This document shows, piece after piece, positions 1 to 64,000 of a stretch of 64,000 bases of DNA. This stretch comes from Tribonema minus (taxonomy: Eukaryota > Sar > Xanthophyceae > Tribonematales > Tribonemataceae). The stretch covers positions 124,001-188,000 of the forward strand of contig JAFCMP010000077.1 in assembly GCA_017506865.1 (NCBI GenBank). The letters are read 5' to 3'. Within the stretch, counting starts at the first letter, position 1; every line of letters begins with the position of its first letter. The translations under genes were made by a program, and so were the position numbers. The notes beneath the pieces are model-generated. The model was not told the origin of the DNA. It saw only the letters and a program-made list of their open reading frames with translations, and searched no databases.

Positions 1-208
1 CTGGCTACCAATGACACAAATCCACGCAGTAAATGAACCAATATGCACGATGACAAAACACAACCAGTCCACGCCAATTGTGTTGACGCTTATATGTCCC
101 ACAAATGTGTTGTCTTGCCAACACTACGGTCTCTGTTTGCGGGGCAAGATTTTTCCTCTTCTCCAACACCATCAGAAGCATCGAGCAGCCGCTGCAGCGT
201 CGCCCCAT

Positions 209-210
<2 letters not shown>

Positions 211-246
<36 letters not shown>

Positions 247-268
247 CCACCACCACCACCACCACCAC

Positions 269-303
<35 letters not shown>
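211..303. repeat. CAG/CAC triplet repeat tract
   Basis: An uninterrupted trinucleotide tract: a run of CAG, a block of CAC/ACC, then CAG again. Depending on frame it reads as poly-Gln/His, poly-Ala/Pro or poly-Ser/Thr on the plus strand and as poly-Ala/Gly on the minus strand, so the long open frames across it are not evidence of a gene. A shorter relative in opposite orientation lies near 1258-1300, as part of the inverted duplication. Confidence 0.9.
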
Positions 304-304
<1 letters not shown>

Positions 305-1300
305 CGGCGCGCAGGTACTCGTCCCCGAGCACACACCGCACACACTCATCCGCATAGCGGAGGAGCGCCTCCGCAACTGTCAGCCTCAACTGCCGGAGGA
401 CATCCTGCAGTCCATCCAGGACCCTAATGGGCGCATCCCGCACTATGTCTTCCAGCATGAGTGCGGCGCGGCTGGGCGATTCTGCATTATCAGCGGCGGC
501 GATGGGGCTAAGCTGGCCAATCAGGGGGCAGGGGGCAGGGGGCAGAGGGCGCGCAGGGGGCAGGGGGCGCGCAGGGGGCAGTGGGCAGGTCTCAGCTGGC
601 CGACCTCCCCCTGCACGCCAGCCGGATGTGCCGTCGGCCGTGCGTACTGCCTAACCCTAATGCGTACTGCCTAACCCTAACCCGAGGGCCGGCGTCGCGC
701 TCCACCGGCTGCGCGCGCACGTCATCGCCAGCCGCAGCAACGTCACGCGTGCCTTCCAGCTGTCGCCTCTACTGCAGCTGTGCCCAACGCTTGGTGGCTG
801 CCTGTCAGCACGAGGTGTGATTTGGCAGCCGGACGCGCTGTCGGCCGCATATTGCGCGAGGGCCGGCATCGCACCTCCAGCGACTGCACGCGCACGTGCG
901 CACGTCGTCGCCAACCACGACAGCGTCACGGCGTGGCGCCAGCTGCGCAAGGGGGAGATCAACACTGGCAGCAACCGACTTGCCCCCTGCCCCCTGTGCA
1001 CCCCATGCCCCCTGCCCCCCGCCCCATGCCTCCTGCGCCCTGGTCGGCGAGCTGAGCCCCGTTGCCGCCGCTGATGATGCGGCACCGCGCACTGGCAGCC
1101 GCTCCGCACTCGCGCTTGAAGGCATCAGCGTCCTTGATGGACTGCAGGATGTCCTCCAGCAGTTGAGGCTGGAAGGCGCACAGGCGCTCCTTTGCTGTGC
1201 GTATGAGCGTGTGTGGCGCGTGCTCAGGGACAAGTGGCGGCATGCCGATGCGGCCCGAGCTACTGCTGCTGCTGGTGCTGGTGGTGGTGGTGGTGGTGGG
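211..1300. repeat. Diverged inverted duplication with triplet tracts at its outer ends
   Basis: The plus strand of about 211-560 matches the minus strand of about 1300-970. Both arms run from a CAG/CAC tract through a conserved stretch of about 130 bp to a G-rich run of GGGGGCA units. In one frame both arms read VPEHxPHTLIRxAxERL then QPQLxEDILQSIxD, so divergence has partly spared that frame. The complementary frame also stays open (VLDGLQDVLxQLRL). Between the arms lie two direct copies of a segment of about 75 bp (about 684-760 and 850-925) and a CCTAACCCTAA telomere-like patch at about 652-680. I recognise no protein family here. It could be two old copies of an exon in opposite orientation. 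Confidence 0.6.
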
Positions 1301-1609
1301 GCGCACCACTGTCATATTTGAGATATGCAGGCGTGCGCACAATACTTCCAAAGTTCGCGCTGACAGCCCATGATCCTTCCGCACACACAGCGCGCGGCCA
1401 GGCATCAACGCTGGCGCTCTGCAAAAAACAACTTCAACTTCAACACATCGTGCGCGTGCGCTGTGACGAAGAAGAAGGTGAGCACATGATACTTCGGCGC
1501 TGACGGCGCACGAGCCTCCTGCACCGATGGCGCTTGGCCAGGCGTCATGATCAGTGCTCATCAAGTTCAAACTTCAACTTGAACATGCATTGCATGCGCT
1601 GTGACGCAC

Positions 1610-1726
1610 CGTAGAAGCCGGCGACGACGCTCGAGTTGGACCAAATCTCCTGGTAGAGCCTGAACAGCACTGCCAGGCAGTAGGCGAGCGTCGCGCCCTG
1701 TCCGTAGTTGTGGTTGATCGCCTCCG
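1610..1726 (-). CDS. Sodium:solute symporter family protein, internal exon
   Basis: This exon reads EAINHNYGQGATLAYCLAV then LFRLYQEIWSNSSVVAGFYG. That is the region after the second membrane segment of sodium:solute symporter (SSS) proteins, where a residue pattern like YRLYNEVWSNxxVVAxFYG is typical. The acceptor is gcgctgcag at about 1727 and the donor follows FYG (GTGCGTCAC) at 1609. The phase (1) joins exactly to the exon at 3640-3934, which ends YGSL-G, giving YGSLAEAINHNYG. The family consists of multi-pass membrane carriers that couple solute uptake to sodium. The rest of the gene downstream is not recognised. Seven copies of its first part lie upstream in the intron. Family assignment is from remembered motifs, not a search. 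Confidence 0.65.
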
Positions 1727-2765
1727 CTGCAGCGCGCGGCAGCAGGCGACGCCGTTGCAGAGACAGGCGTGTCAGCACAAGTGGTGATTACAGGTGTGCC
1801 ACACTTGAAGACGGCGACAAGTGCGTAATCACTTGGAGTGAGCGCTGCGCCCTGTCCGTAGATGTAATTGATCGCCTCCGCTGCGGCGCGGCAGCAGGCG
1901 ACGCCGGTGCAGAGGCAGGCGCGTGAGCACGAAAGGTGCCTCACCGCTTGACGATGAAAAAAGTGGTGACGACAGGTGCGTCAAACCTTGAACAGGCAGT
2001 ACGCAAGCGTCCTGGCCGCGATGACAAATGATCGCCTCCGCTGCAATGCGCAGCAGCAGGCGCCGGTGCAGAGGCAGGCGCGTGAGCACGACAGGTGCGT
2101 TACCACTTGAATATGAGGGAAGTGGTGAATGACAGGTGTGTCACACCTTGAACAGACAATACGCGAGCGTCGCGCGCCCTGCTCGTGGTTGTGGTTGATC
2201 GCCTCCGCTGCAATGCGCAGCAGGCAAGGTGGAGGTGCAGAGGCAGGCGTGTCAGCACGATAAGTGCACCACCACTTGAAGACGAAGGAAGTTGTGATGA
2301 CAGGTGTGTCACACCTTGAACAGGCGGTACGCGAGTGTCACGCCCTGTCCGTAGCTGTGGTTGATCGCTTCCGCTGCAGTGCGCAGCAGACAAGGCGGAG
2401 CCGGACAAGTTAGCATGACAGGCGGGAACAACAGGTGCGTCACCACTTGCAGATGAAAAAGTGGTGACGACAGGTGCGTCACAGCTTGAACAGGCAGTAC
2501 AAGCGTCGCGCCCTGTCCGTAGCTGTGGTTAATTGCTTCCGCTGCAGTGCACTGCAGACAAGGCGGAGTCAAACGAACTTAGCATGGCAGGCGGGAACAA
2601 CAGGTGTGTCATCACTTGTAGATGAAGAAGTGGCGATGACAGGTGCGTCACACGCTGAACAGAGTACGTGAGCTTCGCGCGCTGGCCGTAGTTGCGGTTG
2701 ATTGCCTCCGCTGCTGGGCGCGGCAGCAGGCGACGCCAGTGCAGAGGCAGGTGCGTGAGCACGAC
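1690..2765 (-). repeat. Exon-border echo array: seven copies of an acceptor plus exon start
   Basis: The start of the symporter exon at 1726 recurs upstream on the minus strand at about 1840-1925, 2020-2090, 2165-2250, 2330-2400, 2500-2570 and 2680-2760, spacing 160-190 bp. Each copy keeps a pyrimidine/CAG acceptor and the coding for AEAINHxYGQGATLAY. It then leaves the true exon and runs into a short tail ending TTCAAG followed by GTGTGAC, a possible donor. Each copy could therefore act as a cassette exon of about 60 nt, which would shift frame. The spacers share CACTTG/TTGAA pieces and a GGTGCGTCAC word. Confidence 0.85.
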
Positions 2766-3097
2766 AAGTGGTGATGACAAGTACGTCACCAATTGAAGAT
2801 GAAGGGGTGCGTCACGACCTGAAGACACCGATTGAAGAGAAAGATGTGAAGGCCTGCGGATTGAGCGTGCGTGCATGTGCGCCTGCGCGTGTCATTGATG
2901 GCGTGTGCGCGCGTGCTCTTGCAGCGGTTTTTATTTAAATGTTTAGGTAGGTTTAGGTGATGCACTGCGCAGCGGTGTTTATTTATTTCTGGGCAGCTTT
3001 AGGTGATGCACTGTACGACCAACTTCAACTTCAAGTGCAGGCGCGTGGGTCACCATATCCCTGGACGGGCCCCATGCACAGGAACGTCTTTGACCCC

Positions 3098-3116
3098 GAC
3101 CCTGACCCTAACCCTA
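3098..3116. repeat. Interstitial telomere-like repeat (CCCTAA type)
   Basis: A short degenerate run, CCCTGACCCTAACCCTAA. Similar short patches occur at about 652-680, 15100, 48655-48690 and 50815-50835. Confidence 0.75.
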
Positions 3117-3234
3117 AGAACATCCGGTGTCATGGCAAGATGTGGATGCGCAGCTGCCCTCACCACACAAACCCTCTGCGCTGTCGCCAACGTGCGGCAC
3201 ACAGCTGATGCCAAACTTCACCGCCAACTTCAGC

Positions 3235-3600
3235 TGCGCGCGGCTCACCAAGGCTGCCGTAGCCGTAGCACATCCGCAGCGGAGACGCCGGGGCCCCACG
3301 CTGAGGAACGTGACGTAGTAGCACGCATGTGCGAACCCGCCCATGACGGTAAACTTCAATGTAAACTTCAACTTCAGCATCGCACCGCTGCCATACCCGT
3401 AGCGCGTCCGCAGCCGGTACGCCATGAGCCCGACGCTGAGGAACGTGACGTAGTAGCACGCGTACGCAGGCTGCATCATGTTGAACTTCAACTTTAACTT
3501 CAAATTCAACATCAAGTTCAGCAGTGACTCACCAAGGCTGCCGTAGCCGTAGCACGTCCGCAGCCGGTACGCCGTGAGCCCGATGCTGTGACACAGCATT
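3235..3600 (-). repeat. Exon-border echo array: copies of symporter exon end plus donor
   Basis: The last 60-90 bases of the exon at 3640-3934, coding for YACYYxTFLSVGLTAYRLRTRYGYGSLGE, recur downstream on the minus strand at about 3535-3590, 3400-3480 and 3237-3335. The 3535 copy keeps the GGTGAGTCAC donor. The spacers are built largely of TTGAAGTTGAAGTT runs. The copies are diverged and carry small indels, so the three cannot all be read in one frame. Confidence 0.85.
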
Positions 3601-3639
3601 AAACTTCAACTTCAAGTTCAGCAGCGGCGGGTGACTCAC

Positions 3640-3934
3640 CGAGGCTGCCGTAGCCATAGCGCGTCCGCAGCCGGTACGCCGTGAGTCCGACGCTGAGGAA
3701 CGTGATGTAGTAGCACGCGTACGCGAAGCCGCCCATCACTCCAAACTCGCCGCCGAGCGTCGACGCGTTGTAGATGCTCTTGGCGAAGACCCACGAGATG
3801 AAGGCGCTGCTGCCGAGCAGGAAGCACGACGCGCCGTCGTGCGTTTTGCTCGTGAAGTACGCGCGGTAGAAGGCGAGCGGCGCGCTGTGCGGCGGCGATA
3901 TCGCGACCAGGAATATGCCATAAACTAGCATGGT
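3640..3934 (-). CDS. Sodium:solute symporter family protein, N-terminal-half exon
   Basis: The exon encodes about 98 residues: a hydrophobic segment (MLVYGIFLVAISPP), a loop, then GSSAFISWVFAKSIYNAST and a second hydrophobic segment ending LRTRYGYGSL. The ISWVFAKSIxNAS and GGxxGxxGGxAYAxYY motifs are characteristic of the sodium:solute symporter superfamily, around its first two or three membrane helices. The acceptor is CCCCCCGCAG at about 3935 and the donor GGTGAGTCAC at 3639, phase 1, joining to the exon at 1610-1726. The N-terminal start exon is not seen. The likely role is sodium-coupled solute uptake at a membrane; the substrate cannot be told. Both borders have been copied into the neighbouring introns. 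Confidence 0.7.
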
Positions 3935-4180
3935 CTGCGGGGGGGCGGCGGGGGGTAGGCATGTATGTGAGGCGCATGCCGCACGCGAGCATGGTCTGCA
4001 AAGGCGGGTAGGCATGCATATGAGGCGTAGAACTTCTGGTGAAGTATGCGCGGTCGAAGGCGAGGGGCGCGCTGTGCAGCGGCGAAACGCCACCAGGAAA
4101 AGGCCGTACACGAGCATGGTCTGCGGGGGGGGGTCCGTATATACGTGAGGCGTATGCCGCATGCAAGCATGGTATCGAAG
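3935..4180 (-). repeat. Exon-border echo array: copies of symporter acceptor border
   Basis: About 95 bp from the start of the exon at 3934 (coding MLVYGIFLVA and beyond) is repeated at about 4027-4130, where it reads MLVYGLFLVAFRR. Shorter pieces with the word AGCATGGTCTGC, which contains the acceptor CAG on the minus strand, lie at about 3985-4005 and 4158-4180. Spacing is 60-120 bp. Confidence 0.8.
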
Positions 4181-4199
4181 GCGGGGAGGCATGAATATG

Positions 4200-6690
4200 A
4201 TAGATATCTAGATAGGACGCTGCTGCCAAAACCGCTGTAACACTGATGTCACAACTTGCAAACTTGAAAAAAAAACAATCATCTCTGATGGCTGCAGTCA
4301 AGTCCAGTATGCCCAGTTTTTTCCTGTTCAAGCACAACCCAAGTGCGATACACTGATCATTGTTGGCCCCTGTTCTCTTTTATCTGGTAATCTTCAATTG
4401 ATGTTGGTTGGCGCACTTCATTTCTGCAGACGCTTACTGGTTTTTGTAATGCAAGTCACTCATTGGATGCACTGGGAGCAGTGCTGTTGCTGCCTGCTCT
4501 TATCCGCACGTGAGGATTGCCCAAGCACGTTCTTGCACCATGCGTGTCGCGCAGCTATGTTACACGCCCACTGACTCTCATCTGCCTCGCTGTAGTGCTT
4601 TATGCAGCTAGATGATGTACGTGCAAGTACAATTGACAAAGGTATTCAAGCCTTTGCAGCGCCGACCCAATACATCTGGATCTGGAAACTTTAGCTGACT
4701 TTCCAGACCCTTTTGGTCTGAACACAAGTATGTGAAAGTTACTTGAACAGATCTGTCTAGTGGCAAGCATTCATCGGAGCCAGCCAGACTTTTACATGAG
4801 ATCATCCACATAAAGTGTTTTTTTTTGCTTGAACACTCAGGCTGGTGGCCTTGTAACTAAGCAGATCTGCTTTCAAATGTCTTCTGCTGGTATGATTTAC
4901 CAATCAGCAACGGGGCTTTATGAAGGCATCCATGACCTGCGTCAGGTTCCGGCGCGAAAGCATGCCGACACTTGTCTCACGAAGTCTCGGCCCCGCCGCG
5001 CTTGATTGATGCGTGGTCTGCATTGCAGTCGTCAAGCGCGCGCAGTCTGGCTGACGCCGATGCTGAGAGCCGCGCCACCGCCAGATCCAAAGATACATTT
5101 TACTGTGGAGTGGTGTATGGAGTGAAAGTGAAGTTGTTTGTTTACAAAGCTCATCCACGGATGCACATGTGCAGATACCACCAACGCTGGGGCAGGTAAA
5201 GCGTGCTTGTCCCAAAGTCTCATTGCTTTTTGACTGCGGATTTTAATTGACGCAGGGTTGTGTACATAAATGACTGTGCCGTACCGAACCACCAGAGAGC
5301 AGGCCCCGATTAGACTGAGGTAAGAGGCGCCATGAGGCAGAGCTAACGTTCAATGCTTGTGGCGACTCACATGCCATTGGGGGTCAGCGCCTGTTGCAAA
5401 CACAGCGATCTCAGTGGCGACCCAGACCGCCACGCAGCCAAGGAACCACTTGCTGCAGAGATGATGCCGGCATCTGGCGACGAAGCTGCCTTCGCCACTC
5501 AGCGCCACATTGCCGGCCTCCTGCTCCATCGTCCTGCGGGTGGTCCTTCTATCCTAATGGCTGAGACAGGATCCTTGGAGCGCCCCCCTGCATGCGGGGC
5601 ACATAGAGTCTCTGAGGGCTTCGTGGAGACACAATCATTCACCTCTCTCCTTGGTCACAAAACCTGCGCCGCGTCCACGCACGCAGGCGTGCACGTGTTT
5701 GTTCCGACTTGAGTTTGCCAACCGTCAACACCCAGCACTGCCACGTGGTGGCACCAAGAACCTTGTACGAAAACGGGGGGGTGCAAATTGGGCAATGCCA
5801 TCACTGCAGATCTGCGCCACGAGACTGTGAGCTGTGTGCCCCCCCCCCTACAAGTGATATTCTCACTCGGTCATGCATATACCATAGCGCCGGAGACAGC
5901 ACTGTATGATAGAACTGTCGTGGTTCGACACATGTGACAACAGCCTGCGGCGTTTCTGAACTTGTAGCGTATTAAATAACGCGCCGTTACATCGTGCAAC
6001 CAACATGCTATGTAGTGCTAGAAGAAACTTCGGCATAGGCAGAAACTGTGCATGCGCCTATAGGGCAATGGCATGCAGGCCCTGCAATCAAGGGTGTGCA
6101 CTCAGTCTGGCAGACGTCTGCAGTATCAGAGGGGCCCCAGCGCATTATGCACCAGTGGACAACATCAAGGCTGTCGTAGCCTACTGAGATGTCCTAGCGT
6201 TCCTACGCTGCAAGGCAAGTGCCACAACGGGGCACTAAACAGGAGGTTAGAGCTCAGCTGACGTGAAGCATGACACCGAAGCGCATCATGGCAAGACTGT
6301 TGCAGCAGCTGCTGCTCGCATGCAAGTTGAACCTCAACGGCATGCCGTACATGCAAGCAGAACGAAAGCAGAAGAGCACGCGCCAAGTTGATGAGCCGCC
6401 ACATGTACAAGTATAGCCCACGGTGTCATTCACGGATGCGATGGGGTGCACACTAGCACACACTACAGGCGGACTTGGCCGCGAGCAAGATGTAATGCAG
6501 AATAACGGTTGTGCGTCAAAAGCGGACACTACACGGCAGCTGCCGCCGTACGCTGTCAACAAACCAATACCGCATCTAGCCTAGGCCTGAGGGGAATAAG
6601 CGCGCCACGCCATACGCTGTGAGTAAACCAATGTTGCACCCACTTAGTAGGGGGAGTAAGCGCACTGTGCGCAAGTAAATGACGTCGCGA
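4200..6690. other. Stretch with no gene I can support
   Basis: About 2.5 kb of less GC-rich sequence. Open frames are short. The longest (plus strand, 5353-5712, 119 codons from an ATG) has no recognisable motif, no clear splice context and ordinary composition. A minus-strand frame at 4904-5215 ends SRRNLTQVMDAFIKPRC and could be a terminal exon of something unknown, but nothing confirms it. I see no repeats of note. Confidence 0.5.
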
Positions 6691-6693
6691 TTG

Positions 6694-7758
6694 TCACGGC
6701 TGGACGTCTACATCCCGCAGCGTGCTGCAGTCCTTCATCTCCCAACCGTCGACGTAAAAGCCCCACTGCCGTGCCCACACGGGCACATCCATTTCGAACA
6801 AAACGTAATCGTCATAATAATACTGAAAGACTATGCAAGCGAGATACCGGGTGTAGTATGAGTCGACGGTGGCGTCCGCATTCGTCGTGTGCCACTTCGG
6901 CTCGGCGGCGACGGATGGGTCACCTGCGGCCGCCGCGGGGAAATGCGCGTTGAACGCGGTGTCGTTCATGAACTTCAAGTCCGGTACGCGCGCCGCGCTG
7001 AGAAGCTCCACCACCTTCTCCCTGGACGTGCGCCTGTCCAGAAGCTCCACGAAGTTGAACTCCTGAATGATGTTGCGGAGCCCGCAGAACTCGTGCTGCG
7101 GGCGCCAGTGCGCGTTTTCGATGCGCGGCTGCTGCTGAAGCCTCTCCACCACTTCGGTGAACGTCGGGTGGCGCTGCCCGAAAATCCTGCTGCAGAAACT
7201 GCTGCCAGGTGGCCGCGGTGGGAGCGCCAGCGGGGACCAACCCAGTAGCTGTCTGTTACCCGGCGGCCTTCTTTCGCACTTTTCTTTGTAGGCGCTGACG
7301 AACCGCGTCAGTGGCTCTCTGTAAAAGACAGCCTTCACCCAATCCCTGTCATTGACAGCTTGCGTCAGGTTCTGCAGGGACCAGTTGTGGCTCGCATAGC
7401 TGTTGCGGCCGAAGGGTATGATGCGGCCGAACCTTGTCCCCTCGAGCATGCTGGGGTCGAAGGGGGCACGCAGCGAGCGGAACAGGTCGTTGAATGCCAC
7501 CGAGCTGACCTTGGCTATAGAGCAGAATATGATTTTGTACTCCGGCACCACTATCAGGTGGTCGGCGAGGTCCTCCTCGCGTAATTGGTAGTGGTGGGTG
7601 ATGTTGCTGCGAAAGCTTGGCTGGATACCGTGGCCGCTCACGCCGACAACGTTGCCGTCGCAGCGCATTCCCGCCAGCAGCACCAGTAGCGGCAGCAATA
7701 GACGAGAGCATCTTATCGGCTGCCTCGGCTGGCGAGCCACTGGGGCCCTGATCGCCAT
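6694..7758 (-). CDS. Carbohydrate sulfotransferase (sulfotransferase-2 / HNK-1 family)
   Basis: A single uninterrupted frame of 354 residues. An N-terminal basic stretch followed by LLLPLLVLLAG gives a signal-anchor, as in type II Golgi enzymes. The motif KIIFCSIAKVSSVAF (residues about 75-90) is the 5'-phosphosulfate-binding region of membrane sulfotransferases related to chondroitin and HNK-1 sulfotransferases. VFYREPLTRFVSAYKEKC (about 143-160) is the 3'-phosphate-binding motif with its Arg and Ser. These enzymes move sulfate from PAPS to sugars of glycans in the Golgi lumen. Length is typical of the family. The start is the first ATG, directly before the anchor. It is intronless while most neighbours are heavily split, which suggests retroposition or recent arrival; this is inference. 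The acceptor sugar is unknown. Confidence 0.88.
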   Translation of the reverse strand: MAIRAPVARQPRQPIRCSRLLLPLLVLLAGMRCDGNVVGVSGHGIQPSFRSNITHHYQLREEDLADHLIVVPEYKIIFCSIAKVSSVAFNDLFRSLRAPFDPSMLEGTRFGRIIPFGRNSYASHNWSLQNLTQAVNDRDWVKAVFYREPLTRFVSAYKEKCERRPPGNRQLLGWSPLALPPRPPGSSFCSRIFGQRHPTFTEVVERLQQQPRIENAHWRPQHEFCGLRNIIQEFNFVELLDRRTSREKVVELLSAARVPDLKFMNDTAFNAHFPAAAAGDPSVAAEPKWHTTNADATVDSYYTRYLACIVFQYYYDDYVLFEMDVPVWARQWGFYVDGWEMKDCSTLRDVDVQP

Positions 7759-8467
7759 AACTTAGGCTTCGGTGTCAAGAGCACCGAGCTTTGCCATTCA
7801 CTTGCGTCATGTACGGCTGCTGCGCGAATTGGTTGGCTGAAACAAAGACGATGCCGCCCCGCTGAGTGCGCGGCTGCGCTTGGCCTCCAGGGGCCTTCCT
7901 CCCTTCCTATGTGTTGCTAGTTTTTAAAGTACAACCTGAGGCGCAGAACAAACTTCAACAGGGGTGGGGGGGTGTGGTTGAAGTTCCGTCGAAAGTTTGG
8001 TGCGGATCACGTTTGGTGCCAGATCTCGCGACGCAGGCCGAAAGCCGCTGGCAGCTGGGGCTTGGGCGAGAGCCGAGAGGACTGGCGAATTTCTATTGGG
8101 GTCGCCGCCGCCTGCGGCCGCTGCATGCCTCGGCACGAGCGAGAAAAGCCGGAAGTCTTAGGCGGTGAAGTTGCCACGTGGCCTTTTGTTGACACGTGGA
8201 TGGGCTCAGAGGGCTTGCAGTACGCAGATTCGCTGGGTGACGCGTGTCATTTTGACACGTGTCACACGCTCGACGGCCGCGGTATCGGAGCTCGGCATCT
8301 CGCTGGCCAGCCTTGCGGCCACCGTCGTGCAGCGCCACGGTGTGCAGTAGAGCAGAAACCAGCTCGCAAGCGGGCTTAGCGAGGTTGGTGGCAACAGCGA
8401 TGGCCTGCACCTGCACTTTAGAAGGAAAGCACGTACCTGTGACCGACCTCCGTGCAGGCGCCTGGTG

Positions 8468-9180
8468 GCGCCCAGTCTACTCTTCTCAGTGCTGCTCGCA
8501 TGCGGAGGACGGAGCTCGGAGCTGAAGCGGGTTTGTGGAGCAGCGCCCTCACAGTGCTGAAGGTTGACGCGCGCTTACGGAGTTATTGAGCACCATGCCA
8601 GAAGCCGCAGCAGCAATACCAGCAGCGTCGGGAGCAGCATTAGCAGCACCGACAGCACCACCAACAGCAACAGCAGCACCAGCAGCAGCACACCCATAAC
8701 TTTGCACAGAGGCAGTATCCTGGGGCCTGATGGCGCTCAGCATCGCTACATCCACTCCTGAGGAGTGTTGCTCACATGCAGACGACGGAGCTTGTGGCTG
8801 AATCGCAGTTGTGGGATCGACGCCAGCAGCTGCAGCAGCGCTGGCAGGATGGACTTATGAAGTGGAGCGCGCTTGGAGTGTCGGCAGCGGCATGCTGAGG
8901 CATTATCCCTGTGGCGCCCAGGATTGCTACATTCACTCCCCTGGAGTGTTGCCCAGATGTGGAGGACAGAGCAAGGGGCCGGTGCACACTTGTGGTAATG
9001 CTGCTAGCAAAAGCAGTGGTCAGGGCGGCGCTGGAGCGCGCTTTTGCACTCGTTGGCAGCAGCAGCAGCAGAACCTGCATTCGTTCCGCGCCTGCATGCA
9101 GAGGCACTTTTTTGGGTCCTATAGGTCAATGGCGCCCATGATTGCTACAACTACTCCTTTGGAGTGTTGCCGGTTTCAGG
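8468..9180 (+). repeat. Diverged tandem repeat, about four units of 180-260 bp
   Basis: The phrase GGCGCCCAGGATTGCTACAT followed by CACTCCTCTGGAGTGTTGC and a GGAGGACGGAGC-like word recurs with drift at about 8468, 8730, 8912 and 9132. Between the phrases lie CAG/GCA-rich pieces (8590-8695, 9055-9075, 9220-9250). Open frames across it change from unit to unit. The layout resembles the exon-border echo arrays, but I cannot find the parent exon. Confidence 0.6.
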
Positions 9181-9951
9181 GTGCAAGGGCGGGCTGGAGC
9201 GCGTTAAGCCTGCGCGCTTGCCAGCAGCAGGCAGCAGCAGCAGCAGCTTTGCCGGACCTAACTGTGACGGCACCATCGTGGGGCTTGCTGCAATCACCAT
9301 GGCGCTGAAGGGTCGCCCGCGAGCTGAGGGCGGACATGTGTGTTGGGGCTTGATTACAGTGAAGCAGTTGCTGGGAGTTTGCTCAACTGCAGGGGGAGGG
9401 TATGTAGTCGTCGTAGTGGTAGCTGTAGCAGTTGGGTGGGAATGGGATGCTCTGCCATGGAAGCCGTCGCTAATGATATTGTGTCTTTATGCAATATGCT
9501 CTGCATGACACACTTTCTAGCATACACGCCTTAAAGTCAGGTGATGAAAGCAGCGCGCTCAGCGCACACAAACCCGGGTTGGGTCTGGGTCTGGTCTACG
9601 ACCCAGGACTCCGGCTGCGCAGCGTTCTACTTGAAAGAAGGCAAGGTTTCCTCTGACGAGCTGACGAGCAACAAGCGCTGAGGGAGAGGGTGGCGGAAAC
9701 CCTGCAGCCATGAACGTGTAAGCAGTCTTTGTGGATCTATGACGTTCAGCGCATGTGTCATCATCACATCACCATTGGCGTGTAAAGCTTCAGGATCATC
9801 TGTCACGCTGTTGTGCCATGCTTGTCGTCAGTCTCACCGGAGCCATAGAGAGACAGTTGCTGCATCTCATCGCATGCTTGTGGCGACCCCGCTGTACGCC
9901 AATGTACCTGGGTGCACCACTCATCTTTGCTGTGTTCACGCCCCCCTACAG

Positions 9952-10081
9952 ATTATCGTACGACACTCTGGTGGCCAACATTGAAGCCTTCCAGACAGTG
10001 AGGAATAGGCGACAGGCGCCTGGGCGAGTGCAGGCGGACAAGGACAGGAGAGAACGCGCGAAGGAAGCTAAGAACATCGAT
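9952..10081 (+). CDS. Possible internal exon of an unrecognised gene
   Basis: A pyrimidine-rich CCCCCCTACAG acceptor is followed by about 43 codons reading LSYDTLVANIEAFQTVRNRR and then a charged stretch (QADKDRRERAKEAKNID), ending at GTGAGTAAA, a good donor. The composition looks like real protein with a basic/acidic helix. I do not recognise the family, and no flanking exon could be joined with confidence. A link to the RPC9 exon at 11040 is possible but unsupported. Confidence 0.3.
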
Positions 10082-11039
10082 GTGAGTAAAAAGGCAGAAG
10101 CGAGCTCCATGTATCGGGTGGAACAGCTGCAGCAGGCCTTATCTAGTGTGTGGTGCTACCAGCACTTGAAGACGTGTGTGAGCACTCTGAAGGCAGCCCA
10201 CACCTCAGCATAAACTTAAAGCTGCTGTGCCGTCACCTACATGCTGAGGCGCTCATACGGCTGCAGAGTCTGCGATCGCTTCAATAAGCGGCTTCATGCA
10301 CCCACTGGGCCAGGCCTGTCATTGAATACAATCGCCTACACCGTTAATGAGAGCGAAGGTGCGGTACATACATTGACGATGGATCTGCTGATAGCCGTAG
10401 TCAGAGCCAGCACCTGCGCGCTGCTCTCAGCAGAACTGGGACATCATCAACATCGATGTTACGCCGGCAGCAGCGAGCCACCTACGCTGATTTTTTTGCG
10501 GTGTGCACAACGTAGGTTTGCGTGTTGTCGCGGCGCATACACCAGGCATGGCAGCGCTGCAGCAGAAGCGATGCGATGCCACATGGATACTCGCCTGCCC
10601 ATTCTCCCCTCCCCCTCCCCCCCTACCCTCAGCTGCATGCTATGAATGATCGTGGTGCCGAGCGGCTGTTACCCTCCCCCCACACACACACTCACGCACA
10701 ACATGCGCAGGGCCGCGTTCAGGCAGGGAGCGCAGGGACCGTCAGCTCATTCAGGAGTGCTGAGCGCTGCTGCTTGTGCCCGACCCCCCCCCCCCCCCCT
10801 TGTGCATGCGAGCCGCTCGCTCAGCATGACGCCCCCCGGCGCCCCCCTGCACCGCCGCGATGAGAGCAGAGGCGCATCGCTGCGCACCGACGCAGCTCGC
10901 TGCGTAGCTCTTGCACGGCGCCGCGGCGCGCGCGCTGCGCAGCACGCGCGGAGCCGTATCCACACGCGCCTCCATCCCCGTGTCTGAAGCAATAGAACAG
11001 GCGCCGCTGCTGAGCACTGCTGCTTGTCCGCGCGTGCAG

Positions 11040-11124
11040 GGCCTGCTCAAAAAGCGCGACGACCGCCACCTCCTGCGCGACCGCGACTGGATAGAGGCGC
11101 AGATCCTGCAGGCGCTGCGGCCGC

Positions 11125-11155
<31 letters not shown>

Positions 11156-11429
11156 GGCGCCGGACGCCGCGGAGCGCGCCGCGCGCGCGCTGCATGCGGC
11201 GCTCGCCGCGCACCCCAAGTTCAGGTCGCTGACGCGCGCGGAGAAGATGGCAGTGCTCAACACGCGCCCCGAGGAGCCCGTTGTCGCCTTCCTGCTCATC
11301 GAGGAGTGCCACGTGCGCTTCGAGGACGAGGCGGTGGAGGAGCTCGTGCTGCTGGTCGCGGATCACGCGCCGGAGGCGTACAGCGGCGGCGGCGGCGGCG
11401 GCGGCGACGATCCCATGGAGCTTGCCTAG
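11040..11429 (+). CDS. DNA-directed RNA polymerase III subunit RPC9, last exon
   Basis: This terminal exon of about 129 codons begins after CGCGTGCAG and reads GLLKKRDDRHLLRDRDWIEAQILQ, a poly-Gly insert, then FRSLTRAEKMAVLNTRPEEP and LLIEECHVRFEDEAVEELVLL. The LTxAExxxxxNxRP... EECxxRF pattern is the HRDC-like fold of RPC9 (yeast Rpc17). RPC9 pairs with RPC8 in the stalk of RNA polymerase III, used for tRNA and 5S rRNA transcription. The exon ends with a glycine run, DDPMELA and a TAG stop. The first exon, with the usual LSNxEV N-terminus, was not found upstream. The Gly tract and the tail are unlike typical family members. Its 3' end has been copied repeatedly downstream. Confidence 0.75.
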
Positions 11430-11755
11430 AGGTGCCGGCGGCGGCGGCAGCGGCGGCGGCAGCAGCGGCGGCGGCGACGACCCCATGGAGCTTGCCTAGA
11501 GGCAGCGGCGGCGGCAGCAGCAGCGGCGGCGGCAGCGGTGGCGGCGGCGGCAGCGGCGGCGACGACCCCATGGAGCTTGCCTAGAGGTGTCGGCGCGGCG
11601 GCAGCGGCGGCGGTATGGCGGCGGAGGCGTACAGCAGCGGCGGCGGCGGCGGCGCCGGCGGCGACGACCCCATGGAGCTTGCTTAGAGGCAGCGGCGGCG
11701 GCGGCGGCGGCGGCGCGGCGGCAGCGGCGACGACCCCATGGAGCTTGCCTAGAGG
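11384..11755 (+). repeat. Echo array of a gene 3' end, stop codon included
   Basis: The final coding bases of RPC9, a GGC run followed by GACGACCCCATGGAGCTTGC and CTAG, recur at about 11405-11432, 11475-11502, 11560-11587, 11662-11689 and 11728-11755. Weaker remnants lie near 11783, 11840 and 11884. Each copy codes GGDDPMELA and a stop (one reads GCTTAG). Spacing is 66-102 bp. The array sits entirely downstream of the real stop, in the 3' untranslated or intergenic region, and parallels the intron arrays with a stop codon in place of a splice site. Confidence 0.9.
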
Positions 11756-11759
11756 CAGC

Positions 11760-13500
11760 GGCGGTGGCGGCTGCGATGGTAGTGATGATCGCATGAGACT
11801 TGCCTGTCAGTGGCATTGACGGCGGCGGCGGCGGCGGCGACAATCCTGATGGAGCTTGCATGAATGCGGCGGCGGCGGCGGCAGCGATACCTCTATAGAC
11901 CTTGCCTAGGGTTAGGGAGGTGGCTGGCGGAGGCGATGCCAGCGGCACTAGCAGCGGCAGCGGCTTCCAACCCAGATTCGTGCTCCGGGATGGAACTGCA
12001 GCATGATGCGGTGGCAGCTGCACAGGCTGCAGCGGCGGTCCCGTACACGCACGCAGCTTGCCTTGGGGGGGACTCGGCGGCTGGCAATGAGTGCTGCATC
12101 GCAGCGTAGCGGCAGCAGCAGCGGCGGCAGCAGTCGCACGGCGGTGGCACCATCTGTGATGTCCGCGGCAGTTTTTGAGGTGGTGCCGCGGGGACACGCG
12201 ACCGCCCGCCGGAAGCTGGTATGCAAGCAGCACTCACGGCGGCAGCAGCGGCAGCGGCTGCGCATGTAGCGGACAGCGGCGGTGGCAGCAACGGTGCCTC
12301 TCTGCAGCGGCGCCGGCGGCGGCAGCGCTGCAGTCGGCGGCAGCTGGCGCGGCAGCAGCGGCGTCGGACCGGCTGCCAGGGCTCAGCGGCGTTGCCGCAG
12401 CTGCAGCAGCGGCGGCGGCAGCGGCAGCGGCGGTAGCCCCCCCATTAGAGGCCGCAAAATTCAAGTGGGCATTGTTGATCAGCTGCTTACACATGGCGAT
12501 ACTCAGCAGCAGCAGCAGCAAATTGCCTGATGCATCTTTGTGATTTTGTTGCTGCATGTCATTCGCGATGACTGACAGGGCTGGTCAATGAATGCTGCTT
12601 AGCGTGCTGGTCAATGCATGCTGCTTAGCGGACTCTAGAGCGCTCGCGCTCGTGACCAGCAACTGCAAATATCTCCAAACACAAGCCCCTGCAATTGTGT
12701 CGTCCTTTCAACTGTTGCATGATTCCCATGATGATTTGTTGTGCAATGCATGTCGTCATGCACTCGTTCCCTGCGCGCGAGTGTGCATCATTTCCGATGC
12801 CTTACATGTGTAGAGTATGATGTGTGCCGTTTCTGTGCGATGCATGTGTGACCTGGGGTGAATTCTTTTTTTTTACCCACAAAGCGTGAATGCATGCAAG
12901 TAGCAAGAGTCTGAGCACCTGAGTCCCGCTTTCACGACTGCATTTCTGAGGCCCGGACCTCGCAGCAGTGATTGAAGCGACACAGCTGACGTAGGGAGGA
13001 GGCATCGATGAAAATGCATGTCGCTGCACTCAACTCCGTGTAGCCATCATGTACAATGCGCCGCACGAATCATCAAGTAGCACAAAGCGGCAGAGTCAAA
13101 ACTCCACTACTGCAACAATTATGCAGTGCTGCCATATGAGTGAAAACGAATCAATAGATCGTAGAGCTCTAGGTGACAATACTACGTTGTAGACAAGCGC
13201 CTGAAATAGTGTGGGTGAGCAACAAGACAGGGCTCACAAGGGACATGCATCTCCGGCGCTGCACATTGATGTAGCAGTACACACCTTCATCACAATGCCC
13301 ACACCATACTTGTCATGATTGAAATGCATGTCGCGCAGCGCAACCAAAACCGCACAGGGATCACTGCCCCCCGCAGGCGACAGACAGTATGCTGCAACGT
13401 GCACATCCAAGCACGTGCTATTAACACAGGCGACAGCATACCACAACTCGCGAATCAGGTACGTACTATCAACACCTCCAAGCGACACACATACGCAGAG
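11760..13500. other. GCA/GGC-rich low-complexity stretch, then unassigned sequence
   Basis: 11760-12440 is dominated by imperfect GGC, GCA and GCG triplets that open long frames on both strands; these are composition effects. 12540-13500 is plainer sequence with short frames only, and I see no gene there. It holds one copy of the dispersed AGAGCTCT element at about 13141-13175. Confidence 0.6.
13141..13175 (+). repeat. Dispersed AGAGCTCT element, left part only
   Basis: Contains TGAAAACGAATCAA, AGATCG and TAGAGCTCTAGGTGACAA. Matches the left end of the family seen at 19838, 24395 (reverse), 56203 and 62705. The right part (TGGTTAGCCGCAAGTGCC and on) is absent here. Confidence 0.8.
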
Positions 13501-13504
13501 AGCG

Positions 13505-16500
13505 TCATCGCGCGTGCTTGGCGCTTCGATACCCGCCCCCGTACTCATCGCCGCCGCCCTCCCACGAAAACTCGTCAAACACGCTGCGCCGCGGCCGCAC
13601 CGACGGCGATCCTGCCGCGCCGCCGCCGCCGCCAACAATCGGCGCCGGCGCCGCGGCTCGCCGCCCGTACGTCTTCACCGCATTGCCGCGCGTTGAGCAT
13701 CGCCGCCCGTACGTCTTCACCGCATTGCCGCGCGTTGAGCCCTGACTGCTGCCGCTGGCGGCGCCGCCGCCGCCAAGGCTGCTGACGGTGTCCTGCGAGT
13801 CGCCCTGGCTGCCGCCGCCGCCGCTGCCGCCGCCGCTGTTTTGTGACCAATCAAACAGGTCAAAGGCGTCCCTGCCCGTCGCCACCGCCGCCGCCGGCGC
13901 TGGCGCCACCAGTGGCGGTGGCGCTGCTGCCGCTGCCGCCGCCGCCGCAGATCTTGGCGTCAGCGTCAGCAGCAGCGGCGCGCGGCGCGGCGCAGGGCTG
14001 GGGCTTCCTTCTGCAGCGGCGGCGGCGGCAGCAGCAGCGGCAGCAGCGCTCGCCAGGCTGCCGCTGCCGCCGGACTGCAGCTTCGCGGGAGACGTGCGGC
14101 GCCGCTTGAGGGGCGCGGCGCTGTCGCCTCGCTGCTGCGGCGGCGACAGCGGCAGCGACGCCAGCAAGCTCCGCCGCTGCTCCGCAGGCCGCGGCGAACC
14201 AGCGTCGACTCTGGACTGCAGCAGCGGCAGCGGCGGCGACGCCGCCGCGGCAGCGCGCTTGCGCAGCAGCAGCTGCTCGGGCGTGCCCGCGCGCTGCTTC
14301 GCGGCGGCGGCAGCGGGGGACCCCGCGCGCGACCCCCTGCCGCCGCCGCCGCCGCTGCCGGTTCGCGCGGGGGGCGACGCCGCCGCCGCCCGCGGCAGCA
14401 CCAGCCCCAGCTTGCTGCGCGCGGGGGGGGAGCTGCGGCTGCTGCTGGATCGCGCAGGCGAACTCCCCCTGCTGCTGCCGCCGCGCGCCGGCGACCCCGT
14501 GCGGCTGCTGTTACGCGCGGGCGACCCCCGGCTGGCGGTTCGCATGGGGGACCCCGTGCCGGCGGCAGTTCGCGGGGGGCGCGGCGGGGGGGAGGGGGCG
14601 TTCGCGCGCGCGCGCGCCTCGGCGGCGCTGTCCGCCGCGAGGCTGTCGCGCCGCGCGAGCAGCTCGAGCTCCTCGATGAGCGCGCACACGGGGAGCGCCA
14701 TCTGCGTCGTGGCGGCAGCGCGGCGGCGTGTTGCGCGTTGAGCGGTGCACGCTGCGGCGATGCGGCGCCATCATGAAAAACTGATGTTTCCAATAGGTTT
14801 CGGAATGGCAAATCTGATGAAGTTTGCTGAACCTGGCTGGCACGTGGTACTTGCAGATGAGTTACGTCTTTGGCATGAGCACAAGCCCAAAATTAAGCAG
14901 TTCTGGAGATCAACGGGAGCTCTTGTGTCGCTGCCTGCGGTGTGGCAGGTGTGTAGCAAACCTCAAGCATCTGCAATAGACTCTGCAGAGTCCTTTTGAG
15001 GCAGCAGTTATACAGACAGATGCGCAGGTTTGCCACACGATGCAGCAGCAGCAGCAGCAACACAACACGCTGCAGCAGACGCAGCGGTGCCCGCCCCAAC
15101 CCTAATCCTACGCCCGACCCTAGCTGCGCGCGCGCACGCACCTCCCCCGTGAGCACCTCCGCCTGCTTCTGAAGCGCGAGGAACGCGCGCAGAACGCGCG
15201 CCAGCGCGGAGACCGTTCCGCCCGGCAGCCGCGCCGCCACGGCTGCGCGCGCCGCTTCATCCCTCACGGACAGGCACCCTAGCAGCAGCGAGCAGTAGCC
15301 CGCCAGGACGAGGTTGTCCGCCTCGGCGCGGCTCAGGCAGTCGTCCGCGGCGCTGCGCAGCGGGGGGGCAGCGAGGCGGGGATCACGGTCTCGAAACGGT
15401 TTCAAAGCCGATCGTCGCATTCACAAGGGTGCGCGTCGAAGAATATCGGAGCATCACTTGAAGGCGGTTGTTTGCCTCGGCGCGGCGCAGGAAGCGGTGG
15501 CGGCGCTGCGCTGCGAAGGGGCGAGCGTCGCGGTATGGCGCGTCACGCTTCAGTCGTTGAAGCTGGACAACGTTGTTGTCCTTGCCTCTGGACAGATGCG
15601 CACGACGCTGCGTATGGTGACGAGCGTGGCCATCGACAACTTCAGCTGCACGTGTGTGCAGAATACAAAGTGCGGCAACGCCAGGCCGTGCGCCCTGCAA
15701 CGCCAGCCGCAATATGTAGGCTCCACAACACTCCCAACCCGACCTCAAAGCAGCGCTTCAGGCAGGAGGACAAGCAACGATACTGCAGCGTAATCTCCCC
15801 CCCCCCCCCCCCCCCCCCCCATGCCCCCAATCACGCCCTCAATTGCCGCACGCATCACGTCTCGCTGACACGTCCTTGATCACCACACCACATGCATCAC
15901 ATCTATGCTCACAAGTCCCCCCCCCCCCTGCTGTTGCGTAACACCGCTCAACCCCCCCCCTCTCCCCTTTATGCGCCGCACGCATCACGTCTCGCTGACA
16001 CGTCCTTGATCACCACACCACATGCATCACATCTATGCTGACAGGACCCCCCCCCCCCCCCCCCCTTTTTTAGCATCCCCGCTCAACCCCCCCCCCCCCC
16101 CCCCCTTATGCGCAACATCACTCAACCCACCTGCTTGCGCTCATATCCGGCCGCGCGCGCTCCTCCCCTTCCCCACCCCCCCTCTCCCCCCCCGCCCCCC
16201 CGCCCCGCCCCCCCCCCCTCCCCCCACAGCGCCGTCAGCCCCCGCGATCGCGCCACCAAGTAGTCCGCTACGTGCTCCGCAAGAGAACTCGCGCCGCACG
16301 CCGCTGCTGCCGGCGGCGGCGACGCAAACGGCGGCGGCGGCGCGCGTAACTGGCAGTCCGGCACGTGTTGGCGCCCCGTTTGAGCTTCCAGGCTCCAGGG
16401 GGGGGGGGCGACGAGACGGTTCGTGAGGGCCCTGAGGAGGGTGGGCGCGGCGTGCGCGGCGCAGCCAGCGCAGACGCGCAGCGCGCCGAGCGCCGCGCGG

Positions 16501-19500
16501 TTGGCGGCGCTGCCGGGCAGCTCCACGCAGTTGGTGAGGGCCGACAGGCAAAGGACCTGCGGGCGCGGGGGGGGAGAGTTGAACTTGTGGTCGAGAGAAG
16601 CGTTTTTGATGGAGACGCAAGACATGCTCTGATAGAGGCGCTTCAAGACGCGCCGGTTGTGAATCGTTGCACGGTTGGCGGCGCTGCCGGGCAGCTCCAC
16701 GCAGTTGGTGAGGGCGGACAGGCAGAGGACCTGCAGGAGGGGGCGGGGGAGGGGGGGGAGCAGCATGCGCACGGTTGAAGTTGAATTTGCGGTCGAGAGA
16801 AGCGCATTTTGATGGAGGGGGGGTCAAGGCGCGAGAAGTGCTCTGAAAGGAGGGGCTTTCACGGTGCCAAGGATGCGAATCGCTGCGCGGTCGGCGGCGC
16901 TTGGGGGGGGGGGGGGGGGGGGAGGGGGTCAGAGTTGAGGTTGTGATCGAGAGAAGCGCGATTTGATGGATGGGTGTCGAGAAGCGGGAAGTGCTGCGAA
17001 AGGTGGGGCTTGCAAGACGCACAGGCTGTGAATCATTGCGTGGTTGGCGGCGCTGCCCGGCAGCTCCACGCAGTTGGTGAGGGCGGACAGGCAGAGGACC
17101 TGGGGGAGGGGGGGGAGGCCGAAGTTGAACTTGAGGTCAAAGAAAATGGAGGGATGTCGAGAGACGCGGCAAGTGCTATGAAAAGAGGGGCTTTCAAGGC
17201 GCGCAGGCTTTCAATTGTTGCGCGGTTGGTAGCGCTGCCGGGCAGCTCCACGCAGTTGGTGAGGGCGGACAGGCAGAGGACCTGAGGGAGGGGTGGGGGT
17301 GGCGGGTGCAGGGTTGAAGTTGTGGTCGAGAGAAGCGCATTTTTTATGGAGGGGTGCCAAGGCACGAGAAATGCTCTGAAAGGAGGGGCTTTCAGGGCGC
17401 GCAGGCTGTTGATCGCCGCGGGGTCGGCGGCGCTGCCAGGCAGCCCCAGACATTGGGTGAGGGTGGACATCAGCGCCGGGGGAGCCGTCGATGGGTAGAG
17501 AGTTTGTGAAGGCCACCGGATCAAGCTTGCGAGGTGAGAGATGGGTAGAGAGTTTGTGAAGGCCACCGGATCAAGCTTGCGAGGTGAGATGCGCGCAGGT
17601 GATGAGCGCTGTACGTTTGGCGGCGCTGCAAGGCAGGGCGGCCGGCTGCACGTCAAGAAGAACGTGGGGGGCGCAGGCACTGTGCATTGCATGCTGTTGG
17701 CACTCTGGCGTTGCCCTACCACCAGTGCGCAGCAGAGTGAACCCCCTGTAGCATACGTGTCCCCGAGGGTGTGAGAAGTGCAGCAGCTCTGACCTGCACA
17801 TCACACAACGGCGCCAGCAACGCCCGTCCGCTACGCGTCTGGTGTCTACCTTGATATACCTTCAAGAACATGCTTATTAAATCTACAACAGCAGCGCTCA
17901 GCAAACACCAATCTGCCGATCGAAATGATGCGAGCAACGCCCGGCCTCTCCGCGCCTGCTGTCTACCCTGATGTAGCTTCAAGAGCAAGCTTACTAAGCC
18001 ACTACAGCTGTGCTCACAGCGAAACGACCTGGGTATCAAAACCGTGATGTAGCTCCAAGAGCGTGCTGAAGCCACTACAGCAGCGCTCAGCGAACACTCA
18101 CCCGCAGATCAAAATGGTGCGAGCAGCGCCCGTCCGCCTCTGCCCTGCGCCTGTCATCTACCGTAATATACTTTCAAGAACATGTGTATTAGGCCACTAC
18201 GGCAGCGCTCCGCAGCAACTTGCCTGCAAATCGGAATGGTACGACCTACGCCATGCGCCTGCTGTCTACCGTCACGTCGCTTCAAGAGCGTGCTGATAAT
18301 GATAAATCAAAGCTACTACAGCAGCGCTCAACAAGTACTGACCTGCAGATCGAGATGGTACGAGCAGCGCCCGTCCTCTCCGCGCCTGCCGCTACTGTGA
18401 TATACCTTCAAGAGCGTGCTTATTAAAGCCAGTACAGCAGCGCTCAGCAAACACTAACCTGCAAATCGAAATGGTGCGAGCAACGCCCGTCCTCTCCGCG
18501 CTTCCCATCGCCCCCGTGCCGCGCCTCCCCCTCCCCCCCCCCGTCCCCCCGCCGCCCCCCTCGCCCAGCACGCTGCCCTGGCCCAAGTTGAAGTTGTTGT
18601 CGCTGTCATCAAAGGTATCGCCTGCGTCCATGCTGCTGTCGCCGAGTAGCCGTGCGTCCGCGCCGTTGGCGGCGGCGGCGCCGCCGCTGCCGCCGCACAG
18701 ATGAGCACAAAGCCGCACAAGCCGGGAACATGGGTCAGAAGTTGAGATTGCTCGTCCATTGTCAGACTCACGGAAACTGTGGTGGTCTTGAGGCGTCGTT
18801 GGTGCAATTGGCGATGAGCACAAGCGTCGCTGAGCGGAGCGCTGCTGCTGCCGCTGGCTCTCGCGCGCACTTCAAAACTGTGATGAAGTTCATACTTGGG
18901 AGTATGTGGTGCATCCCCTGTCATGCAGCGCGTCATCACCGCCCCTGAGGCTCAGCTTTCACTGAGGCAACGCACTCCTGCTGCAGCAGCGTTTGAACTC
19001 ATTTTGAGTGGACGTGCATCACCACAGATGCGCAGCAGCGCAGTACGCCACCCCACAGCAGTCCTGAATGAACGGCACGTGACACTTGAAGTACCACGAC
19101 GCCAGGACGCCATACGAGCGCGCAGCACGCCGCGGCAACCGCGGCAGCTTCGAGGCGTCGACACACACACACTCACGGCACTGGCAGCGCGCAACGATGC
19201 GATGGCGCGCTGTGCGAGCGCGCAGCGCCGCACGGCGCTCACGGCACCCCTGACTCAACACCGCCCAGACCGCGCCTGCGCAGCATGCAACAGCAGCGTT
19301 GACGCTGCGACACCGCTGTACCTCTGCCCCACCAGGCAGCACGCAGGCGTGGCGCAGCTCGGCTCCGACGCCGATGACACGAATAAGCACACTTGCAGCG
19401 CGCGACTATGCGACTGCATCACACCAGCATATCTCCTGAATTGGTGACGCCAGGCAACGGCTGCGGCGCGCGACAACGCCGCGCCGCCGCACCTGCGCCC

Positions 19501-22500
19501 CCGCCTGGCAGTGCACAGGTCGCAGCGCAGCGCTAACCCTAACCCTAACCCTACACCGACGACACAAATAAGGATACTTGCAGCGCGCGCGACCATGCGA
19601 CGATGCGTCAAACCATCATACTTCTTTGAAGTACATACATACCTTTGTCCTGCCAGGCAGCACGCTGCCAGCGCCTCCAGCGCGCCGCACTCGCCTGTCA
19701 TTTGTAACTGTAGTGTGTAACTGCCACTGCAACACTGCTACATGCCGCGCCAAAGAGGTGACGCTCCATACCTCTGCCCCGCCAGGCAGCACCGACTACT
19801 GAGCATCAGCTCTGTCTACGCTGCAACAGTTGTGTCATGGAAACGCTTCAAAAGATCGTCGAGTTCTAGGTGACAAGGAGTGGTTAGCCGCAAGTGCCTT
19901 CCACCAATAACCGTGGTCGCCGCTGCTGCAGTCATTGGCCACGAGTCAAACAATTGTGTCACACCATCATACATACCTTTGCCCCGCCAGGCAGCACGCT
20001 GCCAGCGCCTCCAGCGCGCCGCACTCGCCCACCGCGGCGCACGCCGCCTCGTTCTGGTGCGTGAGGTTCACCAGCACGCGCGCCGCCGCCAGCAGCACCT
20101 CCGCCGCGCGCGCGGCGCTGCCGCTGCCGCCGCCGAGCAGCGCTGCGGATGCGCAGACATAGTGGACGATGTATGAGCGGCTGAGTTGCAAATGGAGATT
20201 CGCTTGTGGATTGAACATGTAGAAAATGGGCATGTTATGCGGCCAGAGCGATGCTGCTGAGCGTTGTTGCTGCTTCTGATATTGCTGAGCAGCGTCGCTG
20301 CATGATCATGGAGCAGCTTATCTGAGGAAGACAGACGCCTGCAGAGTACATGGGCCTCCACACGGGCAGCTGTTCAAGGCAACAGGAATGGATGCGTAAC
20401 TGCTACAAATTTGAATTTGCTTGAAGTTGATGTTCAGGTGCCACGTGCGACAGACTAGCCAATGACGAGGACCATGCCTGGTTATGGGGTCCTTCACATA
20501 CCTCAAGTATGTGGAATGGGAGCACGCGCTCTAAGCTGCAGCGCAAATGAGGGATTCAGTGTGGCCAGCGCTGCTGCCTGCAGTATACCGCGGCTGCGTT
20601 GCGCAACACAAAGTACAAGGGCGGCGGCAACTACGAGGGCCCGCAAGCCCGGTGGCCAGCGGTCATTATGTGTGAGGCCCTCCCTGCACACGGCAACAAT
20701 TGCGGGTGCAGGGCAGTAGTTGAAGTGCAGAGTTGAGGTACACACTCAACTGCACGGCACGCCCCTCCTACATACCGTACAAGTGCAGGGCACCTGAAAG
20801 AGAATACACTCCAATTGAAGTACCTGTGATGGCTGCGCCCGAGCAGCGCGGCCGCTGCCCGCCGCCGGCGCCGCTGCCGTTCAGCGGCAGCAGCGGCGGC
20901 GGCGGCGAGTGCTGCAGCAGCTGCAGGCAGTGGCACATGACCGCGTCCAGTGCTGGCAGCAACGCTCCGGAGGCCGTTGCCTGCATACACCATGCATCAC
21001 ATGATAATGCTCCAGTGTGTTACAGGTGAAGTGTCGGTGCGACGGCCACGCGACGCAGTGCTCGTTGATGCTGTAATGTAGCAGAAATATCTTATACTTC
21101 TGGTTGAAGTGGGCTGTCGGTGCAACATCCACGTCAGCGCCGCACCACGCACTGCGTGTTCATGCTCTATGGTGTGTCACACTTGAAGTTTCAGTGCGAC
21201 GATAATAGCCGCTCGGCACAAATGCGTGCAAACATTGATGCGGCGGGAGCTGCAGCAGTGGAAGTTGCAGCGTCCTGTTCTGCGCAACATGGTAATGCAC
21301 CTGTACATGCAGCTTTTTTCCTCCCCGGCTTGACACACATGGGGCACGACACCGTTCACTGAACTGTCACATGTAACGGTCAGAGCCCGGGACGCTCTCT
21401 GAGTGGCCACGAACCGGACAGACGTTGGGCGGTTACATAACCTCAACACGCCCAAGGCCACCAGCACATGAATGCATGGATACACCTTGAGTACACAGGA
21501 GCACGCTGTTGGTACACACAGTACACCATGAGTCCAGATGAGCGCATCATCACGTGACCAACCTGTCTGGCAGTTTCTGCGTTTGAGTACACGTCACGAG
21601 TACAGATAAGTTCATAATCAATTACCGACCTGTCTTGCGTTTTCAGCGATTGAGTGCACACGAACACGCTGTCGGTACGCACAGTACACCAAGTACAGAT
21701 GAATTCATCATCGTCGATGACCGACCTGTCTGCCATTCTCAGCGATTGAGCGCACATGAGCGCGTTGGCAGTACGCACAGTACACCATGAGTACACACAA
21801 GTTCATCGTCGATGGCATGGTCGACCTGTCTGAACAATGACGACCGACCTGTACGCTCTCAGTACACACAGTACACCACGAGTACAGATTATATATCATC
21901 ACGTAACCGACCTGTCTGGCGATTTCAGCGTTTGAGTACACATGAGCGCGCTGTCAGTACGCACAGTACACCACGAGTACAGGTGAGTACAACCGACCTG
22001 TCTGGCGTTTTCAGCGTTTCTGTGCGTCACCAGCTCCAGCAGGCGCAGCGACGGCAGCAGCTGGTGCGCGGCCAGCTCCCTGAGCGCTGCTGACTCGGCT
22101 TTAACAGGCGCCGATCCCCAGCCGTTACTTCTGCATGCATCAAACGGAGACAACCAACACCCACGTTGGACGCCCGTGAGTACACACCGCTTGCGCACGG
22201 TGTCGATAAGGTGGCGGTGACGTTTCGTTGTGCACTTGCTGGGTGTGCATGCATGACAAGTGCGGCCATAGATCAGCTTACAGCGCAGCTTTATAATTAC
22301 ACGGACAGCTCTCTGAGCGCTGACTTGGCCTTAATGGGCGCCGCTCCTCAGCCGTTACTTCTGCACTCAACGGAGACAACCCGTGCGGGACGCCCGTTAG
22401 CACACACCGCTTGCGCACGCTGTCGACAAGGTGGCGGTGACGGTCCGTTGTGCACTTGCTGGGTGTACATGCATGACGAGTGCGGCCATCAATCAGCTCA

Positions 22501-25500
22501 CAGCGCAGCATTATTATTACACAGAGAGCTCTCTGAGCGCTGACTCAGCCTGAACGGGCGCCGCTGCCCAGCCGTTACTTCTGCACGCATGGAACAGAGA
22601 CAACCAACGCCCGCGCGGGACGCCCGTGAGCACACTGCGTGCGCAAGGTGCTGACAGGGTAGCGGTCACATTCGGTATGCACTTGCTGGGTGCGTGCACG
22701 ACGAGCGCGACCGTAAATCAGCGTGTAGCACAGCGTATCATGATTACGCAGCCAGCTGTCTGAGCGCTGACTCAACCTGCACAGGCGCCGGTCCCTGGCT
22801 GCTATTTCTGCATGCAAGCAGCATAGCATGGGTCTGCGAACCACACTGCGCACGCACGACCTGATGACGTTGCTTGAGCGTGCTTAGGCCGCATGCCACC
22901 ACGTTGTGTTCGGTCTATAGCTCCCAGCTGCAACTTCAACAAACGCTCCACCATGCCCGAGCACGCCATGTATTAGCACACACCGCGCTCGGATCTCTGT
23001 GGCCAGCTTTCATTGGATTGCAGTTTTGCCTCAAACCATGTACCTACAGCTTCAACCTCAAAAGGTGACTCGGATCTCTCTGCCCGCCAAACTGCAGTAG
23101 CGCCTCTCGACCACATGCCCTACATTTTCAGCCTCAACATGTGGCTCACCTGCCGACGCCAGCTGCCCTGTGCCTCCAACAACGCCGCGCACCAGCACAT
23201 CCGTATACACTCCACTTCAACCTAGACTTCAACCCGAACAGGTGACTCACCTGCTGACGCCGCCCGCCCTGCCGCCTCCAACAACGCCGCGCACCAGCAC
23301 GTCCGCCAGCAGATCCACAGCTCCACACCGCCGCAAATAATCCTTCGCGCAGGCCCCTCCCCCCGCCCCCCCGCCCCCCCCCGCTCCCCCCAAAAGGTCC
23401 CCCACCTCGGCCCCGTGCAAGGCGCCATTGGCGGCGGTTTCGTCGCCATCGCCGTCGTCGCCTGCGATTATGAGGTGGCGGGGGGCCGACGCGGAGGCGG
23501 CGGCGACGACGCGACACAGCGCGTGCAGCGCAATGTCCGCAGCGGTGACGGCGTTGCGCGCAGCGAGCCCCCAGGTCGCGACATCCGACCTGACGTGCGG
23601 GGTCGCGGTGGCATGGATGAATGAATTAATGAGATGAGGTGAAAATATTATGAGCCGGCGCGGAGGCGGCCGCGACGACGCGACACAGCGCGTGCAGCGC
23701 AATGTCTGCGGCGGTGACGGCGTTGCGAGCCCCCAGGTCGCGACGTCCGACCTGACAGGTGCGGTCATGGGCATTAAAAAAATGGCGGCAAGATAGATTA
23801 GATCAAGGTGGAATGGCTGCGACGACGATGATGAGCGTAGCATGGCGCGCGGCGCCATGTCAGTGGCGGTGGAGTGAATGAGATTTATAAGGTGAAATGG
23901 CTGTGACGGTGCCTATGAGTGCAATGTCGGCGGCAGTCACGGCGTTGCGCGCGGCAAGCCCCCAGATACGACGTCCGACCTGACGCGCAGGTCATGGGCA
24001 TTGCATAAGTGGCGGCAGAACAGATTGGATCAAGGTGGAAAGGCTGTCGCGATGCCTATGAGCTCGGCATCGCATGCGGCGCAATGTCGGTGGCAGTGGA
24101 ATGAATGAATGAGACAAAGGTGGAACGGCCGTGAGCGCAATGTCCCCACGGCATTGCCAACGGCATAGCGGCGATGGCGGTGGCATGCATGAGACGAAGA
24201 AGGTGGAATGGCTATCACGACGACGATGAGCGCCGCATCGCGCACGGCGCAGTGTTGGTCGCGGCGGCGGCGGCGGCGCGCGCCATTGGGCCGCTGGTCG
24301 GGATGCGCCAATTGGGACAGCAGTGGCAGTACCAACCAGCGGTGGCAAGACGGAGTGGTGTAGGCGCTGCGGGCGTACGATTTGAGGTACAATACTTACG
24401 ATATGATACTAGAGCTCTACGATCTTTTGATTCGTTTTCATTCATTAAACCAATACATTGATGCATGCGCAGTGTGCGTTGGCAACAGTTGTGGCATTGC
24501 GCACTTCCGTTCAGGACAGAACACCTAGGGCGGGGGGATGACTCGAGTTGACTGTATACAGTGTACAAGTCGGCGCTCGCGGCAGACATTGAGTGCAGTG
24601 GGCTTACAGTTGGCTGCAGCCAATTGTTGTGGCACTAATCCAGTGCCGGACAGCGGCAGCGTGACAGCAATATGTCATTCGCTTGTGCTGACCTCGGTGG
24701 CGTTTGAGCGTATGCTGGTCTCAGTTACTAGTATAGAGCGCCAGAAAAGTGACCAGGCGCGATGGCGACCATCCGCTACTGGGGCAGTCGGGGGGCCACT
24801 GCGGCACGCGCATATGTTGACGGTGCCAACTTGCGCGAAAGCGCTGCTTGCAGCTGCGATGCGAACCCCCAATGAGCTGCTCTACAGGGTACAACGAAAG
24901 TGATAGGTGAAGTGTGGTAGGCGCGCGCACAGTCGACTCAATCACCGCGTTCCATGGCCCGCCACACGCAACCGCCACTTGTGCACGAGGTCCTCGAAGT
25001 TCACCTTTCTGCTCTTGAATTGCGTAGCCGGACAGCGCGCGGCGCAGCAGCGGCCGCGCATTGAATGCAGCATCGCACACGGCCGCTTGCTACACCAGAT
25101 GATCAGCTTTCGCCTGTCTAACAGCAGCCGCGCTGGCTGCAGCCACGTGATACACCAAACAGAAGCACTCACCGGTCTAACAGCAGCCCCGCGCTTGCTA
25201 CAGCCGCGCTTGCTACACCAACTAGCAGCACTCACCTGTCCAACTCACACCAGCCGCGCTTGCTACGCCAAATAGCAGCACTCGCCGGTCTAACAGGAGC
25301 CGCGCCTGCTACAGTCGCGCTCGTTACACCAGATGATCGGCACTCACCGGTCTAAGAGCAGCCGCGCCTGAGACACCACGTCCGCCTCCTCCGCGTCACC
25401 CCCCGCATCCCCCGTCCCCCTCCCCCTCCTCCGTATCTTCAGCTTCTTGCCGGCAGCGGGTGCGGCTTTGGCGGGCGTCGCGACGGCGCCGTGATCGCCC

Positions 25501-26075
25501 CCTGGCAGCAGCGCCGCGAGCGCGGTTACGGACGCCGGGGGGAAGCGCTCAGCGAGCTCTGCGTCGCCGCACAGCAGGTACGCCACGACCGCCAGGACGA
25601 AGACGAGGGCCTCGTCGGTGCCCCTCTGGGCGCCGCGCAGCAGGGAGAGGAGGGCGGGCAGGAGGCCGTGGCTGCGCACGAGGGCGCGGATCGGCGCCCT
25701 CTTGACGGCGCGCGCCACGCGCAGCGCGCTGCCGCGCGCCACGGCCTGGTCCGCGGAGCCCGCGCCGTCGACGTCGTAGATGAGGCCGTCCAGGTCGGAC
25801 GAGGACTTGCCTGATGCAGCAAGGTCCGTGGCGCTCGAGAGATAGGGTCGGGACCAGGATGGCTCCGCTGTGATGACGGAGAGCCCGGCCCTGGGCTCGT
25901 GGTCGCCGTCGTCGCCGTTATCGAGGCGTTCGCCGATCGCCAAGAGAGGCATGAGTGACTTCGATAGGCTCTTGGTGCTCGTCTGCGAGTCTGGCTCATC
26001 AGAGTCCTCGTCCTGGGTCCAACAGACCCGTCTGCCGGACTGGTACGTGCGCTGCGCCTTGCCACCGTCTGCCAT
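13505..26075 (-). CDS. WAPL-type cohesin-release factor, nine exons
   Basis: Exons (minus): 26075-25348, 23589-23251, 22130-21998, 20980-20824, 20142-19977, 18686-18459, 16556-16228, 15352-15142, 14701-13505; about 1160 residues. Exon 1 carries the conserved start of the WAPL helical-repeat domain (SALRVARAVKRAPIRALVRS, LLPALLSLLRG). Exon 3 has LRLLELVTHRNAENARQ, matching the human LRVLESVTVHNPENQ region. Exon 5 has VLVNLTHQNEAA. The exon 6-7 join reads FDLQVLCLSALTNCVEL, like human FDIRVLGLGLLINLVEY. Exon 8 has LVLAGYCSLLLGCL, then LPGG... LRAFLALQ, matching the family's C-terminal helices. WAPL binds PDS5 and opens cohesin rings in the nucleus. All junction phases agree except that exon 6 needs a frame change in its G-rich run. 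Exon 9 adds a tail of about 380 residues rich in Ser, Ala, Pro and Gly, with two KTYGRR motifs. Most introns contain exon-border echo arrays. Confidence 0.85.
13661..13744 (-). repeat. In-frame 42-bp tandem duplication coding a KTYGRR motif
   Basis: Two adjacent 42-bp copies, nearly identical, encode STRGNAVKTYGRR twice near the C-terminus of the WAPL homologue (exon 9 residues about 323-348). It preserves the reading frame, so two motif copies are present in the protein. Confidence 0.9.
15142..15620 (-). repeat. WAPL exon 8 and two acceptor-border copies
   Basis: Exon 8 (15352-15142) starts after CCCCCCCGCTGCGCAG. Its first part (plus-strand phrase GAGGTTGTCCGCCTCGGCGC) recurs at about 15470-15535 and, more decayed, at about 15568-15630. 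Spacing is about 105-160 bp. Confidence 0.65.
15845..16040. repeat. 65-bp direct repeat inside a WAPL intron, with oligo-C tracts
   Basis: A block starting GCCGCACGCATCACGTCTCG is identical over 65 bp at 15845 and 15975, 130 bp apart. The copies are separated and followed by oligo-C runs (also at 15797-15822, 15917-15928, 16048-16066 and 16088-16106). Confidence 0.9.
16500..17640 (-). repeat. Exon-border echo array: copies of WAPL exon 7 acceptor border
   Basis: The first part of exon 7, coding VLCLSALTNCVELPGSAANR, is present at 16500-16560 (the true exon) and recurs upstream at about 16670-16735, 17038-17103, 17218-17285 and, decayed, 17405-17462. Remnants lie at 16872-16900 and 17607-17640. 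Copies keep the CAG acceptor. The spacers share the phrases CGAGAGAAGCGC and GGGGCTTTCA. Spacing is about 170-190 bp. Confidence 0.9.
17490..17589. repeat. Perfect 50-bp tandem duplication
   Basis: Two head-to-tail copies, without mismatch, of a 50-bp unit beginning GATGGGTAGAGAGTTTGTGA, in the intron between WAPL exons 6 and 7. Being perfect, it is either very recent or an assembly duplication. Confidence 0.92.
17780..18505 (-). repeat. Exon-border echo array: six copies of WAPL exon 6 donor border
   Basis: The end of exon 6 with its donor (true site about 18459) recurs at about 18335-18385, 18207-18260, 18090-18150, 17898-17965 and 17785-17845. Conserved plus-strand words are CTGCAGATCG, ATGGTGCGAGCAGCGCCCGTC and CTCCGCGCCTG. 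Each unit carries the same intron piece, with TCAAGAGCGTGCTTATTAA and CTACAGCAGCGCTCAGC. Spacing is 115-195 bp. Confidence 0.88.
19533..19554. repeat. Interstitial telomere repeat (CCCTAA)3
   Basis: Three uninterrupted CCCTAA units inside a WAPL intron, next to a decayed exon 5 border copy. Confidence 0.9.
19838..19940 (+). repeat. Dispersed AGAGCTCT element, full-length type
   Basis: Contains TTCAAAAGATCGTCGAGTTC and TAGGTGACAAGG, then TGGTTAGCCGCAAGTGCC, TTCCACCAATAACCGTGGT and GCCGCTGCTGCAG. It is the same element as at 56203-56290 and 62705-62803; here the core is TCGAGTTCTA. It lies in a WAPL intron in antisense orientation to the gene. Confidence 0.88.
21530..22025 (-). repeat. Exon-border echo array: seven copies of WAPL exon 3 donor border
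   Basis: The end of exon 3, coding NAENARQ plus its donor GTCGGT (true site 21998), recurs at about 21903-21930, 21842-21860, 21826, 21720-21745, 21627-21655 and 21557-21585. On the plus strand each reads ACCGACCTGTCTGGCGTTTT with variation, followed by CAGCG. Between copies lies a shared piece with AGTACGCACAGTACACCA. Spacing is 60-100 bp. Confidence 0.88.
22078..22815 (-). repeat. Exon-border echo array: four 225-bp units of WAPL exon 3 acceptor border
   Basis: Four head-to-tail units beginning at about 22078, 22303, 22528 and 22755, period about 225 bp. Each holds CCCTGAGCGCTGCTGACTCG-like exon sequence and the acceptor area (CAGCCGTTACTTCTGCATGC). Intron pieces AGACAACCAACGCCCG and GTGCACTTGCTGGGTG complete the unit. 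Only the first unit continues into the rest of exon 3. Confidence 0.9.
23148..24265 (-). repeat. Echo copies of both borders of WAPL exon 2
   Basis: Donor side: the true end at 23251 (VLVRGVVGGG...VSR) is copied at about 23150-23205. Acceptor side: the true start at 23589 (SDVATWGLAARNAVTAADIA) is copied at about 23688-23760 and 23925-23990. Fainter remnants carry the plus-strand word GCGCAATGTCNGCGGCGGTG near 23850, 24080, 24135 and 24245. Spacers contain AATGAATGAGA and AAGGTGGAATGGCTG. Confidence 0.82.
24393..24440 (-). repeat. Dispersed AGAGCTCT element, inverted and truncated
   Basis: The reverse complement contains TGAAAACGAATCAAAAGATC and GTAGAGCTCTAG, the same left end as the copy at 13141. 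It stops just after the core. Confidence 0.82.
25105..25380 (-). repeat. Exon-border echo array: five copies of WAPL exon 1 donor border
   Basis: The end of exon 1 (coding ARLLLDR, donor GTGAGTG, true site 25348) recurs at about 25278, 25227, 25171 and 25108. On the plus strand each reads CACTCACCGGTCTAACAGCA then GCCGCGC with small changes. Spacing is only 50-65 bp. Spacers are built from CTTGCTACACCAAATAGCAG words. Confidence 0.9.
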
Positions 26076-26819
26076 CGCTGCTTGTGAGCAAGACGTGCTT
26101 CACATGGAAAAAGCACCAACGGCTTTATTCAGTTGCTGAGGGTATGTCAACACGCCTACTGCCACGTGTTGACTTACACAATCGAAGCGACTGATGGAGC
26201 AGCTATATCTCACCGCTGCGCTGCTCGTCAAAGGTGAGCTCTCTCTGATTCCCTCCCAGAAGATTGAAGTTTCAGGCAAGAACTTCAACTGTTTGCTCAT
26301 ACCTGGATCTACTGCTCCGGATACCTGAACCTACTGCGAAGCTCTAAAGCTTCAGTGATGCCCTGCCAATGCAATTATGCGCAATCAGCACGATGCGCAT
26401 CAGCACCATGTGATGCAAAGGCGGGTTCACTGCTTGCTTTGCAGGAGACCGGGTCACCGTTGTCTCGAAGCTGCAAGTGGACGGCTCTGACGGTGAGCTC
26501 ACCATATTAACGGTGACTTATCATTGAATTCATCAAATTCAGCATCACCTTCACTTGTCCAGTGTGTGCCCAACTGCAGAGCAAGGGACCGCAACGTCGG
26601 CCTCGCAGCTGAGCTGGAATCCTGTCGTGAATGATATCTGCCAATCCTTGTTGGGGGCAGAAGTCTGGCCTACATGTACTTTGAATGCCATGGAGGCAAG
26701 GCTGCAGGAGGTGAGAGGGGCGGCTGGGACCGATGATGCCGGGGCGTTGTGTTTCGAAGCCGAGGGCGGGAGGTCCCTGCGGGCAGCATTGGCTGTCCAG
26801 CTGCTGACCATCAGTCTTC

Positions 26820-27870
26820 GACTTTGTGGGACGCGGCCACTGCCTCTACCTCGCGTCAGTCGCGCACTCTTGGCGGGCGGCATGCATGTCCGTCATGGTG
26901 CGACAGGGCTGGCAGTGGATGCGCGTGACAGTGCGCACAGCCGCTGTGGAGACACTGGAGCGGCTGGAGATGACGCTTGCAAGTTGAGACTGTGGCACCG
27001 ACGTGCCAGATTTCAGCATCACCTCGTCAGTCAAAAGGCTGCCGGCGCATCGGGATCAGTGGGTCGTACGCCGCATGTGGTCCTGCGGCAGGCTCGGCTG
27101 GTCCCGATGTCCTTGTCGGTGCGCTTTGTTTTGTGCCCGGCGCACGCACTTTCATTACAGATTGCCAGCCAGCGCTGGCCTCCGAGTCGGGAGAGTGACA
27201 AGTATCTGGATATCGGCATATGCGAGGTTGCTTCAAAGCACGCCCTTAGCGATGCGTACGCTGCTTGGGAGCAGCAGGCATCGCTTGCCTGGCTGTCGCA
27301 ACAGGTGCAGCTGTGGCCAGTGCGGTTCTGCAGCCAGCTGTGCTTCGCTGCCGCACAGAAGGGTCAGTAAGCGGCGCTCAGGTTCCTCATGAACGACGAC
27401 CAAGTGCAGGCGCTCTTTGACTCGCTCATATGGAAACTTGCCCAACGCAGAGTGGGGCAGCACAGAGTGGTATGGTGCACCTTGTGACAAATTTCATTGG
27501 CCCGAGCACCTCAGCAATGACGCGAATCGCCCATTCTGCGGGGACCGCTTCACCCTGCTGGACAAGGCTCCGGCCACATGCGGCCACATGGGTGTCCTGC
27601 AGGGGCTGCATGAGGTGCGGGCGCATTACGCACCTCACCATGCTGTGCAGCCAGCTGCGCACGGGCGCCTGGCTGCTCTACAGTGGCTGCAGCGCCCAGG
27701 CTGCCCGCACAAATGTCAATGCTTTCTGCGGGGTCGGTACGAAGGATGCCTGTACGCGAACGACTCCCCAGCACATGGAGTGGCTAAGGGGCATCGGGGG
27801 GAGCTGGAGCCTCGACAGGGTGGAAAGCGCACTACCAACCCTCCATCCTGATGATGTGTCGGGGCGCTGA
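26820..27870 (+). pseudogene. Decayed ankyrin-repeat / F-box-like gene
   Basis: Pieces in different frames resemble a large family of stramenopile proteins with an F-box-like start and degenerate ankyrin repeats. About 26820-26980 reads FVGRGHCLYLASVAHSWRAA then QWMRVTVRTAAVETLERLEM, followed by a stop. About 27640-27720 reads AAHGRLAALQWLQRPGCPHK, a typical repeat of the HGxLxxLQWLRxxGCPW kind. Frames switch and stops intervene between the pieces, so it cannot encode a full protein as it stands. Family recognition is from memory of the pattern; decay is seen directly. It lies between the divergent WAPL and RING-finger genes. Confidence 0.5.
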
Positions 27871-28203
27871 AGAGACAGTGCATCTGTGGCGGCGCGGATG
27901 CGGCCAATGGCCATCACCTACTAGCATAAGGCGGCAGCTGGGGCGTCCTTGCTCAGTAGTTCACTGAGCTCGTTCGCGAACGACGCGGTTCACTTTTTAA
28001 ACCAGCTCGTTCGGGCACGACCTCGTCTCGTCGTCCTTGTACCCGTCACTCACCACTCACAGGCAAGCAGCAAGCACACATACACGACGTGTGGGCCTTG
28101 CGCCTCACTTCGCCTTGCTCTCAACACGTCTGTTCCGTTCGCTTGGCAAGGCGCGGAGCCGCCAAGCCGACTGAAGGTTGAGGTTGCTCGCCTCGGCTCG
28201 GCG

Positions 28204-31200
28204 ATGGCAATCAAGTGGCATCTGGCGCCGAGTGCCGGCGGCGACAAAGTCCTCTTGACCCCGGATCAGCCCTGGCACTACCAGGTGCGTGTGTGCTGAT
28301 GGCCGTGATCTTCAGCTAGCTCGTTGGCTCTCTGTTCGATGCTTTCTCGTTCGTCACAATTGCACAGTTCAAGTTAGTAGGATCCGCACGACTTTGGCGC
28401 GGGTGCTGATGGTCAACGATGGTTGCATCAAGTCGCAGTGCCCTGCTGATAGATGCCAAATTGAGGATTGCTGGTGATTTCCGATCCTGATGATCTGTCA
28501 TCGCTCGCCATTAAAGCAAACTTCTGTAGCCGAAGCTTCGTGCAAGTTTCGTGCATCGGCCGCGCTTTGGCGTCGTTTAAACCAAAGCTTGCGTGCACGC
28601 GCAGTCGTGTGGCGCTGTTATGTGCCGAACATTACCAACGGCGGCTGCGAGCGTCGTCGTCGTCCCCGCCACATTGCTGCTGCAGGTCGTTCGTGCCTAC
28701 TTGGCGACATCAGCGAAACCAGGCACACCCCTCAACCATGTGCTGCAGGCACTGTTTATCATCATGTGTGACTTGCACACAGGCGCCACATGCTGCTACG
28801 TGTGCCGCAGGAGACAGTGTTAGACAGGACAGCGCGAATCCAACCTCAAGTTTCGCTCACGTTGTGTGGTTCCACTTTGGTTCTTGTGTGCTGTCGCGAC
28901 TGGCGCATCGGATGTGCTGCAGAGTTTGGCAGCCTTTTGACGAGACCGCACGCCTGCCCCCAACACCTTCACCACGGCACATCTCATCCCGAACTTCAAT
29001 CGCCATGGTGCCTTGTACGCGACAGGTGTCAGGCGCACGCGAAAACACGCTGACCTTTCTGGCGCGCAGCGACGGCACAGTCACCGTCTCGAAGCCCGCC
29101 GCGTGGGAGCCGGCGTACACGTGCACGCTCAACGACCGATGCCTCGACGATGGCGTAACCGCTCTTGCCGACCAGGACTCCATCTCCGTGAACTTCAACT
29201 TCACGCACGACGGTGCCGATGATGACCCGTGTCACATCGTGGAGCAAGCATTCACCGTCGTCCTGGCGGAGGGGTCGGTCCCAACACCTGCGCACCACCA
29301 GGACCAGAGCGCCAAGCGCACCGCAGCAGCGGCCGCGCTGCGCGACACCAGCGGCAGGAAGAAGCGCCGCCGCGCCAACTCCGGTGACTGCACCGACTGT
29401 GACCCGGCCGCCGAATGCAGCAGCGCTCCGCAGCCGCCGCAGGTCGTGCCCCTGCTGCTGCAGCTGCCGGTGCCATCTGTCGTGTCACCGTCATCAGGCC
29501 GCCAGCCGTGTCCATCGGACGACCCATGCAAGAGCAGCGGCGGCGGCGGCGGCGGCGGCAGTGGCGGCGGCAGCGACAGCGGCGCCCGCGGGGCCGGGGT
29601 CACCAGCGCGAATGCTGCAATGCTCAGCGAGATAAGCGCGCAGGCGGCGCACTGTGCCTCTCTGCAGGACGTGGCGGGCCTGGTCAACACGGCAGTGTCC
29701 GCAATCACCAGAGGCTGGCAGCAGAACGAGCGGGAACGGGTGGCAGCGCTGGAGGCGGAGAGGGCAGGTACGTGCGCACTGGTGTAACTGCCGTGTTGTA
29801 ACTGCCATGTTGTAGCTGTCGATTGCACACAGCGCTTGGGCACGGGCCGTGGGAGGTGGCGTACCAACGAATGTTGCACGCACTTCTTAAAAGCATCGGC
29901 GTTGCAATTTGCAGGAACCCTAGCTAAGCACCGCCAAGCTTTCTAGGTTACTTTCTTTTTTTGCTGAGCGGCCGAATGCAATGCCGGTCATCGCACTTGG
30001 CGCAAGTCAAGGTGGCACCTACCCACACACACCTCAACTTGAACATCAACAGCCGCAGCTCCAGCAGTACACCCTCATGAGATGCTCTACAGGCTCGACG
30101 TCTCATGTCAACGGATCGCCGCTTTGTGTCCTTGCACAGCAACGGCCAAGGCCCAGGCGGACGCGGAGGCAGCCGCGCAGCGCGCAGCGGGTGCGCGCAT
30201 CGCTGAGGCGCAGGCGGCGGCGGCGGCGGCGGCAGCGGCAACGGTGGCGGCGGCGGACGTCAAAGTGGCGGAGGCGGAGCGTGCCTGTGCCGCCGCAGTT
30301 GCCGAGGCGCAAGATGCCAAGCGGGCGGCGGAGGATAAGGTGGCAGCAGCGGAGGCGAGGGCGACGGCGGCGGAGAACGCAGTGGCGGAGCTGAAGAGCA
30401 AGGCGACAGAGGCGGAAACCAAGGCGGCAGCGGCAGCGGCGGAGCTGAAGCGCAAGGCGTTGGCGGCAGTAGGCAAGGCGAAAGCGGCAGTGGCGGAGCT
30501 GAAGAGCAAGGCAGCGGCGGCAGAAAGCAAGGCGGCGGCGGCAGTGGCAGCAGGAGAGGAGAGGGTAGCGACGGCGCAGAACGCGACGGCTACGGCAGAA
30601 GCGGAGGCGGCAGAGCAGGCGGAGAGAGCGCAGGCAGTGGAGGACAGGGCTACGGCCGCAGAAGCGAGGGTGGCAGAGGCAGCAAGGGAGCGGGACTCTT
30701 TGATATCTCGTGCTCAGAACGCGGAGATCAGCAAAGGTACGCCGCATGAACGGCGGCGCTGGATGATTGATCGGCGCACTCGTATAGTGCTTCTGGCGTC
30801 GGTTTCAGTTGCCTTCTTGCGATGGTCGCTGCACGCAGCGCTCCGGTCTGCAGGCCCACTCGCGTCGTCCGCTGGAATACACAACGTACCGCCATTTAAG
30901 TGCATCCCACGTGGATGAATCCATGCGCTACTGTACTTGTTGGACAGCATGGCACAATGCGTATTTTTGTGTGGTAGCAGCTCTGTGCAGAATCTATGCA
31001 GAGCCCCCGCAAGCAAACACCCGCGCATCCGCAGCGACACGGTCCGACGCGCCGCCGCCGCCCCCCCCCCCCCCCCCCCCCCGCGCAGGAATCCTCGAAG
31101 CCACGGCGACGACAGCCGCGCAGCGCGCCGCGGCGGACGCAGCGGAGCTGACGCGACTCCGGGACGACCTCACCAGCATCAGAGCGCTGTACACCGCTGA

Positions 31201-32699
31201 GCAGCAGCGTGCCGACGCAGCCGAGACGGCGGCGGCGGCGGAGAGGTGCATTGCGCTGCGCGGCGCCGCCGCGTTCAGCGCGCACACGCTGCAGCTGGCG
31301 GCGGACGCGGCGGCGGCGCGCAGCGCCGCACCCGCGGCGGCGGGCGCAGCGGCAGCAGGCGAGGCCGCTGCGCGGAGGCTGGCGGCAGCGGAGGCGGCGG
31401 TCGGCAGCGCCTCGGAGGAGTTGGAGTGCGCCGTGTGCATGGAGCTGATGGTGGAGCCGGTGGCGGTGAGCTGCGGGCACCTGCTGTGCGCGTGCTGCCT
31501 GCGGGACTGGCGGCGCCAGTGCGGCGACGGCCGCCCGCCGACGTGGTGAGTGGCGCGCATGCATACCCTCACGTACGCCAGATTCACTTGAAGTAGCACT
31601 TGAAATCCACTTTGGAGTATCACACAGAGCGCACTTGAAGTAGCAGTTGAAGTACATGATTCTGTGGTAGCACTTGAAGTAGCACTTGAAGTCATGGCGT
31701 GCTGAGTGGCGTGCGCGCGCGCCACACGTGTCCCCACAAATGTGCGTTGCTTGACAGATAGCATTTGAAGCAGCACTTGAAGTAGCACTCGGCGTACATG
31801 GCGCGGCAGTGCTGCATGTGCGTTTGTGTTTCTGTAGGCCGTTCCGTGTCGCTTGCGCAGTTGAAAGATGATGAGCTTTAGTTGACCATCCACCGGCTGT
31901 TGCGATTGCCACCACCAGTGCAGCCTAGAGGGTCCGCAGGGAAGCTCTGGCCTTGGTGTAGGTTGTGAGGTGAACGGACCATTTGCGCTGTGCCCTGCGG
32001 CATCTCGGTCGTTGAAGGTGAACAATTAACTCACTGCGTGCCTGAGAACTGTACCCAATTTCTGCCATATGTCAGAAGCGCGGCACACGATGCGGCATCT
32101 GCTCCAAATCACCAGCATCTACGCTGAAGCTTTCCATGTTTTGCTCTGCGCTTTCCTCTCGCGCTCAAAGCCCCCCCCCCCACGCCCCGCCCCCTTCCAG
32201 CCCCACTTGTCAGACGGATGTGAAGGGGTCGACCCCCATGAAACAGATGAAGAACGCGATCGGCCACCTCATCGACTCCGGCCTCCTGCCAGCCGATGAC
32301 GTGGCCAACTACAGGAACCGCATTGGAGACACCGCGTCGGCAGCGCCTGCGCACGCCGCACCGCTGGCCGCTGCCGCCGCAGCAGCTGCTGCTGCGCCAC
32401 CCGCTGCTGCCGCCGCCGCCGCAGCAGCAGCGGCTGCGCCAGCTGCGGCTGCGCCAGCGGCGGCGGCGGCAGCGGCGGCGGCGGCGGCGCTGCCAGCAAT
32501 GGCCCACGCGCCGCCAGTGGCAGGCCGGGGCTTTGGGCCGCCGCGCGTGCGGGGCGAAACTGGCACCGTGAACAGGAACTGTTCTCCCACCCGCGCGTAT
32601 GGCGGCAACGCTGCGCCTCAGGGGCAGTTTCGCGGCAAGGTGTTGAGGAACCATCAAGTGCCCGGCGGGGGCGGCGGCGGCGGCGGCGCAGGCGCCTGA
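28204..32699 (+). CDS. Coiled-coil RING-finger protein (probable E3 ubiquitin ligase)
   Basis: Five exons: 28204-28284, 29026-29767, 30140-30736, 31089-31545, 32201-32699; about 790 residues, with every splice phase matching. The first 110 residues look beta-rich (TLTFLARSDGTVTVSKPAAW, DQDSISVNFNF), possibly a degenerate FHA-like domain. A basic patch GRKKRRRAN follows (possible nuclear signal). Exons 3-4 are a long alanine/glutamate-rich coiled coil (repeats like AVAELKSKAAAAESKAAAA). The RING spans exons 4-5: CAVCMELMVEPVAVSCGHLL, CACC, then CPTC completed across the junction, a C3HC4 pattern. The tail is Ala- and Gly-rich. The likely role is ubiquitin ligase with a coiled-coil dimer; FHA plus coiled coil plus RING would recall RNF8/CHFR, but the FHA call is weak. 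The upstream frame is open, so the start could lie earlier. Confidence 0.75.
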
Positions 32700-32714
32700 T
32701 GCGCGTTGCAGAGC

Positions 32715-32745
32715 CTCGACGGCGCTGCTGCGCAGCGCCGTCGAG
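32715..32745 (+). terminator. Perfect 13-bp hairpin just after the RING gene stop
   Basis: CTCGACGGCGCTG and its exact reverse complement flank a 5-base loop (CTGCG). It starts 15 bp after the stop codon. It could be an mRNA 3' structure or just a small palindrome; there is no U-tract, so it is not a bacterial-type terminator. Confidence 0.45.
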
Positions 32746-32749
32746 CGCC

Positions 32750-34930
32750 GCCGCGCCGCCGCCGACGCCGCCGCTGCTGCCGCCGCTGCTGCTGCTGCTG
32801 CTGTGGCGGCGGCGGCAGCTCGTGCAGGGTTCCGCGCGCTGTTGGATCGCCCAACGGATTAGACCTCCGCACCGCGCTCCGCGTGCCGAGGCTACAGTAG
32901 ACTGGGCCCAAGTGCCCATCGATATCGTTCACCGCGTGCGTCACCAGCGCCGTGCGTCGCCCGTCGCGGTGAACTTCAACTTCACCTTCCACACCGTGTG
33001 GACTTCGTCCGCGGCTGCACGGTCAGTCATCCCACTGGCTGGTGTTTTGGCATCATCGCCGCCGCCGCGACTGCGTGCGCGCGTTTTATACAGAGTGTGT
33101 TCGATTCGCGCCAGATAGTGCGCGTATTTTCAACGGCCAGAGTGCCAAGCCGTGCCCCCGGCGCCTGTGTGTAAAGCGCACAATAATCTTGTGGCGCCTT
33201 TGAATCGCTTGGCAAGTGCAGTCAGCGTAGTGCAGTGAGGTTTGTAAATGACTTGTTTCTGATGCGTTCTTGCGTACAGCATCGACGCTGGTTGCGGTGG
33301 TTTCTTTTGCAGGAAGGGAAGGGGGGGGCAACTGTGGTTTTGGCCTGGGGAGGGGGGGGGGGGGGGGTAGCACTTCATATGGTGCCTGAGAACGATAAGC
33401 TAGACTTGAGTTCACACGGTGTCTGGTAGCCGTGTTGTACAGTGGCTCATGTTTCAATGATAAGTATGGTGGTGTGTGGCTCTGACCCTGCTTTCGCATT
33501 TCTGTTTCCTTGCAATAAGTGTGCAGCTGTGTGCGCACTGGGGCACTCGCTCCCAACGAGTGCACAATCCCCTATTGTGTCGCCCCTGTGTGAGCACATT
33601 GCATGTGGTATTTGCAGCATTCGCATAATTTCAAGGTTGACACAACTTGTGGAGGAGCAATGCTTCCTGCCGTTTCTAATGAGCTTGCAGCTTCATTGCA
33701 ACCCCTTCTAGCAACTTGGCAGGCCATGCTTCATTTATCGCAGTGTTGCACTGCGTATGGTACTTGCAGTGATGGTGTGACCTGAAGGCCGACCTGGGTC
33801 ACGTGTACAAGATTTTGGCAAGGGATTCTGCAGCTCAAATTAATTGTTTACAGACATGTACGCCGCCGTTTGGAAGATGTGGCAGCCAATGTTCAACATC
33901 TCAGAAACAGGCAAAGAAGCCCTAGCTCCGAGCTACAACCTGACCACAGTGTGAAGTAATTTCTCTTCTGTAGTGCAGTAGCGCTGGCACACACTAGCAA
34001 GTGCTCTAAGGACTTGCAGAAATGTCAGTCTTGACCAGATGTCTTACATGTATACTTCAGAAGTAGTAGCGACCTCTGAAGATTGTGCATCACAGTGGCG
34101 GCATTTCTCCTGCCGGACAGTCGCCTATGGTTTGTCTACAGGGCGAAGATCGGAACCTGTAACACATGTGCCCCTCTGCCATTGTGCACTCATCAAACGC
34201 CTGTGTATGTCCTGACGAACACTTGTTCAGGGCATGACACATGGGTTCCTCTCTCTCTGTATGACATCTGATTGTCCGGTGGCGAATTTGGCACAAATGA
34301 CACAAGAGAACAGCAGTGCGCGCGCGCACACGTTCAAGTCGCCATCAGCGTATCCAGAATCATGCGCAGGTGGTGATTACTGTCCATGCACGAAAAAGTG
34401 GCGGTCACACAGACTGGGAACTACAGTAACCACAGCTACATATATACATGGGGCCACCGTGGCCCCGCGTCCCTTTTCAAGTCGCATCGCAGCGAAAACA
34501 TGCCATACAAGGCATCACCCCCCCCCCCCCCTCCCCCCCCCCCCTTCCCCTCCCAACACACCACACTCTTCTGTGAGCTGCTTCCCTTCCTCCCCCCACC
34601 CCGGTCACCGCCACATTCTGCAGGTCAGCGAATACAGCCCCCCCCCTGCCACCGCCAATCAAAACTGCGCAGCCATCGCAAGACCATGTCATTCCGTTGC
34701 GCGGCCGCCGCCGCCGCCGCCTCCGCCGCCGCCGCCAGCACCACTGCCGCCAGCAATAACAACAAGCCAACTGCTCCTGCTTCTGCCATCAGTGTGCGAG
34801 CAGCAATGCACGGATCCATGAGCTGATGAACTGCCAACCCCCCCCCCCCCCCCCCCCCCCCCCTCCTCCCAGCCCCCCCAACCCCGCCTCTCATATGTAC
34901 TACGCACCCCCAAATCGTGGCCTTGGGAGC
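32750..34930. other. Stretch with no gene I can support
   Basis: Contains GCC/GCT triplet runs (32750-32820), a G-run at 33345-33367, long oligo-C runs (34518-34545 and 34838-34863) and short frames. A plus-strand frame at 33442-33711 includes CNKC and LCEHIACGIC, loosely like zinc-binding knuckles, but without the rest of a domain. AACTTCAACTTCACCTTCC at about 32970 echoes an exon word of the RING gene at 29191. Confidence 0.45.
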
Positions 34931-37900
34931 TCAGCAGCACCCCCCCGCCTTCTTGTCCCGCCGCGGCGGCATGATGGGGAACGCTTCGCGCTCGGGCTGC
35001 GCGCCCGCCTTGGGCAGGCGCTTGGCGATCTCGACGAAGATGGATTTTACATTGAGCGCCGACTTGGCGGACGTCTCCATGTGGATGATGCCGTTCTCCT
35101 CGGCGTACGCGTGCGCCTCCTCAAAGTGCACCTGCGCCGCGAGTGTTGGGGAATTCCGGGGGGGGGGGGGGGGGGGGCAGATGCACTGTGAGAGAGGAAT
35201 ATGGGGGGGGGGGGGGGGGGGGGGGGGGAGATGCATGCGTGCACCGTGAGAGGGGAGGGGGATCCAGGGGGAGGGGAGGGGGGTGGAGATACATGTCGCA
35301 TGGTGAGAGAGGGAGGAGAGCCCCCCAATGGGCAGACCCACGGTGAGAGAAGGATAACAAAGCGGGCTTCTTGGACCCAACATTGACCCCAAGTTAGCTT
35401 GGCCGACCTGGCGGCGGGCATGCGATAAGCCCGTCGCACTGCACTGATTGCATTATTACTGCGTGATTGTCGGGCGTGTCCATCAGCACACTCCCCCCCC
35501 CCCCCCCCCCGCTGCTGCGCCCACAGGCTGTGCTATGTCAGCGCTCGCCTGCTGGCACCGCGCTGAGCCTGCCTTGCTGCCAGCCGACGCAATGACGCCA
35601 GTGCGCAAGGTACATGATTATACTTCAAGAAGTGCACGTATTCAAGCTATACAATGCTTCGATGTATGCTCGCTTCATTGTATGCTTGCTGCCTAATCCC
35701 AAAGCAGCAGCGTTCGCATCTCTTCAGGCACATAAACTGACGCCGAACAGCGCCGTGGTGACGTTTCGACAACAGACAATTTCACCACTGCGTCCGCGCC
35801 AATGACATGCTTGCCCCCCTGTAAGAGTCCGCATGCGCAGTCGGCGGATGACCTGAGCTCCAATACTGGTGACGATTCAACGTGCAACAGCGCTGACTTG
35901 CCAATACCCTGTCCAAATCCGCCATTTAATATGCATTACCTCTGCCTCAATGGTGTATGGGCAGCAGTGCTGTGCAGCAACAGCGCTCACCTGCTGGCGC
36001 CTCTACAAGCGCTTCGTTAAGTAGCGCATGACGTTAAACTTCAACGCTGCTAGATTTCAACATTGCTACTAACCTTAAAGTTTAACGTGGTGAGGCCAGC
36101 GCAGCCTCAACTTCAATTACGCTGCCCGCATCACACATGCTGCAGCGCTCAGCAACGCTCTGCAGCCGACGCCCCCCAGGTCAGGTCCCCTCCAAAGATC
36201 TCACTTCAACATGACACATGCTGCAGCGCTCGGCACCGTTCACCTGGCGATGCCTCCCACCCTCTAAAGATTCCAACTTCAACATTCACAAGCAGCAGCG
36301 CTCACCTGCCGGCGCCCCTCCACATCCGCCCTGTTGCCGACCAGCGCGACGCGTGCGATGACCTCAACTTCAACATGGATACTTCAACACTGTTGCTCCG
36401 CATATATGCAGCAGCGCCCACCCGCCAGCGCCCCCTAGGTCCTTCCCCCCCCCTTCAATCTCTCAACTTCAACATTCAAAGCCAGCAGCGCTCACCTGCC
36501 GGCGCCCCTCCAGATCCGCCTTGTTGCCGGCGAGCGCAATGATGATTTCAACTTCAACATTTTTGCTCGCACAAACTCGCAGTTTGTGCAGCAGCGCCCA
36601 CCCGTCGGCACCCCCAGGTCAGGTTCCCTCCTTCAAATCCCTCAACTTCAACATTCACAAGCAGCAGCGCTCACCTTCCGGCGCCCCTCCAGGTCCGCCT
36701 TGTTGCCGGCGAGCGCAACAAGTGCCATAATCTCAACTTCAACAGATATATTTCACCATTACTGCTTGCACACATGCAGCAGCACTCACCTGCCGGCGCC
36801 CCTCCAGGTCCGCCTTGTTGCCCGCGAGCGCAATGACGACGTTCGGGTCGCCCCTGCGCTGCAGCTCTTTCACCCACGATTTGGCGCTGAACGAGTCCTG
36901 ATTTGTCTCAACTTCAACATTCGAAAGCAGCAGCGCTCACCTGCCGGCGCCCCTCCAAATCCGCCTTGTTGCCCGCGAGCGCAATGACGACGTTCGGGTC
37001 GCCCCTGCGCTGCAGCTCTTTCACCCATGATTTGGCGCTGAACGAGTCCTGATTTTTCTCAACTTCAACATTCGAAAGTAGCAGCGCTCACCTGCCGGCG
37101 CCCCTCCAAATCCGCCTTGTTGCCCGCGAGCGCAATGACGACGTTCGGGTCGCCCCTGCGCTGCAGCTCCTTGACCCACGACTTGGCGCCGTTGAACGAG
37201 TCCTTGTTGGTCACGTCGTACACGACGATCGCCGCCGCCGCGCCGCGGTAGTACATGGGCGCGAGGCTGCGGTACCGCTCCTGCCCCGCGGTGTCCCTGC
37301 GCGCTCAACGTCGCAAGAGCGTGAATAGGTTAATCCACGAGGGACAATCGGGTACTACTGCATTTCACAAATCAGTACATGCATTGATTCGCACTTCACA
37401 AAAGTACACATGTGGGGGCGCGAGGCTGCGGTACCGCTCCTGCCCCGCGGTATCCCTGCGCGCGCGACGGAGCGAGAGTGTTTGTCACTCAGTTATGGGT
37501 GCGAAACAGACTCTATGTAGATCATTGCACAGAAAAGGACATGGGCGTTCATTCATCCATGCGAGAGGATCGGATTCTATTTGTAATAAAACAATGAATG
37601 ATTGTACACAATCATAAAAGAGTGCACATGGGCGCAAGGCTGCGGTACCGCTCCTGCCCCGCGGCGTCCCTGCGCGCTCGATCAAGCGAGAGCGTGCGTG
37701 AATTCATCGTGAGGGAAAATCAGGCTCTACTGCATTTCACAAAAGGGTACATGGGTATCAGGCTGCGGTATCAGGAGCGCTCCTACCCAGCGGTATCCCT
37801 GTGTGAAGCGGCGGCAACGGGCGTGCGTGCATCGCACCACTGAGCGAGAAGCAGATTCTAGATCATTGCGCACTTCAGGGGATCTGCAAGTGCTGCTGCT

Positions 37901-39342
37901 TACAAGTCAGTGTCAACAGGTGTTCAATTCTAAGTCGTTTGCCGCAATCCAGCCAAGGTGTCGAAAAGGCGGTTCAGCAAACTGAGCTGCCATGCTCAGG
38001 CTTGCAACACACGCTGCTTCTCCTGGCACTGTTGTCAGACAGCACATGCGCTCAGGCGGCCTGCGAATAGGTACGTAGGTATCCTTCTGCAGGCATGTAC
38101 GCATCTTTCCTGTGCCTGTATGCATCTTTCCCCGTGCCTGTCGTCGCACAGCGGTATCCTGGGGTACTGTGGAGAGGCCGCACCTTGCTGGGGGGGGCTG
38201 CCTGGGACCCCCGCAACTTCAACAAATATGATGCCGCCCGTAACTTCAAGCACATCTGATGCTGGAGCACGCATCTATGTACTGAGGAGGTTATGTGCGT
38301 ATCTATCACTATGGTAGTGTCACAACTTTGTACTGAGCGGTGCGCACGGACTTCTGGCGATGCTCTCCAGCATCTTTCTTGGCGTCGCGGACAATGAGCA
38401 GATGGCGACTCAGCGGCTTTCATTGGCCTTTGCAGGCACCATGAAGAGTTCCGCGTCTCTGAACCGTGAGCAGCATACTTTCTCGCTCTGCAGCACAGCT
38501 GATGGACAGCTGATGGACATCAACATCCTTCCAAAAGTTCGCTCTGCGGGCACATGCACTGTACAATACTATACTGATGTCGCTACCCAGCCCAGTTCAG
38601 AGCGGACAGTGCGAAATAATGACCACACTGCCGCATCTATGCAAGCGCAGTACGTCTCCGCTGAAGCTGAAGCGCTTGTGATCGTGAGCACGGGCGCTAG
38701 CGCATTTCACAACTGCGGTGCTGCTGCAGTGTGTGCGCGTGTGTCACTGACGCACCGGGGCATTAGTGCGAAAGCATTCGTGACTTGCGTCCCGCTGCAG
38801 CACGATGATGATGGTATGATGCTTCTGCGCCGTGGCAGAACATTTGATAGCGAACACTCGATTCCAACTGTGTGACCCATACCACCGTGTAGAATCCCTA
38901 ACGTTGACCTTGAGGTGTCTTCATGCTTCGTGCCTCAAGAGCCTACTTGGCAACTGGGAGTATTTCCGGTTGACTTATCAGGAAAGCCCAGCGTCTAACA
39001 ACCAGTCTGACAACCAGTGAGAGGTGATCACAGCAGGCGTGCCTGCATGGCTGCACCTGGTTCGCTGCTTTGCTACAGAAGCTGCGACTGTGAGATCTGC
39101 CCGCATGCAGTGTAGATTTTCATGGAGAGCTGGATCACTGTGCGAATTTCAGCAGTCACTCACCATATCTCAAATTTGACGGTGGCATCGTCCAGGCCCA
39201 CGGTCTGTGTCAAGAAAGCAGCTCCTATCGTGGGCTCCTGAAATTCGAAAAACTCATTCCTGACGAAGCGCACCACCAAACACGATTTGCCCACCGCCGT
39301 GTCCCCCAGCAGCACCAGCTTGAAATGGCACACCCTGCTCAT
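34931..39342 (-). CDS. Rab5-type small GTPase
   Basis: Three exons (39342-39164, 37296-37092, 35131-34931) give 194 residues with exact phases. G1/P-loop GDTAVGKS; the switch I region [19 protein letters not shown] is the Rab5 effector signature. The exon 1-2 join restores [20 protein letters not shown] (G3 and switch II). G4 is GNKADL and G5 is [11 protein letters not shown]. The C-terminus KKAGGCC supplies two cysteines for geranylgeranylation. Rab5 directs early-endosome fusion. Exon 2 is surrounded by echo arrays on both sides: at least five donor-border copies downstream and three acceptor-border copies upstream. Introns of about 1.9 kb and 2.0 kb are large for an otherwise compact gene. 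The divergent P-loop kinase gene starts about 550 bp upstream. Confidence 0.95.
35985..37170 (-). repeat. Exon-border echo array: Rab5 exon 2 donor border, five long copies plus fragments
   Basis: The end of exon 2 (coding [18 protein letters not shown], donor GTGAGCGCTG at 37091) recurs with donor at 36934, 36783, 36669, 36489 and 36300. Fragments lie near 36596, 36418, 36230, 36165 and 35988. The copies at 36934 and 36783 carry over 100 bp of exon and share changes absent from the true exon, including a 3-bp loss near the word GGCGCTGAACGAGTCCTGAT, so one was copied from the other. Spacers are TTGAAGTTGAGA-type runs. Confidence 0.95.
37250..37810 (-). repeat. Exon-border echo array: four copies of Rab5 exon 2 acceptor border
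   Basis: The exon 2 start (plus-strand phrase GGCTGCGGTACCGCTCCTGC then CCCGCGG and CCCTGCGCGC) occurs at 37255-37300 (true), 37415-37465, 37625-37680 and, with an insertion, 37748-37805. Each copy keeps the CAG acceptor and coding for [13 protein letters not shown]. Spacing is about 120-210 bp. Spacers share CATTTCACAAAAGTACA. Confidence 0.93.
38360..38875 (+). other. 171-codon open frame inside the Rab5 intron, antisense
   Basis: An ATG-initiated plus-strand frame of 171 codons lies within the first intron of Rab5. Composition is mixed and not low-complexity, but I see no family motif, signal sequence or membrane segment. It could be chance or a nested gene. Codon use gives no clear sign. 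Confidence 0.2.
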
Positions 39343-39887
39343 GGCTCCTGATCCTCTGGCTCCACACCCGCTGTGTGAGTTCCGGCACTGCGACCTCGCT
39401 AATAGGGGAAGTTGTGTGTCGGTGAATTGATCTGAAGACAGCAGGCGGCACAGCAGCAGGAGTATTAAGGCGCCGCGGCGCAGATTCGGACTTACGTATC
39501 AGTAGGAGCTGCAGGTGATGCTAGGCATACTCCAAGCCAGCACAGCTGTATGTAGCAGGGCAGATTTCGGCTCGCTTGACACGTGCACTGGATTGCGACC
39601 TTACCATCGTGAGACTCAACGCGCGCAGCAACATCCTCTAAGCAAGGATGGCATGCCTCACCTCAATTAAGCCTGCCCTTACGCAGCACGCGTCTGTGAT
39701 CCCTCGCTGCAGTTTAAAAGGCACACTTCCAAAGTGTCGGTCGGCAACAGCAGTGCTCCCCCGAGGCTCGTGCCTGCGTGTTCAGTTTCACCTTCACCGT
39801 GTGCTTTGACGCCAATGCTGGCAGTACGGAGGCGAGGATGCTGACCGATGGAGTAGAGGGTGGTTGACTGGAGGTGGCCAGGGAGCG

Positions 39888-42800
39888 ATGGGGGATGGCG
39901 AAAGCTGCGGCTGCGGCAGAGGGAGGCGCAGCAGCATGCAGCGCAGCAGGCAGCACCAGCAATGGCGCAGACGCGCTGCGCTGCTGGCTGTGGCACTGGC
40001 CTCGTTGCTGGACGACTCTTATGCGATGGTGGCCCCACGAGGCCTTGCCTTGGCAGCAGGCAGCGCCAGTCGGTCACTGCAACCCCGCTCGCAGCATCGG
40101 CGCACATGTGTCGTCCTCATGACGGGAGCCGCACACCCGGTGCAGAGCCCCTGCTCCCACTTCCCCTTACTGATCACCATTGGCCCTCAGTGCGCTGGCA
40201 AGACCACCACTCTGCTGGCTCTGGGGCAGTCTCTGGGAGGCGCCCGCATCTGCGATGTCGCCATCGACGACCACCCCGATGTGTACTATAAGCTGCCCAC
40301 AGCGTGCGCCCTGGATCCAGACTCCATCACGCCTCAGCAGGACGTGCTGCTGTTCGACAAGACCGTCAGCGAGCGCATGGCGGACTACACCGTCGTAGGC
40401 AAGTGCCTCGTCGCCAAGAGGCTTGAGGGTCTGCTCACTGCCGACGAGTTCCGGGAGCAGTGGCTTTCCAGCGTGGAGTTCTACCCCTACCCTGATGGAG
40501 AAGTGGAGGAATTGTGGATTGCGGCGGTGGAGGCAGCGGTGGCAGCGGGGCTCAGGATGGAGACGCCTACGGTGGATCTGTTCGTGCCTAATGGGCACTA
40601 CCCCCGGGGAGTGCGGGACAGCAATCGGAGGCTGCGGCAGGAGTGTAGCAGGTGCGTGTCTTGAAATCTGATGTCGCAGCACCCGTGCAGGTTCACAACA
40701 AGTGCCAAGCGCGAGTGCCCGCTTTACCGTGTAATGTTGAAGTTGATGGATTTGTAAACGATCTGAAAGGCGGTTTTCATCTTGGTGGTTGCGCACAGCT
40801 ACCTCAGCTCTGCATTCACGTTGGCACGAGTACAGCAGTCTGGCGGCGTATGCAGCAGCAAGCCTGCAATTTGTGTGGGCTGCATTTTCGCTGTGGCTGG
40901 GCTGCATGTCTGCGCATGTGCTGACCGGTCTCAGCGTAGTCTGGGCGAACAGGTTTCGATAGTACATGGAAGATCCGTATGCACAACTTGGCCGCTGATG
41001 ATGCCCTTGATGTCACCGATGCCTCTGGCACTTCGGACAGGCGCCAAGTTTTGACAGTGCTCAGCACTGGCCAGTTCGCCACTTAGCGAACGACGCGGGT
41101 TGGCATCATGGTCATCACCACTACTTCCGTCCGGAACGCGTCATCATTTGACGTAATTACAGGAGTATACTAGGAGTATGCTGGAATTGGCAGCCGCATC
41201 GGCGCCGGTGCAGGTCACTGAGGTGCCTCGTGGCTGCTGGAGGCAAACCCTTACATGCTGCCATACTCCGTTGAAAGATTTCCATAGCTTGAAGCCCACA
41301 GCCCGCCTGCAAGCAGATGTCGAAGTCGCAGCTGTACTTGCCAACTTCCGATGGACAAAATTCCGCTCTCTGGTGCCCGCTGCACCGTACGTGCACAATG
41401 CCTCATGTGTGTCTTTTCTTACAAAGTATGCAAGCGCTTTGTGTGCTGCCAAGTTTGCCTTTATGCCGGTTCGTTGCAAATGTGTAGCCAGGAAGGTCAC
41501 CCTGCAGCATAGTAGTTCCGTCAGCGGCATCATGTGGGGAACTCACAGTCCGCTCAAACTGGCCACAGCACTTTCAACACCCACTTCAGTTCGCAAGTTC
41601 AACCGATCTTGGTGACTCATTTGTACTGCCCTGACAGAGCTGTAATCAGGGGGGCGGCGGGGCTGACCGTAGGAGCAATGGTGCAGTTGGGTGTGTAGCG
41701 CCCTCACAGCATGCAATGGCAAGCCTTTACGGGATAGGTAAGGGAGTTGATGCAGACAGCGCCAGCTGCATTGACGCTGCTATCGAAGATTGCTCTTGGT
41801 TCCATGCTGAGCTACCTTTGTTTCGGCGGTTGAGGGCTTGCAGTGCCGCACAGTCTGGTTTGCGCTGCAATCTGCAGTCAAATTAGCTAGTAGCAGTGCG
41901 GCACAAACAGGCCTGGTGCAGCAGTGCTCACCCACGCCCGCTGTCGATACCCCCCCCCCCCCCGCCCCTGCTGTCAGCTTCTACGGCGATGCGAATGAGT
42001 TTCTTGCCAAGCGACCTTTGTTCCGGAGAAAGAGTGGTTGCAGTGCGGCACAGTGCTGCACGGACTGGTGCGCGCTGCAATCTGGGGTTGAAAAGTAGGC
42101 CTCAGCTAGTAGCAGTGCGGCACAAAACACTCCTGGTGTAGCAGTGCTCATCCACGCCCACTGTCAGTGTCCCCGCCCCCTATGCCGCCAGCTTGTACAG
42201 TGAGCGTCACGAGGCGCTCGTGCGCACGCGCGGTCGCGCCTGAGCGCCACCACCAGTGCTCAGCGCGCAGCATCCTCTGTTACCGAATGCGCAATGCGCA
42301 GATGCACGCGACTCGCAACGGACAGGCCTGATTGACGCCATCTCTTGTCGGGTCGAAAGCGCCGCGCTCGCCGCCGGGGACGACGGCGAACAGCACGCGC
42401 TTCCAGCGGTGAAAACTTCAACTTCAACTAGGGGCACTGTGAGACCAAAGCTGTATGCGTCTTCAACACCGATGCCGCGACGCTTAGGGGACGCATCCCA
42501 CACCTCTGACGTCACCCCCCTCCCCCCCCCCCCCCCTTCTTCCATAGGCACCCCGGCCCCGTCGCCTGGGGCAACACCAACACCAAGTCCAAGGACTACC
42601 GCGAGGCGCTCGAGTGCGCGCAGGCGGTGAACCGCCCCGTGCGCTACCTGCGCTGGGGCCACGAGCTGCCCGCGGTGCCGCTGCGCGACCTCTTTGCGCG
42701 CGACCTGCGCCGCTTCGCCGCGACGGGTAGGTATGTACCGCCGCAGGCCGTGGCAGCAGCGCTCCGGCGCGTGGAGCACCTGTACGCGCGCACGGACGGC

Positions 42801-43550
42801 GGCGATCCCGCGCTGCTGACCGCGGCGGCGGGGTTCCAGATGGGGGCGGGGGCGCGCGTGCGCGCGGTGAGCCGGCCCGCTGGCGCCGCGCTGCCGCCGC
42901 GGCAGCGGGAGCAGCAGGCGCTGCGCGCACGGCGGGCGGCGCCGCGGCCGCAGCGGCAGGAGCAGGGCGAGCGCCGGCATGAGCTGCGGCCGTTGCCGCA
43001 GGAGGGGGGGGGGGAGCGCGCGCAGCAGCAGCCGCAGCAGCGGCAGCGGCGGCAGGCGGCGGCGGCGGCGCCGCAGCAGCAGCAGCAGCACGGGGCGCAC
43101 CATGGCGACGGCGGCAGCGACGACGCTGAACCGCAACACGCACGCCATGAGCATCACAGCGTTAATGGCGATGCCGCTGTGCTGCTGCCGGACCCGCGGC
43201 CGCGGCGCAGCGCCGCGCCGTCGCCGACACGCCCACGGCGCAGTGCGGCGGCAGCAGCTGGCGATGATGACGCTCAGCAGCACAGTGATCACGTCGCTGC
43301 TGCCGCCGCTGCGCCAAAGCGAGCTGCTTCGCGCAGGCCCTCTAGCGCACGGCATGGCAGCGGCGGCGGCGATCGTGTGGACGCGGCAGCCAGCGAGGGG
43401 CTTTTCATGTTCTCTTGGGGGGGAGGGGGGGACAGGGGGGGGGTGAAGTTCGCGGGGGGTGCGGGCGCGATTGCTCTGCGGCGCCCGCCCGCGTGGCAAG
43501 AAGCATTGCAAGAAGCTTTACGGCGGGTTTTGGAGGTCTGTTGTTATTGA
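39888..43550 (+). CDS. P-loop kinase-like protein with low-complexity tail
   Basis: Two exons: 39888-40651 and 42548-43550, joined in phase 2 (R-HPGPVAWGNTN). The first begins with a basic stretch and a hydrophobic segment (RRRAALLAVALASLLDDSYA), a possible signal or organelle leader. It then has a Walker A motif GPQCAGKTT, followed by IDDHPDVYYKLPTA and a region ending NGHYPRGVRDSNRRL. The second continues PVAWGNTNTKSKDYREALEC and VNRPVRYLRWGHELP, consistent with a kinase-type P-loop fold. About 200 residues of Gln/Arg/Ala-rich tail follow. The substrate is unknown. I chose the ATG at 39888; another in frame is at 39936. The intron (1.9 kb) holds a two-unit tandem repeat at 41830-42190, and a long oligo-C run precedes the acceptor CTTCCATAG. 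Nothing identifies the exact family with certainty. Confidence 0.65.
41830..42190 (+). repeat. Two-unit tandem repeat of about 190 bp in the kinase intron
   Basis: Two units at about 41836-42020 and 42030-42190 share TTGCAGTGCGGCACAGT, GCGCTGCAATCTG, TAGTAGCAGTGCGGCACAAA and AGCAGTGCTCACCCACGCCC. No parent exon is identified. Confidence 0.75.
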
Positions 43551-44206
43551 GGCGGGGGGGGCGGTACGAAGTAGTGCGCCGTAACAGTGCCGCCAGTTGA
43601 GCCGCCAGGCGGTTGGCAGCAGCAGCAGCGCTGGCAGCAGCGGCAGCAGCGGTGGTAGTACAGCTAGCAAAAGCACGATGCAGCGCGCCACACAGAGTGC
43701 AGTACTACTGCCACTGATCGCGGCAGCGTTCATGCATGCGCAGTGATGGTGCCAGCGCCTACAGCGATGATGGCTCAAGCGGCGCGCATGCGCGTGTGGC
43801 TGGCGCATTTCGCGCAGCCCGCAGCGAGAAGGTTGAGCCGTGTGCTCTTGTATTCGCCAGTGCAGCGCCATTCCACCACACACCATAGCACAGGTGGCAA
43901 GGTATCATAGTGCCACTAATAGAGACGTCGTTATTGTACGCCGCAGCGTCATCGTGCCATGATTCATGTCCCTGCGCTGAGCTGCAAGCGCGCACAATGT
44001 GCCAATGCCACTTTGTTGATGTGCACTGCGGGCATCAGCGATGTTCAAAAAGCGCTCATAGTGAAGGGTAGTACAGGGCCATCACAACTAACACACAGCA
44101 AAGCAGCGGAATTTGCCAGAAGTGTAAGTTTGATTACTCGCCAATGCGCTGTGTTTCCGCGCTTTGTCTACCCTACCGTCACCAATCATCAGTCACCGTT
44201 GACATA

Positions 44207-45867
44207 CTAAAACTTGACCACCTTCGCCTTTTTCTGCTTCTTCGCCGGCGGCGGCTGCGCCCCTTCCCCCCCCCCGCCCCCCTCTTCCCCCTCCCCCAAG
44301 TCAAACGCGTCCTCGTCGCCAAACACAATCTTCTTGCCCTTGGGCTGCTGAATGCTGCCACCGCCGCCCCCCGCCGCCGCCGCTGCCGCCGGCACCGCCG
44401 CCTGCTGCGCGAACCTGTCGCGCTTGGTCCCCCGCTCCGGGCAGTCGCTCGCGAGGTGACGCACGCTCTCGCAGATCTTGCAGCAGCCGCCCTTGGGGTA
44501 GATGCCGCGCGCGTTCTGCGCGCAGGCAGCGCTCAGGTGGCCGCGCTCGCCGCACACGAAGCACGTCGCGAACGTCGTGACGGCGCGCTTGTCGCGCGCG
44601 CGCGCCTCCTCCGGGCACCCCTTGAGCGTGTGCTCCGTGCTGCCGCAGCGGTAGCACACGACGGACGCCGCGCGCGCGGTCGCCTTCTTACAGTCCTTGA
44701 TGAGGTGGCCCTTGCCCCTGCGGCGCACGCGCACGCGCGATATGTCGGGCGTGATGCGCGCGGCAGCAGTACGTAAGCACTTGCTGCGGTGGCGGTCTGG
44801 CAAGTGTTGCTGTGGCGCAGCGCGCAGAGGGCCGCTGAGTGCGGCACCGTGCGCGCATGAGGTGATGGGGGTGCCAGCATGTTGTCGCGGGTGCGGTGCA
44901 TGCATGCACAAGACATGATTGGCTGCTGCTGGAAAGAGTAAATACATAGCGTACCTACATGTGCCTATTCAGCTGGTACTGCTGCGCGTCGCCTTTCGCT
45001 GCCAGCATGAAGGCCAAGCGTTGGCGGCACGCGCATCAGACCCCCATGCACGTGGAGTCGCTCACTGGCAATACAGCAGCACTGAAGCTGTGACGAGGAC
45101 CTGCTGCTGGCATCGTGGCAACTGCATGCTTTCCAGACCCACATCAGATTTGTCTGCTGCCTATCATCAGCCCCAGCCTTGGCGCATTTTTAACAACAGC
45201 GTATCTGAGCAGTGAGATTACATCACCAGCTAGCCAGTGGTGCAGCCGCAAAGCTTGTGCAAGTTTGGTGGTACTCGGCAGAAGAATGACAAGCGGGACG
45301 CATGGTGCGTGCTTGAAGCCACTGCCTCAGGCAAATGAACCTCATGACGCGGGTGTGCGATAAGCTTGGTTGCTGGCCCCTTGCTTGATGTAGGTACGCA
45401 TGACCTGCTGTATCTGCATGTCTGCGGTTGCTGCATGGGATATTCTTAATGGCTGCTTCCGACATACACCGCGCAACGCAGATACCACTATTTTTGTCGT
45501 ACCTGCAGCCCAGGCAATAGAGCTTGTTGGCCGCCCCCTCGGCATCGCCGGTGGCCCTGTTGCCGCCGTCGTCCCTGCCTGCGCCGCCACGAGCGCCACT
45601 CTTAATCACGCCTCGCCTCTCGTCACGCCGCCTTTCCTTCTCTCTTCGCTTCTTCGCTATTGCAGTGAAACGCTCTCGCCGCTGCTCCTTGGTAATGGTG
45701 GGCTTTGAGGCCTTCTGCGGCGCCTCACCTTTCGCAACCTGCTTCGCCTTCAGCGCCTTCTTGGCCTCCTTCGTCAACCTACGTCTCTCACTCTTGCTCA
45801 ATGTTGAGACATCGACGCCTTTCAAGTAACACACAGGTTGCCCTGCTTCTTCGCCGTCCGCCGCCAT
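44207..45867 (-). CDS. ZCCHC9-type zinc-knuckle RNA-binding protein
   Basis: Two exons (45867-45503 and 44717-44207), about 291 residues. Exon 1 has KGVDVSTLSKSERRRLTKEA and a long Lys/Arg/Glu helix, ending LYCLGCR. The splice completes the first zinc knuckle, CLGCRGKGHLIKDC (C-x2-C-x4-H-x4-C), which confirms the junction. Three more knuckles follow: CYRCGSTEHTLKGC, CFVCGERGHLSAAC and CKICESVRHLASDC. The order and spacing match ZCCHC9, a nuclear/nucleolar CCHC protein thought to bind RNA. The tail is acidic then basic (DEDAFDLGEGEEGG, KKQKKAKVVKF). Only 221 bp separate it from the divergently transcribed PPCS gene, so the promoter is probably shared. No echo copies were noticed at its borders, unlike most neighbours. 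Confidence 0.9.
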
Positions 45868-46088
45868 TTGTCTGGATGAAAGCTGAGTCGGAGTGTGCAG
45901 CGGTCAGCGAGCTGCGAGAGATCGACTTACTTATGCAGCACAAGGAGCTGCGCGTGAAAAAGTCGCGCAGACGGGCTGCTCAGCGCAACACGCATGATGT
46001 GTGTACACACACCTGAAAACAAACTTCAAGGTGCAGATGAAGTTTGTGATTGAAGTTTACGCGATCCGAAGAGAGTGGTAATCGCGTC
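45868..46088. promoter_or_regulatory. Probable bidirectional promoter between ZCCHC9-like and PPCS genes
   Basis: A 221-bp gap between two head-to-head start codons. It must hold the start regions of both genes unless their transcripts overlap. I see no clear TATA box. The inference rests on spacing alone. Confidence 0.5.
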
Positions 46089-48577
46089 ATGAAGCCTGTG
46101 TCGGATGCGCAACCACATGCTGGACCGACCGACACACAAAATTGCACTCAAAGCGATGCAGCAGAGGTCGAAAACTTCTTCAACGACACCGCGTCCGCTC
46201 CACCCTCTTTGAAGTCCCATGGCGAGGCCCTGGCGAGCTTTGTAGGCGAGCAAATCAGCGTGGGCAGGCCCATCGTGTGCGTGTCCGCGGGGGGAACCAC
46301 AGTGCCGCTGGAGGCCAATACTGTGCGGTCCATCGACAACTTCAGCACAGGCATGCGAGGCGCTCTGTCGGCGGAGCAGTTCCTGGCGCTGGGGTACGCG
46401 GTCATCTACCTGCACCGCAAGGGCTGCGCGGCGCCGTACGCCAGGGTGATTGCCGACAAGCTCTCGCCTCACGTGGATCTTCAGCTGATGGACCGGCTGC
46501 GGCTGAACCCGAGCAGGAGGCTGGAGCTGACGACGGGGGACATGGAGGCAGGCAGGGAGGACGCGGACGAGGCGTTGGTGGGGGCGTTGGTGGCGTATCA
46601 GGCGGCGCGCGACGACCGCGCGCTGCTGGCGGTGGCGTTCACGTGAGTGCGCGGTGTACACCACCAAGATGGAGTCTGAGAAACACAAAGGGGGCCTCAA
46701 AGTTCAAAAGACTACTTCATCTTGTTTTTGGATGAAGTGGACCAGAGCGCCACAGCATGAGAAGATGTTGGCGAATGCAACCTGAAGTGTGCAAGCGCGG
46801 GTGATTTTGGCCACAGTCACGTGTTGGGCTCCTGGTAATCATGTGGGCTCTCGGAGGTCAGCATCAGTAGCATATTGGCGTCGAGGGACGGTGCTGCTGG
46901 CGGTGGGTTACCTTAATGCAACCATGCACAACGCTGCAGCGTGACAATGTAATAGAAAGACGCGTTGTTTGTTCATTCACATGATTGCCAAACACCCTCA
47001 TGGCGCTTACAACTGGGCATGCGGCCATCAGCACTGTGCGGCAAAAGCAGACCGTCAGCGATGAAATGAGTGCTTAGCAGAGACCAAAGCGCACAGAGTA
47101 CCACGCCATGGCTTCCCTCAGCCACCACCGTCGGCGCCTTGCGTTCATGGGGTATTGAGCCGTCTACATGCACATCACTCAGCAACCGTCAGCACTTGCC
47201 GTAACCTCAACTTCCCACGTCGCTCACAGCACCTCGTTGAACCCAACTTCAAACTCTGCTGCCGCCGCCGCCGCCGAGCACTGCTGCGCGCCTGACGCAC
47301 CCCCCTACAGCCTGAACGTGGTCGCTGGTGTGGCACAAACGCCTGCCGCTGTCCGCGCGTCGCTCGCATGCCAGACAACAACAATGCGCTGACACAACTT
47401 CAACTTTCTCTGCCGCGCCGCCGCCGCCGCCGCCGCGCAGCACGGTGCACGAGTACCTGTGGCTGCTGCGCCTCACCGCTCAGCACCTGCGCCCCCTCGG
47501 CCGCCACGCCATGGCCTACCTCGCCGCCGCCGTCAGCGACTTCCACCTCCCCCCCGCCGCAATTCCGCGCCACAAGGTGCAGTCCGAGGGCGGCGCCGCG
47601 GGGCTCGAACTTCAACTTCAAGGCGTGCCGAAGTGCCTCGGGGCGCTGAGCGCTCACTGGGCGCCGCGCGCGTTCCGCGTCGCCTTCAAGCTGGAGACGG
47701 ACGCGGCGCTGCTGCTGCCGAAGGCGCGCGCGGCGATCGCGCGCCACGGCGTCCACCTCGTCGTCGCCAACGAACTTCATGTGAGGGGACGCTCCGACCG
47801 CGCAACAGACAGTTTGTGAACAGTTGTTTAGATCAAAGGACCGGGGTCAGGCTATGGCTAGGTCAGTGAGCGAACCCTAGGTCAGATCGCGCGCCACGGC
47901 GTCCACCTCGTCGTCGCCAACGAACTTCATGTGAGGCTGCGGGGGGTGTTGGGTTGGGAGGGGGGGTGTTAGATGCGGCGTCAGAGCGAGTGGTGTGTGC
48001 GTGTACGGCAGGGCTGGGGTACTTCATGTGAGGGGACGCTCCGCCGCGGATTAGGCAGCCTGTGACCGATAATGCCTGTCTGTACCTGACAGCTCATGGC
48101 CCCCCGTACCCCCCCCTACCCACTGATGGCTCACTCCCCCCCCCCCCCCCCCCCGCGCTTCTCTTATGCCAGTCGCGCTACAGGCACGTCGACATCATCT
48201 CCGCAGACGCCGTCCTGCCCATCGACCGCGACGACGCAGACACGCCCATTGAAGTTCCTCTCGTCGCAGAAATCGCGCAGTGCCACTTCAACTACATCGC
48301 CGCCGCCGCCGCCGACGGCGGCGACGACGATTCGCAGCAGCATGCTTCAGCAGCAGCAGCCGCGAAACCGCTGATACCGCGGCGCGCGGTGCTGCGGCGC
48401 GTGTGGCAGCGGCGTTTACAGAAAGCGGTTACGTACGGCGCGCTGCCCGCGGGGTTCCTGCTGTCGCTGTGGCTGCAGCGGCGGCTGCTGAGCGCGCTGC
48501 GTGGTTTGAGAGAGGGGGGGGGGGACGCGCAGGGGGGAGTAGGGGGGGGCACGCGGCCGAGCGCGGCACGAGGCTAA
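46089..48577 (+). CDS. Phosphopantothenoylcysteine synthetase (PPCS), eukaryotic type
   Basis: Three exons (46089-46642, 47441-47780, 48173-48577), about 432 residues, phases exact. Motifs run in family order: VCVSAGGTTVPLE, VRSIDNFSTGMRGA (nucleotide and substrate loop), YAVIYLHRKG, TTVHEYLWLLR across the first junction, AMAYLAAAVSDFHLP, HKVQSEGG, FKLETDAALLLPKA, HLVVANELH, then SRYRHVDIISAD. PPCS joins 4'-phosphopantothenate to cysteine in coenzyme A synthesis, using a nucleotide; human PPCS uses ATP. After the usual end there are about 75 extra residues, including an Ala-rich run and a hydrophobic segment (GALPAGFLLSLWL) that could be a membrane tail. The ATG at 46089 is the first in frame. 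The end of exon 2 is copied nearly perfectly in the next intron. Confidence 0.93.
47730..48060 (+). repeat. Exon-border echo array: PPCS exon 2 donor border, three copies
   Basis: The last 48 bp of exon 2 plus the first donor bases, from GATCGCGCGCCACGGCGTCC through the GTGAGG donor (47733-47786), recurs without a mismatch at about 47886-47939. A third, shorter copy at about 48018-48060 keeps ACTTCATGTGAGGGGACGCT and the intron sequence after it. The first two copies differ only after the donor, so this is one of the youngest events in the window. Confidence 0.95.
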
Positions 48578-48713
48578 TGTATTGCAGCTTTTGTAGCGAT
48601 GGACGCTGTGCGTGACGCGCATGTACGCGCCTCTGTGTGTCTGTGTGGTCGCAGGGGTAGGGTTAGGGTGAGGCTAGGGTTGGGCGTCGCGCGCGCAAGC
48701 ACTGCATGTACAC

Positions 48714-49346
48714 ATGAACACGTCTGTCAATGTCAATGTCATCAATTTGTGCTCTGGCACAAGGCTCATCGAGTACCGCTCAGCGCATATGGCGTGCTGT
48801 TTGCTCTTCGCCCCTAGCGGGGTAGGCAACGCGAGTGCAAGCACGGGGGATCCAAGTGCGCACGCTTGTTGCAGCGGATGTTGCGCATGCGCTGTCGCGC
48901 CTGCGCCGTCTGTATTTGAACACATATATCAATGTCTAGGAAGTTCGTGCCGTGGCGCAGGGCTCTTTGAGAGCAGTTCAACGCATGCCCTTTGCCCCCG
49001 TGCCCCTCAAGTTGTCACATGGCAAATGTATTTGCGCAAAAGCTTGCTTGTGCCCATGACTCGAAAAGTAGTTAGCAAAGGCGGGGGGTGCTCAGTCGTA
49101 CAGCCTCCGCAATCATCGAGCATTGGCGCACTTGAGCAAGTGCCGAGTCACTCAAGGCAACTGAGCGATGTGTCAGAACGCGCCATAGTGAAGCAGCATG
49201 CAGCAGTGGTCAACAGCACGGACGCCAAGCGGCAGAAAACAGACCCGACAGGCTTTCGCAGGTCTAATATACATGTATTGTCTCAAGACTACTTGACGCT
49301 CAGCATGCATGTGGCATATGCAGCTCGTGTCCGCTGCCGGCTTTGA
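48714..49346 (+). other. Open frame of 210 codons spanning two diverged repeats; doubtful gene
   Basis: A plus-strand ATG frame without recognised motifs. Its first half is an internal duplication: about 48711-48830 resembles about 48912-49015 (shared words GAACACGT/ACATATATCAATGTC, GGCACAAGGCTC, AGCGCAT). The Ser/Cys-rich translation looks unlike a conserved protein. It lies between the convergent PPCS and cysteine-rich genes. Confidence 0.2.
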
Positions 49347-49793
49347 TGCGTCCATTACAGGTACCGCCGCCATTGCGCCAGTGCGCCTGATTCATTCGCC
49401 CCTCTCTTTGTACATGTGCGCTCTAGATATGTGCATGCGCCACCTCTGCCAAGGCGGGGGTGGCCAGACCGTGACTCTCCAACTTCAACGACGAGGGAAC
49501 GTGAACTTCAACGCGCGCTGCACCTCAACAACAACTCCCCCCCCCCCCGGTCATCCTCTGAACTGAATCACCATCGCAACAACTTCAAACTGCCCAACCA
49601 GCGTCGCCGCCGCCGCCGCCATTGCGGGCGGCTGAAACTTGACCAATCGAAGAACGGGGAATCCGTGCCACAGTAGCCAGCAAACTTCAACTTGAAGATG
49701 CCCTGCTTCGGAAGTTGGAGATGGGTCCCAGGGTGAATTTTACCTCCCCCGCTTCGGAAGTCGAAGACGGTGCCAAAGTTGAAGTTGAAGTTG

Positions 49794-51822
49794 CTACGCG
49801 GTGGCCGACGCCGAGCTCTTCTTGACGCTGACCTTGATGGGCAGCACGGACGACGGCGCGTTGCAGTGGCAGCAGACGTTGGTGCCGGGGCACTTCCAGC
49901 CGCCGCCCTGCGCGGCGTTGCACTGGCTCACGTCGACGAACGGTATGCCGAGCGCGCCGCACGCATCGGAGCAGTTGGAGTTGTTGCCTGCGCGCGCGCG
50001 GGGGGGGCGACGGGGGGCGGGGGGGGTCAATTATTCAGAAGTTGGTTTGAAGTACGTGTACAGTGCGGTACTTCTGGCTTGTTTTAAAGTGGCTGCGGGT
50101 GTTGCCTGCAGGCGCGCAGAGAGGGGGTGGACATGCCGAAGTCGAGTGTGGTTGAAACTTTGAGAGTATTTGGGAGTTGCGGCAGATGCTAATGTAGGCA
50201 ACAAGATCAGTAGCGTGGGTCGTCGTGAATTTTCAAGTTTGCCGCAGACAAGGGGGGGGGGACGGGGGCACGTGAGCGACCTGTGCAGCGGACTCCAGCG
50301 CTCTTCATGCGGCGTGTCACCTGGCAGTAATGCGTTGGGTGGAATTTTCACCTTCTGTATTTGCAACCAGTCAGAGAGAGGAATCAGGTGCGTGCGGTGC
50401 ACTTGCGCGTGGGTTGACAGCGCCTCACCTGAGCCGCAGTTCTTGACGAACGAGCCGCCGGGCGCCTCGCACGCATCAGCCGTGCACAGAGCCCAAACGT
50501 TAGCCCTACATGTGTTGCACTTGAGGACTGTGCTGTACTGAGCGCTACTCGCCTACAGTTTGTACTTGCGAACAGCAAGAAGAAGAGATGCAGCGCATGC
50601 ACACGGGGGTTCAATATCGCGTCACCTGAGCCGCAGTTCTTGACGCACGAGCCGCCGGACGCCTCGCACGTGTCCGCCTTGCACTCGCACAGGCTGTAGT
50701 CATCGCGTTGCTGCGCGCGGGGGGGTGGGGGGAAGGGGGGGGTGAGCCGTGGCAAGCAGAAACAATGATGGTCGGAGGCATTGCTGCAGCTGCTGCCGCC
50801 TGATGACGCTCAGCCAACCCTGACCCTAACCCTAATTGTAACTTTGAGTTTGCCTCCTCATGTATTGTGAATAGAATAGAGAACTTAGGCAATCAGAAGA
50901 GTCAAGCACCGCCATAGCCTTGCACGCGCACAGGCTGTAGCCGTCGCGTTGCTGCAGCAGTGCGCAGGCAAGTAGCATAGCATGAGGCTTCCGACAAGAA
51001 GGCACATAGTGTCAGGAGCGTTGCTGCAGCTGCCGCGTAATGCATGCAAACACGCCTTGCACTTGCACAGGCTATGGTCGTTGCGGTGCTGCGGGGGGGG
51101 GTTGAGCCGCGCAACAGTCGTCACGCAGGTGATGCAGCGCGAGGGCTGTGACACGGAATAACGTGATGTCCCGAGGCGCTGCTGCTGCTGCTGCTGCTGC
51201 TGCCATATCATGCGCAGCGGCCATGCCTCCTACTTTACCACCGTCACCAGAGGTAGTTGACAATCAAGTCGGTCAACGCCTGCTATTTCAACACCATCAG
51301 CAACAGAACTTGGCAATCAAGTAGCTCAAGGCCTCCTACTTCACCACCGTCAACACAAGAACTTGGCAATCAAGTCACTCACGCTGTATCCCAAAGATGC
51401 ACTGCAGCGGCACGAGCGGAGCGTCCATCAGAAGGTTCTTTTTGCTGATACAATATGACACCACGTGTGAACTGACTTCTTTCTTACGGTATTACTTGTG
51501 GGCTGACTGCTATGGCCTACATTGCAGGATGGTCTCACTCACCCCAATCCCAATGGTGCTACTTGTGAGCTCTGTAGGATTGCACCAAAACATATTTTGC
51601 CACACAAAGACGGCGTATTCGTGGTGTATTTGTCACCTTAGCTCACTGCCATGGCAGACATTGCTGGATGGTCTCACTCACCCCAACTCCATTGAAGATG
51701 ATGCAAGCTGGAACCGTGGTGTCGGCGCACGCGCAGCAGACGTCGCCCTCGCCATCGCAGCGCTGGCCCGGCGGCACACAGTCACTCTGTCCCGCCGCCA
51801 GCATTCCCATTGCCGCAAGCAT
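49794..51822 (-). CDS. Small cysteine-rich protein, probably secreted
   Basis: Three exons (51822-51682, 50710-50626, 49987-49794) join in phase to about 139 residues. The start MLAAMGMLAAGQSDCVPPGQ may be the end of a signal peptide; an upstream exon could supply more, because a CAG lies just before it. Cysteine-rich motifs follow: CDGEGDVCCACADTTVPAC, QRDDYSLCECKADTC, GGSCVKNCGSGNNSNC, then KCPGTNVCCHCN, ending SVKKSSASATA. The cysteine density suggests a disulfide-bonded extracellular protein. I do not recognise the family, and no function is claimed. Borders of exons 1 and 2 are copied in the introns. Convergent with PPCS. Confidence 0.55.
50418..51105 (-). repeat. Exon-border echo copies around the small Cys-rich exon
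   Basis: The donor side of exon 2 (plus-strand GAGCCGCAGTTCTTGACGNA then CGAGCCGCCG) at 50626-50670 is copied at about 50428-50490. The acceptor side (GCACTCGCACAGGCTGTAGT then CNTCGCGTTGCTGC) at 50685-50715 is copied at about 50918-50960 and 51055-51095. A CAACCCTGACCCTAACCCTAA telomere-like patch lies at 50815-50835. Confidence 0.82.
51229..51700 (-). repeat. Short tandem repeats and donor copy near exon 1 of the Cys-rich gene
   Basis: Three units of about 55 bp at 51229-51390 share CTCCTACTTCACCACCGTCA and CAGAACTTGGCAATCAAGT. The exon 1 donor region (plus strand GATGGTCTCACTCACCCCAA) at 51668-51690 recurs at 51530-51552 with shared sequence before it (GCCATGGCAGACATTG against GCTATGGCCTACATTG). 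Confidence 0.75.
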
Positions 51823-52907
51823 GCATACCTGTGAAGCCTCGACGGTATGGGTATAGAGAGCGAGCTCGCAGATTAAAACCTTGCAGGTCCCGGGAGCAGA
51901 AATGGCACGCAGCGAGTGGCTGACAAGGATACTAGTTGGCATACATCGTCGCCCGTGCAAGCACACATGCATGACGTGCGGACATGTCCTGCTCGACCTG
52001 CGTTATTATAAAGCAACCTTCTGCGAGCTTCATTTGTACCTCGGGAGTCAGAACCGAGACCCCCAAGCAATCTTTGGCTAGGCATGGATGACACCGGAGC
52101 AACTAAGCCGCCACCCGTGGGTCTGTGCACCTTTATCAAGCTGCTGTGTGGCACGGGCAGCCGTATATATAATGTAGGCTGCGATCGAGGTCACTGGAGC
52201 GAACTCTGTAGCGAACTCTGTGACATGATGGACAGCCAAACATGTCTCACCTGCAGAAGCTCGCCACACCTCATTGTCGCTGTCACCGCCTGCTTTCGCT
52301 CCTGATTACGATTGCCTGGTGTTCTGCTGGTTTCTGTCAAATGTTGCCAGCTTGCAGCGCTGGCAATGGAGCCTTGGCGGGAGCGAGCTTCGGGACAATC
52401 ACAAATAGCCAAGCCGTTACACTTCTGGAACTTTGCAAGTTCAATCATAGGAAAAGTGCCTCAGGCTGCCTATTCGTATGTACCAAGGAAGTCTATATGC
52501 CCTCTGGCACCCAGAACGCTGCCAAATCTTGAACAAGCTAGTTGACATTATTGGCGCATGCTACAGGACGGAATTCTCTTTCTTCAGCAACCGCAACCTC
52601 CTAATGCCTCAAAACAGGACGTGTACCACTCCTACAATGAGTGAGTGACCAGAGTCACACATTTCAAAAGAGAGTGCGCAATTGCCATCGCAGAGAAGAC
52701 TCAGCACATACACATCAAAAGCTGTTCCCTGACATTGGCCGCGAATGCTGCCATGCACATTCATGGCACGAGGCAACTTGCATCTTGCGCAGCAGCACAT
52801 GCGCACGATCAGGCAGCAAAAGAACCACTGAGACATGGACTATATTGACATGTGATGTGTACAAGAACGTCCGCGCAAGTACTGCTGCAGCAGCGGCGGC
52901 GTGGCCG
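51823..52907. other. Stretch with no gene I can support
   Basis: About 1.1 kb between the Cys-rich gene and the 3' end of the Yip1 gene. Only short frames are present on both strands, and I recognise none. No strong repeats apart from a small doublet at 52199-52221 (GCGAACTCTGTA twice). Confidence 0.5.
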
Positions 52908-55900
52908 CTAGAAGATGGCCATGAGCACAAAGCAGCAGTACAGGAGGCCGATCGGGTACGCGATGAGCCAGCGCTGATGCCGCATGTCCAGGTACTGCTC
53001 GAACAGCTGCGGCGCAGGAAATGCACGGAGGGCAAACGGCACACGTATCAGTGACACAGTGTATGTGTATCGCAATGCAGGAAAGCTACCGTATCGCTGC
53101 CGATGTGATGTGAATGATGAAAGGGGGTGCGCTGCGTTTGGAGCGCTGCTGACGTCGCGTGTTAAGGTACTGCTCAAACAGCTGGGGCGCAGGCAACGCA
53201 CGAGGGCAGACGGCACACAGATCAGAGCCTGTACATTGCGATGCTGGGGCTGGGAGACATGGTGTATCGCCGGCAGTGGGGGCGAGCAGCGTGATGTCAA
53301 CGATGCAAGCGGGTGCGCTGAGACACTGCCAAAACAGCTGCACTAGACCAATGCACCAGGGTAAAGCGCGCACAGATCAGTCTGTGGACACAGTCAGAAG
53401 AAGCAGCAGAAGACTGCCACCGGTTTGTGCTGTTGAATCTGTACATGTTCGAGTCTGTCGCCGCAAGTTGTAACTGCTGTAGCCGTAGGTGCCAAACGGC
53501 AACAAGCTTGTAACTGCCGTTTTGCTGCGCGCACGCACATTGTGCGGCGCTTGGGCAATGAACACAGGGTAGCGCTCACAGCGCGCGGCGCCGCGCCTAG
53601 GCAAGCTGCCGTGTGGCCAATCATATGATGTGGCATGTGATTGTGGTGTGAATGATGACGAAAAAAACGAGTTATGTGCAGACGGATGCAGCAGCGCTGC
53701 GACGAGGCTGCAGCGGCGCTGCAGCAGCCTGTTCGTGTAGCGCCATCTTTGGCAGGGCGGCAGCGCCAAACAAAAGCAGCGCTCAACCCCATGCGGGGAC
53801 CACCTGCGCGCATTGCCGTCCCGGCGATTGCGTGAAGCCCTCGCAGTGCATGCGTGCAGATACACATATACGGAAGGCGCACCTTTGGTCGCCGCGGTGC
53901 AGCTCCACGCGACAACAGCACCCTTACACAAAGCAGCACTCGACTGCTGCGCACATCACCCGTACACATCTCCGCGCCGACCAGTAGAAAAGGCGAGCAT
54001 TGCAACGTGAAGGCCATACGGTGTGCATCAGACCGCGTGCGCACCTTGGTCGCCGCGGTGCAGCTCCACGCGACGGCGGCGCCTGCGAGCGCGAGCCCCA
54101 CGCGGCCGCTGAGGTCGAGCGCGATGCCCACCGCGCTCAGCAGCACGACGGGCAGCAAGCAGTAGCCGAGGACGCTCGTCGTGCGCCACGCGTCGATGGG
54201 CCGGTCGCCCATGAGGTTCAGCACGAGGCTCAGCGCGCCGCAGCCGAACGCGCCAAAGCCGTAGATGTAGCCGAAGTGGAGCTTGCCGGCGAGGAGGAGG
54301 CACGTGCCGAAGACGAGCGCGAAGACGAGCGGGCCGGCGAGGTCCGTCTCGTCGAGGTACGCGCTCTCAATGCGCCGCGTTGGCACCAGCACCGCCCTGA
54401 AGTTTGAAAGCAACCGGGGGCGGATGTATTTAGGGCACGATGCGCGGCCAAAGCCAAAGCCGTTGTCAGAATGAATGACAAGCCACGCGAAGTCCGTCTC
54501 GTCGAGGTACGCGCTCTCGATGCGCCGCGTCGGGACCAGCACCGCGCTGGAGTTTGAAAACAATTGTAGGCGGCAGGGGGGGAAGGGGGCGGTGAGGGCT
54601 CAATGCGGGGGTATTTAGGGCTCCATGTGCGGCCAAAGCAAATGTTGGGGCCAGCTTTTTGAGCGTAAAACAAGGGGCCAAATGAGGTCCGTCTCGTCGA
54701 CGTATACGCTCTCGATGCACCGCGTTGGCACCAGCACCGCCGGATATCGTCAGCAACCAGCGGCGGGGGATTTTCAAAAGGCTCAATGCACCGGTAATCA
54801 GAGCTCAGTGCGCGGCCAGAGACAATGTCAGAGCAAGCGCTGTCAGCGTGAAATGAGGGGCCACGATAAGTCTGTCTCATTGAGGTAAGCGCTGTCCGTG
54901 CGCCGCATTGGCACCAGCGCCGCGCTGGATATCGTCAGCAACCGGGGGCAGGGGTAGTTAGGGCTCAATGCAGGGGGATATTAATGGCTCGATGCGCGGC
55001 CAAAGCCACTGTTGGAGCAAGCGCTGTCAGCGAAATGAGGTCCGTCTCGTCGAGGTACGCAGTCTCCATTCGCCGCATTGGCACCAGCACCGCGCTGGGG
55101 TGTGAGAGCGAACAAGAGCGCGCAAGGGGGGACGAAGTCCCTGTCTTCACGCATGTTTTGTGAGTCAAGTCGCCGACAAGACATCCGGTGCGGTACACAC
55201 GTGTCGGTGACTGGTCGACTGAGCAAAAAGAAGGGTACCGTATGGTCATATGTGACGTATCGAACAAGTAGTCGAAAAGCCGTGGCAACATTCAGGCGGT
55301 GGGAATAAGGCTAGGGTTAGCACAGACAGGACCGAGCCTTAACCCTAACCCTAACCCTAACCGCAGTACTCACTGACTGCTCGCACTTGAGCCAAGTGGA
55401 TCAATGGCAGGGTGAGACTGTCGCCCCGGCGCCATTGTCTCAAGGGAAACGCACATGTACAATAGGCACCAATCCTGGAGGCCGACTTGTGCAGCTGGCC
55501 TGTTTGTACATGTAAGGTTGCGCTGGCTTTCAGCGGGGCTCTACGGGTGCGCTGTGAGCACACTTAGGGTTAGGGTTAGGTCAGATTAGGGCTTGCATTG
55601 GGGTTAGGGTTGGGGTTAGGGTTACGGGTGCGCTGTCGCACAAGCGTACAACTGCATGGCGTGCATATTTGTACACGTTCGCGATGTGTCGGCCATCAGA
55701 GCCGACGGCAAAAGCAATTTATGAATTTAAGCTGTGACACATTCACTCCTCAGTACAGTTTTTTTGCCCAAGGACCTCAGGGCTGGTGTGTGAATATGTG
55801 TGAATATGGTGACTTATCGCTTAAAAACGCCTTAAGGCAAGCAGCCCGAATAGGTCAGAGTTGCAGAGGTAAGCCACGGTCTGACTACATAGGTGCGCTT

Positions 55901-56921
55901 AGTGGACAATCCCTGAACACGAGTGCGTCCGCTTTCCCCTGAGCGCTGCCACGTCAGCCTCCCCTGAGTACTGCCGCACCCTAACCCTAGTTCTAACCCT
56001 CTGTGGGCTGGACGCCACGTGCATGGATGGCAGCCTCGCAGGAGCAGACTGAGACGAACCAGCACCAGAGTGCCCCGTGGCAGTGAGTGCTGAGCGCTGT
56101 TGAATTGTACTCCGCGTACGGCGCGACCCACCGGGCAATGTTGCTAACCCGCATTAAGCCCAGAATTTCAACGGGTTCCTTACGACAGTATATTCTTATG
56201 AAGACTAATCAAAAGATCGTAGAGCTCTAGGTGACAAGGGATGGTTAGCCGCAAGTGCCTTCCACCAATAACCGTGTTGCAAGTGATGGTGGGCGACCAC
56301 AGGGCAGGCGCGATGTTTGGCGCCGCCATGTATGATATCCTGTATTTCTTTTGGTGCACTTGAGGTGGTCAATCAAGGACAAAGCGTTCGAACACGATTC
56401 CAGCAGCTGCGCTGCTGGTCGTGCGTCGCTGCTGGTGTGTGTGCAGTGCAAGCACGTGTTCGCTGCGCGTAACTTCTCGTCATGCAAGCCGCGGTCAGCA
56501 AGGGCAGCAAAAGCCAAGCGTTACGCCTATGCAATCCTGTAGCTCACCGTGTTTTTGCCCAGATATGCTCGAAATTTATCCCCAATTCCTCCAGCAGCGG
56601 TGGCTCGTTGTCGAACTGCCCTGCTCCTGGATACGCCCCGCCTCCAACCGCGCCCACAGGCTGCCCAATCCCATAGCCATGCGTCAGTCCTATCGGATCC
56701 GATGCATAAGAGCCGGCGCCTGAGTATCCGCCTCCCGACGGAGGAGGTGTGAAGCTATCTGAACCCCCATACATGCCAGCGCCGCTGGCGGCGAAGCTTC
56801 CCACTGGACCTGCCATGGATGGTCCACTCGGTGCACTGTGTGGACCTGCGCCGTACTGGGGCATGGCTCCGAAGCGAGGTTGCTGGTCTGCTGCGTCGCC
56901 ATTGGTATACCAGTCGTCCAT
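52908..56921 (-). CDS. Yip1-family membrane protein, YIPF5/Yip1A type
   Basis: Three exons (56921-56548, 54396-54045, 53006-52908) give about 274 residues with exact phases. The N-terminal half is Gly/Pro/Ser-rich and cytosolic, ending [20 protein letters not shown]. Across the junction it reads [28 protein letters not shown], then [20 protein letters not shown] and [14 protein letters not shown]. The last exon gives [32 protein letters not shown] and stop. Order and sequence match YIPF5 closely, with about five membrane helices. Family members bind Rab GTPases and act in ER-Golgi traffic. Every border examined has echo copies: five units at the exon 2 acceptor, two or three at its donor, three at the exon 3 acceptor. 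It starts 477 bp from the divergent LanC-like gene. Confidence 0.94.
52980..53350 (-). repeat. Exon-border echo array: Yip1 exon 3 acceptor border, three copies
   Basis: The phrase GGTACTGCTCGAACAGCTGC then GGCGCAGG (exon start LFEQYL plus acceptor) at 52990-53020 is copied at 53165-53200 and, more decayed, 53322-53345. Shared intron words include CGGCACACAGATCAG. Confidence 0.88.
53875..54085 (-). repeat. Yip1 exon 2 donor-border copy
   Basis: The end of exon 2 (plus strand GCGCACCTTGGTCGCCGCGG then TGCAGCTCCACGCGAC) at 54040-54075 is copied at about 53878-53913. It reads ACCTTTGGTCGCC, so the donor context is changed. A weaker likeness lies at 53735-53775. Confidence 0.85.
54338..55100 (-). 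repeat. Exon-border echo array: Yip1 exon 2 acceptor border, five units
   Basis: The start of exon 2 (coding [19 protein letters not shown]) at 54338-54400 recurs at about 54484-54550, 54682-54745, 54868-54930 and 55038-55098. Copies retain the plus-strand phrase GTCCGTCTCGTCGAGGTACG and the GCACCAGCACCGC stretch before the acceptor. Spacers share GGCTCAATGCG, TATTTAGGGC and GCGCGGCCAAAGC. Spacing is 145-200 bp. Protein-level differences ([14 protein letters not shown] and others) show independent decay. Confidence 0.93.
55338..55632. repeat. Facing interstitial telomere arrays
   Basis: At 55338-55363 four CCCTAA units; at 55563-55632 several TTAGGG and variant GGGGTTAGGG units in the opposite orientation, about 200 bp apart. 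Both lie in the first Yip1 intron. A further CCCTAACCCTAG patch is at about 55978-55998. Confidence 0.92.
56203..56290 (+). repeat. Dispersed AGAGCTCT element, full-length type
   Basis: Contains TAATCAAAAGATCGTAGAGC, TCTAGGTGACAAGG, TGGTTAGCCGCAAGTGCC and TTCCACCAATAACCGTG. It lies in the first Yip1 intron. Closest to the copy at 19838. Confidence 0.9.
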
Positions 56922-57398
56922 CCCACTGCTTTGTGCTGTTGCGCTCTCGAGAGCGCACCTGTTGCACTGACTTTTTAGATTCTGCTGCCTTTGGCAGGTG
57001 CCATCACCAGCAGCAGCTGCTGCAACTGGCTTGCGTCAACAGTGTGTCTTGGCGGGCACTTAACAGCAACAAACCTCTCCACACCTCCACCTCCACCTCC
57101 GGAGGCTTCAAACAAAGTTTTCTAAAATCAAAGTTCAACTCTTTCGTCCGTTCTTTCAGGTTTGGTTTAGTGCACCACACAGAGAGCTCACACCACCACA
57201 CCCTGCTGAAAGCCGTACTGGAGTAGTAGCCATATCCCTGAGAGGCCATTAGTTATCGGACGCTTGCTCGGCCTGGGTGAGCTTGGGCGGCGATTATTCA
57301 GGGGAGTGATTGGGCTTCTACCTGCTTTTCAAAGCGCGTGCAGCCGGACCTCGAAGGCGTGGCATTGCGCGCTGGCGGCTGCTGCTGCATCCAGAGCG

Positions 57399-60300
57399 AT
57401 GGCGGAGCGGTGCTGGGAGAACACACTGGACGACTCGGCAGGTCCGCTACACACCCGCGGCAAGAGAGCGCACCTCACAACGACGTGCGCGCTTGTCCGA
57501 CGGCGTGTGTAAATGTTCTATCAGGTTCAACTTGCACCTCACTGCTGCCTCTGAGGAGCGCCTGCTGCTTTGCGTTGCCTGTGCAGACGTTGCCGGTCCA
57601 GACTGGGCCCTGGAAAGGGCCATCAACATAGCCAAGATCTGCTTGGCACGAGCATCCCCTCGGTCACGGTGAGCGACCACCTGCATCCGGTCGTTGCGCA
57701 TGCTTAGTGAGGTGCAAACATCATCACCCACAGGTAGCATTGGTGGCTGTGAAGTGTTGCCCTTGCTGCACTTGACACATCTGGAGTACCTGTATGATTG
57801 CATGCCACCAGAGTTGCACCGAACGCGATGCACCAGGCTCACGACAATTCGATGTTGCCCTCCGGCCCCTGCAGGGATTCTGGCAACTTCAGCGTGTACA
57901 CGGGTGCCCCCGGGATGGCTTACATGTGTATGAGGCTGGCCTCCATGCCCGGCATTGACCAGGACGCGAAACTACTGTTCCTGCGCATGGGGCACGAGTA
58001 CCTGCAGGCAAGATTCGGGTCGAACCTTCTCTAACAACAGCAGCTGGCCCTGCTGAGCATTGTGCAACAGTGAACCTGGTGCATTCCGCAGACCATGTCC
58101 TCTATGACTGTGACACGGCGATGCATTCATCGAGACCGCACGGGTTGAAACCTCTGTTTGCCCTCAACTTCAACCTGTGCCCTCGCCAATGGTCGTCCTG
58201 CTGCCATCCATCTGGCAGACGCAGGTGCGCTCTCTATATACGTGCATGTTTACCAAGTACCTGTAAAGCATGTTACACTGTCATCTAAATAAGCACAACC
58301 TTCGCTCATGCGCGCGCAGGATGAACATCCGTCGGCGATGACGCGTACTGTCGACCAGTCCACATGCGCTTGTGGCTACTACCTGCAACACCTGTAAATC
58401 ATACGTACAATAGGCAAAACCTAAACAAGCACCAGCTTCGCTCATGCGCGCGCAGAGCAAAGCTCCACCGGCGATGAGGCGTGCCTACATGTGTTTACTA
58501 CCTGTAAACCTATTTATCGTATTACAACATCTAAATAAGCACAACGTTCGCTCATGCGCGCGCAGGATGAAGCTGCTCCGCCGGCGATGCGGCGCGCCAT
58601 GAACCAGGTGGGACCCAGCCTGCTGTGCGGATACGCCGGCTATCACTGCGTGGCGGCGCTGTTCTCAAAGCGCGTGGCGGCGGACGCAGCGGCGGCTGCG
58701 GCGGCGGCTCAGGTGCGTCAGCAAATGTGAAGTTGATGCGACTCAACTTGAAGGTGTGGGGGTGCTGCTTTTTTGTGTTGTGTGCTGTTGGAGTCGGCCC
58801 CGGACACGGCGGCAGCAGCAGCAGCGTTGTGCGCTCCTAGGAGTGCGTAACCGCCAAGCGTAACCGCCAACCGTAGCCGCCAGGCGCAACTGCCAGACAC
58901 TTGTCAAGCTTTCACAGGAGGTTGAGAGAGTGTGTATGCATGTACCACAGCGTACTTGCCAGAGACATCCGGCTTGCTGTTTTGCGTCATCAGAGGTTCA
59001 AGGAACGTCTTCCTTTTCAACGAATTCAGTACAGATGCTTGTGCTTGTCAAGGTGCGACATAGAGCTGTTGAGCTCGTGAATATGCACATTTCTGACAGC
59101 CACTTCAAGTACTTGAAGTATGAAGTTTCAATGATGCTAGCACGTGGAGTGACTACTCCTGTAATACGAATCTTGTGTAACATTGCGTGCCTCTGACAGT
59201 GCAGGTACTGGAGCTCTTTTTTGTTGATGTTCGATCATGTGTATACACTCAGTTGCTTCGCAGTCGAGGTTGCTGCGTAGGAGGCCGTAGGCTGCTGCAG
59301 GGGAAAACCCTAGGCTGCTGCATAGGAGGAAGCCCTAGCAACACTTAGGACACCCAGCCTTCTTGAAGGGTGTTCATGCAAGTCCATGAGTACGTGCCGT
59401 TGCTTGTTGATGATGCACTTGATGAATGAGTTGACCTTGCTCTGTCTGACCTGGTTGGGCCTGCCGCTGCTGCCACAGACGTACGTGGAGCTGAGCGGCG
59501 TGGCAGCGGATCCGCGCTTTGACGCAGATGAGGTGCGTGGCGTCATGCTTCAACTTCAACTGCACATCATCTTCAAGTACATGCACTCTCGGATCGCTGC
59601 AACGCCGTCGCACCGCCTCACTGGCGCCCGTACCCGTGGACGCGCACCGCTGGCTCAAATTTGCCTAATGCTTTTCTCAACTTCAAACTTGAACTCTGGA
59701 TTGCTGTGACGCCATTGCGCCGCCTCACTCACTCCCCAGTGCGCGACGCGCACCGCTGGCTCAAACCGCCCCATGTTTTCCTCAACTTCAAACTTCAACT
59801 CCTGTTTTTTCGCGACGCCGCGCGGCAGCTCCTGTCCAGCCGTACCCGCGCACGCGCGCCGCTGATCCGCTGGCTCAATCGCCTCAGATGTTTGTCAACT
59901 TTAAACTTCAACTCTCATGTTTTTTGTGATCACGCAGTTTCTGTATGGCCGCGCGGGCTACCTCTATGGCATGGTGGCGCTGCGGCGGGAGCTGGGGGAG
60001 GCGGCCGTGCCGCTGGCGACGATGAGCGCTGTCGCAGGCGCCATTGTCGCGTCCGGGCGCGCGTACGTGCGCGAGGGTCGCCTGCAGCGGCGCGGGCACC
60101 TGCCGGTGAGAGACTTTGCCTCTGATAGGAATCTGACCGCGTCGGCAAGGCAAGGCGTCCCATAGCATTTGCATATGTGCGTCACAACTATCAGGTTGGG
60201 GCGCACGTACGTACTAGAGAGGGCCGGCTGCAGCGGCGGGGGCACCTGCCGGTGAGGGATGTCGCATAGTCTTGAACCCGAAGGCAGCTTCAGCAGCAGT

Positions 60301-63300
60301 GCATCCCTGCCCTCATGCGACTTGTGGAGTGTTGGTGAGGCACGCTGTGTGAAGTGCCGTCGAGCAGTAATGATGCGCCATTGAGCGCTGCTGCGCTGTC
60401 GTACGCATCATTGAGGCACTGCGTGTGTGGTTGAGGCATGCGACAGCAGCTGAAGAGGCGTGTGGTGCCGTTCTGCGCGGCGGTAGCAGTGGCAGTTACA
60501 CATGACAGTTACAGATGATAAGCGCTCCCGAAGGTAAGGGGGGGGGGGGGGGGGGGGGCGGGGCAGTGGCAGTCGCACATGGCAGTTTCATCTCTCATCC
60601 TTATCCAATCCCCGGACTTACGCCAACCGCACGCAGCCCATGTTCTGGGAATGGCACGCACATCTGCAAACCCTAACCCTAACCCTGCTGGGCCCTGGTA
60701 CCTTCCCTAACCTTCGTGCAACCCCAACTTGCGCCAACCACACGCAGCCCATGTTTTGGGAGTGGCACGCACATCGCTACGTCGGCGCGGCGCACGGCGC
60801 CATGGGCATACTGCACGCATTGCTGCTCTGCCCGGCGGAGCTGTGGGGGTCGGATGACACCGTCCTGAGGTATGTACGTATGTACGGCGTGACATTTTGT
60901 TGTGCGCAGGGGTACTTCGTTGATAAAGTTATGAGCGCTGCTGTGCACAGCAGAGCTGTGGGGTTTCGGATGACACCGTCCTGAGGTATGTACCTATGTA
61001 GGGTGGGCATTGCCTTTTCCTGTGCGCCAGGCGTAGTTCAATGAAGTACTGAGCGGTGCTGTGCCCGGCGGAGCTGTGGGGGTCGGATGACACCGTCCTG
61101 GGGTATGTAGGCATGCCTTGCTTTCTTGCGCGCACATTGCCTTGCTCTTTCAAGTGCCATGGCAGTTCACTGTTGCTGTACGTGCGTTGCCTTGCTCTTG
61201 CACGCGCTACCGTAGTTTGCTGTTGCTATATGTAGCGTGTGCTGTTGAGGTCCAACGGCGAAGTTTCCCAGCAGCGCGTGCGCCCTTCGGTGAAGCTGTG
61301 CGGGTTGGATGACACCCTCCCCAAGGTGCGTATGCACATAAGCCTGGTTTATCTCATGCACGGAGCGTGGTACTTCAATGTTGAAGTGCTAGGCAGCGCT
61401 GCGCCCGGCTGCGCAGGTCGGATGACACCGTGCTGAGGTATATACGTAGGGTGTGCGTTGCGTTTTCTTTGTGCGCCAGGCGTAGTTCAATGTTGAGGTA
61501 CTGAGCGGTGCTGTGCGCCCGGCGGAGCTGCGAGGGTTGGATAACGGCGTCCTGAGGTACACAATACATGGTTGTGTGTGCTGGAACACCTGTAACCTGA
61601 AGCACTGACGTTATCCACGGACGTTGCTCCGCTTCTGAATGCAACGCAGGGACTCCGTCGCGGTGTTGGGCTCTGTTTCTCGGTGTAGCAGCCCGGCTCA
61701 GCCAATATTGCCCACTAACAACCACACTCTTGCTTCCACTCATGCAGGGACATTGGCGCAACAGTGGACTTCCTTTTCTCGCTGTAGCAGCCCGGCTCAG
61801 TCGACATTGCCCACTAACAAGCACACTGTTGCTGTCACTCATGCAGGGACATTGGCGCAACGATGGACTTCCTCCTCTCGCTGTGGCAGCCCGGCTCAGC
61901 AAACTTCCCTGCAGCGCTCCAAGCGGACGCGAAGGACCTGGTGCACTGGTGCCACGGCGCCACCGGCGCCGTCTTCGCGTTCAGCACGGCGTACTGCGTG
62001 CTAGGTGCGTCACAGGTTGAAGTTGAACGGCTTCTTGTTCGTAGTTCAGCACGGCGTTCTGAACTCTAGGTGCGTCGTGTGTTGCAGTTGCATGGCGCCA
62101 ATGCTTCAGTGCTCAAAACGCCACAATGCCGTTTGCGCGTTCAGCACGGCGTACTGCGGCCTAGGTGCGTCACGAATTAAAATCGCACAGCTCTCATCAT
62201 GCATACAGCACGGCAAACTATGATGTCCGCGGTGCGTCACGCACCTTGAAGTTTGCGGCAGGGTATGATTTCTTGATAGCCTCCTCGTCCGGCACAGGGT
62301 CGTGTGTACGGCAGGCGTTGAAGTTCGGCAGCACCATTCTGCACATCCAGTACGCCGCACGGAGTCATTTTGTACATCATGCATTGAAGTTCTTGCGCGT
62401 TATTTTCTACGGTGGAGCACCGAAGTTCACCACGCATCCTCATCATCCACGATTGTCATCCAATTATAGGCTACAACCAAAGATCATGCGCAACCAGTGC
62501 ACGCTCTCCACACACGCAGGCTGTGCGTTCGCAATGGCATCACTTTGATATGTGTATCGTTGAAAAGGATGCGCATGGTGCGTGTGCTATCTGTATCTCT
62601 CAGGGCATCAGCGGTACCTGGACGCAGCAATCCTAGCGGGGGAGACTGTGTGGCGGCGGGGGCTGCTGAAAAAGGGCCCAGGTGAGAGAGCTACAGATTC
62701 ATTTGGCATAGAAACGAATTAAAATATTGTAGAGCTCTAGGTGAGAAGGTGTGGTTAGCCGCAAGTGCCTTCCACCGATAGCCGTGGTTGCCGCTGCTGC
62801 AGCAGTGTATATTTGCTCTCAGTGAATGGATACGTTGTGCATTGCAGTACCACGCGCTTTTGCACCCGCACACAGGCTGCCAAAGCGCTGATTCACGGCA
62901 GAGCGGCTGGCTGGTTTAGTTTGCAAAAAGCGGCTGTGTGTACTGAAAGTGTACCGCACCGTACCGTATTTGTACTCTGTTGTGTAGTTCGTACTCTGCT
63001 GCACACTTGAAGTTCCTCTTGCGTATCATCCTCACACGTTGGTAGTCACGCTGGCGAACTGCTGCGTCTGATACCGTACATATCCTACGCGCACACGCTT
63101 TCTAGGTGCTCGGGGACCGCTCCTCGACGCTCGTGCTTTGACGTGCTGTGCACGCGCGTGGGTGGCCATGACGCTGAGCCATCACCACACTGTACCTGTT
63201 GGCGCTGTTGAACCAACACTCTGATCATGTATACAAACAAACTGATCTGCACTTCAAAATACGCCTCCAGTGTGCTAACGGTTATACACTGCTCGGCCTG

Positions 63301-63451
63301 TGGCATTGCTATCCCTTGCACAGGTCTCTGCCACGGCGTCGCGGGCAATGCTTACGCGCTGCTGGCGCTGTTCCGCGTTACGCGCGACGCCAAGTACCTG
63401 CGCCGCGCGCACCGCTTCGCGGAGTTCATGGGCAGCAGCGACTTTGCCCAG
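57399..63451 (+). CDS. LanC-like protein (LANCL family), cut by the window end
   Basis: Ten exons: 57399-57441, 57587-57668, 57875-58007, 58566-58712, 59479-59532, 59938-60105, 60748-60869, 61847-62004, 62604-62681, 63324-63451. Together they give 371 residues, every phase matching; the C-terminus lies beyond the window. The GxxG motifs of the LanC barrel appear in order: VYTGAPGMAY, LCGYAGYHCV, LYGRAGYLYG, VGAAHGAMGI, HWCHGATGAV and GLCHGVAGNAY; the two CHG motifs hold zinc ligands. LANCL proteins bind zinc and glutathione, and in animals add glutathione to dehydroamino-acid residues. The N-terminus MAERCWENTLDDSA is short but plausible. Intron 3 uses a GC donor (CTGCAG then GCAAGA). Echo arrays sit at seven borders. 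Divergent from the Yip1 gene. Confidence 0.93.
58315..58600 (+). repeat. Exon-border echo array: LanC exon 4 acceptor border, three units
   Basis: Units at about 58270-58358, 58390-58486 and 58500-58600 share AACNTTCGCTCATGCGCGCG, the acceptor CAG and exon words GATGAAGCTGCTCCGCCGGC, GATGAGGCG. Only the last continues into the exon. Spacing is about 115-125 bp. Confidence 0.92.
60030..60258 (+). repeat. LanC exon 6 donor-border copy
   Basis: The exon 6 end (CGTACGTGCGCGAGGGTCGC then CTGCAGCGGCGCGGGCACCT, donor GTGAGAG at 60106) is copied at about 60203-60258 as GGCCGGCTGCAGCGGCGGGG and GGTGAGGGAT. The copy spans at least 45 bp. Confidence 0.9.
60628..61562 (+). repeat. Echo copies of both borders of LanC exon 7
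   Basis: Acceptor side: ACGCAGCCCATGTTNTGGGA then GTGGCACGCACAT at 60743-60778 (true) is copied at 60634-60664, with telomere-like CCCTAA units (60668-60686) right after the copy. Donor side: CCCGGCGGAGCTGTGGGGGT then CGGATGACACCGTCCTGAGG ending GTATGTA at 60829-60876 (true) recurs at about 60948-60992, 61062-61108, 61290-61328, 61400-61442 and 61515-61560. Spacers share GTGCGCCAGGCGTAGTTCAA and TACTGAGCGGTGCTGTG. Confidence 0.95.
61640..62240 (+). repeat. Echo copies of both borders of LanC exon 8
   Basis: Acceptor side: CATGCAGGGACATTGGCGCA and CTCGCTGTNGCAGCCCGGCT at 61841-61905 (true) recurs at 61741-61808 and 61645-61707. Donor side: TTCAGCACGGCGTACTGCGT then GCTAGGTGCGTCAC at 61979-62012 (true) recurs at 62045-62075, 62137-62172 and, decayed, 62205-62238. 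Confidence 0.93.
62705..62803 (+). repeat. Dispersed AGAGCTCT element, full-length type
   Basis: Contains GAAACGAATTAAAATATTG, TAGAGCTCTAGGTGAGAAGG, TGGTTAGCCGCAAGTGCC, TTCCACCGATAGCCGTGGTT and GCCGCTGCTGCAG. It lies in the LanC intron after exon 9 and is as complete as the copy at 19838. Confidence 0.9.
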
Positions 63452-63855
63452 GTACGCGAATGGACGTCCTTAACCATTGACGTCAGTTTGTAGTGGCCAC
63501 ACGAGAGGCCAGATGGCAATATGTATTTGGTCATTGACACTGGCGTATAATCGTCCCCAGAGAGACCCGCTGGTGTGATGGTTCTCTTTTCTTAGATCAA
63601 ATCTTACGCAATGACACCGGCTTCGGCGCCGCGCGCACCGCTTTGCGGAGTTCATGGGCAGCAGCGACTTCGCCCGGGTACATGCACGTACAGACGTCCT
63701 CAGTCATCGACATCTATCTACACTTGGCACACATGAGGCTGGACGGCTGATGTGCTTGGTTGTTGACATCGTTGTACACTGTGGCATTGCCGCCAGAGAG
63801 GCCGTATGTGCGATCTATCCCGAGCTCATGGACGGCAGCGACTTTCTCAGTGCAC
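63395..63855 (+). repeat. Exon-border echo array: LanC exon 10 donor border, three copies
   Basis: The exon end GAGTTCATGGGCAGCAGCGA then CTTTGCCCAG with donor GTACGCG (63423-63458) recurs at 63626-63685 (with GCGCGCACCGCTTTGCGGAG before it) and, decayed, 63820-63853 (GAGCTCATGGACGGCAGCGA). The 63626 copy keeps its donor as GGTACATG. Confidence 0.92.
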
Positions 63856-64000
63856 GACAGTCTCCCTGATCTCCAGCGCACACGTTCTCAAATCGCGTAC
63901 TTCAACAGAAGTACTTCAAGCGGCCCACAGCTGCGCTTGCCATAGCATGTGCTGCTCCGGTTTATTGAGTTAGACTCGTGCCTGCAGTTGAACAGTATCT

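Follow-up and report, generated by a model that had tools for sequence, protein, structure and literature searches.

The window analysed here, a stretch of 64,000 nucleotides on one contig (JAFCMP010000077.1) of the xanthophyte Tribonema minus, a stramenopile, contains genes for Rab5, a LanC-like protein, PPCS, Yip1 and WAPL together with a symporter region, and exon edges with their splice sites recur in the adjoining introns (Table 1). Exons were set by homology and splice consensus, to escape circularity, in four of the eight genes that an earlier note on this DNA had named (Rab5, LanC-like, PPCS and Yip1); RPC9 and the Cys-rich gene stayed outside the border test described below. Our home-made gene finder calls echo copies exons, and was therefore limited to labels, to the opening pair of LanC-like exons (both consistent with the annotated protein P0001), and to guidance on other exon ends; it was never the sole evidence in the border test. 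Whole-frame Pfam scans (nine frames, stops read as X) gave five matches; three were above the Pfam cut-off (one sulfotransferase and two LanC-like frames), while WAPL and a further LanC-like match fell below.

Genes and exon-edge copies in the window

Splicing the parent exons only yields a whole Rab5 and an uninterrupted LanC-like stretch of 218 residues, and frame continuity was verified in both genes. Rab5 has three exons, and its spliced product of 194 amino acids is 100% identical to the annotated T. minus Rab5. The five central LanC-like exons, all GT-AG, join in frame, and their product matches the T. minus protein JKP88DRAFT_287740 at 97% over the full query. The annotated LanC-like protein P0001 holds SDDTVLR twice and LRPDHPYSLF(K/E)GLSGAA twice. 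One of these duplicated peptides matches the donor echoes of exon 60748-60869 and the other falls outside the homology-fixed exons; the duplications may be an effect of gene prediction. In the long arrays (the Rab5 donor array and LanC-like 60870-61559), several units consist of exon edge, splice site and intron sequence.

The fully identical PPCS donor echo carries no change in its 46 exon bases, while its intron flank is strongly changed, and the parent's sequence from +7 recurs about 100 bp past the copy's donor. The 98-bp spacer separating the PPCS copies matches nothing in the genome but itself. One WAPL donor echo was read directly, next to an exon whose WAPL Pfam match is below the cut-off, and the spacer there holds a dispersed repeat of ~116 bp with at least 39 matches elsewhere (40 scored of 2241 candidates). 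The symporter-region arrays repeat in self-alignment as had been claimed, at exons that come from the gene finder.

Table 1. Parent exons and echo stretches in the window, in window coordinates.
Feature	Position	Strand	Basis or copies
Symporter-region array, period about 155-170 bp	1674-2818	-	Exons from gene finder only
Symporter-region arrays	3213-4200	-	Exons from gene finder only
WAPL donor echo stretch	19634-19976	-	Borders at 19772, 19643; parent exon end 19977
Rab5 exon 2 donor-edge echo stretch	35549-37091	-	Nine copies scoring at least 28: borders at 36941, 36790, 36675, 36496, 36306 and four weaker
Rab5 exon 2, parent of two arrays	37092-37296	-	PDB Rab5 match, spliced ORF, identical annotated protein
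Rab5 exon 2 acceptor-edge echo stretch	37297-37798	-	Border copies at 37455, 37669, 37798
PPCS exon	47441-47780	+	PDB PPCS match, Pfam PF04127
PPCS donor echo	47885-47936	+	52/52 identical (46 exon and 6 intron bases)
Second PPCS donor echo, partial, with intron start	48021-48049	+	Border at 48027; sequence and homology
Acceptor echo stretch of second Yip1 exon (start 53006)	53007-53225	-	Border at 53181
Yip1 exon donor echo stretch	53877-54044	-	Border at 53883; close homology stops at +6
Yip1 exon	54045-54396	-	Pfam PF04893
Yip1 exon acceptor echo stretch	54397-55109	-	Borders at 54546, 54741, 54924, 55094
LanC-like exon	59938-60105	+	Match of spliced product to annotated protein
Donor echo stretch of exon 59938-60105	60106-60259	+	Border at 60251
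Acceptor echo of exon 60748-60869	60616-60664	+	Border at 60637
LanC-like exon	60748-60869	+	Homology
Donor echo array of exon 60748-60869	60870-61559	+	Five copies: 60985, 61102, 61324, 61437, 61556
Acceptor echo of exon 61847-62004	61676-61846	+	Border at 61748
LanC-like exon	61847-62004	+	Homology
Donor echo stretch of exon 61847-62004	62005-62173	+	Borders at 62069, 62164
LanC-like exon	63324-63451	+	Homology
Donor echo stretch of exon 63324-63451	63452-63851	+	Borders at 63677, 63851

Frequency and orientation of echoes at exon borders

For the border test, 35 exon and 10 intron bases at each border were aligned to the adjoining intron, and the score was compared with 300 draws from other genes' introns (significance p<0.01, floor 0.0033). 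To the four window genes we added five Ras-family genes found elsewhere by a family search of the T. minus assembly (158 Mb, 554 contigs); one of these, L033, was selected in the knowledge that its protein hits recur. Before counting, the last Yip1 donor (52929) was left out because its exon end is uncertain, and one donor of L031 was put in. An echo was found in the adjoining intron at 18 of the 46 homology-fixed borders of these nine genes (p<0.01). Fifteen of the 46 score at least 44, which we call strong, and three echoes are weak (the first PPCS donor, the last L029 donor and the first L033 donor). The window genes have echoes at 13 of 23 borders (8/12 donors and 5/11 acceptors), leaving 10 without any, versus 5 of 23 in the Ras genes. 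With L033 set aside, the Ras figure is 3 of 19, one of them weak; L030 has no echo at its tested borders and L029 has one weak echo. Across all nine genes, donors carry echoes at 12 of 25 borders and acceptors at 6 of 21.

The reverse-complemented intron never scored above 24 at any border, and the intron across the exon never above 23; the few control scores beyond the 99% point of the null (4/46 and 2/36, respectively) were all low. The strong echoes are therefore strictly same-strand and same-side. No inverted match was found in the 19 curated introns, and self-alignment of the window gave 93 direct against 4 inverted repeat pairs, with 89 of the direct pairs less than 1 kb apart and 4 non-local. 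Echoes scoring at least 44 lie 99 to 786 bp from their parent, and the spacing between neighbouring copies is mostly 75 to 230 bp.

Local direct duplication is widespread in the genome, if uneven. Outside this contig, local direct repeats made up at least 5% of the length in 12 of 24 ten-kb stretches and local inverted repeats in 1 of 24; the stretches were chosen blind, some adjoin one another, the short satellite stretches L019 and L020 were excluded, and the share counts all local direct repeats, exon edge or other. A kinesin family search of the whole genome found two genes in which the end of the exon match is repeated just downstream. In one (C511), the donor echo is identical at 98 of 104 aligned bases with one gap, and runs through the donor and at least 27 bp into the intron; in the other (C246), it is identical at 82 of 87 bases and stops 11 bp beyond the donor. 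These loci were picked for their repetition, so they prove occurrence in other genes and say nothing on frequency. The earlier note's central observation, that exon-edge echo arrays exist and affect donors and acceptors alike, is thus borne out at homology-fixed borders. Its statement that most genes are affected is true of the four tested genes in the window; elsewhere in the genome the pattern is patchy.

Extent, decay and ends of the copies

Homology extends into the intron flank in 20 of 32 parent-echo pairs (p<0.01 against a shuffled control), sometimes shifted by an indel; most events therefore spanned the border, and the flank was altered afterwards. Over the 19 pairs whose flank is homologous, the pooled Jukes-Cantor divergence of copy from parent is 0.083 for exon sequence and 0.232 for intron sequence, and stricter alignment penalties on the exon parts depress their divergence somewhat. 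Between copies, neither of which is taken to be under constraint, the values are 0.141 and 0.238 (17 pairs, five borders, again with homologous flank), a ratio of 1.68 when pooled and a per-border median of 1.33. The gap between exon and intron is narrower here, which is the direction predicted by constraint on the parent. The edges-only look is thus mostly appearance, because the parent exon cannot change and the flank can.

In 29 copies spanning 524 codons, 142 differences from the parent fall 30, 31 and 81 times at codon positions 1, 2 and 3; 77 are synonymous and 65 are not, and the same copies contain two stops and five indels. The synonymous share of 0.54 compares with 0.27 expected without constraint and 0.42 with constraint on the parent only (binomial p 0.004), an excess over 0.42 that we do not press because copies of one border share parental changes and are non-independent. 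Copies in 6 of 9 arrays keep a splice consensus with at least 80% identity to the parent's; in the other three arrays it is poorer, down to 0.27. Overall the copies differ by 0 to about 25% and are of very different ages. The features of local duplication are present, namely direct orientation, close linkage and sizes below about 600 bp. A gene-finder intron of L004 contains a plain 91-bp head-to-tail duplication. The two members are adjacent within 5 bp in 16 of 143 repeat pairs and separated by more than 5 bp in the remaining 127, later indels and insertions were observed, and age has blurred the breakpoints.

We compared the arrays with a neutral simulation in which duplications of 60-220 bp occur wherever no exon is broken and are followed by substitutions and indels, under eight settings. 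Of the 15 arrays that the 19 curated introns contain, 13 touch exon sequence (one of the 13 lies 64-102 bp inside an exon) against 36-54% of simulated arrays, an excess that depends on few introns in a set partly chosen because of the finding. At gene-finder exon ends, 12 of 20 cases from 18 arrays have homology that stops no more than 10 bp beyond the donor, compared with 18-38% in four simulations; at an identity of at least 85%, the figures are 10 of 18 versus 0-50% (10-16 simulated cases each).

A related signal appears with no gene model. Fourteen of 87 independent arrays have a donor common to both copies at 4-9 bp from the repeat's right end, versus a mean of 3.7 and a maximum of 10 in 2000 trials in which positions were slid within the same repeats, and gene-finder coding sequence lies upstream in 11 of these 14. 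When the matrix cut-off is made stricter, 10 of 87 arrays have donors at the right edge and 1 has them in the middle. Acceptors gave no clear edge signal in these arrays (edge 15/87, middle 19/87), and their peak 4-6 bp inside the left end changes with the cut-off; in the wrong-end control, which pooled donors and acceptors, the count was 18/87 versus 24. High indel rates shrink the gap to the simulation, and the donor-end signal is therefore suggestive, not proof; the excess would fit splice-site-linked breakpoints or conservation of the copies.

Origin of the arrays and relation to known systems

We think it probable that the arrays are the product of frequent small local duplications that selection tolerates only across or inside introns. 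Break repair or replication slippage would generate short direct duplications of local sequence, each about 100-230 bp long and placed either head to tail or beyond a spacer. Those wholly within exons would be lost through protein breakage; those inside introns or across one border would be kept, the outermost true splice site still functioning. The copy would then decay, with the parent's exon and splice consensus held by selection, and exon edge and splice site would be the last recognisable part because the parent is constrained while the rest decays. The outcome would be a growing intron with decayed copies of real splice sites. Several results fit this reading less well: the excess of arrays at borders, the homology ends and shared donors close to the donor site, the small number of adjacent pairs, the unchanged exon bases of the PPCS echo, the lower divergence of exon parts even between copies, and the excess of synonymous differences.

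Could the splice site itself delimit the copying? If one end were set about 4-9 bases past the donor, for example by splicing-complex-linked breaks or template switching, the shared right-end donors and their excess over the middle at the strict cut-off would follow, as would near-identical exon parts that end at +6 (PPCS, Yip1), +2 (L013) and +9 (WAPL). We consider this unlikely: homology of the flank goes on, often past an indel, in 20 of the 32 pairs, PPCS and L013 included, the kinesin C511 copy reaches at least 27 bp into the intron, the acceptors give no clear signal, and the wrong-end control (18 against 24 of 87) also counts against it. Strictly splice-limited copying, which two-copy echoes had suggested, is weakened by the homologous flanks and the divergence figures. 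It likewise seems improbable to us that duplication is itself tied to splicing, with one breakpoint a few bases past the donor consensus and exon edges with functioning splice sites stamped into introns over and over, as an effect of co-transcriptional splicing at the DNA level. Selection on the copies as alternative donors, acceptors or mini-exons is a reading we seriously doubt. The annotated Rab5 contains none of its nine donor copies, the metagenomic LanC relative P0002 has the SDDTVLR piece once, and stops, indels and the three arrays with poor consensus speak against function, set against the two duplicated peptides of P0001, the excess of synonymous differences and the well-kept consensus in six arrays.

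Insertion with long target-site duplication, under which the spacers would be inserted elements and the echoes their duplicated targets, would explain the gaps in 127 of 143 pairs and the dispersed repeat in the WAPL spacer, and a palindrome lies in a WAPL echo. It is very improbable nonetheless, as the PPCS spacer is unique in the genome and several units in the Rab5 and LanC-like arrays share the parent's intron sequence. An assembly artefact, favoured by no more than the general risk that tandem repeats carry, is hardly credible for copies that have diverged by up to a quarter, are spaced by non-repeated sequence and are present in several contigs.

Repeated local duplication in the same orientation, with an exonic breakpoint on one side and an intronic one on the other, had been proposed in the earlier note, and the borders and flank homology agree with it. 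The view that only edges are copied is not supported in that form, since the flank is also homologous in most pairs and its faster decay comes largely from constraint on the parent exon. Tandem exon duplication was rightly set aside, as echoes of curated borders carry one border only, and so was a mobile element, given the unique PPCS spacer and the 4 non-local against 89 local direct pairs; the repeat in the WAPL spacer is the exception. The claim that each array carries its own gene's sequence is supported, as by the PPCS spacer, with the dispersed repeat in the WAPL spacer as a qualification.

In introner elements, splice-site-bearing sequence is multiplied within a genome; unlike these, the examined T. 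minus arrays hold only their own gene's sequence. Closer parallels come from duplication by repair. Pace et al. (2009; PMC2671141) describe repair-mediated capture of proximal chromosomal DNA in vertebrates, with more than 1,000 probable events in the human genome, and their closely linked duplications of up to 619 bp include exons and intron splice sites, as here. The T. minus arrays differ from what is described there in that a single gene can have them at many of its borders, one border carrying as many as nine copies. Small tandem duplications also arise by fill-in of 3´ overhangs by Pol alpha-primase/CST at induced breaks in cells (PMC8355091). They resemble the echoes as short direct duplications that start from breaks with overhangs; the abstract ties them to no exon border, and the T. 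minus pairs mostly have a spacer.

In Drosophila, tandem duplication involving proto-splice sites of the AG/GT type has been put forward as one way in which introns change (Lehmann et al., 2010; PMC2891723), and intron gain by tandem duplication is also attributed to Zhuo et al. (2007) and Gao and Lynch (2009) (via PMC3488318). Splice-site sequence is copied beside itself in those cases as in T. minus. Unlike in intron gain of this kind, here an existing intron grows: in Rab5 and the LanC-like gene the parent donor splices in frame to the downstream parent acceptor, so that no new intron is bounded by the copies. The statement in the earlier note that no named class fits was therefore too strong, since linked repair-mediated duplications including exons and splice sites (PMC2671141) and the tandem route (PMC2891723) are on record. 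Among titles and abstract openings of the open literature, mostly without subscription papers, we found no description of exon-edge arrays. What is unusual in T. minus is their density, their repetition at single borders and the link to donor sites.

The arrays show at single-base detail, in several genes, how introns can lengthen by absorbing pieces of their own exons. With copies of varied age, they offer a natural test of site choice by the spliceosome, of the rate at which unused sites decay, and of whether break repair favours exon borders. They also warn annotators, as echo copies have entered at least one deposited protein model, the LanC-like P0001.

An abundant motif (TTGAAGT/ACTTCAA) suspected at junctions, with the palindrome TACTTCAA-N(0-6)-TTGAAGTA was considered as a breakpoint signal and rejected on an enrichment test, the motif showing no enrichment at repeat ends (20 of 236 versus 14.8 at random). 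In spacers it is weakly enriched (15/84, null 11.2, p 0.12; a longer form 5/84, null 1.8, p 0.03); other words there gave 8/84 for GAGCGCTG (null 4.6, p 0.08), 4/84 for a telomere-like word (null 4.0) and 0/84 for a control word (null 3.5). Inside versus outside the array spans, where array copies are non-independent, TTGAAGT occurs 1.46 versus 0.95 times per kb and GAGCGCTG 1.33 versus 0.44 times. The palindrome pattern has 416 sites in the genome, against 0 for the reversed-pattern control.

The abundant motif and its palindrome

The motif AACTTCAAC/GTTGAAGTT occurs 42 times across the whole window, a count that includes array copies, where 0.3 occurrences would be expected. Genome sites of the palindrome TACTTCAA-N(0-6)-TTGAAGTA number 416, and the reversed-pattern control gave 0. 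Within the PPCS exon, AACTTCAACTTCAAG lies at 47608-47622 and is read in frame as ELQLQ; thus, the abundant motif is found in coding sequence as well.

Dispersed, inverted and low-complexity repeats

For the dispersed repeat of about 116 bp, we found 39 matches elsewhere at 89-96% identity (among 40 scored of 2241 candidates), and six copies were retrieved. One of the copies, in the fetched T. minus stretch L034, is flanked by what we read by eye as two halves of a direct repeat. The inverted repeat near the window start is accompanied by CAG-rich and C-rich tandem repeats. Two short satellite stretches of small contigs, L019 and L020, are dense in TTGAAGT (63 in 5.4 kb and 53 in 3.1 kb) and carry numerous local repeats, both direct and inverted.

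Several of the telomere-like TTAGGG/CCCTAA runs lie within introns and close to copies, and these runs are not enriched in the spacers between repeat copies (4 of 84, against 4.0 under the null). In the fetched stretches L030, L031, L032 and L033, several acceptors have long poly-C tracts directly upstream, or such tracts lie within introns.

Features located in the window and in fetched stretches
Feature	Position	Strand	Basis or source
Dispersed repeat, ~116 bp	19837-19952, 56209-56276, 62704-62802		window
Inverted repeat, ~345 aligned bp, 75% identity	253-591 and 977-1299		window self-alignment
AACTTCAAC/GTTGAAGTT, example sites	3602, 36910, 47608		window
Sulfotransferase (PF03567)	6793-7563	minus	domain match
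Interstitial telomere-like TTAGGG/CCCTAA runs	60668, 3105, 19540, 55564		window; also L013, L033
P0001, deposited LanC-like protein model	58599 to beyond 64000		window

Protein-coding features

A single frame covers nearly the entire sulfotransferase domain. Duplicated peptides are present in the LanC-like model P0001, one of which matches an echo array.
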